DNA of 45,171 nt from NCBI GenBank assembly GCA_017465905.1, contig JAFTVE010000022.1:1-45171 (forward strand). Reading direction: 5' to 3'. The DNA comes from Bacteroidaceae bacterium. GTDB taxonomy: Bacteria > Bacteroidota > Bacteroidia > Bacteroidales > Bacteroidaceae. The notes below the pieces were generated by a model. It ran no database searches and was not told where the DNA came from. It saw only the letters and a program-made list of their open reading frames with translations. Below, one piece after another: positions 1 to 45,171 of this stretch. Position numbers and translations under genes: made by a program. Positions within the stretch are counted from its first letter, which is position 1. The number at the start of each line of letters is the position of its first letter.

Positions 1-142
1 AGTAGCAAATCTACATCTTAACTCATCTATATACGGTCTTTCAGGACCGCATTACAACCACGGAAGCCCGTTGCGTATTAAACAATCTACCAACGAATTG
101 CATTATTTCCCAATTTCCTGCCTTTTTCTCGCGAGTTCTTCG

Positions 143-150
143 TATCTTTG
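143..150 (+). promoter_or_regulatory. Bacteroidota -7 box for the radical SAM gene
   Basis: TATCTTTG is an exact match to the TAnnTTTG -7 element of Bacteroidota. It lies only 4 bp before the ATG at 155, so the transcript should be leaderless or nearly so. This supports 155 as the start rather than the upstream in-frame ATG at 71. Bases 1-140 hold no gene that I recognise, only a small hairpin (GGTC/GACC) near 36-50. Confidence 0.7.
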
Positions 151-154
151 CAGT

Positions 155-1093
155 ATGAATGCGGAGCATCGTCCATACTACGATTTCTCGACCTTTCTCA
201 GACAATACTTTGAGGGTAAGGTGCAGAAGATTTCTGTGCATGCGGGATTCACTTGCCCCAATCGCGATGGAGCGAAGGGAGTAGGGGGATGTACGTATTG
301 CAACAACCAAACCTTCAATCCCGAATATTGCGACCCGAAGCTGAGCGTCACGCAACAGTTGGAAGATGGCATACGCTTTTTTGAGCGTAAATATCCCGCG
401 ATGCGTTATCTGGCCTATTTTCAAGCCTATACCAATACGTATGGCGAATTGGAACACCTGAAAAAGATGTATGAGGAGGCACTTGCCGTTGATGCTGTGG
501 TGGGGCTTGTCATAGGCACTCGGCCCGATTGTATGCCCGATGCGCTGCTCGACTATCTGCAGGAACTAAACCGTCGTACATTCCTTATGGTGGAGTATGG
601 TATTGAGAGTGCCAACGATGAAACTTTGCTCCGTATAAACCGTGGACATGACTTTGCTACGGCTGTAGAGGCTGTCCGCCGTACACACGAGCGCGGTATT
701 CTCACTGGTGGGCATCTCATACTGGGGCTTCCGGGCGAGGAACGCGATGAACTGTTGCGCCAGACATCGCTGATAGCCTCGCTCCCGCTTGATATGCTTA
801 AGTTGCACCAACTGCAACTAATAAAAGGTACACGCATGGCTCGCGAGTATGAGGAGCACCCTGAGTGGTTTCATCTCTATGAGGCTGATGAGTATATTGA
901 ACTGGCTATCGACTATATCGAACGTATTCCCCAGCATGTGGTGATTGAACGTTTCATCTCACAATCGCCTCGTACACTGCTGATAGCTCCTGACTGGGGA
1001 ATGAAGAACCATGAGTTTGTTGATCGACTACGCCGACGGATGGCAGAGCGCAACACTTGGCAGGGAAAAGCTATAGAGCAAATGAATAATTGA
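155..1093 (+). CDS. Radical SAM protein, TIGR01212/YhcC-like
   Basis: This 312-residue protein belongs to the YhcC/TIGR01212 group of radical SAM enzymes, whose reaction is not well established. The cluster-binding cysteines are visible as C34, C46 and C49 in the context CPNRDG...GCTYC, a long first spacing typical of this group. Further family marks are IGTRPDC, VEYGIESA (SAM binding) and GGHLILGLPGE, followed by a segment rich in LH.L and KGT. An upstream in-frame ATG at 71 would add 28 residues without family resemblance, and the -7 box at 143-150 falls inside that stretch, so 155 is preferred. The stop lies 14 bp before the next gene, so the two are probably co-transcribed. The protein is likely cytoplasmic and anaerobiosis-compatible. 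Confidence 0.88.
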   Translation: MNAEHRPYYDFSTFLRQYFEGKVQKISVHAGFTCPNRDGAKGVGGCTYCNNQTFNPEYCDPKLSVTQQLEDGIRFFERKYPAMRYLAYFQAYTNTYGELEHLKKMYEEALAVDAVVGLVIGTRPDCMPDALLDYLQELNRRTFLMVEYGIESANDETLLRINRGHDFATAVEAVRRTHERGILTGGHLILGLPGEERDELLRQTSLIASLPLDMLKLHQLQLIKGTRMAREYEEHPEWFHLYEADEYIELAIDYIERIPQHVVIERFISQSPRTLLIAPDWGMKNHEFVDRLRRRMAERNTWQGKAIEQMNN

Positions 1094-1107
1094 AAAATAA
1101 TATAGAT

Positions 1108-2394
1108 ATGAAGAAGTTATTTTGTACGTTAGTAGCATTGGTTGCCGTGGCAACATGCGTGTCGGTACATGCTACAGACTTGACTGACCGTTTGAATGCA
1201 TTGTCTGCTGTGAGTGGCGTGAAGACGTTGCAGTCGACCGATGGATTGGAGAAGCTCGTCTGCTTCGTCAATCAGCAACTTGATTGGAAGGATGAGGCTG
1301 AAGGTTCCTTCGCGCAGCGTGTCATCATTAAGCACCGTGGCTTCGACCGTCCTACGGTGATGGTTACCGAAGGGTATGGTGCAGCATATGCCCTGCATCC
1401 TGGCTATCAGGAGGAGTTGTCGACATTGCTCGAGGCCAACCTAGTGTTTGTGGAGCACCGCTATTTTCTGGAGTCTACTCCCCAGCCCTGCGACTGGAGC
1501 CACCTCACTGTGGAGAACTCGGCTGGCGACTATCATCACATACGTAATCTCTTGCGTGAAGTGTACCCGGGCAAATGGTTCACAACGGGTATCAGTAAGG
1601 GCGGACAGACTACAATGTTTTACCGTACGTTCTACCCGAACGATGTGGATGGCTCGGTGTCGTATGTTGCTCCACTCAACAAGTCGCTTGAAGACGGACG
1701 TCACGAACCCTTCATCAATCAGGCAGGTACTGCTGAGGAGCGTGCCCGAATCCAGGAGTTCCAGATGGAGACTCTCAAGCGCCGTGCTACATTGGAACCC
1801 ATGTTTGCAGACTATTGCTCACGCAAAGGCTATACCTTCCGTGTGCCTGTCAGCGAAATCTTTGACCTGGCTGTGCTTGAGTACTCCTTTGCGTTTTGGC
1901 AATGGGGTGATGATTTGGCGCAGATTCCTGCTCTCACAGCTACCGACAGTACCTACTACAAGCATTTGATTGACAAGTGCGAGCCCAGTTATTTTGCGCA
2001 ACAGACTCCCTACACCTCGTTCAATGTGCAGGCTATGCGTGAGCTTGGATATTATGGTTACGATACGGCTCCCTTCGAAGAATATCTCTCTATACCTCAT
2101 GCCGAGGGTTACATGCGCCGTGTGATGATTCCCGATTCGCTCACCTACATTGAGTTTGACGGAAACCTCTACGAACGTGTCAATACCTTCTTGAGGGAGA
2201 ACGACCTTCCCATGATGTTCATCTATGGTGAATACGACCCTTGGTCGGCAACAGGAGTGACTTGGCTCAATGATAAGAAGCACATCCGTGTGTTTGTAGA
2301 GCCGGGTGGCTCGCACAAGGCACGTATAGGCACCATGCCCGAAGCTACACAGAAAGAGATTAAGAAGATTCTGAAACGCTGGACTAAGGATTGA
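1108..2394 (+). CDS. Secreted S37-family (PS-10) serine peptidase
   Basis: The 428-residue product starts with a Sec signal peptide (MKKLFCTLVALVAVA, cleavage near VHA). It resembles the S37/PS-10 tripeptidyl aminopeptidase family of alpha/beta hydrolases. The nucleophile elbow GISKGGQT places the catalytic Ser near residue 163. IYGEYDPWS probably carries the Asp and GGSHKARI the His. The motif EHRYF and the cysteine-containing segment PQPCDWSHL also fit the family. The likely role is release of short peptides from the N-terminus of oligopeptides in the periplasm or outside the cell. I chose the ATG at 1108 because the signal peptide begins there; an in-frame TTG at 1090 would overlap the previous gene. 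It is followed immediately by heptamer repeats. Confidence 0.85.
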   Translation: MKKLFCTLVALVAVATCVSVHATDLTDRLNALSAVSGVKTLQSTDGLEKLVCFVNQQLDWKDEAEGSFAQRVIIKHRGFDRPTVMVTEGYGAAYALHPGYQEELSTLLEANLVFVEHRYFLESTPQPCDWSHLTVENSAGDYHHIRNLLREVYPGKWFTTGISKGGQTTMFYRTFYPNDVDGSVSYVAPLNKSLEDGRHEPFINQAGTAEERARIQEFQMETLKRRATLEPMFADYCSRKGYTFRVPVSEIFDLAVLEYSFAFWQWGDDLAQIPALTATDSTYYKHLIDKCEPSYFAQQTPYTSFNVQAMRELGYYGYDTAPFEEYLSIPHAEGYMRRVMIPDSLTYIEFDGNLYERVNTFLRENDLPMMFIYGEYDPWSATGVTWLNDKKHIRVFVEPGGSHKARIGTMPEATQKEIKKILKRWTKD

Positions 2395-2396
2395 GG

Positions 2397-2493
2397 GTTT
2401 ATGGTTGAGGGTTGATAGTTTATGGTTTAGTGAACTTCTAAATCCCTCAACCCTCAACCATCATCCTTCAACCCTCATCCCTCAACCCTCAAC
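2397..2493. repeat. Inverted pair of heptamer repeat arrays filling the gap
   Basis: The left arm 2397-2431 reads as five 7-bp units of the GTTTATG/GTTGAGG type and begins 3 bp after the peptidase stop. The right arm 2445-2493 reads as seven units of the CCTCAAC type and ends 4 bp before the ATG at 2498. The arms are roughly reverse complements (GGTTGAGGGTTGA against TCAACCCTCAACC), so the transcript could fold into an imperfect hairpin between the two genes. It belongs to a family seen at several other junctions in the window. Confidence 0.85.
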
Positions 2494-2497
2494 CAAA

Positions 2498-3265
2498 ATG
2501 CTCAACCTCCGCGACCTCTATATAGGCTATAGCGAAGACGACAAACGTCACATCGTGGCCGAGACCCTCAATGCTACGCTGCCGCGTGGCGTGCTCACCT
2601 GTCTGATTGGAGCTAATGGAGTGGGCAAGTCTACTCTGATGCGTACGATGGCTGCTTTTCAACCTCCGTTGCGTGGCGAGGTCTGCATTGAGGGGAAGCC
2701 TATCGGTGAATATTCGGCCAAAGAGCTTTCGGAGCGTATCGGTGTGGTGCTCACAGAGAAGAACATGCCTGCCGACCTTACCATTGAGGAGGTGGTAGGC
2801 TTGGGGCGTTCGCCTTATACTAACTTCTGGGGTTCACTTTCGAAGGAGGACTGTAGAATTGTCGATGAGGCCATTTCCCTTGTTGGAGTAGAGTCTCTGC
2901 GCCACCGCAAAATCTATCAGGTGAGCGACGGGGAGAGGCAGAAAACCATGATAGCCAAGGCGCTCGCCCAGCAGACCCCCATCATCTTCCTCGACGAGCC
3001 CACAGCCTTTCTCGATTACCCGAGCAAGATTGCCATGATGCAGCTGTTGCGTCGGCTTGCCCATGAGCAACAGAAGCTTGTCGTGCTCTCTACGCACGAC
3101 CTCGAGATTGCTTTCCAGACGGTCGATGTGATTTGGCTGCTACAGCAGACTGGCCTACACACGGGCACGCTTGACGAGCTATCGCGTAGTGGAGTAATCT
3201 CCTCCTTCCTTGACAGTGATGAACTGTACTATGATGCTCAGGAGCATCGTATCATTTTAAGATAA
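2498..3265 (+). CDS. ABC transporter ATP-binding protein, FecE/BtuD-like
   Basis: This 255-residue ATPase resembles the iron-siderophore/cobalamin group (FecE, FhuC, BtuD). Walker A is GANGVGKST at 38-46, the signature is the variant VSDGERQ, Walker B is IIFLDEPTAFLD, and the H-loop is STHD. KNMPADLTIEEVVGLGR.PYTNFWG matches the Q-loop region of FecE-type proteins. It would energise import of a metal chelate through an inner membrane permease. No permease or binding protein lies beside it; the next gene is a barrel protein, so its partners are elsewhere or it is an orphan. An upstream in-frame start would read through the heptamer repeats, so the ATG at 2498 is chosen. Confidence 0.9.
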   Translation: MLNLRDLYIGYSEDDKRHIVAETLNATLPRGVLTCLIGANGVGKSTLMRTMAAFQPPLRGEVCIEGKPIGEYSAKELSERIGVVLTEKNMPADLTIEEVVGLGRSPYTNFWGSLSKEDCRIVDEAISLVGVESLRHRKIYQVSDGERQKTMIAKALAQQTPIIFLDEPTAFLDYPSKIAMMQLLRRLAHEQQKLVVLSTHDLEIAFQTVDVIWLLQQTGLHTGTLDELSRSGVISSFLDSDELYYDAQEHRIILR

Positions 3266-3292
3266 ATATAGAATATAAATACTTGAAATACA

Positions 3293-4534
3293 ATGAAACG
3301 TTTATTTATTAGTAGTGTGTTTGCGCTATCTGCCTTGGCTGGCTACGCGCAGGATAAGGCCGTTAAGGCCGAGGTATATGGTTTTGTGCGCAACTATTTC
3401 ACGTATGATTCGCGCAGCTGTGTACAGTCCAATGAGGGACTCTTCAATATGCTCCCCAATGATGTGAACTATGGTGCCAATGGCGATGACTTGAATGCCA
3501 TCCCCTCGGTGCGCTTTCTATCCATGACCACACGCTTTGGTATCAACGTCAGTGGTCCCGAGATTTGGGGCGCCAAGTCTTCGGCCAAGATTGAGTCGGA
3601 CTTCTGTGGAGCCTCTTCGGGTACAGCATTCAACCTGCGCATTCGTCAGGCATATACGAAGTTGGCTTGGGATAACTCCGATTTGCTTGTAGGCCAGGCA
3701 TGGCATCCCATGTCGGGCGACCTGATGCCCGAGGTGTTCAGCTTGGCTACAGGAGCACCCTTCAACCCCTTTAACCGTTCTCCGCAGGTGCGCTACAATT
3801 ATGCTCCCGTAAAGGGGCTTAGCTTTACAGCAGCAGCTCTCTATCAGTATCAGTATGGTTCGGTGGGCCTTGATGGCAAGACCTCAAACGTGTATTCACG
3901 CAATGCTATCGTGCCCGAGCTCTTTATAGGCATGACAGCCAAGGGAAAGCACCTCACAGGAGGTTTTGGCGTGAACGCTTCAACTATTGCTCCACGTGTT
4001 TTGGCTAATGACATGCGTGTAGATGAGCGCTTGACCAGCTATTCGGCCATGGCATTTGGCTCGCTGAAGGTGGATGACCTTTCGGTGCGTGCAAAGGCTA
4101 CTTACGGACAGAATACTTCCCACATGCAACAACCTACAGGCTTTGGCGTTGTTGAAGTGTTTGACAACGGTGTCTATAACTATGAGTCGATGCAACTTGG
4201 CTCTGCATGGATAACCATGATGTATGGCAAGAAGTTGCGCTACGGATTCTTTGCCGGTTGGATGAAGAACTATGGCTCGGCAGGTGATGATTTCATGAAT
4301 TTGGTGGTGCGTAATAATAAAGGTATGGATCAGGCCTACCGTTTCTCACCCATCGTGACCTACAAAGTGGAGAATATGCAGATAGGCCTCGAGTATGAGC
4401 ACACTGCTACAGCCTATGGCGATTATGCTCTGGACATGAATGATTTTCCCCGAGAAATCACGAATGGTACAGTGACCAATACCCATTGGGTAGCCAATAA
4501 TCGCGTTTGCGTAATGGTAAAGTATGATTTTTAA
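3293..4534 (+). CDS. Outer-membrane porin-like beta-barrel protein
   Basis: The 413-residue product has a signal peptide (MKRLFISSVFALSALAGYAQ) and then alternating amphipathic strands across its whole length (VYGFVRNYF, LRIRQAYTKLAW, GFFAGWMKNYG and similar). It ends in VMVKYDF, and a terminal aromatic residue is the usual signal for barrel assembly. It resembles the uncharacterised DcaP/porin-like proteins of Bacteroidales. It probably forms a trimeric or monomeric channel in the outer membrane; the substrate cannot be read from the sequence. It starts 27 bp after the ABC ATPase stop, so the two are likely one transcript and may serve the same uptake route. Confidence 0.75.
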   Translation: MKRLFISSVFALSALAGYAQDKAVKAEVYGFVRNYFTYDSRSCVQSNEGLFNMLPNDVNYGANGDDLNAIPSVRFLSMTTRFGINVSGPEIWGAKSSAKIESDFCGASSGTAFNLRIRQAYTKLAWDNSDLLVGQAWHPMSGDLMPEVFSLATGAPFNPFNRSPQVRYNYAPVKGLSFTAAALYQYQYGSVGLDGKTSNVYSRNAIVPELFIGMTAKGKHLTGGFGVNASTIAPRVLANDMRVDERLTSYSAMAFGSLKVDDLSVRAKATYGQNTSHMQQPTGFGVVEVFDNGVYNYESMQLGSAWITMMYGKKLRYGFFAGWMKNYGSAGDDFMNLVVRNNKGMDQAYRFSPIVTYKVENMQIGLEYEHTATAYGDYALDMNDFPREITNGTVTNTHWVANNRVCVMVKYDF

Positions 4535-4569
4535 GAACCTAAAATCAACTATTATTTGAAAGGTTGCTG

Positions 4570-5637
4570 ATGGATAGTTTAACTTTCAACTCTCAACTTT
4601 CAACTCCCAACTTGATAGAGTGTGTGCCCAACTTTAGTGAGGGACGCAATCTGGATACTATCAACGCCATCGCCGAGGCCATCGCCTCGGTTGGTGGCGT
4701 TTGTGTATTACATATAGATAGGGGCGAGGCTGCCAATCGTACGGTAATAACATTTGTTGGCGAGTCGCATAAAGTGGTAGAAGCAGCTTTCCGTGCTGTA
4801 CGCAAGGCTAGTGAACTCATCGATATGCGCCACCATCATGGCGAGCATCCTCGCATAGGGGCTACCGATGTGCTTCCTCTGATTCCCTTGAAGAATATCA
4901 CGCTTGCCGAGTGTGCTGAGCTGGCTCGCAAGCTTGCCGAACGCATACACCGGGAACTGTATATTCCCACCTATTGCTATGAGGCAGCTGCACTACGTCC
5001 CGAACATACCAACCTTGCCGATTGTCGCCGTGGTGAGTATGAGGGCTTGCGCGAAAAGATGGGCGACCCCGTGATGCGTCCCGACTTTGGGGGTGAGACG
5101 TACACAGCTCAAGCATCTCGCTCGGGAGCAACGGTAGTAGGTGCACGCAACTTCTTGATTGCCGTAAATTTCAATCTCAATACACCATCGAGCGATGTGG
5201 CTTCAGTGATTGCTTCGCGTGTTAGAACCAGCGGTGAAGTGTGTCGCGATGCCGAAGGTAATATCTTGCGCAATGCTGAGGGTAGGGTGGTGCGTCGCCC
5301 CGGACTGCTGCGTGGATGCAAGGCAATAGGCTGGTACATCGAGGAGTATGGCTGTGCCCAAGTGTCGATGAATATCAATGACGTAGCACTCTGTCCCATC
5401 CACTTGGCTTACGAGACGGTATGTCAGGTTGCTCGCGAACATGGTGCCGAGGTTACGGGCACGGAACTTATAGGGCTTATCCCCGAAGACTGTATGGTTG
5501 AGGCTGGACACTATTTTGCAGAAAAGAATACTGCGGCCTATACCGATAAGGCAGACTTGATTGCGATAGCTGTCAGTGCTATGCACATGGACGACCTCTG
5601 TCCCTTCGATGTGGACAAGAAAGTGCTGGTGATATAA
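4570..5637 (+). CDS. ftcD: Glutamate formimidoyltransferase
   Basis: The enzyme moves the formimino group from N-formimino-L-glutamate to tetrahydrofolate, a late step of histidine breakdown. The family N-terminus LIECVPNFSEGRN is clear, followed by HIDRGEAANRTV, EHPRIGATDVLP and the C-terminal subdomain (GAEVTGTELIGLIPE). There is no cyclodeaminase domain, as is normal for bacterial single-domain FtcD. The start is uncertain. The ATG at 4570 adds 14 residues encoded by a heptamer repeat, while a TTG at 4612 gives the usual length. No other hut gene is in the window. A strong bidirectional terminator follows. Confidence 0.93.
   Translation: MDSLTFNSQLSTPNLIECVPNFSEGRNLDTINAIAEAIASVGGVCVLHIDRGEAANRTVITFVGESHKVVEAAFRAVRKASELIDMRHHHGEHPRIGATDVLPLIPLKNITLAECAELARKLAERIHRELYIPTYCYEAAALRPEHTNLADCRRGEYEGLREKMGDPVMRPDFGGETYTAQASRSGATVVGARNFLIAVNFNLNTPSSDVASVIASRVRTSGEVCRDAEGNILRNAEGRVVRRPGLLRGCKAIGWYIEEYGCAQVSMNINDVALCPIHLAYETVCQVAREHGAEVTGTELIGLIPEDCMVEAGHYFAEKNTAAYTDKADLIAIAVSAMHMDDLCPFDVDKKVLVI
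4581..4611 (+). repeat. Heptamer tandem repeat at the ftcD start
   Basis: Four and a half copies of a 7-bp unit, AACTTTC/AACTCTC/AACTTTC/AACTCCC, lie exactly between two possible ftcD start codons (ATG 4570 and TTG 4612). If the ATG is used the repeat is translated; if the TTG is used it is leader. There is no inverted partner nearby. Confidence 0.8.
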
Positions 5638-5663
5638 AGGATTATTGAGAGGATATAAAAAGA

Positions 5664-5693
5664 AAGCGGGTGTGCCAAACGGCACACCCGCTT
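5664..5693. terminator. Bidirectional terminator between ftcD and the M16 peptidase
   Basis: AAGCGGGTGTGCC, loop AAAC, then GGCACACCCGCTT form a perfect 13-bp stem between two convergent genes. It should serve both strands. Confidence 0.88.
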
Positions 5694-5715
5694 CATGTTA
5701 TTCGTAGATGATTGA

Positions 5716-8526
5716 TTACTTCACACCTACCATTGACACCTCAATCTCGTTGCCCTGCTTGAGGAGTTTCTTTACAAACTTCTTCAGGTCGTCGGGAGTG
5801 ATGCTGTTGAGGGTCTTCTCGTAGTCCTTGTGGCCATCGTAGCCGGTGAAGGCATAGTTATACATGAGGTTGCCCCAGTATGCGTTCTCCTTCTGGTTCT
5901 CGGTGTACTTCTTCAGCATATACTCGCGCACCTTGTCGAGGTTCTTCTGGTCGGGACCCTCCTCTGCAAACTTGTTGAGCAGGTCGACAGCCATCTTGGT
6001 GAGGTGCTCGCGCTTGTCGGGATCGGTCTGGAACACGATTTGCATCATAGCCCTCTCGTTGGGCATGTTGCTGATCTGACCTCTACAGCTTACGCCATAG
6101 GTGCCACCCTCCTTCTCGCGAATCTCCTCGGTGTACACGATGTCGAGGATCTGTGTGGTGAGGCTCATCATGAGATTGTTCTTGAGGTTATGCTTTGCCT
6201 TTCCGCTATATACTACGAGTACGGTAGCGGCAGGAGTAGCCATCTGCTTCTCGAAGATGTTGGTGATCTCGCCCTTCTGGATGTCGAGCTTCACGTCCTT
6301 CACCTTCTCCTTCTTGCCGCCTGTGGGCAGACCGCCGATGTACTTCTCGATGAGAGGCAGTGCGGTAGCCTCGTCGATGGCACCGGTGAAGATGAACACG
6401 AAGTCGGCTGCATTGGCGAAACGCTCCTTGTAGATCTCGAAGATGCGCTTGTCGTCAATCTTCTCCACGTCGGCTGCCTTCATGTTGATGGCACGGGGGT
6501 GGTTGTTGTAGAGCACCTTGGTGATGGTGTCACTCAATGCCGATGAGGGATCCATCTCCTGGTTCTCGAGCATAGCCTTCATCTTGCCACGGTATGAGGC
6601 GAAGGCCTCATCGTCGAGACGGGGAGCGGTAAACTGCAGGTAGGTGAGCTGCATCAGTGTCTCAAAGTCCTTCGGAGTACTGTTACCGCTCATACCCTCA
6701 GTATACATGCTCACGAAGGGCGATACGCCAGCCTTCTTGCCGGCAAGCACCTTCTGCAGGTCGGTGCTGTTGAAGTTGCCGATACCGTTGTTGCCAATCA
6801 CGTCGGCCACCTGTCCGAGGTTGATGGCCTCACTCTCGTCGTACAGTGCCTGACCACCCTTGCTCACTACGCGCATCAATATCTGGTCGGCCTTGAAGTC
6901 GGTGCTCTTGAGATATACGGTAGCGCCGTTCGAGAGGGTCAGCTGCTTGTAGCCATACTTGGCCTCCTTGGTCTTCACCACCTTGCCGCCTACGGGCTCT
7001 TCCGACATGAGGGGTTTGTCAGACACCTTGTCCACATAGGGAGCGATCTCTTCGGCAGCTACCTCGGTAAGCATAACGGCAATCTCCTCTTCGGTAGGAT
7101 AGGTGACGCCCTCCTTCTCAGGCATCATGGCCATCACCACAAGGTTAGAATCACTCATCAGCGACTGTACCACCTGATTGACAAACTCGACGGGCAGATT
7201 GGGAGCCAGCTGGTTCATGATGGCATATTCGTTCTCAATGCCGGGGATGGGCTCGTTGTCGATAAAGTGACGCACATACTCCTTGCAGTAGCGCTGGCTC
7301 TTCACCTTGTCGCGCTCGTTGTAGGCACTCTCCAAGTGGGTGAGGTACTCGGCACGTGCACGTGCATACTCCGACTCGGTGAAGCCGTGACGATGGGCAC
7401 GCAACATCTCGCGATAGAGTATCGCTGTAGCCTCCTTCATGCCGCCCTCTTTGGGCACCACATAGCCGTTGATGGCCCCCTTGGTCTTGGCAAGGAAGTA
7501 GATGTCATCACCCACGAAACCCTCTACGATGGGCACATCAGCATGCATGGTAAGTTCTTTCATGCGCTCGTTTATCATCTGGGTATACATGCTTGTGGCG
7601 TATTGGTACATGAGGTAGCTCAAGTCGCCCTTGGCCTCATCGGGGATAGCCTCGTGCTTGGCAAAGATGTATACGATACCATACTGCTGCTCCTTGTCCT
7701 TGGCCAGAGCGATGATAGGCTCCTTGTTGTCGGCCACGGGATAGTACACGCGCTCGGCAGGATTCTCGGGCATGGTGAGGTCGGCAAAGATGCTCTTGAT
7801 CTTGGCCTCCACCTCGTCAACATTCACATCGCCCACCACGACGATACCCTGCTGGTCGGGACGGTACCACTTCTCGTAGTAGTCGCGCAGCGCCTGGTAG
7901 GGGAAGTTGTCCACCACCTCCATGGTGCCGATAGGCATGCGGTGACCGTAGCGGTTGCCGCCGGGGTACAGTGTGGGGAGCAACTGCTCGAGCATGCGCT
8001 GCTGAGCATTGTTGCGTTGGCGCCACTCCTCATGGATAACGCCACGCTCCTTGTCGATGTCGTCGCCCTCGAGCAAGAGAGCGCCAGCCCAGTCGTGCAG
8101 GATCCACAGACAGGAGTCGATGGCTCCAGCCACGCTCACGGGCACATTGTCGATGTTGTACACCGTCTCGTCGATAGAGGTGTAGGCATTGAGGTCAGCA
8201 CCGAACTTCACGCCGATGCCCTCGAGGTACTTGATCACGCCGTTGCCGGGGAACTTCTCCGTACCGTTGAAGCACATGTGCTCCAGGAAGTGCGCCAATC
8301 CGCGCTGGTTGTCCTCCTCGAGCACCGAGCCCACCTTCTGTGCGATGTAGAAGTTGGCCTGTCCTTCGGGATAGTTGTTCTGACGGATGTAGTAGGTCAG
8401 TCCGTTGTCAAGTTTGCCCATGCGAACCTTCGGGTCCACGGGCACGGGCGGCATCTGCTGGGCAAATGCCGTCACGGCACACACCACGAGCGTGGCCAAT
8501 GCCATGAAATGCTTTCTTAGTTTCAT
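5716..8526 (-). CDS. Secreted M16 (pitrilysin/insulinase) zinc metalloprotease, two-lobed
   Basis: This 936-residue protease has a signal peptide (MKLRKHFMALATLVVCAVTAFAQ). The inverted zinc motif HxxEH is HFLEH at residues 79-83, with the third ligand Glu expected near ERGVIHEEW around residue 160. The N-terminal catalytic half is followed by a second, inactive M16 half (KAGVSPFVSMYTEG, REKEGGTYGVS), giving the usual clam-shell of about 930 residues. It likely degrades peptides in the periplasm, as do the PqqL-like enzymes of Bacteroidales. The gene is monocistronic: it is convergent with ftcD and ends at the hairpin at 5664-5693. Long open frames on the opposite strand are shadows of its strong codon bias. 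Confidence 0.93.
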   Translation of the reverse strand: MKLRKHFMALATLVVCAVTAFAQQMPPVPVDPKVRMGKLDNGLTYYIRQNNYPEGQANFYIAQKVGSVLEEDNQRGLAHFLEHMCFNGTEKFPGNGVIKYLEGIGVKFGADLNAYTSIDETVYNIDNVPVSVAGAIDSCLWILHDWAGALLLEGDDIDKERGVIHEEWRQRNNAQQRMLEQLLPTLYPGGNRYGHRMPIGTMEVVDNFPYQALRDYYEKWYRPDQQGIVVVGDVNVDEVEAKIKSIFADLTMPENPAERVYYPVADNKEPIIALAKDKEQQYGIVYIFAKHEAIPDEAKGDLSYLMYQYATSMYTQMINERMKELTMHADVPIVEGFVGDDIYFLAKTKGAINGYVVPKEGGMKEATAILYREMLRAHRHGFTESEYARARAEYLTHLESAYNERDKVKSQRYCKEYVRHFIDNEPIPGIENEYAIMNQLAPNLPVEFVNQVVQSLMSDSNLVVMAMMPEKEGVTYPTEEEIAVMLTEVAAEEIAPYVDKVSDKPLMSEEPVGGKVVKTKEAKYGYKQLTLSNGATVYLKSTDFKADQILMRVVSKGGQALYDESEAINLGQVADVIGNNGIGNFNSTDLQKVLAGKKAGVSPFVSMYTEGMSGNSTPKDFETLMQLTYLQFTAPRLDDEAFASYRGKMKAMLENQEMDPSSALSDTITKVLYNNHPRAINMKAADVEKIDDKRIFEIYKERFANAADFVFIFTGAIDEATALPLIEKYIGGLPTGGKKEKVKDVKLDIQKGEITNIFEKQMATPAATVLVVYSGKAKHNLKNNLMMSLTTQILDIVYTEEIREKEGGTYGVSCRGQISNMPNERAMMQIVFQTDPDKREHLTKMAVDLLNKFAEEGPDQKNLDKVREYMLKKYTENQKENAYWGNLMYNYAFTGYDGHKDYEKTLNSITPDDLKKFVKKLLKQGNEIEVSMVGVK

Positions 8527-8615
8527 TGTTTTGTTGTTATTAAATAGTGTATATAATATGTCTGTTTAGACGCATCCTTACCTCAAAAAACTACACGCGT
8601 ACGCAATTATTCGTA

Positions 8616-8648
8616 CAAAATTAACACATTCGTATGAAAACACCCAAA
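8616..8648 (-). promoter_or_regulatory. Promoter of the M16 peptidase gene
   Basis: Read on the minus strand, TAATTTTG (8623-8616) matches the TAnnTTTG -7 box, and TTTG (8648-8645) lies 21 bp upstream as a -33 element. The leader before the ATG at 8526 would be about 85 nt. Confidence 0.55.
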
Positions 8649-8755
8649 TATTAACGTATTTTGTGATTGCAAATATTGCAATCTATCTCCCCATAGGCTG
8701 TAAATTCTTTCGCATTTATGAGTTTTCGCCAATAGAGGAAGGAATATGTCTTGTC

Positions 8756-8905
8756 CTAGCCGAGCATCGTGAATGGAAAGGCGATGTTGTCATGGTCGTT
8801 TTGCTCCGCCTTCTTCTTGTCAAGGATAATCAGTATGTCCCAATCTGAGCCTTCTTGCGCATCGCCACGAGCCTGCACCCATATAGCAATATCAGGTTGC
8901 TTCAG
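8756..8905 (-). pseudogene. Remnant of a MNT-type nucleotidyltransferase
   Basis: A short minus-strand reading frame contains QARGDAQEGSDWDILIILDK, the nucleotidyltransferase core (normally GSRARGDA..GSDWDLLI) of MNT/KNTase-like proteins, followed by DHDNIAFPF.LG. The usual LFGS before the core is altered to IAIW, and the frame stops about 20 residues after the core, so only a fragment remains. MNT proteins are often paired with a HEPN partner; none is seen here. The adjacent 8999-9314 holds no gene I can support, only a run of GAGTT/AGTT repeats at about 9031-9070 and a small CCTATG/CATAGG hairpin near 9182-9199. Confidence 0.6.
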
Positions 8906-9030
8906 GTGGTCTGTAAGACTAATATAATTTCTACTATATCGTCCATTCTTCCCCTCTTCTCGCCCAATCTCCCAAACGAATAAAAAGAACGCAGCCACGA
9001 GGCATTAGGAAAATGCAAGAAGTAAGCGAA

Positions 9031-9070
9031 ATGTGAGTTTTTGAGTTAATTAGTTTCTTAGTTGAGTAAT
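9031..9070. repeat. Degenerate 7-9 bp tandem repeat
   Basis: The stretch reads as loose copies of TGAGTTTT/TGAGTTAAT/TAGTTTCT/TAGTTGAG in a gene-poor region beside the nucleotidyltransferase remnant. It resembles the heptamer repeats at other gene junctions but is more decayed. Confidence 0.4.
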
Positions 9071-9314
9071 TCTATACTTCCGATTTCAACATCGCGTAAG
9101 TAAACCGCAGGGTTTGCCTTACATTATGCTACGAAATTTTTGTGCAGGATTTCTCCGCGTTTCGTCCTGAATGCTAATAAGCCTATGCTCACACATAGGT
9201 GAAAACAATCAGAGGCTAGCACACAAGTGCCAAACTCTAGTTTCTTGTTGTTATCAAAAGTCTGTTTCTATTTTGAATCCCGTCTACGCTTTACTCTGCG
9301 TGGCGGCATCGACG

Positions 9315-11234
9315 CTACCTCACGACCATCTTCCTGCCATTCACGATGTAGAGTCCATGGGGTAGTGCCTCCACTGAGCCAGCATCAATCCGTTGTCCTT
9401 GAAGGGTGTAGATGCCCATCGTTGTATGCCCTGCAAGCTCCGTCTCTTCGATGCCGACAGTGCTGCGCATGATGGCCAGCTTGGTGATGAACACGTTGGT
9501 GCCGGACTTTGAACGGGCTATTTTGAACGACTGGCTTCCTGCTCCTTCGCCTACGGTATAGGTGTTCGTGTTGGGCTGCTGGCCATAGTCGGGGTGGATA
9601 TTGTTCCACACCATATCGTCGCCCTCGTCGATGGCATGTCCGTTGTCGAAGAGGAGGTACAGCGTGCCGTTGGCATCGGTGTCCTTGTTGCGATAGGCCG
9701 TGATCTCCAGCTGGTCGTTTGCCTGTAGGGGGGTGTCGAGCGTGATAAGCAGGTAGTCGGTGCTGATATTGGCCTTCTTGGCACTGACGCTCAGTGTGTA
9801 GTATCCTGCATTCTCGTAGTTGACGCGACCTTCGTTCGCGCCATGTGCAGTGGCCACTCCGCCCTTTTCTTCAGGAGTACCGTCGGTGCTTTGCCATAGG
9901 TAGAATACCTCACCTGGTTGGGTGATATCTTCTTCCTCCTCTTCCTTCTCCTCCTCCTTGTCGTCGGCTTCCTGCTTGCTGATGGTCAGTGGGCTGTTCA
10001 GTGTAGGCCCTGCACCGTTTTCGGCCGAGGTCAGCACTGTAGGCACCTCCATGACATCATAGGCCGTATAGGTATAAGGGATGCGCACGGAGCCTTTGTT
10101 GCTTGGCTGAGAGAAAGATTCCGTGTAATGGTTGTTCTTGAACACGTAGGACTTGGCGCCGCTCTGCGAGAAGATCTTCTTCACTCCCTTCTCGAAGTAG
10201 TTGCCCTCGATGAGGAACTCCGAGTTCTTGCGCGGGTTCACCGAGCTACCGCATCCGGGGCAGTTGTAGTAGTTGTTGAGCAGGTGTATGGTGCCGAAGC
10301 GGGCCATGGGCATACGTCCCTCGCACTTGTTGCCCCATATGTTGTTGGCATAGGTGATGTTCAGGTTGTCCTCGCCCTGCTTACTGGCATCGTCGCTGCC
10401 TCCCACGAGGTTGCTCACCTTGTGGTCATAGGAGCGGGTGGTGTAGTCGAACACACACCAGCTGATGGTGACGAAGTCGGCCTTCACAGTCACGTCCAGG
10501 TTGCCATCCATGCCATCCGTAAAGCGGCAATGATCTACCCAAATGTGATGGGCACCGTCGCGAACCGACATCAGGTCATATCCGCCCACGTCGATGGAAC
10601 CGGGGCCAACGAAGTGGATGTTACGGATGATGATGTTACTCTTGCCGGAGATGTTGAAGATACCCGACTGGCGATACGCCTCGTTGCTGTCACCCAAATA
10701 GTCGATAAGCAATTGGCGCACTTTCGTCTCGCGTGCTTCGCCCACCTTCACGCCATTGGACAGCGTGCCTCCCGTGCCGCTCGATGTGGACAGGCTGTTC
10801 ACGTTGTTGTCGTCCATCAGCTTTCGGATGTCATCGCTCACGTAGAATTTCGTACCGATGCGTGCATTGTTGATGCCCACAATCGTGCGGTTCGAGGCAC
10901 TGAAGTTGATGTATCTCGACACCACGAAGTCGCCTGCCGAGCCATCAAGCACCACCACGGGATACTTCGCTATGGCACTGTTCAGCGCATTGTAGTCGTC
11001 TCCGCCCGAGGCTTTCAGGGTGATGCTCTTGCCTTCGCCTCCACCCATAAGCTCATAGTCGTCAGCCGTAGTCATACTTTTACATGTAGCCCATCCCATC
11101 GGGGCATTCATGTCGTATTTCGATAGATCAGTCTTTGTATCATCAGTCTGTGCATGAATGGTTTGCACGCTCATGACTACTGCTGCGATGACGAGCAACG
11201 TGAATAGTTGTTTGATTGTTCTCATATTCATCAT
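9315..11234 (-). CDS. Secreted pectate lyase, polysaccharide lyase family 1
   Basis: The 639-residue protein has a signal peptide, a PL1 right-handed beta-helix (about residues 60-400) and a C-terminal beta-sandwich-like module. Family marks are HIWVDHCRF, DVTVKADFVTISWCVF and SYDHKVSNLVGG, in the order expected for PL1 pectate lyases. A Glu/Lys-rich linker (KEEEKEEEEED, about 420-435) joins the lyase to the second module, which may bind carbohydrate. The tail GIYTLQGQRI...GLYIVNGRKMVVR is the short C-terminal signature common on secreted Bacteroidales proteins and may act in type IX secretion or surface attachment. Three Met codons lie within the first four residues; the longest frame is given. 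No SusC/SusD pair is adjacent, so this is not a classical utilisation locus. Confidence 0.9.
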   Translation of the reverse strand: MMNMRTIKQLFTLLVIAAVVMSVQTIHAQTDDTKTDLSKYDMNAPMGWATCKSMTTADDYELMGGGEGKSITLKASGGDDYNALNSAIAKYPVVVLDGSAGDFVVSRYINFSASNRTIVGINNARIGTKFYVSDDIRKLMDDNNVNSLSTSSGTGGTLSNGVKVGEARETKVRQLLIDYLGDSNEAYRQSGIFNISGKSNIIIRNIHFVGPGSIDVGGYDLMSVRDGAHHIWVDHCRFTDGMDGNLDVTVKADFVTISWCVFDYTTRSYDHKVSNLVGGSDDASKQGEDNLNITYANNIWGNKCEGRMPMARFGTIHLLNNYYNCPGCGSSVNPRKNSEFLIEGNYFEKGVKKIFSQSGAKSYVFKNNHYTESFSQPSNKGSVRIPYTYTAYDVMEVPTVLTSAENGAGPTLNSPLTISKQEADDKEEEKEEEEEDITQPGEVFYLWQSTDGTPEEKGGVATAHGANEGRVNYENAGYYTLSVSAKKANISTDYLLITLDTPLQANDQLEITAYRNKDTDANGTLYLLFDNGHAIDEGDDMVWNNIHPDYGQQPNTNTYTVGEGAGSQSFKIARSKSGTNVFITKLAIMRSTVGIEETELAGHTTMGIYTLQGQRIDAGSVEALPHGLYIVNGRKMVVR

Positions 11235-11331
11235 TTGTGGAAATATATTCTTTTTTTAATACATCGTTTATAATTAAGTAGCTAATAAAGGTGAAGATAA
11301 CTAACCCAATAAAGTGCTATTAATCCAGCAA

Positions 11332-11339
11332 CAAAGTTA
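11332..11339 (-). promoter_or_regulatory. -7 box for the pectate lyase gene
   Basis: On the minus strand TAACTTTG matches TAnnTTTG and would give a leader of about 95 nt. I see no clear -33 partner, so the call is moderate. Confidence 0.45.
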
Positions 11340-11488
11340 TATATTTTTTTGTGTAGTATTATCTTTTTTGTTTTTTTTCTACTGCCTCGTGTTAGATTTG
11401 TTTTTGTGTTATAGCTTTCATCCTGCGTAAATTGTATTTTTTATGTCATGTTTTGCATCTTTGCAACTGAGTTGCACGAATGATGTTG

Positions 11489-11496
11489 TATCTTTG
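11489..11496 (+). promoter_or_regulatory. -7 box for the metal efflux operon
   Basis: TATCTTTG matches the consensus exactly and lies 51 bp before the ATG at 11548. A related sequence, CATCTTTG, about 35 bp upstream may be a second weak start. The divergent 11235-11547 gap otherwise holds only AT-rich sequence. Confidence 0.65.
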
Positions 11497-11547
11497 CACT
11501 CGTAAATAGAATTGTTGTATCGAGAATAACAAAAAAACACGATAGAA

Positions 11548-12855
11548 ATGAATAGACGAATGCAATCGTTGGCTTGCGTATGCGCGGCATTGATATTCGC
11601 TGCGTGTGGTGGCAAGCAAGGTAATCACGATCACGAACATGCTCATGAGCATCATGCACATACTGAAGAGCATCATTCCCATGATGGGCATTCCCATGAG
11701 GAGCATGAGCATGCTCACGACCATGCGCATGAAAATCATAGTCATGAGGAACATAATCACTCTCATGAGGGACATGCGCATGAGGCACATGCACATGCCG
11801 AGGAGGCACATGGGCACGAACATGCTCATGGCGAGGGCATAGCTTTTACCAAGCAGCAGGCTGCGGCGGCCGGGCTCAAGGTGGAGACAGTAGCGAAGGC
11901 TCCTTTTAGCGGAGTGATAAAGACTGCCGGACACATTCAGGCACCGAAGGGTAATGAGGCTGTTGTGGTGGCCACATCGGCTGGTGTGCTCTACTACACC
12001 GACCCTTCGATAGCCGAAGGTGTGCCACTGGGTACGGGCAAGGCATTGGCTGGCATATCGGCCAAGAAGTTGCAGGATGGTGACCCCTTGCTCAAGGCCA
12101 AGCTGGTTTATGAAACGGCATTGGCCGAATATGAGCGTGCACAGCGATTGGTTGACGACAAGATTGTGTCGGCCAAGGAGTTTGAACAGATACGTCTGCG
12201 CTACGAGACCGCCAAGACGACCTATGAGGGACAGGCGCAAGGGATGACCGAGAAGGGTGCCTCGCTGACGTCTCCAATGAATGGATACCTGAAGCAGCTG
12301 CTCGTGCCTAATGGGGCTTATGTAGAGGTCGGTCAGCCTGTGGCTGTGATTACGCAGACTCGCCGATTGCAGCTGAAGGCCGAGGTGAGCGAACGCGACT
12401 ACGCCTTGCTCTCCAAGGTGAACGCAGCCAACTTCCGCCCAGCATATACCGACCGTCTGTACAAGACATCAGAGTTGAATGGTCGCCTCGTTGCCTATGG
12501 CAAGGCTGCCGCCGACGAGGCTTCGCACTATATTCCCGTGACCTTTGAGTTTGATAACGTAGGCGACATCATCGCTGGCTCGTATGCCGAGGTGTACCTG
12601 CTCACTTCGCCTGAGGAGGGTGTGATAGCCATTCCCATCAGTGCGCTCACTGAGGAGCAGGGACTATATTATATATATGTGCAGCTGTGCGAGGAGGAGT
12701 ATGAGAAGCGTGGCGTCACCCTGGGCCGTCGCGATGGCGAGCGTGTGGAGATACTGCATGGTCTGCATGGTGGCGAGCGCGTAGTGACCCAAGGAGCCTA
12801 TCAGGTGAAACTGGCTTCGGTGACTACGGCGATACCGCACGGACACAGTCATTAG
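11548..12855 (+). CDS. Metal efflux periplasmic adaptor (CusB/CzcB-like) with a His-rich N-terminus
   Basis: This is the membrane-fusion subunit of a heavy-metal RND pump. A lipobox (IFAACG) predicts a lipoprotein anchored in the inner membrane. Residues about 26-97 hold roughly 30 histidines in HxH and HEH patterns, an obvious metal-binding tract. The adaptor fold follows: a beta-barrel/lipoyl region around GVIKTAGHIQAP, a coiled-coil hairpin (YETALAEYERAQRLV...FEQIRLRYETAKTTY) and GYLKQLLVPNGAYVEVGQPV, then a C-terminal barrel. The His tract is far longer than in most CusB proteins and may buffer or deliver Zn, Ni or Cu. It heads the operon with the pump and the channel; the 104-bp gap to the pump is filled by heptamer repeats. 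Confidence 0.9.
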   Translation: MNRRMQSLACVCAALIFAACGGKQGNHDHEHAHEHHAHTEEHHSHDGHSHEEHEHAHDHAHENHSHEEHNHSHEGHAHEAHAHAEEAHGHEHAHGEGIAFTKQQAAAAGLKVETVAKAPFSGVIKTAGHIQAPKGNEAVVVATSAGVLYYTDPSIAEGVPLGTGKALAGISAKKLQDGDPLLKAKLVYETALAEYERAQRLVDDKIVSAKEFEQIRLRYETAKTTYEGQAQGMTEKGASLTSPMNGYLKQLLVPNGAYVEVGQPVAVITQTRRLQLKAEVSERDYALLSKVNAANFRPAYTDRLYKTSELNGRLVAYGKAAADEASHYIPVTFEFDNVGDIIAGSYAEVYLLTSPEEGVIAIPISALTEEQGLYYIYVQLCEEEYEKRGVTLGRRDGERVEILHGLHGGERVVTQGAYQVKLASVTTAIPHGHSH

Positions 12856-12856
12856 A

Positions 12857-12956
12857 ATTCTGAATCCTCAATTCTGAATTCTGAATTAAAGCTTCGCGAT
12901 TGTTTTTTATTCCTGATGGCAATTCAGAATTCATAATTCAAAACTCAAAATTATTT
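12857..12956. repeat. Inverted pair of heptamer repeats between adaptor and pump genes
   Basis: The left arm 12857-12891 is five 7-bp units (ATTCTGA, ATCCTCA, ATTCTGA, ATTCTGA, ATTAAAG) starting right after the adaptor stop. The right arm 12922-12956 is five units (ATTCAGA, ATTCATA, ATTCAAA, ACTCAAA, ATTATTT) ending 3 bp before the GTG at 12960. The arms are partly complementary. This is the same architecture as at 2397-2493 but with a different heptamer. Confidence 0.85.
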
Positions 12957-12959
12957 GTC

Positions 12960-15900
12960 GTGTTAAACAAAATTATACGTTTTTCTCTCAACAACCGTCT
13001 GCTCGTGCTCGTGCTGTCGGTGTTGCTGATGGTGGCAGGTGTGTACACCGCCACGACGATGGATGTGGATGTGTTCCCTGACCTCAATGCTCCTACGGTG
13101 ACGGTGATGACCGAGGCCAAGGGTATGGCGCCCGAGGAGGTGGAGCGACTGGTGACATTCCCCATTGAGACAGCCGTGAACGGTGCCACCGATGTACGCC
13201 GTGTGCGCTCGTCGTCCACTACGGGATTTTCCATCGTATGGGTGGAGTTTGATTGGGGCACCGATATCTATCGGGCCCGTCAGATAGTGTCGGAAAAGAT
13301 TGCAACCGTGATGGATGCACTGCCTCAGCATGTGGGCACGCCTACACTCGGCCCGCAGTCGTCAATCCTTGGTGAGGTGCTGTTTGTGGGGCTGACGGTG
13401 GATGATAAAGCGGCCTTTCGCGATGGTGTCATGCTGAGCAGCGCGAAGCATCTCGCAGAGTGTTCTGGTAAAAAAGATTTGCAAAGTCCCAGCGCGGGAT
13501 CCTTCGTTTACACTCAGGATGACAGGGAGGGAACTTCTCTCCAGGACCTCCGCACCCTGGCCGACTGGACCATCCGTCCACGCTTGCTCGCTACGGGCGG
13601 TGTGGCACAGGTAGCTGTGCTTGGCGGTGAGGTGAAGGAGTATCAGATACTGCTCAGCCCTGAGAAGATGATGCACTATGATGTGTCGTTGGGCGAGGTG
13701 ATGGAGGTGGTATCGGGCATGAATCAGAATGCTACGGGTGGCACACTCTATGAGTATGGCAACGAATACATTATCCGCGGAATGCTCTCGACAAACGATG
13801 TGGATGAGATAGGCCGCACGGTAGTGAAGCGGGTAGGGGGGGCGCCTCTCTTGCTGAATCACATTGCCGAAGTAAAGATTGGCGACCAGCGTCCCAAGTT
13901 TGGTATGGCATCGCTGAGCACCGAGCCAGCGATCATCCTCACCGTGACCAAGCAACCCAATACCAGTACATTGGAACTCACCAAGAAGCTGGATGCCACG
14001 CTCGAGGACCTCAAGCGTGAGCTCCCTGCTGATGTGAAGGTTACTACCGACGTATACCGTCAGGAGCGCTTCATCAACAGCTCCATAGATAATGTGAAGA
14101 GCGCCCTCATCGAGGGAGCCATCTTTGTGGTCATCGTGCTTTTCATTTTCCTGATGAATGTGCGCACCACACTCATCTCGCTCGTCACCATACCGCTTGC
14201 TTTTGTGGCTGCCATCCTTACGCTCAACGCTTTCGGACTTACCATCAACACGATGAGTCTGGGCGGTTTGGCCATCGCCATCGGTTCACTCGTGGACGAT
14301 GCCATCGTGGATGTGGAGAACGTGTATAAACGTCTGCGCGAGAACCGTGCTCTGCCTATCGACCAGCGCCGTCCCGTGCTCACGGTCATCTACGATGCCT
14401 CCAGAGAGGTGCGCATGCCTATCCTCAACTCTACGCTCATCATTATCGCCAGCTTCGTACCCCTCTTCTTCCTGACGGGCATGGAAGGACGTATGTTGGC
14501 CCCGCTCGGCATAGCCTTCATCGTGGCGTTGTGTGCCTCTACCCTGGTGGCGCTGACGCTCACTCCGGTGCTGTGCAGTTATCTATTGGGAAGAAACTCG
14601 GAGAACTCTGAGAACTCGGAGATCTCTGAGCACTCCGATAAAGAACCTCCCGTAACCCGTTGGCTCAAGAACGGATACACCCGTCTTCTCTCGTGGACTC
14701 TCCGCCATCGCTGGCCCGTATTGGGAAGCACTGCAGCGCTGCTCGTCGTGGCGTTGGTGGCTTTCTTCGGATTGGGGCGTTCGTTCCTGCCGCCCTTCAA
14801 TGAGGGTTCGTTTACCATCAATGTAGCCACACTGCCGGGTATCTCGTTGGAAGAGTCCGACAAGATTGGTCGCCGTGCCGAAGAGCTGTTGCTCACCATT
14901 CCCGAAATAAAGACCGTAGGCCGTAAGACCGGACGTGCCGAGCTGGATGAGCACGCCTTGGGTGTGAACGTATCGGAGATAGAGGCTCCCTTCGAGTTGG
15001 CCGACCGTTCCAAAGACGAACTTATCGCTGAGGTGCGCGAGAAGTTGGGCACGCTGCCCGGTGTGAACGTGGAGGTGGGTGCGCCCATCAGTCACCGCAT
15101 CGACGCCATGCTCTCGGGTACTCGTGCCAGCATTGCCGTGAAGATATTCGGTACCGACCTCAATGAGATGTATCGCATAGGAAACCGTGTGAAGGCGGCC
15201 GTTGAGGGTGTAGAGGGCATTGCCGACCTCAACGTGGAGCAGCAGGTGGAGCGCCCGCAGCTGAAGATTGTGCCCAAACGCGATGTGATGGCCAAGTATG
15301 GAGTCTCCATGCCTGAGTTTGCCGATATGGTGAGCGTGCTGCTTGCCGGTGAACCCGTGTCGCAGGTCTACGAAGGTCGCCGCGTCTTTGACCTCACCCT
15401 CAAGGTTGGTGACGACAGTCGTGCTACTGCCGAGGATATACGTCGCTTGATTGTAGATGCCGGTGACACGAAGGTGCCTCTGGGGCAGATTGCCGATGTG
15501 GTGTCGTCGGTAGGTCCCAACACCATAAACCGCGAGAACGTGGAGCGCAAGGTGGTTGTGTCGGCCAATGTGGCTGGGCGCGACCTCCGTGGTGTGGTCA
15601 CCGATATGCGCCGCATCATCGAGGAACAGATAGAACTGCCCGAGGACTATCACATACAGTATGGCGGGCAGTTTGAGAATGAGGAGAACGCCTCGCGAAC
15701 CATCCTCATCGCTTCGTTGTTTGCCATAATGGTGATATTTATGCTTCTCTACAATCAGTTCCGCAGCCTCGTGCAGTCGGCTGTTATTCTTGTCAATCTG
15801 CCGCTTGCCCTTATCGGTGGCGTGCTGGTATTGTGGCTTACGGGTGGCGAACTGAGTATCCCGGCACTCATCGGATTCATCTCGCTCTTCGGCATTGCCA

Positions 15901-16196
15901 CACGTAACGGTATGCTGCTCATCGAGCGATACAACGACCTTTGTGCCGAGGGCTACTCGGTGGTGGAAAGTGTACTGCGCGGTTCGGCCGACCGTCTCAA
16001 CCCCATCTTGATGACGGCACTGACTACTGCCCTTGCACTCATACCCTTGGCTCTTGGAGGTGATCTTCCAGGCAACGAGATACAGAGTCCCATGGCCAAG
16101 GTAATTCTCGGCGGACTCGCCACGTCGACCCTGCTCAACGGATTTATCGTGCCTATTATGTATATGATGGTGGCAAAGAAGAATACTCAAAAGTGA
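12960..16196 (+). CDS. Heavy-metal RND efflux pump, CusA/CzcA family
   Basis: The 1078-residue inner membrane pump drives metal export with the proton gradient. Seen are the N-terminal helix (LLVLVLSVLLMVAGVY), FPDLNAPTVTVMTEA, GLAPEEVE-like GMAPEEVER, and the TM4 motif AIAIGSLVDDAIVDVEN. That motif is nearer to CusA (AIG..VDAAI) than to CzcA (DFG..VDGAV), so monovalent copper/silver is possible, but the metal is not certain. The GTG at 12960 is chosen because the family begins with LNKIIRFSL; an earlier TTG would translate the repeats. Two oddities are in frame. About 40 extra residues at roughly 148-190 are encoded mainly by a palindromic repeat element, and a 9-bp repeat encodes SENSENSEISEHS in the loop between TM6 and TM7. 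No stop or frameshift results. Confidence 0.93.
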   Translation: MLNKIIRFSLNNRLLVLVLSVLLMVAGVYTATTMDVDVFPDLNAPTVTVMTEAKGMAPEEVERLVTFPIETAVNGATDVRRVRSSSTTGFSIVWVEFDWGTDIYRARQIVSEKIATVMDALPQHVGTPTLGPQSSILGEVLFVGLTVDDKAAFRDGVMLSSAKHLAECSGKKDLQSPSAGSFVYTQDDREGTSLQDLRTLADWTIRPRLLATGGVAQVAVLGGEVKEYQILLSPEKMMHYDVSLGEVMEVVSGMNQNATGGTLYEYGNEYIIRGMLSTNDVDEIGRTVVKRVGGAPLLLNHIAEVKIGDQRPKFGMASLSTEPAIILTVTKQPNTSTLELTKKLDATLEDLKRELPADVKVTTDVYRQERFINSSIDNVKSALIEGAIFVVIVLFIFLMNVRTTLISLVTIPLAFVAAILTLNAFGLTINTMSLGGLAIAIGSLVDDAIVDVENVYKRLRENRALPIDQRRPVLTVIYDASREVRMPILNSTLIIIASFVPLFFLTGMEGRMLAPLGIAFIVALCASTLVALTLTPVLCSYLLGRNSENSENSEISEHSDKEPPVTRWLKNGYTRLLSWTLRHRWPVLGSTAALLVVALVAFFGLGRSFLPPFNEGSFTINVATLPGISLEESDKIGRRAEELLLTIPEIKTVGRKTGRAELDEHALGVNVSEIEAPFELADRSKDELIAEVREKLGTLPGVNVEVGAPISHRIDAMLSGTRASIAVKIFGTDLNEMYRIGNRVKAAVEGVEGIADLNVEQQVERPQLKIVPKRDVMAKYGVSMPEFADMVSVLLAGEPVSQVYEGRRVFDLTLKVGDDSRATAEDIRRLIVDAGDTKVPLGQIADVVSSVGPNTINRENVERKVVVSANVAGRDLRGVVTDMRRIIEEQIELPEDYHIQYGGQFENEENASRTILIASLFAIMVIFMLLYNQFRSLVQSAVILVNLPLALIGGVLVLWLTGGELSIPALIGFISLFGIATRNGMLLIERYNDLCAEGYSVVESVLRGSADRLNPILMTALTTALALIPLALGGDLPGNEIQSPMAKVILGGLATSTLLNGFIVPIMYMMVAKKNTQK
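13427..13524 (+). repeat. Palindromic dispersed element inserted in frame in the pump gene
   Basis: The left arm 13427-13456 begins TGTCATGCTGAGC...GAAGCATCTCGC. The right arm 13494-13524 ends ATCCTTCGTTTACACTCAG.ATGACA and is its imperfect reverse complement. A near twin lies at 16207-16289 in the gap after this gene. The encoded segment (about DGVMLSSAKHL to FVYTQDDREG) breaks the family sequence between GLTVDD and SLQDLRTLADW, where relatives have only a few residues. Confidence 0.82.
14595..14639 (+). repeat. 9-bp tandem repeat in the pump coding sequence
   Basis: Five units of the AACTCGGAG/AACTCTGAG type encode a Ser-Glu-Asn repeat in a cytoplasmic loop of the pump. The 9-bp period keeps frame. 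Copy number could vary by slippage without killing the gene. Confidence 0.75.
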
Positions 16197-16206
16197 CAAT
16201 ATTATT

Positions 16207-16289
16207 TGTCATTCTGAGCAGAGCGAAGAATCTCGCATAGTCGATGACAGAGTTTCAACGCGAGATCCTTCGCTACGCTCAGGATGACA
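16207..16289. repeat. Palindromic dispersed element between pump and channel genes
   Basis: TGTCATTCTGAGCAGAGCG at the left and GATCCTTCGCTACGCTCAGG..TGACA at the right are imperfect reverse complements around a variable centre. It starts 10 bp after the pump stop and ends 19 bp before the channel start. It is the same element type as the copy inside the pump gene. Elements beginning TGTCATTCTGAGC occur in many bacterial genomes, to my recollection. Confidence 0.82.
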
Positions 16290-16308
16290 AGACAGAAGGT
16301 TATACAAT

Positions 16309-17628
16309 ATGAAGCAATACAGATTCATCGTCGCCCTTGTGGCAATAAGCATAGCTTTTACGGTCAATGGTCAGGATAATAATTATGATGCTGTGCCACG
16401 GAATTATGATGCTACACATCAAGATTCCTTGCTGGCTCGGCAGAGTCCAAACTCGTTTGACTCTGCTCTCGCTGCGCCACGGAATTGTCAATTGTCAATT
16501 GTCAATTGTCAATTGAATGCTCTTCTCGACTCCATCGACCATAACAATACCACCCTCATAGCCCTGCGCAAGGAGGCCGAGGCTCGCAAGCTGGAGAACC
16601 GTACCGATATCACCCTTGCCGATCCCGAGGTAGGCCTCAAGCGTATGTGGGAGGGTGCCGAGCAGACGGGCAATTTGACGGAGTTTACCGTGGGCCAATC
16701 CTTCGACCTGCCTACCGTGTTGGGCAAGCGCAAGGGGGTAGCGGTGCAGAAGAATCAGCTCGTCGACGAGGAGTATCGTGCACAGCGCATGGGCATACTG
16801 CTCGAGGCCGAGTTGGTGTGTATCGACATCACCTATTACAATGCCCTTGCTGCCGAGCTCGACCGCCGCTTGGGCCATGCCCGCCGTGTAGTGGAGGTAG
16901 AGAAGCGCCGCCTCGATAGTGGCGACACCGATGTGCTCTCCTATAATAATGTAGTGCTCAGCCTCTCGGCACTCGAAGCCGAGAAGGCACGTGTGGAGAT
17001 GGAGCGTGGAGTGCTGATGACACGCTTGGCCCATCTGAACGGTGGTCGTCCCTTGGGCTTCGATGCACAGGAGTATGCTCCAGCGACGTTGACAGACGAC
17101 TTCGAGTCGTGGTACCAGGAGGCACTCGAGCGCAGCCCCGATATGGCCCTGGCACGCGAGGAACGTGAGGTGCGCCGTAGCGAACTGTCCTTGTCCAAGA
17201 CGATGCACTTGCCCACACTATCAGCTACCTATATAAATGAGCGTCATCGTACAGGCGAGCGTTCACAGGGCTTTACCGTAGGCATGAACCTCCCCCTCTG
17301 GGCCAACAAGAACCGTGTGCGTTCGGCACGCACGGCACTCAGTGCTGCCGAAGCCCGTGAGGCCGATGCCGAGTTGCAGCTGCGTAGCCAACTGTTGGAG
17401 GGGTATGAGCGCGTGAGAGGACTGCAGCATACAGCCGACCTCTATCGCCGTGCACTCGCCGAGGCCAACAACAGCGAGATGCTGGCTCGCGCCATGGACG
17501 AGGGCTTCATCTCCGTGCTCGAGTATCTGCAGGGCATAGAGCTCTATTACGACTACCTCGACCGTAGCCTTAATGCCGACCGTGAGTATCATCGCGCGCT
17601 TGCCGAGCTCGAAGCCTGGCGGCTGTAA
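16309..17628 (+). CDS. TolC-like outer membrane channel of the metal efflux system (CusC/CzcC type)
   Basis: The 439-residue protein completes the tripartite pump by forming the outer membrane and periplasmic duct. It has a signal peptide (FIVALVAISIAFTVNGQ) and the two halves of long amphipathic helices typical of outer membrane efflux proteins (EAEARKLENRTDITLADPEVGLK, then ELQLRSQLLEGYERVRGL near 360-375 and a matching C-terminal helix). About residues 26-70, before the first helix, are low-complexity and contain RNCQLSIVNCQLN, encoded by a heptamer repeat rather than conserved sequence. This region would be in the periplasm near the N-terminus, where insertions are tolerated. It is the last gene of the operon and convergent with the next gene. 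Confidence 0.88.
   Translation: MKQYRFIVALVAISIAFTVNGQDNNYDAVPRNYDATHQDSLLARQSPNSFDSALAAPRNCQLSIVNCQLNALLDSIDHNNTTLIALRKEAEARKLENRTDITLADPEVGLKRMWEGAEQTGNLTEFTVGQSFDLPTVLGKRKGVAVQKNQLVDEEYRAQRMGILLEAELVCIDITYYNALAAELDRRLGHARRVVEVEKRRLDSGDTDVLSYNNVVLSLSALEAEKARVEMERGVLMTRLAHLNGGRPLGFDAQEYAPATLTDDFESWYQEALERSPDMALAREEREVRRSELSLSKTMHLPTLSATYINERHRTGERSQGFTVGMNLPLWANKNRVRSARTALSAAEAREADAELQLRSQLLEGYERVRGLQHTADLYRRALAEANNSEMLARAMDEGFISVLEYLQGIELYYDYLDRSLNADREYHRALAELEAWRL
16484..16515 (+). repeat. ATTGTCA heptamer repeat inside the TolC-like gene
   Basis: Four and a half perfect copies of ATTGTCA are translated as part of the N-terminal region. Similar units (ATTGTCA, AATTGTA) occur in the gap at 21593-21620, so an intergenic-type repeat appears to have entered coding sequence here. 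Confidence 0.85.
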
Positions 17629-17652
17629 AACTCAATTCCTATCTATAGAAGC

Positions 17653-18258
17653 TTATATCCATCCTTTTCCTTGGCGCACTATTTCCAGTTCGCCATCCAT
17701 GCAGTTGACGATGGTGCTCAGCTCGGTGCCGCCCTCGCCGCCGTCGATGATGAGGTCAACGCGCTCGCCGTACTTCTCGTCGATGAGTTCGGGCTGGGTC
17801 ATGTATTCAATATCCTCGTTTGCGGCAGTCTTCAAACTTGTCGAGAGTAGAGGAGCGCCCAATGCTTCGCATATCTCTCGTGCTATATTGTTGTCGGGGA
17901 TGCGTATGCCCACTTCCTTGCGGTTCTTGAATATCTTGGGCAGACGGTTTCCTGCAGGCAGGATGAAGGTGAATGGGCCAGGCAGCTGGTCACGCATGAT
18001 ACGGAAGGTGTCGTTGTCGATACGCACATATTCGCTTACGCTGCTGATGTCGTGTGCCACGACAGAGAGCAGGTGATGCTTGGTGTCGACTCCCTTGATT
18101 TCGCAAACACGCTCTATGGCCCGTTCTTTCAAGGCATGGCAGCCGATGGCGTATGTCGTGTCGGTGGGGTAGATGATGACGCCGCCGCTGTTCAGCACTT
18201 CGACGATGCGGTCGAGGTCGCGGCGCGAATTGTTCTTTTCGTAGAGTTTCAGTATCAT
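17653..18258 (-). CDS. Sua5/YciO/YrdC-family protein, YciO-like
   Basis: The 201-residue protein has the YrdC fold: YPTDTTYAIGC near residue 30, PGPFTFILPA near 95 and VGIRIPDN near 115. The KRxxK pattern of true threonylcarbamoyl-AMP synthases is not clear (the segment reads IKGVDTKHHLL), and LLSVVAHDISSVSEYV resembles YciO. It may therefore act in tRNA t6A formation or in an unknown YciO role. It is monocistronic and convergent with the efflux operon. A near-consensus -7 box (TAACTTTA on the minus strand, about 18280) lies upstream. Confidence 0.82.
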   Translation of the reverse strand: MILKLYEKNNSRRDLDRIVEVLNSGGVIIYPTDTTYAIGCHALKERAIERVCEIKGVDTKHHLLSVVAHDISSVSEYVRIDNDTFRIMRDQLPGPFTFILPAGNRLPKIFKNRKEVGIRIPDNNIAREICEALGAPLLSTSLKTAANEDIEYMTQPELIDEKYGERVDLIIDGGEGGTELSTIVNCMDGELEIVRQGKGWI

Positions 18259-18324
18259 GGTATGGACGATTTGGGCGTAAAGTTACATTTTTTTAATGTT
18301 AGATGAAACTTTTTTACCAAAATA

Positions 18325-18357
18325 TTTGGAAATGTCGGATTTTAAATGAAATCTTTG
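18325..18357 (+). promoter_or_regulatory. Promoter of the SPFH operon
   Basis: TTTG at 18325-18328 and AATCTTTG at 18350-18357 are separated by 21 bp; the -7 box differs from consensus in one base. The ATG at 18405 follows after about 48 bp. Confidence 0.55.
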
Positions 18358-18404
18358 TGATATCAAAATGATATTACTTGTTAAACCTCTAAATAATTAA
18401 GAAA

Positions 18405-19361
18405 ATGGAAACAAACGAAAGAGATTACAAAGGTTCTGTAGTGAATGGCTTCTTGGGATTGCTGATTAATTTGCTGATATTGGCAGCAGCTCCCTTGTGT
18501 TTTCTGGGTGCGGCAAACGATTATATCCCCGAGGTACTGGGTATTGTGGTTGGTATCGTGCTGTGTCTGGTATGGTTTATCCATCTCATCGGCTTCATGA
18601 CACTCGAGCCCAACGAGGCGCGCGTAATGGTGTTCTTCGGTAAGTACAAGGGTACCTTCCGCCGTGCAGGATTCTATTGGGTGAATCCCTTCCTGGACAA
18701 GAAAAAGGTATCGCTCCGCGCACGTAACCTGAATGCCGACCCCATCAAGGTGAATGACCTGACGGGTAACCCCATCATGATTGGCCTCGTATTGGTGTGG
18801 AAGCTGAAGGATACCTACAAGGCGCTGTTCGAGATTGACTCACAGACGATGGCCATGGCAGGTGCTACCACAACGGCCGGTGCGGTGGCAGGACGTATGA
18901 AGGCGTTTGAGAACTTCGTGAAGGTGCAGAGCGATGCTGCTCTCCGTCAGGTAGCTGGCCGCTACGCTTACGATGACACCGACACGTCGACTGGCGAACA
19001 GCTCACCCTGCGCTCCAATGCCGATGAAATCAACCTGCAACTGGTGCAGCAGCTCAACGAGCGCCTCTCGATGGCAGGCATCGAGGTGGTGGAAGCACGT
19101 ATCAACTACCTCGCCTATGCTCCCGAGATTGCAGCCATCATGCTCAAGCGTCAGCAGGCAAGCGCCATCATCACTGCCCGTGAGAAGATTGTGGAGGGTG
19201 CCGTGTCGATGGTGAAGCTCGCGCTTGACAAGCTCTCTTCAGAGGCTATCGTAGACCTCGACGAGGAGAAGAAGGCGGCCATGGTGAGCAATCTGCTGGT
19301 AGTGCTCTGCGCCGACGAGCCTGCGCAGCCAGTGATTAATTCGGGTACGTTGAATCATTGA
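18405..19361 (+). CDS. SPFH/band 7 membrane protein
   Basis: The 318-residue protein has two N-terminal membrane helices (about 13-33 and 42-66) followed by an SPFH domain (LEPNEARVMVFFGKYKGTFRRAG...). The helical part ends with KRQQASAIITAREKIVEGAVSMV, typical of stomatin/flotillin-like proteins. Such proteins form ring or cage assemblies on the membrane. Here it is followed by a ribbon-helix-helix protein and a PH-like membrane protein, a neighbourhood I recall from other Bacteroidales. The 221-bp gap to the next gene is bounded by complementary repeat arms. Confidence 0.87.
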   Translation: METNERDYKGSVVNGFLGLLINLLILAAAPLCFLGAANDYIPEVLGIVVGIVLCLVWFIHLIGFMTLEPNEARVMVFFGKYKGTFRRAGFYWVNPFLDKKKVSLRARNLNADPIKVNDLTGNPIMIGLVLVWKLKDTYKALFEIDSQTMAMAGATTTAGAVAGRMKAFENFVKVQSDAALRQVAGRYAYDDTDTSTGEQLTLRSNADEINLQLVQQLNERLSMAGIEVVEARINYLAYAPEIAAIMLKRQQASAIITAREKIVEGAVSMVKLALDKLSSEAIVDLDEEKKAAMVSNLLVVLCADEPAQPVINSGTLNH

Positions 19362-19369
19362 TATAAGAT

Positions 19370-19572
19370 GGAGGTAAGTGGAGTAAAAAGGAGTTAAATG
19401 GAGATAAAGGCCAATAGTTCTATACGCGTGATAGTACATTTTACTTCGTTGATACCGCGATAGTTCGGCATAGCTTACAAGCAATCTTTACTCTCGCATA
19501 ATTGCAGTATTGGCATTTAACTTCTTCACGTAGCGAAGCGGAGTGATATCTCCCTTTAACTCCTTTAACTCC
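19370..19572. repeat. Inverted 9-10 bp repeat arms bounding an intergenic gap
   Basis: The left arm 19370-19409 has four 10-bp units beginning GGAG (GGAGTTAAAT, GGAGATAAAG), 8 bp after the SPFH stop. The right arm 19550-19572 has units CTCCCTTTAA and CTCCTTTAA, ending 10 bp before the next start. The arms are complementary and could pair over about 140 nt of unremarkable sequence. Confidence 0.75.
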
Positions 19573-19582
19573 ATGAATTGTT

Positions 19583-19765
19583 ATGGCCGAAAAAGACAAT
19601 AAAACCAAGAGTTTCGTTCTGCGCGTAGACGCCGAGACGATGGCTGCCATTGAAAAGTGGGCAGCCGATGAGTTCCGCTCTACCAATGGGCAGCTGCAAT
19701 GGATTATTGCCGAAGCATTGAAGAAGAGCGGACGGATGAAGAAGAAGAAAGGAGAAGCCTTATGA
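19583..19765 (+). CDS. Arc-family ribbon-helix-helix DNA-binding protein
   Basis: This 60-residue protein reads KSFVLRVDAETMAAIEKWA, then a second helix with NGQLQWIIAEALKKSG, which is the Arc/MetJ ribbon-helix-helix plan (beta strand FVLRVD, helix, turn, helix). The tail is lysine-rich. It could repress its own operon or bind elsewhere. Its last codons overlap the start of the next gene by 4 bp (ATGA), so the two are translationally coupled. Confidence 0.85.
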   Translation: MAEKDNKTKSFVLRVDAETMAAIEKWAADEFRSTNGQLQWIIAEALKKSGRMKKKKGEAL

Positions 19766-20244
19766 TTTACCGATTTCGGAAGCAGAAGGGACTGATTGTC
19801 TCGTCTATATTTGGTGTTCTTGTTTTGTGGGGAACATTCCTCTATATCGCTTTGTGGGGAAATGCGCCGATAGGTGGACTCATTGCTATAGGCTTGCTGT
19901 TCTCATTAATTATTGTCATCGGGTTGCGTACACCGCGCTATTTCTATATAGAGGAAGACCTCATTATTGTAAAGTTGTACCTTGGCCGCAAAGTTCTTAC
20001 GGATATAGCATCGGTGCGTAGTATATCGATGGATGAATTGGCCGGTAGCTTTCGCTTGATGGGCAATAATGGACTCCTCGGATATACGGGCTGGTATCGC
20101 AAGAAGGGGCTAGGAACATACTATCTGATGGTAGTAAATTGGAAAGAACTGGCTTTGGTGACTCTAGCCAATGGCAAGCAGTATGTGATAAACTATCCGC
20201 AAGAACTCCTTGAAAACAAGCAAGAGAATAGAAATTTTGCATAG
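19762..20244 (+). CDS. Small membrane protein with a bacterial PH-like domain
   Basis: The 160-residue protein has two membrane helices (about 11-30 and 36-56) and a C-terminal beta-rich domain (FYIEEDLIIVKLYLGRKVLTDIASVRSI...ALVTLANGKQYVINY) that resembles a bacterial PH domain. The start is the ATG that overlaps the upstream stop. The function is unknown. Coupling to the ribbon-helix-helix gene and position behind an SPFH gene suggest one membrane-associated module. Confidence 0.7.
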   Translation: MIYRFRKQKGLIVSSIFGVLVLWGTFLYIALWGNAPIGGLIAIGLLFSLIIVIGLRTPRYFYIEEDLIIVKLYLGRKVLTDIASVRSISMDELAGSFRLMGNNGLLGYTGWYRKKGLGTYYLMVVNWKELALVTLANGKQYVINYPQELLENKQENRNFA

Positions 20245-20258
20245 CTTTGTGTGATTTT

Positions 20259-20338
20259 CTACCTGCAAGCAGAAATCTTTCTGCCTGCAAGTAGAATATA
20301 TTATGCTTGCAGCAGGAAAGCATTCTACTTGCAGGGAG
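20259..20338. repeat. 22-bp-period palindrome array A (TGCA core)
   Basis: Four 14-bp imperfect palindromes, at 20259-20272, 20281-20294, 20303-20316 and 20325-20338, are separated by exactly 8 bp. Each has the form CTxCyTGCAzGxAG, with TGCA at 20264, 20286, 20308 and 20330. The array fills the gap between the PH-like gene and the acyltransferase. It has the same geometry as arrays at 30680 and 44932 but a different palindrome. Confidence 0.85.
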
Positions 20339-20403
20339 AAATAAGAATGGAAAAAGAGATTTTGAAGTGAGATTGGCAACTAATGCTTTAGGTGATATTT
20401 GCT

Positions 20404-21588
20404 ATGGGAACAACGGACAATAGGCAACGCTATTACTTTATCGACAATCTGCGCTGGGTGACCGTGGTGCTGGTGCTCATCTACCACGTGTTCTACAACT
20501 TCAATGCGCAGGGAGTCTTTGGCGGCATCGGTGGCTTTGCCGAGCATCAGTGGCAGGATGTGGTGGGTACGGTGCTCTATCCGTGGTTCATGACCTTGAT
20601 GTTCCTGCTTGCAGGCATGTCGAGCCGCTATGCCTTGCAGCATCGTACGGCGCGGGAGTTTCGCCGAGAGCGTACACGTAAGTTGCTCGTGCCCTCCACG
20701 CTTGGTCTGCTCGTCTTTGGTTGGGTGTTGGGCTTCGTCAACATGAAAGCAGGCGGTGGAGTGCTGCCCGAGGAGGTGCCTGGCGTGGTGAAGTTCCTGA
20801 TTGGTGTGATAAGCGGAACGGGTCCCTTGTGGTTTATCCAAGACCTTTATGTGTTCTCGCTATTGCTGCTTGTGGTGCGCAAGGCGTTGGATGTCGATAG
20901 GGTGGAGGCGTGGCTGGCTCGGTGCTCAAAAAGGGAGATATGGCTTGTGCTCTTTGCCTTCCTCCTTCTGTTGGGACTTTTGGCTCAGACACAGCTTGAC
21001 GAGGTGGAAACATTTGGTGGCCTCTTGAATTTGTACCGCCCCATCTACTACTTTAGCGTTTTCCTCGTGGGCTACTACATCTTCTCTTCGGAGCGCATAC
21101 ACGACTTTTTGGCTCGTGAGCGCTTTGTGTTAGGCATGACGGCTATCATATGGTGCGTATACTTCTGTGTGCGCTACTATGGGGAGGATTACACCGCTCC
21201 CGCCGTGTTGCAGGGTTTCCCGTGCGGCATTTATTGCTGGTCAATGACGTTGACGCTCATCGGACTCTTCAAACACCGTTGCGACTGCACCACACCCTTC
21301 TCGCAGTACATGACGCGCAGCAGCTACGGACTCTATATCGTGCATATGACCGTGTGTACCTCCGCTTGTCTGTGGCTCAAGTCCACCGCACTGCCTGTGT
21401 GGAGCATCTACTGCCTTGCCCTCATTGCCACCTTTGCCGGCTCGGTGCTGTTGTGGGAGGTGCTGCGCAGGATACCATTTATACGGTGGTGCGTGTTTGG
21501 GATAGGGAGAGAGGGGCCTCACCCTACCCCTCTCCCAAGGAGAGGGAACTCAGACATCTTGGCTAATAGTCAAATAACCCAATTGTAA
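20404..21588 (+). CDS. Membrane acyltransferase, Acyltransferase_3 family
   Basis: The 394-residue protein begins YYFIDNLRWVTVVLVLIYHVFYNF, the typical first helix with a conserved His of Acyltransferase_3 proteins, and has about ten membrane helices ending near residue 360. Such enzymes O-acetylate sugars, lipids or peptides at the membrane; the substrate is unknown. The chosen ATG (20404) follows a near -7 box (GATATTTG, 20394-20401). The last roughly 25 residues (GREGPHPTPLPRRGNS...) are encoded by a G/C-rich dispersed repeat and are unlikely to be functional. Confidence 0.85.
   Translation: MGTTDNRQRYYFIDNLRWVTVVLVLIYHVFYNFNAQGVFGGIGGFAEHQWQDVVGTVLYPWFMTLMFLLAGMSSRYALQHRTAREFRRERTRKLLVPSTLGLLVFGWVLGFVNMKAGGGVLPEEVPGVVKFLIGVISGTGPLWFIQDLYVFSLLLLVVRKALDVDRVEAWLARCSKREIWLVLFAFLLLLGLLAQTQLDEVETFGGLLNLYRPIYYFSVFLVGYYIFSSERIHDFLARERFVLGMTAIIWCVYFCVRYYGEDYTAPAVLQGFPCGIYCWSMTLTLIGLFKHRCDCTTPFSQYMTRSSYGLYIVHMTVCTSACLWLKSTALPVWSIYCLALIATFAGSVLLWEVLRRIPFIRWCVFGIGREGPHPTPLPRRGNSDILANSQITQL
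21504..21549. repeat. Dispersed GC-rich repeat at the acyltransferase 3' end
   Basis: The stretch GGGAGAGAGGGGCCTCACCC followed by TACCCCTCTCCCAAGGAGAGGG contains a CCCTCTCC/GGAGAGGG stem. Sequences of this type, giving PHPNPLP-like translations, recur in many bacterial genomes. It replaces or extends the gene's C-terminus. Confidence 0.65.
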
Positions 21589-21592
21589 ATCA

Positions 21593-21620
21593 ATAGTAAA
21601 TAGTAAATTGTCAAATTGTA
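21593..21620 (+). repeat. Heptamer repeat between acyltransferase and protease genes
   Basis: Units ATAGTAA, ATAGTAA, ATTGTCA and AATTGTA run through the 42-bp gap and end 10 bp before the next ATG. Less regular copies extend leftwards to about 21572, into the acyltransferase 3' end. Confidence 0.7.
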
Positions 21621-21630
21621 AATATCTATT

Positions 21631-22533
21631 ATGACACAATCAACCAACAAACAGGAGTTTCGCCGCATCTGGCTCTTTCTCCTCATCACTTTCACGATGA
21701 CTTTTGCCTGGACTATCGGGCTTATCTGGCCCCGTGTGCTTGGACGCGATGCTGCTACACTCACTGCCGAGGAGACACTCATCAATACCGCACTCACTGC
21801 CGTGCTGATGTTCTTCCCTGCCATCGGTGTGCTCATCACCCGACTGATTACTCGCGAGGGATTCAAGAACTCCATGCTGCGCCTCAACCTGAAGGGCAAC
21901 GTGCGCTACTACCTCATCGGCTGGTTCGGCCCCTTCGTACTGACCGTCATCGGTTCGGTGCTCTACTACCTTATCTTCCCCTCGGAGTTTACGCTCTCGT
22001 CCTATTATGCTCAGATGGCTACGTTGCCTGTTTCTGTGAAGACATTTTGGATAGTGCAACTGCTGCTGATGCTCGTGGCTCCGCTGCTCAACCTCGTCGC
22101 TTGCTTTGGCGAAGAGTGGGGTTGGCGTGGATACCTGTTGCCCAAGGTAGCCAGTCGCATGAAGTTTCTGCCCACGGTGCTCGTTACGGGACTTATCTGG
22201 GGCGTATGGCATGCACCCATCATTGCTGCGGGACACAACTATGGTATGGACTATCCCGGCTATCCGTTTGCGGGAATCGTGGCCATGTGTCTGCTATGTA
22301 TCGTGTTAGGAACACTATTCTCCTATATCACCCTGAAGACCAAGAGCTGCTGGCCTGCCGTGTTTGCCCATGGCATGATGAATGGCACCGCCTCTATCGG
22401 CGTCATCTTCCTTGCCGACCCTATGGCCTACGACCGCTTCGTAGGGCCTGTGCCTACAGGCATCATCGGTGCTGCAGCCTATATCGTGGTGGCGGTATGG
22501 ATAGTGTGGAAAATGCGTAAGGAGGAAAAATAA
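21631..22533 (+). CDS. CPBP-family intramembrane glutamic endopeptidase
   Basis: The 300-residue membrane protein shows the three CPBP/Abi motifs: GEEWGWRGYLLP (about 158-169), GVWHAP (about 190-195) and FAHGMMNG (about 243-250). About eight membrane helices are visible. Members cleave prenylated or other membrane proteins, or protect against bacteriocins; the substrate is unknown. A terminator follows directly, shared with miaA. Confidence 0.88.
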   Translation: MTQSTNKQEFRRIWLFLLITFTMTFAWTIGLIWPRVLGRDAATLTAEETLINTALTAVLMFFPAIGVLITRLITREGFKNSMLRLNLKGNVRYYLIGWFGPFVLTVIGSVLYYLIFPSEFTLSSYYAQMATLPVSVKTFWIVQLLLMLVAPLLNLVACFGEEWGWRGYLLPKVASRMKFLPTVLVTGLIWGVWHAPIIAAGHNYGMDYPGYPFAGIVAMCLLCIVLGTLFSYITLKTKSCWPAVFAHGMMNGTASIGVIFLADPMAYDRFVGPVPTGIIGAAAYIVVAVWIVWKMRKEEK

Positions 22534-22540
22534 AATGAAT

Positions 22541-22569
22541 GAGGGTGCCACTTGGCATCCTCTTTTTTT
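22541..22569 (+). terminator. Rho-independent terminator after the CPBP gene
   Basis: GAGGGTGCCA, loop CT, TGGCATCCTC and a run of seven T form a classic terminator, overlapping the miaA stop codon on the other strand. Confidence 0.9.
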
Positions 22570-23470
22570 ATAGCTGACTATCCAGATAGGCTATTATGTC
22601 CTCGTTGTCATCGGGATGGAACCACTGGATGCTATCGTCGCGGCGGAACCATGTCATCTGCTTGCGCGAATAGATGCGACTGTTCTGCTTAATCTTCTCA
22701 ATGGCAAACTCCAGCGTGCAGTCCCCGTCGAAGTGGGCAAACAGCTCCTTGTAGCCTACGGTGTTGAGTGAGTTGAGTTGACGGTGGGGATATACGCTAC
22801 GTGCCTCTTCGACAAGGCCGTCGGCCACCATTTGGTCTACTCGGCGATTGATGCGGTCGTACAGTTCCTCGCGTTCGCGGCGTAGACCAATCTTGACGAT
22901 GCGGAAGGGACGCTCCTTGGCTGTGCGTGTGCGGAAAGAGGTATAGGTGCGCCCCGTCATATAGCATATCTCGAGAGCGTGGATGACACGCTTGGGATTC
23001 TTCAGGTCTACGATGCGGTAGTACTCGGGGTCGAGCAGGCGCAGTTCATTGACCAAGGGCTCCAGTCCCTCCTGTTCGTAGCGGTCGAGCAGCGTACGGC
23101 GTGTGATGTCGTCCACGGTGGGAATATCATCAATACCTTTGCATACGGCATCGATATACATCATGCTTCCGCCCGTAAGCAATAGAGTGTCGTGTGAGTG
23201 GAATAGCTCTTCGGTGAGTTTCAATACGTCAATCTCGTATTGTGCTGCGCTGTAGTAGTCCGTCAGGTGATGTGTGCCTATGAAGTAATGCTTTACCCGC
23301 TCCTGCTCCTCCTTCGTTGGTGCTGCTGTTCCGATAGGAATTTCGGCATATAATTGACGCGAATCGGCCGAAAGGATAGGAGAACCTAACCGTTCGGCCA
23401 ATGCAAAACTCAGTGCCGTTTTTCCTACACCTGTAGGGCCAAGGAGCACGACTAAAGTCTTATCTTTCAC
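22568..23470 (-). CDS. miaA: tRNA dimethylallyltransferase
   Basis: The 300-residue enzyme adds the dimethylallyl group to A37 of tRNAs reading UNN codons. The P-loop GPTGVGKT (11-18), [34 protein letters not shown] and the tRNA-binding [16 protein letters not shown] are present, as is the C-terminal KQMTWFR. Length is normal. It is the last gene of the lpxD-lpxC-lpxA-x-miaA run, as in other Bacteroidales. Confidence 0.96.
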
Positions 23471-23484
23471 TCTTTATGCTTTGC

Positions 23485-24039
23485 TTAATAGAGTATGCTA
23501 TCGTCAAAGTCGGCCGGAGAGCCCATATCGAAGCCGTCGGGGTCAATCTCGTCAAGGTCGAAGTCCTCATCGTCGCCGAAGCTGTCGTCGAGCGCTGTGG
23601 TGCTCACCTGCGCAGCCATCAGCTGGTCGAAGTCGAGCAATTGCTGTGGAGCCTCACCCGTCTGCTTGGTGCATACGGCTTCGTCGAGATTCTTGCCTGT
23701 GATTATTTCGGTAAGCTCAATGAAGAAGGCGCGGTCGGCCAGCGGGTCGAAGATGTAGAGCAAGTGCTGCTTCTCCTCCTCGAGGAGTTCGCTCAGCGGA
23801 GTCTCTTCCATAATCCAGCTATCCACATCTGAACTGGTGCCCATATCTTCCAATGTGACTTCGGTCTCCTTCTCCCAATTGTCATCGCATACGAAGAATG
23901 AGGTCATCTGGTCGTTAGGATAACCTACTGACTTCAGAATGGCATTGTGGAAATCAAGGAATGTGGCGTCAGAGTCAATCTGGATCTCTCTGCGGAAGTT
24001 GTCAATCTCGTCAGAGATAATGGTGAAGCGGTATACCAT
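23485..24039 (-). CDS. pRiA4b ORF-3-like (IS1096 TnpR-like) protein
   Basis: The 184-residue protein begins VYRFTIISDEIDNFRREIQIDSDATFLDFHNAI and continues with SFFVCDDNWEKETEV, the layout of the plasmid pRiA4b ORF-3 / IS1096 passenger TnpR family. The C-terminal third is very acidic (DDSFGDDEDFDLDEIDPDGFD). Despite the family name it lies in a housekeeping operon between lpxA and miaA and is not part of an insertion sequence. Its function is unknown. Confidence 0.8.
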   Translation of the reverse strand: MVYRFTIISDEIDNFRREIQIDSDATFLDFHNAILKSVGYPNDQMTSFFVCDDNWEKETEVTLEDMGTSSDVDSWIMEETPLSELLEEEKQHLLYIFDPLADRAFFIELTEIITGKNLDEAVCTKQTGEAPQQLLDFDQLMAAQVSTTALDDSFGDDEDFDLDEIDPDGFDMGSPADFDDSILY

Positions 24040-24047
24040 ATATGATG

Positions 24048-24081
24048 AGTTTTTTAGTTCTTAAGTTTTTGAGTTTATAAG
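24048..24081. repeat. Degenerate 7-9 bp repeat between lpxA and the next gene
   Basis: Loose copies of AGTTTTTT, AGTTCTT, AAGTTTTTG, AGTTTAT and AAGTTAT fill the short gap from the lpxA stop to the following start. The stretch resembles the heptamer junction repeats elsewhere but is less regular. Confidence 0.45.
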
Positions 24082-24864
24082 TTATCCTTCGTATCTGATG
24101 ATGCCTCGTTTGGCTCCTTCGATGAACGAAATGATGTATTCTATCTCGGGAGTCATCTCCATCTCTTCCTTGATGCGTTCAATGGCCATTGTGGTGTTGA
24201 GGCCGCTCTGGTAGATGATGCGATAGGCTTGGTGTATAGCATCGATTTGCTCATTGGTGAAGCCGCGACGACGCAAGCCGATAAGGTTTACGCCACAGTA
24301 TGAAATGGGCTCACGGGCAGCGATGATGTAAGGAGGAATCTCCTTGCTGCTCTTGCAACCACCTTGTACCATGACATAGCTTCCGATGCGGCAGAACTGG
24401 TGTACGAGCACCGTAGAGCTCAGGATAGCATAGTCGTCAACGATTACTTCACCAGCCAGCTTGGTCTGGTTGCCGATGATACAGCCGTTGCCTACGATGG
24501 TGTCGTGGGCAACGTGTACGCCCTCCATCAGCAGGTTGCCATTGCCTACTATCGTCTTTCCCTTGGCTGCGGTACCGCGGTTGATGGTCACATTCTCGCG
24601 GATGGTGTTGTTATCGCCCACCTCGGCTGTAGTCTCCTCGCCACGGAACTTGAGGTCCTGCGGTATGGCACCGATGACTGCTCCGGGGAAGATGGTGTTG
24701 CCATTTCCGATGCGCGAGCCATAGAGGATGTTGGCATTGGGCATGATGACGTTGTTGTCGCCTATCACCACATTGCGGTCAATGTATACGAAGGGACCAA
24801 TCTCCACGTTCTCGCCAATGACGGCTTCGGGGTGGATATATGCTAATGGACTAATCTTGCTCAT
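24082..24864 (-). CDS. lpxA: UDP-N-acetylglucosamine acyltransferase
   Basis: The 260-residue enzyme catalyses the first acylation step of lipid A synthesis in the cytoplasm. It is a left-handed beta-helix of hexapeptide repeats (VIGENVEIGPFVYIDRNV, GNGNTIFPGAVIG), with a catalytic His in GVHVAHDTIVG and the C-terminal helical domain YRIIYQSGLNTTMAIERI. Length and order are normal. A hairpin lies in the 67-bp gap to lpxC. Confidence 0.95.
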   Translation of the reverse strand: MSKISPLAYIHPEAVIGENVEIGPFVYIDRNVVIGDNNVIMPNANILYGSRIGNGNTIFPGAVIGAIPQDLKFRGEETTAEVGDNNTIRENVTINRGTAAKGKTIVGNGNLLMEGVHVAHDTIVGNGCIIGNQTKLAGEVIVDDYAILSSTVLVHQFCRIGSYVMVQGGCKSSKEIPPYIIAAREPISYCGVNLIGLRRRGFTNEQIDAIHQAYRIIYQSGLNTTMAIERIKEEMEMTPEIEYIISFIEGAKRGIIRYEG

Positions 24865-24900
24865 ATCTATTGATGTGTTTAGTTCTTATATATAAATATA

Positions 24901-24923
24901 GGTATAGGAGCGGCTCCTATACC
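24901..24923. terminator. Hairpin between lpxC and lpxA
   Basis: GGTATAGGAGC and GCTCCTATACC form an 11-bp perfect inverted repeat with one base between, 8 bp after the lpxC stop (minus strand). There is no clear T-run, so it may be an attenuator or processing site rather than a full terminator. It lies where the FabZ domain would normally continue. Confidence 0.6.
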
Positions 24924-24931
24924 TTCTCTGT

Positions 24932-25840
24932 TTATTTCATTCTCTCTCTCAGCAGGCGGGCAAACTGGTTGTTCACTCTGTGCCCGGGGCGGTTGGCCAC
25001 GATGTAGCCTTTGATGGGACGTCCTAGGAGCGACATGTCGCCTATGATGTCGAGCAGTTTATGTCGCGCCGGCTCATTTTCCCATACCAAGGGGCGGTGG
25101 TTGATATAGCCCAGCTTTTTCGCATCCATATGTGGAACTTTCATTACATCGGCCAAGCGGTCGTAACGCTCTTGCGACATCTCACGTTCGTAGATAACGA
25201 TGGAGTTGTCGAGGTCGCCCCCCTTGATGAGGCCTGCTGCAAGCAGCGGTTCCACGTCGCGTACGAACACGAAGGTGCGGCTCGATGCAATCTCTTTCGG
25301 GAAATCCTCCATGTGCATCAGTACAGCTCGTTGGTTGCAGATGATGCTTGAGTCGAACGAAACGAGTACGTTCACCGCAAACTCCTCGGCAGGCATGATC
25401 ATGAGTGATGAGCCGCTCTTCTCGTCGTGATATTCGATGGTTTCTGTCACTACGAAATAGTTCTTCTCGGCTTCCTGCTCCACAATGCCTACTCGCTGTA
25501 TGTTGTCGACATACAGTTTGGCACTACCTTCGAGAATCGGGAACTCGGGACCGTTGACCTTGATGAGGCAGTTGTCGATGCCGAGTGCATAGAGTGCCGA
25601 TAGGCCATGCTCTACGGTGCTGACGCGCTCAGTGCCGTTTGAGAGCACGGTGCCGCGCTGTGTCTCGTTGACGTTTTCGGCCAGTGCCTCAATGATGGGC
25701 TCTCCCTCCACGTCGATGCGTTGTATCTTATATCCAAAGTTCTCCGGTGCAGGGTTGAACTCCACGGTGAGGTTGAGTCCCGTGTGCAGTCCCTTTCCGG
25801 ACAATGAAAAACTCTCTTTTATCGTGCGTTGTTTTGCCAT
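24932..25840 (-). CDS. lpxC: UDP-3-O-acyl-GlcNAc deacetylase without the fused FabZ domain
   Basis: The 302-residue zinc deacetylase makes the committed step of lipid A synthesis. Zinc ligands are visible as the His of STVEHGL (about 79), and the His and Asp of ARHKLLDIIGD (about 238 and 242). The catalytic His is in NRPGHRVNNQFA (about 265). In Bacteroidota LpxC is usually fused to a C-terminal FabZ dehydratase, giving about 460 residues. Here the frame stops at RLLRERMK, just where the linker should start, so the length equals that of Proteobacterial LpxC. No FabZ-like sequence follows in any nearby frame that I could see. The gene starts 8 bp after lpxD ends. Confidence 0.94.
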   Translation of the reverse strand: MAKQRTIKESFSLSGKGLHTGLNLTVEFNPAPENFGYKIQRIDVEGEPIIEALAENVNETQRGTVLSNGTERVSTVEHGLSALYALGIDNCLIKVNGPEFPILEGSAKLYVDNIQRVGIVEQEAEKNYFVVTETIEYHDEKSGSSLMIMPAEEFAVNVLVSFDSSIICNQRAVLMHMEDFPKEIASSRTFVFVRDVEPLLAAGLIKGGDLDNSIVIYEREMSQERYDRLADVMKVPHMDAKKLGYINHRPLVWENEPARHKLLDIIGDMSLLGRPIKGYIVANRPGHRVNNQFARLLRERMK

Positions 25841-25848
25841 ATCTTGTT

Positions 25849-26901
25849 TTAGGCCTTGCCACCATCGGCAAGCTGTTGCTTTAGTGTTTCTATCTCCTTC
25901 TTCAAGGCATCCATTTCGCGATACATCTCAGGCAGTTTCTTGAAGATTACCGAGGCGCGGGCAAACTGTACGTGGTCAAATGCGGGGTAACCCATCACTG
26001 CCTTGCCGTCTTTCACGCTGTTCGAGATGGCCGAGTGTCCGCCCACCTTTACCTGATTGCCTATCTGTATGTGTCCGCTGATGCCGGTTTGTCCGCCCAC
26101 CATGCACCAGCTGCCTACCTTGGTAGAACCTGCGATGCCACACTGGGCAGCCATGACGGTGTGCTCATCAATGACTACATTGTGGGCCACCTGTACCATA
26201 TTGTCGAGTTTCACGCCGCGCTTGATGATGGTTGCTCCCATCGTGGCACGGTCAATGCAAGTGTTGGCACCCAGCTCCACGTCATCCTCCAATACGGCGA
26301 TACCTATCTGGGGAATCTTTTCGTAGCCATTGGCACCGGGTGCAAAGCCGAATCCATCCGAACCCACTACGCTGCCGGCGTGGAGGATACAGCGGTTCCC
26401 TACCTTGCAGTCGTGATAGATGGTGACGCCGTTGTAGAGCGTGCAGTCACTGCCGATGGTGGCATTGTCGCCCACCGACACGTTGGCTTCGATGACGGTA
26501 TTGTCGCCTATGACAGCCCTCTCGCCCACATATACGAATGGTCCGATATATACATTCTCGCCGATAGTGGCCGATGCTGCTACCGATGCCATCGTGCTGA
26601 TGCCTGTCTTCTTCGGTTTCATCGATTCATACAGTGCCATCAGCTTGGCCAGACTCTCATAGGCATTGGCTGTCTTGATGAGTGTAGCCTTGATGGGCTT
26701 CTCGGGCACAAAGTCGCTATTCACCAATACGATGCTCGACTGCGTGTCATATATGTATGAAGTATATTTCGGATTGGACAAGAAGGACAAAGCACCCGGC
26801 ATGCCCTCTTCAATCTTGGCAAAGGTGCAGACCGTGGCATTCTCATCGCCTACAACCTCTCCGCCAATAAACGCTGCAATCTGCTTTGCTGAAAACTCCA
26901 T
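25849..26901 (-). CDS. lpxD: UDP-3-O-acylglucosamine N-acyltransferase
   Basis: The 350-residue enzyme performs the third step of lipid A synthesis. It shows the N-terminal uridine-binding domain ([19 protein letters not shown]), a hexapeptide beta-helix from about 100 to 320, the active-site His in [10 protein letters not shown], and a C-terminal helix ([20 protein letters not shown]). It leads the lpx operon, directly behind a consensus promoter. Confidence 0.96.
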
Positions 26902-26943
26902 CTATCTGTTCTGCTCTAAATGGTACATTACTTTATATCCGTG

Positions 26944-26974
26944 CAAAGGTAGGCATTATTCTTGTATTTTCAAA
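26944..26974 (-). promoter_or_regulatory. Promoter of the lpxD-lpxC-lpxA-x-miaA operon
   Basis: On the minus strand TTTG (26974-26971), a 19-bp spacer and TACCTTTG (26951-26944) match the Bacteroidota consensus fully. The ATG at 26901 follows after about 42 bp. Confidence 0.8.
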
Positions 26975-27072
26975 TCTTTATTCCCAATATCTTCTCCTAT
27001 GGGTCATGTTATGATACCCAAATAGGACAATAAAGGTCAATTTTAATTATTTTTAGGAAATATGAACAATTC

Positions 27073-27101
27073 CCGAGAGGGAATGCCAACGTCCCTCTCG
27101 G
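27073..27101 (-). terminator. Hairpin after the HD phosphohydrolase gene
   Basis: CCGAGAGGGA and TCCCTCTCGG form a 10-bp stem with a 9-nt loop, 37 bp beyond the stop. The T-run is weak, so termination is likely but not certain. Confidence 0.6.
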
Positions 27102-27137
27102 TTAATGGTTGTAATTAAGTATGTTAAGAATAAGAAT

Positions 27138-28376
27138 CTATACCCGCTGATAGCAGATGAAATACTTCTTCACCTTTTTCTCCAGTAGCGATAGGTTAAA
27201 CATGTCAGATGCCTCTGCTATATCGCGTGTGGTGCCATCGTTGTAGAGTATCTCTATGTGGTCATCGGCTGCTGTGTACATGTCCTTCTCTTGGGTAGCT
27301 GCACATATCAGGTATTCAGCCTCTTTTTTGCTGATTCCCAGGCTCTCTGTGATGCGGTCGATGAGGCTCTCCTGATATTCTCTGCCGAAAGGCTGTGCGC
27401 TGAATTCCACCTTGAACAATCGGCGGTTTACCAGTCCGCTGCTGAGTGTGGCGAGCACCTTGTCGGGGTGCGATGCCCATACCTTCAGAGCGCTCCAGAT
27501 GTCGTTGTCGTCGAGTTGGGTGAATATATCGAGGCACTCCTCGTCGTTGAAGAAGGCTTCGCGTGTGATGTCGGTGTAGAGGAAGTGGCGTAGGGCAGGG
27601 GAGGCGAAGAGCTCTTCTCCGGCTTTTGCCAGCTCCTTGGCTCGAGTGAGTGTGCTGATGAGCATCTTCTCGCAAGCTACCGAGGTCTTGTGCAGATACA
27701 CCTGCCAGTACATCAGACGGCGTGCGGTGAGGAAGTTTTCGATAGAGTAGATGCCTTTCGACTCCACCACCAGATGATCGTCCTTCACGCCGAGCATCTT
27801 GATGATGCGTGCCGAGCCTATATTGCCCTCCGTGACACCGGTGTAGAAGCTGTCGCGACGCAAGTAGTCGAGGCGGTCCATGTCGAGTTGGCTGCTTACG
27901 AGCTGGTGCAGGAATCGCTTCTCGTATTCATCTTTATAGATGCGTATGGCGAGGTCGAGTCGTCCTCCCAGTTCGCGGTTCATCCGCTCCATCAGCAGCA
28001 GCGATATCTCCTCGTGGTGCACACCCGGTGCCAGCGTGTTCTCCAATACATGGGAGAAAGGGCCATGCCCCACATCGTGCAGCAATATGGCCAGTTTCAC
28101 CGACTCGGCTTCGTGGTCCGATATCTCCACTCCCTTTCCCCGTAGCGACTGTATTGCCTCTGTCATCAAGAAGAAGGCTCCCAGTGAATGCTGGAAACGG
28201 GTGTGTTGCGCTCCGGGATACACCATGCAGGATAGTCCCAGTTGCTTTATGCGATGAAGGCGCTGCATCGTAGGGTGGGTGACCACCTCCATGATGAGTC
28301 CTTTAGGGATATTGATGAACCCGAACACCGGGTCGTTGATTATTTTGCCTGACTGCATATATCTGCTTCTAACCAT
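27138..28376 (-). CDS. HD-domain phosphohydrolase (dGTPase/SAMHD1-like)
   Basis: The 412-residue protein shows TRFQHSLGAF (H...), AILLHDVGHGPFSH (HD) and DMDRLDYLRRDSFYTG, the metal site of dGTPase/SAMHD1-like HD proteins. It probably hydrolyses a nucleotide; the substrate is unproven. A -7 box at 28386-28393 lies only 10 bp before the ATG at 28376, so this start gives a nearly leaderless mRNA. An ATG at 28358 is the alternative, and the longer frame to 28397 would include the promoter. The gene precedes lpxD as in other Bacteroidales. Confidence 0.9.
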   Translation of the reverse strand: MVRSRYMQSGKIINDPVFGFINIPKGLIMEVVTHPTMQRLHRIKQLGLSCMVYPGAQHTRFQHSLGAFFLMTEAIQSLRGKGVEISDHEAESVKLAILLHDVGHGPFSHVLENTLAPGVHHEEISLLLMERMNRELGGRLDLAIRIYKDEYEKRFLHQLVSSQLDMDRLDYLRRDSFYTGVTEGNIGSARIIKMLGVKDDHLVVESKGIYSIENFLTARRLMYWQVYLHKTSVACEKMLISTLTRAKELAKAGEELFASPALRHFLYTDITREAFFNDEECLDIFTQLDDNDIWSALKVWASHPDKVLATLSSGLVNRRLFKVEFSAQPFGREYQESLIDRITESLGISKKEAEYLICAATQEKDMYTAADDHIEILYNDGTTRDIAEASDMFNLSLLEKKVKKYFICYQRV

Positions 28377-28385
28377 TTGAAACGA

Positions 28386-28393
28386 CAAAGGTA
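28386..28393 (-). promoter_or_regulatory. -7 box of the HD gene
   Basis: TACCTTTG on the minus strand is an exact TAnnTTTG match, 10 bp before the ATG at 28376. It overlaps the first unit of the 83-bp tandem repeat. Confidence 0.6.
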
Positions 28394-28575
28394 GCAAAAA
28401 ACGAGCGAAATATAAAGCTTGCTTTAATATTTCTCAGCGAGTGCCAGCTAACCTTCTTGGCACAGCCATAAAGGTAGCAAAAAACGAGCGAAATATAAAG
28501 CTTGCTTTAATATTTCTCAGCGAGTGCCAGCTATTCTTCTTGGCGCAGCCATAAAGGTAGCCATAAACGAGCAAT
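28387..28575. repeat. 83-bp tandem repeat, 2.3 copies, in the divergent promoter region
   Basis: Units start at AAAGGTAGC at 28387, 28470 and 28553, and the first two are nearly identical over 83 bp. Each holds a TAAAGCTTGCTTTA palindrome and a GTGCCA/TGGCAC stem. The first base block overlaps the -7 box of the HD gene; in later copies the box has lost its final G. The duplication increases the distance between the two divergent promoters. Confidence 0.88.
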
Positions 28576-28576
28576 T

Positions 28577-28633
28577 GCAATACTTTTGCAATATGTTTTC
28601 TTATGCTTATTCGGGTAAAAACTGCTAAATTTG
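28577..28633 (+). promoter_or_regulatory. Island promoter 1: paired 11-bp direct repeats plus -7 box
   Basis: GCAATACTTTTGCAATA (28577-28593) contains two GCAATA sites 11 bp apart. TAAATTTG (28626-28633) is the -7 box, 38 bp from the start of the second site. No good -33 element is present, which suggests activator dependence. The regulator ATG follows at 28661. Confidence 0.7.
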
Positions 28634-28660
28634 CCGTGAATATCAAAAATATCAGGTGCT

Positions 28661-30289
28661 ATGCAAAAGTGTTCCCTATCCCATACGTTGGCTTTTGTGC
28701 TGAGTATGCTCCTTCTCGTTGCATGTCGCGACAACGCTACGCTCCACCGTCTGGAGACGATAGCCCAAGTCATTGATGCCAATCCTGAGCAGGCTTGGTA
28801 CATGCTCGACAGCATCGACTACGCCACGCTGCGTGGCGAGGCCCGCGCCCTCTATGCCCTGCTCGCCACGCAGGCCGACTACCAGTGCTATGTGCCGCTG
28901 ACCTCCGACTCGCTCATCCGCACTGCCACCGCCTACTATGGCAACGACAAGCCCGACTACCGTGCTGCCATGGCCCGCTACTACCTGGGCTGCACCTACA
29001 CCGAGCTGGAGCGCGATGCCGATGCCGTGGGTGCCTATATGCAGGCACTGACGCTCTTCCCCGACACCACGGTGCGCCAGTATGCCCTGTGCCGGCAGAA
29101 TATGGCCCGCCACTACCGCAACCGCAACATGTTTGCCGAGAGCCTCGATGCCTTCCGCGCCTTCCGCGCCTCGATGCTCCTGCGGGGCAAACCGGCCGAC
29201 GTAGCCAATGCCGACTATCAGATAGCGCTCACCTATTTATATATGGAGCAGTGGGACGAGGCCGAGCCGCGCTTCCGTTCCCTCGTCGACAATCCTGCCA
29301 CGCCACGCCTCGTGGCCGACAATGCCTGCTTCCAGCTGGCCAAGATTGCCTGCTACCATACGGAGCACTACGATGAAGCCCTGCAATACCTCAACCGCCA
29401 CATCGCTTCGGTAGGCGATACCCGCCGCCTCGGCCCCGACTACAGCGTGAAGGGCGATGTGTTCCTTGCCCTTGGGCAGACCGACTCGGCCCGCCACTAC
29501 TTCGGTCTTTCGCTCATCCCCGGTCGCGACGTGTATGCCGACTGCAACACCTATTATAAACTGATGGAGCTGGACCTTGCCGAGGGGCGCACCGACTCGG
29601 TGCCTGCCTACCTGGCACGCCACACCGTGCTGCTCGACTCCATCGCCCGCATGCAGAGCCGTGCCGAGGTGGAGCGCGTGCGGGGCGAGCACCAGATAGC
29701 CATGCACGACCGCATGCTACGCCACCGCCACACCCGCTTCGTGCTTCTGGGCTCCATCGTCGTCGTCACCCTCGCGCTGCTGCTCGTGGTGCTGTTTGCC
29801 GCCATCGACAATCGCCGCAAAGCCCGCTACATACGCTTGCAGAAGCAGCTGGCACAAAACCGTGCCGAGATGCTGGCCCTCACCGCCATGACCGACGATG
29901 CCGACAGCGCCTCCTCTGAGCCCGACCCCGAGCGCCTCCTGACCCTGCGCCGCCAGCGTATCGACTACTGCCGTGAGGTGTTTGCCCACACCCCTTGGCG
30001 CACCCGCATCAGCCAGTTGGAACACTCCTCCGAGGCACTCACGCTGAAGGAACGCACCGAGCTGCAGCAGGTGCTCATCGACAGCTTTGCCGATGTCATG
30101 ATTGACTTCCGTACCCAGTGCCCTGCACTCACCACCAGCGACCTCCTGCTCATCATCTTCACGCTCACGGACTACTCCATCCGCACCATCTCGCTCTGCA
30201 CGGCCATCTCGGAGAACGCCTTGCGCTCGCGCAAGACTCGCATGAAAGCCAAGATGACGGAGGAGCTCTACCAATTCGTGTTCGGATAG
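28661..30289 (+). CDS. Membrane-anchored TPR protein with a C-terminal HTH-like domain, putative regulator
   Basis: The 542-residue protein starts with a signal/lipobox (LLLVAC), then about 300 residues of TPR-like helices (RAAMARYYLGCTYTELERDADAVGAY and similar). One membrane helix follows (about 358-382, VVVTLALLLVVLF), then a coiled segment, and a C-terminal region about 488-530 (LTTSDLLLIIFTLTDYSIRTISL...SENALRSRKTRMKAKM). That end resembles the LuxR-type helix-turn-helix found on many one-piece membrane regulators of Bacteroidota, so it could sense outside and act on DNA inside. The gene is strikingly GC-rich next to AT-rich flanks. It has the same promoter architecture as four downstream genes, so it may be part of, or the controller of, that regulon. 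Confidence 0.7.
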   Translation: MQKCSLSHTLAFVLSMLLLVACRDNATLHRLETIAQVIDANPEQAWYMLDSIDYATLRGEARALYALLATQADYQCYVPLTSDSLIRTATAYYGNDKPDYRAAMARYYLGCTYTELERDADAVGAYMQALTLFPDTTVRQYALCRQNMARHYRNRNMFAESLDAFRAFRASMLLRGKPADVANADYQIALTYLYMEQWDEAEPRFRSLVDNPATPRLVADNACFQLAKIACYHTEHYDEALQYLNRHIASVGDTRRLGPDYSVKGDVFLALGQTDSARHYFGLSLIPGRDVYADCNTYYKLMELDLAEGRTDSVPAYLARHTVLLDSIARMQSRAEVERVRGEHQIAMHDRMLRHRHTRFVLLGSIVVVTLALLLVVLFAAIDNRRKARYIRLQKQLAQNRAEMLALTAMTDDADSASSEPDPERLLTLRRQRIDYCREVFAHTPWRTRISQLEHSSEALTLKERTELQQVLIDSFADVMIDFRTQCPALTTSDLLLIIFTLTDYSIRTISLCTAISENALRSRKTRMKAKMTEELYQFVFG

Positions 30290-30356
30290 CGCGAAAAAAA
30301 GCACTCCTCCCTATGGCGAAAGTTCATAAATCGGTTGGCAATGGCAGTGCTTGCAC

Positions 30357-30585
30357 CAGGGAAAACGCATTATAATTTCTTCCAATTAAAATACCAGTTT
30401 ATATCCTCTATTTGACATGATTATCTCACGCGAATCTCGCAAAATCATACATCGCTATCGCTCGTATGTAGCCGTCCGGATGGCAAACGCGAGTGAAATG
30501 ATGCGTTTTCGCGTGATTTGCGAGATTCGCGTGAGACAAAAAGCTGCGTGAAACGGGAATATTTTTATAATGCGTTTTCCCTGAT
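30357..30585. repeat. Nested inverted repeats inside the bounded element
   Basis: CAGGGAAAACGCATTATAA at about 30357-30375 pairs with its reverse complement at about 30566-30584. Inside it, TCTCACGCGAATCTCGCAAA (from about 30423) pairs with a copy ending near 30536. A smaller CATAC/GTATG pair lies in the centre near 30448-30470. The whole could form a long branched hairpin. Confidence 0.75.
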
Positions 30586-30679
30586 GCTTGCACACAGTAA
30601 CGATGACGATGATGTTCTTGGACGAGCCAAGTGCTTGCGCTATTAACGTTAACCTCTTTGACAAATCAGAAAAATGACG

Positions 30680-30781
30680 TAACTATCAGTACTTCTTTGC
30701 AAGTACTGCAGTACTTAGGGCAAAGTACTCGAGTACTTGCGGCTCAGTACTGGAGTACTGACGGGGAAGTACTGGATTTTG
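30680..30781. repeat. 22-bp-period palindrome array B (AGTACT)
   Basis: AGTACT occurs eight times, at 30688, 30702, 30710, 30724, 30732, 30746, 30754 and 30768. The sites form three full 14-bp palindromes (AGTACTnnAGTACT) and a half-preserved one at each end, all separated by 8-bp spacers. The period is exactly 22 bp. The spacers are not conserved. Confidence 0.92.
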
Positions 30782-30983
30782 TATTGTTTTTCGGGCAAAT
30801 AGGCCGTAACTTTACAGTGTAGAGGCGAGGAGAAATAGAATCAGCCTTAATTTCACCTCTGCCATTGCCAACCGATTTATGAACTTTCGCCATAGGGAAA
30901 CGCTTTTTTTTGTTCCGTATCGCAGTAGACGCTACAAGTCCGATAATGCAATTTTTGCCCATTTCATCAACACTTTTCGCTTT

Positions 30984-31061
30984 GCAATACTTTTGCAATA
31001 CTACTGCAATGCTTTTGCAATATTATAAAATTTGTTGGTCCTATTAATTCTAGCACCTTTG
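30984..31061 (+). promoter_or_regulatory. Island promoter 2: four 11-bp direct repeats, -33 and -7 boxes
   Basis: GCAATA-type sites start at 30984, 30995, 31006 and 31017. TTTG at 31031-31034 is the -33 element and CACCTTTG at 31054-31061 a -7 box with a weak first base. The distance from the last site to the -7 box is 37 bp. The methyltransferase starts at 31106. Confidence 0.68.
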
Positions 31062-31105
31062 CATCGTATAGGATTATTAAAAACAAAATTCACAAATCAG
31101 AATCG

Positions 31106-31891
31106 ATGCAAGCACGGCACAGCAATTATGAAGATTATTTTAAGGAAAGCGAAAAATCTTGTGAGAAACATTATTATCGTTATTTACAGCAGTTTGTCTC
31201 CTTTGGTGGAAAACAGCCACTCAAGGTTCTTGAGGTGGGGTGCGGTGTCGGGGGAAATCTGGCTTTCTTTGCTCGCATAGGGTGCGCAGTCAAAGGAGTC
31301 GACATTGACGCCCATTCCATAGATCAAGCTGTTAAGTTGTTCAGAAAGGAAGGACTGCAAGGGACGTTCATCCATGCAGATGTCCTTGAATATGTTGACG
31401 CCGAACGTTACAATCTCATAATATTGCACGATGCAATAGAGCATATCTCAGATAAGGACAAACTGATGCATTGCCTACGTGGACTACTTGCCGAACAAGG
31501 AGTTCTGTATGTTGCATTTCCAGCCTGGTGCATGCCATTCGGAGGACATCAGCAGGTGGCACGTACGTGGTTTGTGTCGCGGTGTCCTTTCATCCATCTG
31601 CTTCCACAACGCTTGTTCGTGTGGTTGTTGCGTAGGCTTGGAGAACCCGACAGTGTAATTAATGACTTCTTGGCTATTAAGGAAACTCGGATGAGCATAC
31701 AGGCTTTCCTGCGATTGTGCCATAATACGGGATTCGATATTGTAGACCGTCGGTTATATTTTATCAACCCTCATTATGAAGCGAAGTTTGGTTTAACTCC
31801 TCGAGTGCTTTGTAAAGGACTTTCCTGCATTCCTTATGTTAGGGATTTCTTCACTACGTCGTGCCACTTTCTCGTTCGGAAAGGTATATGA
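31106..31891 (+). CDS. Class I SAM-dependent methyltransferase
   Basis: The 261-residue protein has the SAM-binding motif VLEVGCGVGGNLAF (about 41-54), an acidic second motif (VKGVDIDAHSIDQA) and LIILHDAIEHISDK at the position of motif IV/post-I in Methyltransf_11/23 proteins. The later part (WCMPFGGHQQ, FLRLCHNTGFDIVD) resembles methyltransferases found in surface polysaccharide or natural-product loci. The substrate is unknown. It lies alone between two copies of a roughly 90-bp promoter segment and is AT-richer than the preceding gene, which suggests acquisition as a cassette. Confidence 0.82.
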   Translation: MQARHSNYEDYFKESEKSCEKHYYRYLQQFVSFGGKQPLKVLEVGCGVGGNLAFFARIGCAVKGVDIDAHSIDQAVKLFRKEGLQGTFIHADVLEYVDAERYNLIILHDAIEHISDKDKLMHCLRGLLAEQGVLYVAFPAWCMPFGGHQQVARTWFVSRCPFIHLLPQRLFVWLLRRLGEPDSVINDFLAIKETRMSIQAFLRLCHNTGFDIVDRRLYFINPHYEAKFGLTPRVLCKGLSCIPYVRDFFTTSCHFLVRKGI

Positions 31892-31892
31892 T

Positions 31893-31996
31893 AAGTCTGC
31901 TTGTTTTGTTCCTCCGCATGCAAACTTTACTAGTCGTATGATGCAATTTTTGCCCATTTCATCGGTGCTTTTCATTTTGCAATACTTTTGCAATAC
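31893..31996 (+). repeat. Second copy of the promoter-region repeat flanking the methyltransferase
   Basis: About 95 bp here resemble 30908-31000. Both contain TTTGTTCC near the left and ATGCAATTTTTGCCCATTTC in the middle, and both end in TTTGCAATACTTTTGCAATA. The methyltransferase gene lies between these direct copies. Confidence 0.75.
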
Positions 31997-32035
31997 CCAA
32001 TTTTGTTGTTTTTTGCCGTAGAATGCCTATATTTG
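31979..32035 (+). promoter_or_regulatory. Island promoter 3: paired 11-bp direct repeats plus -7 box
   Basis: GCAATACTTTTGCAATA lies at 31979-31995, TTG at 32006-32008 and TATATTTG at 32028-32035. The second repeat starts 38 bp before the -7 box. The ATG follows at 32070. Confidence 0.7.
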
Positions 32036-32069
32036 CTCTCAATAACGAAAATGAAGAACATTTTGTACT

Positions 32070-34904
32070 ATGAAAAAGAGATTTTTTAGTTTATTGCTTT
32101 TGTCGTGTATTGGCCAATGCATCCTAGCACAGTCCGATTCACTGAAAACCTATCTCGTCACCGAAGGTAAGCAGTGGGCTGTCTATTATGAGCAGTCATG
32201 GAACCAAGACCAGCCTGTAGTCACGCATACTTTTCGCTTGCAGGGCGACACGGTAATCAATGGGTTTACCTACAAGAAGAAGTGGATGAGCGTTGAGAAG
32301 GACTTGTCTGATTGGTCTCTTTTCCCTAGTTACATGAGAGAGGAGAACAGGAAAGTATACGTGATGAACTCGCGTGGTGAGGAGGCATTATGGTTCGATT
32401 ATAACGCACAGGTGGGCGACACCCTTTGCCTTACAAGTAAGCAAGCAACGCAACAGTGTTATGGACTTGTGACTTCCATCGACGATGTTGTCCTCGAACA
32501 TAGCGATGGCAAGCAACGCAAACGTTACGAAGTCGTGTTGGGCCGGGAAGCAATGTCTGGTGGAGTATATTTTACCGATGAATGCATCTATATCCATGAG
32601 GATGTCGGGATGTTTAATTCGCCCACCTATGGCTATGGCTTGGGAGATCATACACTATTCAATTATGGCAATAAATTAAAGTTGCTTTGTGTACATGATA
32701 ATGGCATTGCTCTGTATCAGTCGCCCGATGGATGTTATAAAGAGGAACCTAAAACCTATCTCGTCACCGAGGGCAAAGAATGGCAGTTCCGATATTTTGT
32801 GGCTCAGTACATTCGGGATGTGACATACAAATTGAGTGGAGATACTATTATAGATGGCCACACGTATAAAAAGGAGTGGGTAATGGGATGGAACGGCTCG
32901 TCTCAAATGGAACTCACGCAGGGATTCTTACGTGAAGAGAACGGCAAGGTCTACCGCAAGGAATATAATAAAGAAGAGTACCTATGGTTTGACTACAATG
33001 CCAACATCGGTGACACCATTTTCTATGAAAATAGTTTTGTCAAAGTTGTTGGCCATAGTGACACCACCATCATATGTAACGGAGTAAGCCGAACGTATAA
33101 GGGCGTAGATGTACAGGTAGGAGGTTACGATGTAAACATTAGCACTCCTGACTCATCAACCAATTATGAGCATTTCCTCTTTCCCGGATATATAGCGACC
33201 TTCTACGAAGAATTAGGCTTATTTACCACTGGTGATATTGTACGCTCCCCAAGCTTTAATATGGAGGGTTGTGTTGGTTATTTGCTTTATGTGAAGCAAG
33301 GCGACACGATATTGTATCAGAGAGAAGAGGAAAAGGAGGAACCGATACTCCCCATTGCCGTAGATGGCATGGAGTGGAATGTGCAAATAAGAGCAACGGG
33401 ATGGGATGGAGAAGAGAATCTTGATGACGTTAGTCATACGCGTGTCGTTCGCACTTGGATTGATGGTGATACTATAGTTCATGGGAAAATATGTAAAAAG
33501 GTCTATACCCAAACGAAAAAATTATGGGATAATAGTATTGAGGAATTAAAGGTAGAATATTGTTGGCAGGATGGCGATAAATTCTATAAAAACGGCAAAC
33601 TCATGTTTGACTTTGGCTTGCAAGTTAATGATGTTTTTGCTCTTAATGCGTCAGACTATTTAAAGGTACTGGCCGTTGGTGATACAGTGTTGGCAGATGG
33701 TATAACTCGCAAATATCTGTTTTTGGTAGAAGAAGGAAATGTACCTAACGAATATTCCTCAGATTATTGGATTGAAGGTATTGGTTCATTGGCAGCAGGT
33801 ATACATACCAATAATCCATTTAGGGATGGAGCAAGACTTACGTTACAGAGTTGCTCTTACAACGGAGAGTATATCTACGATAAGAACCTACCCGACCCAT
33901 CGCGCCCCACCACCAAACGTGGTTACGGTATCTATCACGGTGACACTTACCTCCATGCCTACACCATCAATGAAGCCGAAGCGGTAACGGACTCTACCGA
34001 CTTTGCACGCTGGAACGACAAGACGGTCATCTGCTTTGATGTGGACACCATCGGCCCCAATGCCTTCTCGGGCGCAACGTTCCGCCAAGGCCAGATACTC
34101 TACTTCACCGAGCGGCTCAACACCATCTTCAAGGATGCATTCACGGACGTTAATATCGTACCACGCACCTCAAAGGAGATGCTGGTGAGCGATGACCTGA
34201 CGCTGGTATTTGCCGGAGCCAATCCTCCAGGCATCGACAAGAACTATATCATGGACTATGCCAACAGCACATGCCATATTAACTACGTAGTGCCCGACCT
34301 CGAGACCTACATCAAGGACGACATCCAGTGGACCTATACCACATTGATGACCATCGACGACTTTGTACGCGGATACATCTCGCCCGAGAATGAGGTGACC
34401 GTATCGGACACAACAGAAGCGGATGCCAGTGTCGACAACGCAAACGCAGGGGAAGTCGGCCCGACGGCTCCTCCCACAATACGAGCCTCGGTGCGTCCGC
34501 GTGGCGACATCCCTGTACGCATTGGCGAGGGCGAGAACAAGGACATCTATAGTCGTGCCCCTGCATGGCAGTACTATACGGTGGAAGTGGTGGTGACCGA
34601 CTGCCATGCCGACACCCTCTACACTGCCAGTCAGGAATGCGGTGCCCACGGACAGTGCGACTTTGTCATAGAGCTTCCCTACTATCCCGACGGCGGCTAC
34701 GTCTATCTCCACTCACGCAGCATCGATATGTTTGGCCGTGCCACAGAGTGGGCTGTGCTGAAGGTACAGGTCGACACCGCAATCGACGAACTGCTCCTGC
34801 CCGGCACTCCCAACGTATACTACGACCTGCAAGGCCGCCCCGTAGCGAACCCCACGCGTGGTATATATATAAGGAATGGGCGAAAGGTGGTTGTTGCGCG
34901 ATAG
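32070..34904 (+). CDS. Large secreted three-repeat protein with a short C-terminal surface tail
   Basis: The 944-residue protein has a signal peptide (FFSLLLLSCIGQCILAQ). Three related modules follow at about 26-220, 227-420 and 427-600, marked by TEGK.W, GDT.I.G.TYKK.W, REEN.KVY and LWFDY.A..GDT. A leucine-rich BspA-like stretch is then possible (DTIGPNAFSGATF, IFKDAFTDV, about 660-700), followed by a beta-rich region. The tail YYDLQGRPVANPTRGIYIRN is the short signature of secreted Bacteroidales proteins. Base composition changes near 33890: the repeat part is AT-rich, the last 340 codons GC-rich, so the gene looks mosaic. The function is unknown; surface display is likely. Confidence 0.75.
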   Translation: MKKRFFSLLLLSCIGQCILAQSDSLKTYLVTEGKQWAVYYEQSWNQDQPVVTHTFRLQGDTVINGFTYKKKWMSVEKDLSDWSLFPSYMREENRKVYVMNSRGEEALWFDYNAQVGDTLCLTSKQATQQCYGLVTSIDDVVLEHSDGKQRKRYEVVLGREAMSGGVYFTDECIYIHEDVGMFNSPTYGYGLGDHTLFNYGNKLKLLCVHDNGIALYQSPDGCYKEEPKTYLVTEGKEWQFRYFVAQYIRDVTYKLSGDTIIDGHTYKKEWVMGWNGSSQMELTQGFLREENGKVYRKEYNKEEYLWFDYNANIGDTIFYENSFVKVVGHSDTTIICNGVSRTYKGVDVQVGGYDVNISTPDSSTNYEHFLFPGYIATFYEELGLFTTGDIVRSPSFNMEGCVGYLLYVKQGDTILYQREEEKEEPILPIAVDGMEWNVQIRATGWDGEENLDDVSHTRVVRTWIDGDTIVHGKICKKVYTQTKKLWDNSIEELKVEYCWQDGDKFYKNGKLMFDFGLQVNDVFALNASDYLKVLAVGDTVLADGITRKYLFLVEEGNVPNEYSSDYWIEGIGSLAAGIHTNNPFRDGARLTLQSCSYNGEYIYDKNLPDPSRPTTKRGYGIYHGDTYLHAYTINEAEAVTDSTDFARWNDKTVICFDVDTIGPNAFSGATFRQGQILYFTERLNTIFKDAFTDVNIVPRTSKEMLVSDDLTLVFAGANPPGIDKNYIMDYANSTCHINYVVPDLETYIKDDIQWTYTTLMTIDDFVRGYISPENEVTVSDTTEADASVDNANAGEVGPTAPPTIRASVRPRGDIPVRIGEGENKDIYSRAPAWQYYTVEVVVTDCHADTLYTASQECGAHGQCDFVIELPYYPDGGYVYLHSRSIDMFGRATEWAVLKVQVDTAIDELLLPGTPNVYYDLQGRPVANPTRGIYIRNGRKVVVAR

Positions 34905-34916
34905 CATGTGAACGTA

Positions 34917-34987
34917 ATTTGTGGCCGATTCGTGGCTTCTCGTGTCAGGAAAAAGACATGGATTAGCACGAATTGGCCACGAATTTT
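34917..34987. repeat. Imperfect inverted repeat after the three-repeat protein gene
   Basis: AATTTGTGGCCGATTCGTG near 34917-34935 pairs with CACGAATTGGCCACGAATTT at 34968-34987, followed by T-rich sequence. It may terminate the upstream transcript. CACGAATTGGCCACGAATT-like sequence is a recurrent intergenic motif in this phylum, to my recollection. Confidence 0.6.
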
Positions 34988-35047
34988 TATAATTGGTAAA
35001 AATCTAATATCCGATGAAATGGCGCTTTTTGGAAGCATGATGCATTT

Positions 35048-35125
35048 GTTACGCATTTGTTACGCTCTTGTTACGCATTTGTTACGCTAAAAATTTGCTC
35101 TGTTCATTCTTGCTCTCTATCTTTG
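35048..35125 (+). promoter_or_regulatory. Island promoter 4: four GTTACGC repeats on an 11-bp period
   Basis: GTTACGC occurs at 35048, 35059, 35070 and 35081, exactly 11 bp apart. TTTG (35094-35097) and TATCTTTG (35118-35125), 20 bp apart, form a consensus promoter. The last repeat starts 37 bp before the -7 box, the same distance as in the GCAATA-type promoters, but the repeat sequence differs. Confidence 0.78.
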
Positions 35126-35158
35126 CCTCACCAATTTATCCAACAATCCGATACTGTT

Positions 35159-35644
35159 ATGAGAAAAACACTGCTACCTTTATTATTGATGTGGAGCACG
35201 AGTTTGGCTCTGCATGCACAAGACGAGTTTAGCACACTCGTAGTAGAGACCACGGAGGGTACCAAACTGGAGATTTCGCTGCAGCAGAAACCCGAAGTGA
35301 AGATGACGGAGGAGAATCTTACCATTATTTGCGGCGAAGAGGTCACCGGATACACCTACGGCGAGATACGCAAGTTTTACTTCATCACCCCCAACAATGG
35401 GGTGGGCATAGCAGTGCCCACCGATGAACGTGTCATACGCATTGAGTACCGTGACTACACGGCCACTATCCATGGTGTAGACAACTCTGCGAATATTCAG
35501 CTGTATGCTTTGGGCGGCAAGCGCATTGCTGCAGCTACAAGCAGCGATGGCACTGCCGTCACCGTATCGCTCTCGTCACTTGCCCCAGGCATTTATATCC
35601 TCGACATTGACGGTAAACAATCATTCAAACTACTGAAACGATGA
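35159..35644 (+). CDS. Small secreted protein with a type IX-like C-terminal domain
   Basis: The 161-residue protein has a signal peptide (TLLPLLLMWSTSLALHAQ). Its middle is short (EGTKLEISLQQKPEVKMTE...GEIRKFYF), and its last 70 residues fit the type A sorting domain (IQLYALGGKRIAAA, then VSLSSLAPGIYILDIDGK). Almost the whole protein is signal plus tail, so it may be a minimal cargo or an assembly partner. Its stop overlaps the next start (ATGA), indicating translational coupling to the fasciclin-like gene. Confidence 0.72.
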   Translation: MRKTLLPLLLMWSTSLALHAQDEFSTLVVETTEGTKLEISLQQKPEVKMTEENLTIICGEEVTGYTYGEIRKFYFITPNNGVGIAVPTDERVIRIEYRDYTATIHGVDNSANIQLYALGGKRIAAATSSDGTAVTVSLSSLAPGIYILDIDGKQSFKLLKR

Positions 35645-37134
35645 AAAAGACCATTCTCTCCCTCCTCATAGCCTGCATGGCAACAGCTGGCCATGCACAG
35701 GATCACATGCATATCAGCAGCCTTTGGTATGGCTACAACGGCATCCCGATATCGGAAATAGACAGCATCACCTACGGCGAGCTGAGCCATCAGGACAAGT
35801 TACCGGCACTCATTGCCAGTGACCCCAACCTGAGCCTCTTCAATGAAGCATTGCTGCTGACCCACATGGACGACTCGCTAGTGGCCTATATCAACTATGA
35901 CTGGTATATCGAACCTGGGAAACCCACTTGGTGGGGACGTAATCCGGTGTTGACACTGTCGTACTATAAGTTTACGGCTTTTGTGGAGCCCAATGAGGTA
36001 TATGCCCGATATGGCATACACACGATTGATGACCTGAAGGCTTACGCAGCCAAAGTCTACGATGAGGTGTACCCCGAGGATGCAGCCATCACCGACCCTA
36101 CTGACCGCCGCAACTCGCTCAACCGATTCGTGTCGTACCATTTCATCGACAGGTATGCCACTACGGCCAATCTCGTAGCGTTAAATACCGAAGTATATAG
36201 AAACTATGACCGCGAAGCGGTGGACATAGCCTCGTGGTATGAGACACTGATGCCTCACTCGATACTGCGCTGCTCGGCTCCGCTGCTCACGGAGGGTGAA
36301 GAGCAACTCTACATCAACCGCCGCGGCATACAGGACCGTGCCGATGAGCGTGGCGTATTTGTCAAGGGAGCACGCATCACCCACTCGGCGTCAACGAAAA
36401 ACGGTGTGTACCATTATATCGATGATATCATTGCCTACGACAAGGCCACGCAGGATGTAGCGCTCAATCAACAGATCATACTAACTACCACAACGCTCAC
36501 TCCTGAGCTGATGAATGGTGAGCCTCAGAAGGAGGCTTTCGATGGAAACACCATTTCCTATAAGATTACGCCAGAAATGGAGATGGAGGACATACGCTTC
36601 AGTGGCCTAGAGGAGATATGGTACAGCTATGCCCCAGGATTCTGGAGCCTGGATAACGATGAACTTGTCATAGAGCATCGCGGAGGAGAGGTGGCCATAT
36701 CTTTTGATATCCCAGCCGTGCCGGCCGGAGAGTATGAGGTCTGTATGGGAAGTATGATTACATCCAAAAGAGAAGATGATAGAATACACTTCACCTTCAA
36801 CGGCGAGGCCTGCGGAGACAGTCTGCTAATCACCCAGCCTATGGATTTGGGGTGGAAGAGCGATGCCGAGCTGGGCAGCGAGCAGGCCATAGCCGAGAAC
36901 GACAGCCTGCTATACACGCTCCGTTGGCGTAAGGGGCTGAGCTATTACTACTCTGACGATGGGAAGTATCGCATGCGCGACCTGCAATATGCCATACGCT
37001 ATGTGGTGACACGCTTCACCTCGGATGGCAAGAGCGGCAATCGCCTTGATGTGACGATGCACAGCAATTCGGGCTTTCAGTTTGGAATCGACTTCATCGA
37101 ACTATGCCCTACCGAGATTTACGAAAAGAAGTAA
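35641..37134 (+). CDS. Secreted fasciclin (FAS1)-like protein
   Basis: The 497-residue protein has a signal peptide (KTILSLLIACMATAGHAQ). A short module follows (GIPISEIDSITYGE), then a FAS1-like domain from about 50 to 250 (SLFNEALLLTHMDDSL...FTAFVEPNEVYARYGI...NSLNRFVSYHFID). The C-terminal half is a beta-rich region (PAGEYEVCMGSM, RMRDLQYAIRYVV) found behind fasciclin domains in Bacteroidales. FAS1 proteins mediate adhesion. It overlaps the upstream gene by 4 bp and is followed after 21 bp by another FAS1-like gene. Confidence 0.75.
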   Translation: MKKTILSLLIACMATAGHAQDHMHISSLWYGYNGIPISEIDSITYGELSHQDKLPALIASDPNLSLFNEALLLTHMDDSLVAYINYDWYIEPGKPTWWGRNPVLTLSYYKFTAFVEPNEVYARYGIHTIDDLKAYAAKVYDEVYPEDAAITDPTDRRNSLNRFVSYHFIDRYATTANLVALNTEVYRNYDREAVDIASWYETLMPHSILRCSAPLLTEGEEQLYINRRGIQDRADERGVFVKGARITHSASTKNGVYHYIDDIIAYDKATQDVALNQQIILTTTTLTPELMNGEPQKEAFDGNTISYKITPEMEMEDIRFSGLEEIWYSYAPGFWSLDNDELVIEHRGGEVAISFDIPAVPAGEYEVCMGSMITSKREDDRIHFTFNGEACGDSLLITQPMDLGWKSDAELGSEQAIAENDSLLYTLRWRKGLSYYYSDDGKYRMRDLQYAIRYVVTRFTSDGKSGNRLDVTMHSNSGFQFGIDFIELCPTEIYEKK

Positions 37135-37155
37135 CCCTACTAAATGAATAATGAC

Positions 37156-38427
37156 ATGAAAAGAACTATCATAGCTGCATGGTGCATACTGTTCTCGCTC
37201 GGGATGTGTGCACAGAAGGCATTGATCATACATAAGAAGGATGGCACAAAAATAGAGTTTCCCGTCAAAGCCATCAGTGACTTACGCTTCACTGACAAGG
37301 CTATAATAGAAGACAATGACTACACACGCATAACCCACTACATCGTGTACACTCCTGCTACCCCAGACGAAACGATAGACGTTGCTTTCTACGTTTTCTG
37401 CCAAAGCGGAATGGAGTTTGGGGATGCGGGTATCTGTTACTCTACCACACCTGGGGACTTCAGTAACAGAATCCCTTATAAAGAGATGTACATCAAGCAT
37501 AATGGGAATGTGACTGGTGAAGGTAAGATCTACGGAACCGACACCCTCTTCTACGGAGAGATTACTGGGCTAGAGTTTGAAACTACCTACTACTGCCACT
37601 CGTATGTCAACTACCAAGGCACTTACTACTACAGTGAGGAGTATAGTATCAATACCGGCAAACCTCGAATGAGCTGGTACGGAGCTGCGGTAGACCCTGA
37701 GCTATATGCCGAGACGGGATTTGTGATGCCTTCCGAAGAGGCTTGGAACGCCCTAACATCGAGTTCACCCCATATCAATCATCGCCCCGCATTCCTGCTC
37801 GACGAGTGGAACCGCTATGCGACTCCCGAACGTGTAAAAGAGATGAAGTCGCTATGCAATACCACGATAGAGTGTAGCGACGGCACACTGTACCTGCTCG
37901 ATGCCGTGGACGAAGATTTTGTAGCTCATGTTATGGAACTCTGTAGCAAGGAAATCGTGATGCTGGGCGGTGAGGCCGAATACAATCATAGCCAAGAGCC
38001 CGTAGAGGTGGCATGTGATGCCTCTTGGGGAGTACCTGGCAATGTGTATTGGGAATACAGTGGCACTACTGTTACTGCTAATCCGGATCTTACCTACACC
38101 ACATCGTTACCATTGCTTGCCAACTATAAGTATAAGGTGGAGGTTGTCATGGCTCCCGAAACGGTGGACGAAGAGAAATTGCCAAATAAGTATAATCTCT
38201 GGTTCCAAAATGAGTACGATGAGCTGCTGAATAAAAGCTTGGCTGAAAATGCCACCCAATGTGCTGTCCACTCCTTTGAGGTGATAACTACTCAGTTTGT
38301 AGAAAGTGTGGTGCGTATCGGAAGTAGGGTTGGAAGCCGTGAAACAGGCTATGACCGCAGCCTCCGTGTCGCACAAATAAAAATCACACCGATGGAACCG
38401 TGTTTTGAGGAGCCGATTGCTGAGTAA
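37156..38427 (+). CDS. Secreted protein with a degenerate fasciclin-like domain
   Basis: About 423 residues with a signal peptide (IIAAWCILFSLGMCAQ). KKDGTKIEFPVKAISDLRF is a variant of the same short N-terminal module seen in the two upstream genes. A fibronectin-like segment follows (ITGLEFETTYYCHSYV), then a degenerate FAS1-like part (FVMPSEEAWNAL...IECSDGTLYLLDA). The C-terminal region resembles that of the upstream FAS1 protein (YKYKVEVVMAPE). The start could also be the ATG at 37144. It is the third gene of the operon beginning at 35159. No cell-surface tail is evident. Confidence 0.65.
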   Translation: MKRTIIAAWCILFSLGMCAQKALIIHKKDGTKIEFPVKAISDLRFTDKAIIEDNDYTRITHYIVYTPATPDETIDVAFYVFCQSGMEFGDAGICYSTTPGDFSNRIPYKEMYIKHNGNVTGEGKIYGTDTLFYGEITGLEFETTYYCHSYVNYQGTYYYSEEYSINTGKPRMSWYGAAVDPELYAETGFVMPSEEAWNALTSSSPHINHRPAFLLDEWNRYATPERVKEMKSLCNTTIECSDGTLYLLDAVDEDFVAHVMELCSKEIVMLGGEAEYNHSQEPVEVACDASWGVPGNVYWEYSGTTVTANPDLTYTTSLPLLANYKYKVEVVMAPETVDEEKLPNKYNLWFQNEYDELLNKSLAENATQCAVHSFEVITTQFVESVVRIGSRVGSRETGYDRSLRVAQIKITPMEPCFEEPIAE

Positions 38428-38450
38428 TCTGCTATGAGCAAGTGTTGCAG

Positions 38451-38479
38451 AAGTATTGCATCGTGAAAATGCAATACTT
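38451..38479 (+). terminator. Perfect hairpin overlapping the next promoter's repeats
   Basis: AAGTATTGCAT and ATGCAATACTT form an 11-bp perfect stem with a 7-nt loop, 23 bp after the previous stop. The right arm shares GCAATAC with the direct repeats of the following promoter, so the same bases may serve as terminator and as activator site. Confidence 0.6.
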
Positions 38480-38526
38480 TTGCAATACGAAAAAGTTGTC
38501 TGAGCGTACCGATGTTTGCACCTTTG
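38471..38526 (+). promoter_or_regulatory. Island promoter 5: paired 11-bp direct repeats plus -7 box
   Basis: GCAATACTTTTGCAATA lies at 38471-38487, TTG at 38496-38498 and CACCTTTG at 38519-38526. The second repeat starts 37 bp before the -7 box. The ATG follows at 38591. Confidence 0.65.
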
Positions 38527-38590
38527 CACTGCAATCCCGACAGAGCGGGAGGCAAACAGAATCATTAACAAATCAAAAAGTACAGAGATT

Positions 38591-39850
38591 ATGAAAAAGA
38601 CAATGACACTCCTTGCAGGCCTGATGATGGCTATGAGTATTTCGGCACGCTCATATGTGGCCGTGGCAGACACGGGGTATGTTGCCCCTGGCGACACGGC
38701 TGAGGTGACTCCTCCTGTAACTCCACCCGTGGAAGATGAGGTAGTGCCCGATGAGGACGAAGTGGTGGACACGACAAGTCAGAAAGAGTTCTCGCTCGTG
38801 GTGGACGAGGTGGAACTGCATGTGGGCGAGACCTTCCAGATAGAACTGACGTGGCACTACCCCGACGTGGTGTCAGCGTATGGTAAGTATGTGACCTATT
38901 ATTGCAACTCCGATATAGTAGCCGTTGACAGCAAAGGCCTTATCACAGCTCGTCGCATAGGAACCACCTATGTGTATGTGACTGGCAATGGAGTGCAGCG
39001 TGAATGCCGCGTTACGGTAGTGGAGGGCGAGCCTGATGTGGTGCAACATCAGAAAGGACGTATGACGTTGCCGTTGGGTGAATTCCTCGACGACCAAGCC
39101 AACGACTTCGAGGTGACGCTAACTAATGGTGTCCTGCGCTTGACTGGCTCATTCTGGGGCCATGCCTGCATCCCCTCTGAGTTGGAATATGAGATTCTCG
39201 ACGGAGCAGCTTTCTTTGAAATCTACACCAATTATGAAGACTCCACTTGCACCGACGGCTGGCAAGGCTCCTTCATGGTGCGCCAGACGATAGATGTTAG
39301 CTTTGAAAACTGCACCTCTGATGTTTACAACGTTTACGTAAGCAACGTACACTATGAAGTATATGAAGAGGGAGCGATGAATTCCATCGTATACCGTGCT
39401 GCTCCCAATCGTTATGGAACGGATACCAATGTGAATCTGAACATAGAGAACGATACAGCAGCACTTACTGCAGAGATAGGAGAAGAGTCCGTCCGTATCC
39501 AAGGCTATTACCTGTCGAACTGCGGAATGGGGCTGTATTGTGTTGCCGAAGAGCAGGATGGAAACATTGCACTGACATTCTACGAGGTAGGTGTGATAGG
39601 TGCCAATTGCGTAGGAAACCACTACGTTGACTTCACCATTCCTCGCCTGGCAGAGCAGATTGACCGTATCTACGTATGCGATTCCTATGACCAGAGTGTC
39701 AAGATGGAAGTAAAGGTGAAGGGAAGTACCTCTGTAGATGCTGTACTAAAAGAAACGATTGCTCCTTATTATGACCTCATGGGCCGCCCCGTAGCGAACC
39801 CGACACGTGGACTGTATATACGGGATGGAAAGAAAATAGTAGTTGAATAG
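38591..39850 (+). CDS. Secreted Ig-like (BIG2) protein with a short surface tail
   Basis: The 419-residue protein has a signal peptide (MTLLAGLMMAMSISARS) and a Pro/Glu/Asp/Val linker (about 25-60, VTPPVTPPVEDEVVPDEDE). A BIG2-type Ig domain follows (about 62-140, VDEVELHVGETFQIELTW...GLITARRIGTTYVYV), then a beta-sandwich of about 240 residues that I do not recognise. The last residues PYYDLMGRPVANPTRGLYIR match the tail of the three-repeat protein, and 20 bp of the coding DNA are identical. Surface exposure is likely. A perfect palindromic terminator follows. Confidence 0.75.
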   Translation: MKKTMTLLAGLMMAMSISARSYVAVADTGYVAPGDTAEVTPPVTPPVEDEVVPDEDEVVDTTSQKEFSLVVDEVELHVGETFQIELTWHYPDVVSAYGKYVTYYCNSDIVAVDSKGLITARRIGTTYVYVTGNGVQRECRVTVVEGEPDVVQHQKGRMTLPLGEFLDDQANDFEVTLTNGVLRLTGSFWGHACIPSELEYEILDGAAFFEIYTNYEDSTCTDGWQGSFMVRQTIDVSFENCTSDVYNVYVSNVHYEVYEEGAMNSIVYRAAPNRYGTDTNVNLNIENDTAALTAEIGEESVRIQGYYLSNCGMGLYCVAEEQDGNIALTFYEVGVIGANCVGNHYVDFTIPRLAEQIDRIYVCDSYDQSVKMEVKVKGSTSVDAVLKETIAPYYDLMGRPVANPTRGLYIRDGKKIVVE

Positions 39851-39878
39851 CACGATAATGCTTTATTGACAAAATGGT

Positions 39879-39914
39879 AGTTGAGGGTGTGTTGAATTCA
39901 ACACACCCTCAACT
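39879..39914. terminator. Perfect 36-bp palindrome, terminator of the island
   Basis: AGTTGAGGGTGTGTTGAA and its exact reverse complement lie back to back, followed by a T-rich tract. It is a strong terminator separating the accessory island from thrS. Confidence 0.85.
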
Positions 39915-39925
39915 TTGCTTTACTT

Positions 39926-39953
39926 TGTCATTCTTCGCTGTGCTCATGATGAA
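39926..39953. repeat. Relic of the TGTCATTC-type palindromic element
   Basis: TTTGTCATTCTTCGCTGTGC followed by TCATGATGA resembles the ends of the dispersed element at 16207-16289 brought together without a centre. It is short and decayed, so the assignment is tentative. Confidence 0.4.
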
Positions 39954-40050
39954 AAAAATGTGTTTTGATTCACCCTCTATTTGCTACATGGAGTCAAGGC
40001 TGTAAAAAAGGGTACAATTTGCAAAGAGGTTTTTAATTGATGGCATTAAA

Positions 40051-40082
40051 ATTGCGCATCTCGAATATTTTAGCTAATTTTG
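40051..40082 (+). promoter_or_regulatory. Promoter of thrS
   Basis: ATTG at 40051-40054 and TAATTTTG at 40075-40082, 20 bp apart, match the phylum consensus. The leader before the ATG at 40172 is about 83 nt; I see no T-box in it. Confidence 0.65.
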
Positions 40083-40171
40083 CGGCCTATTGTATGTTGG
40101 CTGCAAAATGTCTTGTTTTCGGCCTATATATAAATAAGGTATACAAAGAACAAAAATAAAAATATAGGACA

Positions 40172-42115
40172 ATGATTAAGATTACCTTCCCTGATGGCTC
40201 GGTAAGAGAGTACGAAGCTGGCGTTACCGGCTTGCAGATTGCCGAGAGTATCAGTAGCCGTCTGGCACAGGATGTGCTGGCCTGCAGCGTGAATGACGAA
40301 ATTGTGGAGCTCAACCGCCCCATCCATGAGGATGCTACCATCCGCTTGCACAAGTGGGATGATGAGCAGGCTAAGCATGCCTTCTGGCATACTTCGGCTC
40401 ACCTCCTGGCCGAGGCTTTGCAGGAGCTCTATCCGAATATCCAGTTTGGTATCGGTCCCGCTATTGAGAACGGATTCTACTATGACGTGGATCCGGGCGA
40501 GGGCGTGACCATCAAGGAGGGCGACCTTGAGGCTATCGAGAAGAAGATGGCTGAGTTGGTTGCCAAGAATGAGAATGTAGTGCGCAACGAAATCTCCAAG
40601 GCCGAGGTGCTGAAGATGTTCGGTGACCGTGGCGAGACCTATAAATGCGAACTTATCTCAGAACTTGAGGATGGTACCATCACCACTTACACTCAGGGCG
40701 CGTTTACCGACCTCTGCCGTGGACCTCACTTGGTGTCTACAGCTCCCATCAAGGCTATCAAGCTTACCTCTGTGGCCGGTGCTTACTGGCGTGGCGACGA
40801 GAACCGCAAGATGATGACCCGTATCTATGGTATCAGCTTCCCCAAGAAGAAAATGCTCGATGAGTACCTGGTGCTGATGGAGGAGGCCAAGAAGCGCGAC
40901 CACCGCAAGATTGGCAAGGAACTCGAGCTCTTCATGTTTACTGAGATGGTGGGCAAGGGCTTGCCTATGTGGTTGCCTCGCGGTACCGCTCTACGTCTGC
41001 GCTTGGAGGATTTCTTGAAGCGCATCCAGAAGCGTTTCGGCTACCAGCAGGTGATGACTCCGCATATCGGTAACAAGCAGCTCTATGTGACTTCTGGTCA
41101 CTGGGATCACTATGGCAAGGACAGCTTCCAGCCCATCACCACTCCTGAGGAGGGTGAGATGTATTTGCTGAAGCCGATGAACTGCCCCCACCACTGTATG
41201 ATTTACAAGTGGCAGCCTCGCTCATACAAGGACCTGCCTTTGCGCTTGGCCGAGTTCGGTACCGTATACCGTTATGAGCAGAGTGGTGAGCTTCACGGCT
41301 TGACCCGTGTGCGCAGCTTCACTCAGGACGATGCCCACATCTTCTGCCGCCCCGACCAGGTGAAGGAGGAGTTTATCCGCGTAATGGAGATTATCCAGAT
41401 TATCTTCAAGGCGCTCAACTTTGAGAACTATGAGGCTCAGATTTCATTGCGCGACCCCAACAATACCACCAAGTATGTAGGTTCTGACGAGAATTGGGCA
41501 CGTGCCGAGCAGGCTATCGTGGAGGCTTGCGAGGAGAAGGGGCTGAAGGCTCGCGTAGAGACAGGCGAGGCTGCTTTCTACGGTCCCAAACTCGACTTCA
41601 TGGTGAAGGATGCTATCGGTCGTCGTTGGCAGTTGGGTACCATTCAGGTAGACTACAACTTGCCCGAGCGCTTCCAGTTGGAGTATACCGGTTCGGACAA
41701 CCAGAAGTATCGTCCCGTAATGATTCACCGTGCACCCTTCGGCTCAATGGAGCGTTTCGTGGCAGTGCTCATCGAGCACACCGGTGGTAAGTTCCCCTTG
41801 TGGCTCACCCCCGACCAAGTGGCTATTCTGCCTATCTCGGAGAAGTTCAACGACTATGCCGAGCAGGTGAAGAAGGAGCTTGAGCAGTACGACGTACGTT
41901 GCATCATCGATGACCGCAACGAGAAGATTGGCCGTAAGATTCGCGACAACGAGGTGAAGCATATTCCTTATATGTTAGTCGTTGGCGAAAAAGAGCAGGC
42001 CGAGGGTACTGTTACTGTACGCAGACAAGGCGGAATCAACGAAGGAAGCCTGAAAATTGCAGAATTTGGTAAGAAGATCGAAGAAGAAGTTAATAATATG
42101 ATAAATGAATGGTAA
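40172..42115 (+). CDS. thrS: Threonyl-tRNA synthetase
   Basis: The 647-residue class II synthetase charges tRNA-Thr. In order it shows a TGS domain (1-62), the editing domain with [11 protein letters not shown] and the later HxxxC-like region, the catalytic core ([44 protein letters not shown]) and the anticodon-binding C-terminus ([19 protein letters not shown]-like). Length is normal. It begins the conserved thrS-infC-rpmI-rplT block but has its own promoter; infC has another. Confidence 0.98.
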
Positions 42116-42123
42116 CTTTTGCC

Positions 42124-42279
42124 AGTAGAAGATAGGCTGCACCTCGGAAAAAGTTAAATAAATTTGTTTTTTTTGCTCGGTTTGCACTATCTTTAACTTG
42201 TTATGACAAGTAGAAGATAGGCTGCACCTCGGAAAAAGTTAAATAAATTTGTTTTTTCGCTCAGTTTGCACTATCTTTG
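42124..42279 (+). promoter_or_regulatory. Tandemly duplicated infC promoter, one copy apparently inactive
   Basis: An 85-bp segment starting AGTAGAAGATAGGCTGCACC occurs at 42124 and again at 42209. Each contains a TTTG -33 element. The downstream copy has an exact -7 box, TATCTTTG (42272-42279), with a 20-bp spacer. The upstream copy reads TATCTTTA (42188-42195), having lost the G. Confidence 0.85.
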
Positions 42280-42280
42280 C

Positions 42281-42313
42281 GCCCGCATTTAACAATGTGG
42301 GCGGCAAGATTGC
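42281..42313 (+). promoter_or_regulatory. infC leader hairpins
   Basis: GCCCGCATT/AATGTGGGC (42281-42302, one G-U pair) is followed by a small GGCAA/TTGCC hairpin. They lie at the very 5' end of the predicted infC-rpmI-rplT transcript and may be the site of the L20 autoregulation known in other bacteria, or simply stabilise the mRNA. Confidence 0.45.
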
Positions 42314-42392
42314 CGTTTTGTGGCGTTTGATACAGAACAAAAAAGGATTAATAACCATTAAAAAAGACAGCAGAACAAACAAATTCATCTGA

Positions 42393-42962
42393 ATGAAAAA
42401 AGACAATTTAAAAGGCCAACACCGTATCAATGAACAGATACGAGCCAAAGAAGTCCGAATTGTCGGTGACAACATTGAACCTACCGTAGTGTCAATCCAT
42501 GAAGCACTAAGAATAGCCGAAGAGAATGAGGCTGACTTGGTAGAAATCTCACCGAACGCCGTTCCGCCTGTTTGCAGAATTATTGATTACTCAAAGTTCC
42601 TGTATCAGCTGAAGAAGAAACAGAAGGAGATGAAGGCCAAGCAAGTGAAGATTGACGTTAAGGAAATCCGCTTCGGCCCTCAGACTGACGACCACGACTA
42701 CAACTTCAAGCTTAAGCATGCCATTGGCTTCCTTAAGGATGGTGATAAGGTTAAGGCATATGTATTCTTCAAAGGACGCTCAATCCTCTTCAAAGAGCAG
42801 GGCGAGGTGCTGTTGCTGCGTTTTGCCAACGACCTCGAGGAGTATGGTAAGGTAGACCAGATGCCTGTACTCGAAGGTAAGCGCATGACCATCTTCATTT
42901 CACCGAAGAAGGCTGCCGCTCCCAAGAAAGAGAAGCCCGCTCAGCAGAAAGATGAAAATTGA
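42393..42962 (+). CDS. infC: Translation initiation factor IF-3
   Basis: The 189-residue factor shows [35 protein letters not shown] and the C-terminal domain [21 protein letters not shown]. It binds the 30S subunit and selects the initiator tRNA. The start is ATG, not the AUU used in enterobacteria. The alanine/lysine tail ([14 protein letters not shown]) is usual in this phylum. Confidence 0.97.
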
Positions 42963-43040
42963 AAGTGGAAAGATGAAAGTTGACATCTTGAATCCATGAG
43001 TGGGTAACTTTCATCTGTCATCTTTCAACTATAAACTTGA
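42963..43040. repeat. Inverted heptamer repeats between infC and rpmI
   Basis: The left arm 42963-42983 (AAGTGGA, AAGATGA, AAGTTGA) starts at the infC stop. The right arm 43006-43040 reads AACTTTC, ATCTGTC, ATCTTTC, AACTATA, AACTTGA. The arms are complementary. A further 70 bp before rpmI contains a possible TGCGT/ACGCA stem. Confidence 0.75.
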
Positions 43041-43110
43041 GAAAGAAGCGGCTGCGTGCCGGTATAGTACGCACCGTTTATATATTAATAATTAAATAAT
43101 AACTAACAAC

Positions 43111-43308
43111 ATGCCAAAAGTTAAGACTAACTCCGGTTCAAAAAAAAGATTCGCTCTTACCGGAACAGGTAAAATCAAGAGAAAGCACGCTTATCACAGT
43201 CACATCTTGACAAAGAAGACTAAGAAGCAAAAACGTAACCTCGACCACTTCACACTTGTACATGGTGCAAACGTAAGCCAGGTTAAGGAACTTCTTGCAA
43301 TGAAGTAA
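43111..43308 (+). CDS. rpmI: 50S ribosomal protein L35
   Basis: The 65-residue protein reads [20 protein letters not shown] and [14 protein letters not shown], the standard L35 sequence. It lies between infC and rplT in the conserved operon. Confidence 0.97.
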
Positions 43309-43411
43309 TCTTAAAGTTAAGCGAGTTATTCTAAAAACAATTATTAATCGGATGGTTAGCAAAACCAAGACTGCCCCGAGCAGCGCTAACATCTAAAAAC
43401 GAAACAAAACT

Positions 43412-43762
43412 ATGCCAAGATCAGTAAATCATGTTGCTTCAAGAGCAAAGAGAAAGAAAATTTTAGGTTTAACCAGAGGTTACTTCGGTGCTCGTAAGAA
43501 CGTTTGGACCGTTGCCAAGAATACTTGGGAGAAGGGTTTGACCTACGCTTACCGCGACCGTAAGAATAAGAAGCGCAACTTCCGTGCGTTGTGGATCCAG
43601 CGTATCAACGCTGCCGCTCGTCTCGAGGGTATGTCTTATTCTCAACTGATGGGTGCATTGCACAAGGCTGGTATCGAGATCAACCGTAAGGTGCTCGCCG
43701 ACCTCGCAATGAATCATCCTGAAGCTTTCAAGGCTATCGTAGCTAAGGCTAAGGCTGCTTAA
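43412..43762 (+). CDS. rplT: 50S ribosomal protein L20
   Basis: The 116-residue protein shows [35 protein letters not shown] and [17 protein letters not shown]. It is an early assembly protein of the large subunit and, in studied bacteria, represses its own operon. It ends the operon before a strong terminator. Confidence 0.97.
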
Positions 43763-43821
43763 TTGTGGCTCACGCGGCTTAAATAACCACTTGCGAAATA
43801 GTGTTATTTAACATGATAATG

Positions 43822-43848
43822 AAAAAAGAGGCTTCGGCCTCTTTTTTT
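43822..43848 (+). terminator. Terminator of the infC-rpmI-rplT operon
   Basis: AAAAAAGAGGC, a TTCG tetraloop and GCCTCTTTTTTT form a textbook terminator. Confidence 0.95.
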
Positions 43849-43864
43849 ATTGGAGAAAAGTTCC

Positions 43865-43872
43865 TATATTTG
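43865..43872 (+). promoter_or_regulatory. -7 box downstream of rplT
   Basis: TATATTTG is an exact match. It would start a transcript near 43879 in a region without a gene for 360 bp. Confidence 0.6.
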
Positions 43873-43878
43873 CATTAG

Positions 43879-44200
43879 CAAAGGCAGAGAAATACGCCTC
43901 TCGTGGCAAACATTCTGACTTTGAGCTGTGTTCTTTGAAGTAGAAAACAACGATGACGAAAACGATGACGAAGACATCTCATAGGTTAGCGTTAAGGTTA
44001 TCGTTAACGTTGTGAAAATATAGTCGTGTCGGTTTAGACTGGGAAACTCATCAATTATATCTGAAAACCGAGGACAGCTTCGACTTCCAATGGCGGGCCA
44101 CGCCCCGTAAGGGGTAACCTTGAGTCGGTGGATTACAAAGGGGGCGAGCACTCAAATCCTATTTCTCGGAGTTTCATCGCATCAACCCGGCACGACTTCT
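43879..44200 (+). ncRNA. Candidate structured RNA or long leader (possibly Bacteroidales-1/6S-like)
   Basis: The stretch has its own -7 box, no open frame that looks real, and nested pairing: GAAACT (44043-44048) with AGTTTC (44170-44175), CCGAG (44068-44072) with CTCGG (44165-44169), CGACT (44081-44085) with AGTCG (44123-44127), and a CCCC/GGGG hairpin (44103-44114). A competing CGAG/CTCG pair (44145-44148, 44165-44168) is also possible. From memory, the Bacteroidales-1 RNA, later proposed to be 6S RNA, is found behind L20 genes with such a promoter, but I cannot confirm its consensus here. It may instead be the 5' leader of the gene at 44241. The 3' end is not defined. Confidence 0.4.
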
Positions 44201-44240
44201 TTATATATATAAACGCCAAAAGGTTAATAAACGTACTGTT

Positions 44241-44612
44241 GTGGGTAGAAACAAATTTTCAAAACGCGAAATAGACATTATCGGTAAGCTGCTGAGCCGT
44301 AAGATGGCAGGCAACCGCAATCAGCAGAAGATGGTGAGACATACGCTTCGCACTGTCTTTGACTTCAACATCTCTGATTTCAACGTGCAAGGAAAGGCCT
44401 TCGGACCCGAAGACCTGCAATCTTGTGTGCGCCGTGGCGTTATCCATATCTTGGATGATGCAACCATAGAGACCATGAAGGTGCGCTATGCCGAAAAGAA
44501 ACAGCACGAGGAGGCTCTACGCCAAGCTGAGGCTGTGGCCGATGGCGAAGCGGTAGATTGGCAAGAGGTGCAGCGCCAGTGGGACGAATATTACGCCCAG
44601 CATCCGGAATGA
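44241..44612 (+). CDS. Small conserved Bacteroidales protein of unknown function
   Basis: The 123-residue protein begins GRNKFSKREIDIIGKLL and continues RNQQKMVRHTLRTVFDFNISDFN, FGPEDLQSCVRRGVIHILDDATIE and an acidic C-terminal helix. I recall similar unnamed proteins in other Bacteroidales but know no function. It starts at GTG, the only plausible start near the conserved sequence. It has no promoter of its own that I can see and may be read from the one at 43865. Confidence 0.75.
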   Translation: MGRNKFSKREIDIIGKLLSRKMAGNRNQQKMVRHTLRTVFDFNISDFNVQGKAFGPEDLQSCVRRGVIHILDDATIETMKVRYAEKKQHEEALRQAEAVADGEAVDWQEVQRQWDEYYAQHPE

Positions 44613-44673
44613 CTCTATCAAATTTATAATGCCTCAAATGGCTATGTAGCATAACTTGTATTGGTGGCAAAGA

Positions 44674-44713
44674 AGCGCGTGAGACCTTAGAGTCTTACGC
44701 GCTTGTTTTTTTC
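44674..44713 (+). terminator. Terminator after the small conserved gene
   Basis: GCGCGTGAGAC, loop CTTAGA, GTCTTACGCGC and a T-run form a good Rho-independent terminator. From here to the window end (44714-45171) I see no supported gene, only a small GTAAAG/CTTTAC hairpin near 44750 and array C. Confidence 0.9.
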
Positions 44714-44931
44714 AGAAAAATGACTTTTCCGGGATGTTTTCGGCAAAAAGTGTAAAGAAACTTTACAATTTTCGCTCAAAAAAGCGTTTTTTCGATTTTT
44801 TCTTGCGATAGTGCTTGCCCGTGTGAGTAACTTCGCTAAGCAAATCGGAACAAAAGAATTTATGCCAATCCATATGAGAAAAAACGAAAGCGTACAGCCA
44901 ATAAACCGCGAGTACAAAGCAAAAAACTCTC

Positions 44932-45011
44932 GTAACCGTGGATACGTAATGAAATATCCATGGATACGTGATGAAATATCCGCGGATATTTAATGAAATA
45001 TCCACGGATAC
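44932..45011. repeat. 22-bp-period palindrome array C (ATATCCnnGGATAC)
   Basis: Four 14-bp palindromes, at 44932-44945 (left half degenerate), 44954-44967, 44976-44989 and 44998-45011, are separated by exactly 8 bp. Half-sites are ATATCC and GGATAC/T. The 8-bp spacers are also conserved here (GTAATGAA, GTGATGAA, TTAATGAA). Total length, unit number and geometry equal those of array A. Confidence 0.92.
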
Positions 45012-45171
45012 GTAAACTTTTGGGTAAGCGGAATGTCTTTTCCTGATTTCAGTAGACGTTTTTTTGCTTCATTAGCTGAAAAGATTTACACCTTTTCTCT
45101 AGCCCTACTGGCGAGGTTTACGCTTTCTCTGATTCCATACTGTTCCGCTTGACATCTCGGTTGATGGGACA

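Follow-up and report, generated by a model that had tools for sequence, protein, structure and literature searches.

Arrays of 22-bp palindromic units in a Bacteroidaceae genome are probable binding lattices of paralogous HU-HIG proteins

The window, a 45,171-nucleotide contig of a Bacteroidaceae bacterium analysed over its whole length, carries three arrays of 22-bp palindromic units that are probably binding lattices of paralogous Bacteroidales proteins (HU-HIG), in which an HU domain is joined to a C-terminal, probably winged-helix, domain. All three arrays listed in the initial annotation are present, each with four units, an exact 22-bp period and no assigned strand. Array 1 (20255..20342; class 1, core TCTRYYYGCRRRYAGA) occupies a 147-bp gap with a plus-strand gene on either side, and its unit is a longer imperfect palindrome, TTCTRYYYGCRRRYAGAA. 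Array 2 (30687..30774, 88 bp; class 2, core AGTACTnnAGTACT) has TCCWWGGA-like spacers. Array 3 (44928..45015; class 3, core ATATCCRYGGATAT), with dyads at 44938/9, 44960/1, 44982/3 and 45004/5, has one end of an insertion sequence behind it, beyond which the contig stops at 45171. The 6-2-6 geometry ascribed to all three arrays holds for arrays 2 and 3, but array 1 is missed by a strict 6-2-6 scan. Array 2, described earlier as three full units with two decayed ends, is better read from dyad to dyad as four 22-bp units, because three full palindromes with two flanking half sites are the commonest form of AGTACT arrays elsewhere (61 of 113). Taken as a whole, the initial annotation is partly confirmed. 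In an Rfam scan of the window at the gathering threshold, Bacteroidales-1 RNA was the only match.

The 22-bp step is a true period common to the arrays and lies far above chance. In 647 kb of the window's genome that had not been selected for arrays, eight arrays were found at period 22 versus a mean of 0.08 at other periods (criterion: four units with at least 23 of 32 pairs; periods 16-44, with 33 and 44 set aside). A single block shuffle of the same 647 kb yielded one array across periods 16-60. Far fewer arrays therefore occur both at other periods and in shuffled DNA, the latter being the comparison that the initial annotation had proposed. The excess was not found in samples of genomes G005 and G023. 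About a dozen unrelated cores have the period in common. All three window arrays are members of dispersed families, and the anticipated presence in related genomes was seen in many of them: class-1 matches occur in 10 of the 19 genus genomes, class-2 (AGTACT) matches in six of the 19 and also in other Bacteroidales. For classes 1 and 3, each genome has several to about a dozen other intergenic sites with the same core. In viral contigs, the exact class-1 and class-3 patterns were not found, and the exact AGTACT pattern occurs in one contig.

The candidate binder is likely the HU-HIG family, to judge from the genes that adjoin the arrays. Three arrays with three different cores lie 58-91 bp upstream of genes of Pfam family PF18291 (HU-HIG, 'HU domain fused to wHTH, Ig, or Glycine-rich motif'), reportedly defined in a 2017 paper. 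The PF18291 score is above the cut-off in all three lattice-bearing genes tested. A profile of 30 proteins matches HU/IHF structures in its HU part (E 1e-11; best match spanning positions 36-128), and the Pfam description, together with HTH-type matches for some of eight C-terminal parts, all below threshold, suggests that the C-terminal domain is probably a winged helix. A profile search of 14 genomes gave 79 near-full-length HU-wHTH genes, including four seeds found via the arrays, with nine paralogs in G000 and 12 each in G013 and G001. The best upstream period is 22 for 58 of 74 HU-wHTH genes versus 11 of 200 controls, and a different value for the remaining 16 (21 in seven of them). A strict lattice lies within 300 bp upstream of 30 of 73 genes versus 4 of 382 controls; in G005, a lattice accompanies one HU-wHTH gene out of two, and none was found at three HU-HIG genes that lack the C-terminal domain.

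The core sequence follows the paralog, which answers a question of the initial annotation (does each core track with a particular DNA-binding gene?): core and protein similarity are correlated across 55 genes (Mantel r 0.62-0.64, p 0.0005, the floor of the test). Within some protein clusters core agreement is loose (mean r 0.57-0.77), and partial Mantel tests did not single out the C-terminal domain as the seat of specificity. The existence of HU-wHTH paralogs, the 22-bp lattices at their own genes and the paralog-following cores support the earlier proposal that the binders are cooperative dimers of a single class whose specificities have diverged. In such a complex, the HU part would probably set the common 22-bp step, with one dimer per unit and four abreast on 88 bp, and the protein's own residues would set the core sequence. 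A record-level literature search returned no description of HU-HIG DNA targets, autoregulation or operators, or of these arrays.

The spacing of the lattices from the promoter suggests autorepression of the HU-wHTH genes. Of 53 lattices upstream of these genes, 44 have the start of a Bacteroidales -7 motif 22-27 bp ahead of them. In its relaxed form, the motif lies within 45 bp before 49 of the 53 lattices (40 in the strict form), where 7.3 would be expected, and it stands at -26 in 24 cases and at -23 in 13. Since the lattice is just downstream of the -7 element in most HU-wHTH genes, each protein most likely represses its own gene. The features of an operator array, a paralog-following core and a fixed promoter position, were found for most genes (58 of 74 and 44 of 53).

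Two of the window arrays fit a particular protein: array 1 matches the type A/A' and array 3 the type G protein. Type A/A' HU-wHTH genes are preceded by a class-1 lattice, and they were found in seven of eight class-1-positive genomes and in none of three negative ones. Type G genes were found in six of eight class-3-positive genomes and in none of three negative ones; those of G000, G002 and G008 are preceded by a class-3 lattice. For the other three of the six type G genes, no class-3 lattice lies within 300 bp: an insertion sequence intervenes in G013, and about 0.9 kb separates gene and array in G001 and G011. No type G gene was found in the incomplete genomes G007 and G010, which have class-3 arrays, and no type A gene in G002, also incomplete, which has a class-1 array. 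For the cores TGAYAAA/TTTRTCA, AAACT/AGTTT, TTTCACAGGTGTGAAA and AATCGC/GCGATT of the window's genome, and for core GTACACATATGTAC of G013, no matching protein was found.

The insertion sequence that follows array 3 is assigned to the IS3 family from partial copies and one inferred target duplication. Its right end (IRR, 45034..45171, plus strand), which is interrupted by the contig end, begins 29 bp from the last array 3 dyad. The preceding GAA (45031..45033, no strand) is likely a 3-bp target duplication, based on a presumed pairing of two contig ends: GAA also follows the left end of the element in contig C24 (locus L349), and L036 holds the form without the insertion at this point. A similar right end adjoins the end of an OrfB (rve) gene in L318, a related copy has rve_3, and in L328 OrfA/OrfB accompany the left end. 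At arrays of any core, about 29 bp separate a dyad from the right end of the element, in one orientation, in 18 of 21 cases, but from the left end in none of 19, with insertions 28-31 bp (+22n) from dyads. The copies locked in this way lie outside the array units, except for one that sits, in phase with the others, where a six-unit array has its edge. A REP-targeting element of the IS1397 type inserts inside the palindrome, and this identity was rejected for the present element, whose insertions are outside the units in all but that one copy. The IS3-family element seems to use lattices, irrespective of their core, to mark a landing point a set distance away.

The AGTACT arrays occur in many genera, and no AGTACT lattice was found upstream of the 79 HU-wHTH genes. 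Therefore, direct support for the HU-HIG reading is limited to two of the three window arrays. Nor does an HU-wHTH gene adjoin the array in any of 113 AGTACT loci, where the 470 neighbours fall into 338 clusters, the largest of which (17 proteins, nine loci) is sensor-kinase-like. These results would also be expected if array 2 were the site of a different, unrelated binder that uses the same geometry by chance. That explanation is a real possibility but an unlikely one: AGTACT arrays are also 4 x 22 bp, the docking distances of the insertion sequence are equal at AGTACT arrays, and the window's AGTACT array occupies the place of a class-3 array in a relative.

Scattered arrays, as opposed to those at HU-wHTH genes, mostly lack the promoter motif, which is present at -28..-21 at two of 106 array ends (0.37 expected). 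It is improbable that the lattices are ordinary autoregulatory operators only and that HU-wHTH genes, since lost, left the scattered copies behind as dead relics. The two motif-keeping class-1 arrays, both in G013, do seem to precede remnants of the type A protein end (about 34 codons in L309 and five in L311, read by eye; the profile search finds no gene), but they account for the only motif-bearing ends among the 106. AGTACT half-sites are moreover kept between related loci, in loci that no HU-wHTH gene adjoins: 1557 of 1584 half-site positions are identical versus 743 of 1056 spacer positions, the former figure being inflated because the collecting pattern fixed 24 of 48 half-site positions. 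For classes 1 and 3, the scattered lattices most likely form a fixed, sequence-addressed HU-type nucleoprotein structure, which would serve chromosome architecture or act as a transcription barrier rather than as a promoter switch.

REP/BIME elements are dispersed intergenic palindromes targeted by the IS3-family elements IS1397 and ISKpn1 (PMC1525189). The present arrays are likewise dispersed, intergenic, palindromic, multi-copy and targeted by an IS3-family element, and those of the AGTACT class are frequent in convergent gaps and scarce in divergent ones (36 convergent, 42 tandem, nine divergent). The present arrays differ in having many unrelated cores with one geometry, and the insertion sequence does not enter the palindrome but stands, in most cases, beyond the array in a single orientation, some 29 bp away from a dyad. 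A REP/BIME-like origin, in which selfish palindromes lacking a dedicated host binder were spread by a RAYT or a similar transposase, is slightly more doubtful still than the relic explanation. A RAYT-like gene exists, but RAYT was rejected as the spreader, as none of eight Y1_Tnp loci of the genus has a 22-bp array (flanks of up to 1.5 kb). No sign of target duplication was seen in 59 AGTACT elements, of which one has an exact flank repeat of 4 bp and none a longer one; this also argues against their being MITEs. Hairpin-type covariation is slight, and non-AGTACT arrays show no clear convergent bias (convergent/tandem/divergent gaps 5/15/7 in G000 and 2/10/5 in G013). Finally, such spread would leave unexplained the lattices upstream of HU-wHTH genes and their paralog-following cores.

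A role at the RNA level, with tandem hairpins as terminators or mRNA stabilisers, is very improbable. The arrays are palindromic, the AGTACT class is often 3' of genes, and in 56 non-redundant AGTACT elements the first and last spacers are more complementary than expected (z 4.2, p 0.0005), with one of the four spacers weakly self-complementary (p 0.02). However, mismatched spacer pairs also score above shuffles (z 2.9 and 2.8, p 0.002 and 0.0035), the inner spacer pair and central dinucleotides of the same elements give no complementarity signal, a clear T-run after the element was not found, and the HU-wHTH lattices sit just after a promoter motif. The other option of the initial annotation, a single array-building process that starts from different seeds, is a possible but unnecessary assumption.

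The HU-HIG reading may be compared with known systems. The lattice-bearing genes resemble HU-HIG in their PF18291 match and in the match of the HU part to HU/IHF structures; what differs here is that a separate 4 x 22 bp lattice goes with each of many paralogs. SlmA, Noc, MatP and ParB are autoregulated chromosome-site proteins whose palindromic sites are scattered and modest in number, with one site type per genome. The present proteins would likewise be site-specific, with a modest number of such sites, but there are about ten paralogs, with several cores side by side in one genome. Tn7-type and res-site-hunting transposons insert in one orientation, at a constant spacing from a landmark to which a protein is bound; here a simple IS3-family element seems to do so, with landmarks unrelated in sequence. 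The arrays are not PINSR, a 188-bp Prevotella repeat (PMC4755523).

A broader model, offered tentatively and rated below even chances, is a multi-channel, sequence-addressed chromatin. About ten self-limiting HU-winged-helix paralogs per genome would each hold a private set of 88-bp lattices, so that subsets of sites could be bent, bridged or insulated independently. Channels would be born by duplication and joint drift of protein and core, sites could switch channel, and the IS3-family element would read nucleoprotein geometry, not sequence, for a safe landing. The arrays provide specific candidate DNA sites for HU-HIG, a widespread family without described targets in the record-level search. 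There are many matched protein-operator pairs with one geometry, and the co-evolution of specificity is therefore directly testable. A nucleoid-type protein may serve here to mark the chromosome in a sequence-specific and self-regulated way, and a simple insertion sequence appears to be guided by the geometry of a nucleoprotein rather than by sequence.

The three palindromic arrays of the initial annotation were confirmed at their places in the window: array 1 (class 1, 20255-20342), array 2 (class 2, AGTACT core, 30687-30774) and array 3 (class 3, 44928-45015). The 6-2-6 palindrome ascribed to all three holds only in part, as array 1 is missed by a strict 6-2-6 rule, and array 2, placed correctly but read as three full units with two decayed ends, is best taken as four 22-bp units of 88 bp. 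AGTACT arrays collected from further records, 113 in all, show this four-unit form in 61 cases; the remainder have fewer or more units or lack one terminal half site. A scan for four-unit palindromic arrays at periods of 16-44 (score ≥23/32) returned eight arrays at period 22, compared to a mean of 0.08 at other periods, in 647 kb of the window's genome (G000) not chosen for arrays. The same scan found 17 period-22 arrays in 468 kb of G000 chosen around known copies, window included, none in 344 kb of G005 and one in 400 kb of G023.

A search of this genome and its relatives placed every window array in a multi-copy family present across genomes of the genus. Class 1 and class 2 match 10 and 6 of 19 genus genomes, respectively, and class 3 matches 10 of 41 genomes, all 10 of the window's genus (three of the 13 genomes matched in this search were matched by an insertion sequence (IS) end only). 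The exact AGTACT pattern occurs in at least 112 stretches. The 80 titles among the matches listed are all Bacteroidales to judge from their names, including Phocaeicola plebeius, Bacteroides mediterraneensis, Prevotella disiens and Paraprevotella MAGs; they comprise two Candidatus genera that are presumably of this order. Among the further cores of G000 and the closely related G013 are CTCGCGAG, ACCGCGGT, TGAYAAANNTTTRTCA, AAACTnnAGTTT, TTTCACAGGTGTGAAA, CTCAGTAGTTACTGAG, AATCGCNNNNGCGATT, TTCGCGAA and GTACACATATGTAC. With genes defined by a simple caller of our own, no array is intragenic in G000 (0/35), in G013 (0/21) or among the AGTACT arrays (0/113); an edge lay too near for both neighbours to be named in 12 of the 56 G000 and G013 arrays and in 26 of the 113. 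AGTACT arrays are enriched in convergent gaps and depleted in divergent gaps, and arrays of other cores show no clear bias of this kind. At one place, between the same flanking genes, the window carries a class-2 array and G001 a class-3 array. A dispersed repeat with GCCAACCGATTTATGAACTTTCGCCA lies in inverted orientation on either side of array 2 (30320-30356 and 30855-30895), and recurs close to further class-2 arrays and to IS ends. Short reading frames that resemble one another, which by eye start MRK or MKK and end ISADI, overlap several class-3 arrays (window from 44875, L037 from 9737, L032 and L005).

The arrays could be read as hairpins or, as initially proposed, as sites of a dimeric binder. 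Base-pairing-type covariation in AGTACT arrays is weak and unspecific to hairpin pairs, with the exception of first versus last spacers. In 33 AGTACT array pairs with similar flanks, which are not independent of one another, the half sites agree at 1557/1584 positions, a value inflated because the collection pattern fixed 24 of the 48 half-site positions per locus; agreement is 743/1056 in the spacers and 194/264 in the central dinucleotides and ends. This constraint pattern fits dimer-binding sites better than hairpins.

A candidate binder is suggested by gene neighbourhood. Ten proteins of ~203-217 residues adjoin G000 arrays, and three of them belong to HU-HIG (PF18291), a family already in Pfam; each of these three genes has its own, different core 58-91 bp upstream of the start. 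A profile of seven HU-HIG proteins with a C-terminal, probably winged-helix, part (HU-wHTH), four of them found via arrays, was used to search 14 genomes, and 79 near-full-length genes from the listed matches were taken with their upstream DNA. For the 74 with ≥250 bp upstream, the best period is 22 in 58, 21 in 7 and another value in 9, versus 22 in 11 of 200 random G000 upstream regions (Fisher p ~3e-33), and 47 of the 74 score above the control 99th percentile at period 22. A strict lattice (palindromic units at a 22-bp step) lies within 300 bp in 30/73 HU-wHTH genes versus 4/382 random genes. Three HU-HIG genes without the C-terminal domain carry no lattice. In the literature searched, at the level of search results, no description of HU-HIG operator lattices was found.

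The initial annotation asked whether each core tracks with a particular DNA-binding gene, and related HU-wHTH proteins do carry related cores. When the proteins are clustered by C-terminal identity, cores correlate within type F at a mean of 0.94 (five genomes), within type G at 0.87 (three) and within type D at 0.83 (four); in five looser clusters the mean is 0.57-0.77. Across 55 genes, core similarity follows protein similarity for both the C-terminal part (Mantel r = 0.62) and the HU part (0.64), and partial Mantel tests gave no sign of the C-terminal domain alone reading the core. In incomplete draft genomes, type A/A' genes are present in 7/8 class-1-positive and 0/3 negative genomes, and type G genes in 6/8 class-3-positive and 0/3 negative genomes. 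A class-3 lattice is close to the type G gene in three of six cases; an IS lies in between in G013, and the array is ~0.9 kb upstream in G001 and G011. Given this co-occurrence and the upstream lattices, the type A/A' protein would most likely bind array 1 and the type G protein array 3. For array 2 no protein can be named: no AGTACT lattice was found upstream of the 79 HU-wHTH genes, and no HU-wHTH gene adjoins the 113 AGTACT arrays.

The Bacteroidales -7 promoter motif has the consensus TAnnTTTG. In the 45 bp upstream of 53 even-centred 22-bp HU-wHTH lattices, this strict form is present in 40 and a relaxed form (TAnnTT[TC][GA]) in 49, where base shuffles predict 7.3 for the latter; 44 matches begin at -22 to -27 from the lattice, 24 at -26 and 13 at -23. 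The lattice is thus likely to start just inside the transcript of the HU-wHTH gene, a position that suggests autorepression by roadblock. Scattered arrays are probably for the most part not promoter operators, because the strict motif is rare at their ends: it occurs at -28 to -21 in 2/106 ends in G000 and G013 (0.37 expected) and at two places within 60 bp of 223 AGTACT array ends. The two motif-bearing ends among the 106 both belong to class-1 arrays of G013 (L309:10306-10388 and L311:8875-8957). What comes after each of these arrays reads by eye as a leftover of the end of a type A protein, ~34 codons long in L309 and 5 in L311, and the profile search found no HU-wHTH gene at either. Deletion of an HU-wHTH gene is a possible origin of some orphan arrays.

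Other elements were also observed. A direct 11-bp repeat, TTTGCAATACT, in 2-4 copies at 28574-28595, 30981-31022, 31976-31997 and 38468-38489 precedes genes at 28661, 31106, 32070 and 38516, and suggests a local regulon that uses a different type of site. Four copies of a second direct 11-bp repeat, GCATTTGTTAC, lie at 35042-35088, a Bacteroidales-1 RNA (6S suggested; Rfam RF01693, 139.9 bits) at 44022-44203, and two almost exact tandem duplications (83 and 85 bp) at 28387-28572 and 42124-42278. Elsewhere, a RAYT-like Y1 transposase (339 aa, L300:1315-2334) is followed by two GC-rich hairpins, which may be its own REP class.

The DNA following array 3 (45034-45171) is, judged by its relatives, the right end of an IS3-family element, because a similar end adjoins an OrfB gene end in G013, rve_3 is found in a related copy, and G002 has a left end accompanied by OrfA and OrfB. 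No complete copy was seen among those examined. Eight G000 contigs end ~139 bp inside the IS, probably because assembly stopped at a repeat with multiple copies. In 18 of 21 close right-end copies examined (of 22; C14 of G013 was left out), at least two array dyads lie at 28-31 bp plus multiples of 22, although some copies are orthologous and the independent events are fewer than 21. Of the other three, contig C13 is 1-2 bp off, G013 C63 lies by a decayed AGTACT-like stretch and the G002 end by terminator-like hairpins only. The docked copies use cores of classes 2, 3, 4 and 5 and of a GAGACT class. Four loci, all collected via the array pattern and one of them from Phocaeicola plebeius, have similar ends 27-30 bp (+22n) away from AGTACT dyads. 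Since the arrays also hold dyads 11 bp off, generally weaker ones but stronger in the GAGACT copy (G011 C83), the distance lock can be called certain modulo 11, and modulo 22 it depends on dyad choice. IS-free array sites exist at C9:101742, which is paralogous to the site in the window, and at G000 C12:81144, the counterpart of G013 C50. Among 30 left-end matches, flanks were available in fetched loci for 19 (13 of the close IS), and none of the 19 has an array. In G005 and G015, related ends of IS3 type (L076, L077, L083, L084, L088 and L089) lie by clusters of short GTAAC/GTTAC repeats, with no 22-bp arrays at these ends.

Extragenic palindromes are described as targets of IS3-family elements (PMC1525189); for core-independent, distance-locked docking, no description was found at search-result level in the literature searched. 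This IS appears to insert in one orientation and at a fixed distance from the lattice, whatever the core sequence, and the simplest reading is that it would sense a shared nucleoprotein form.
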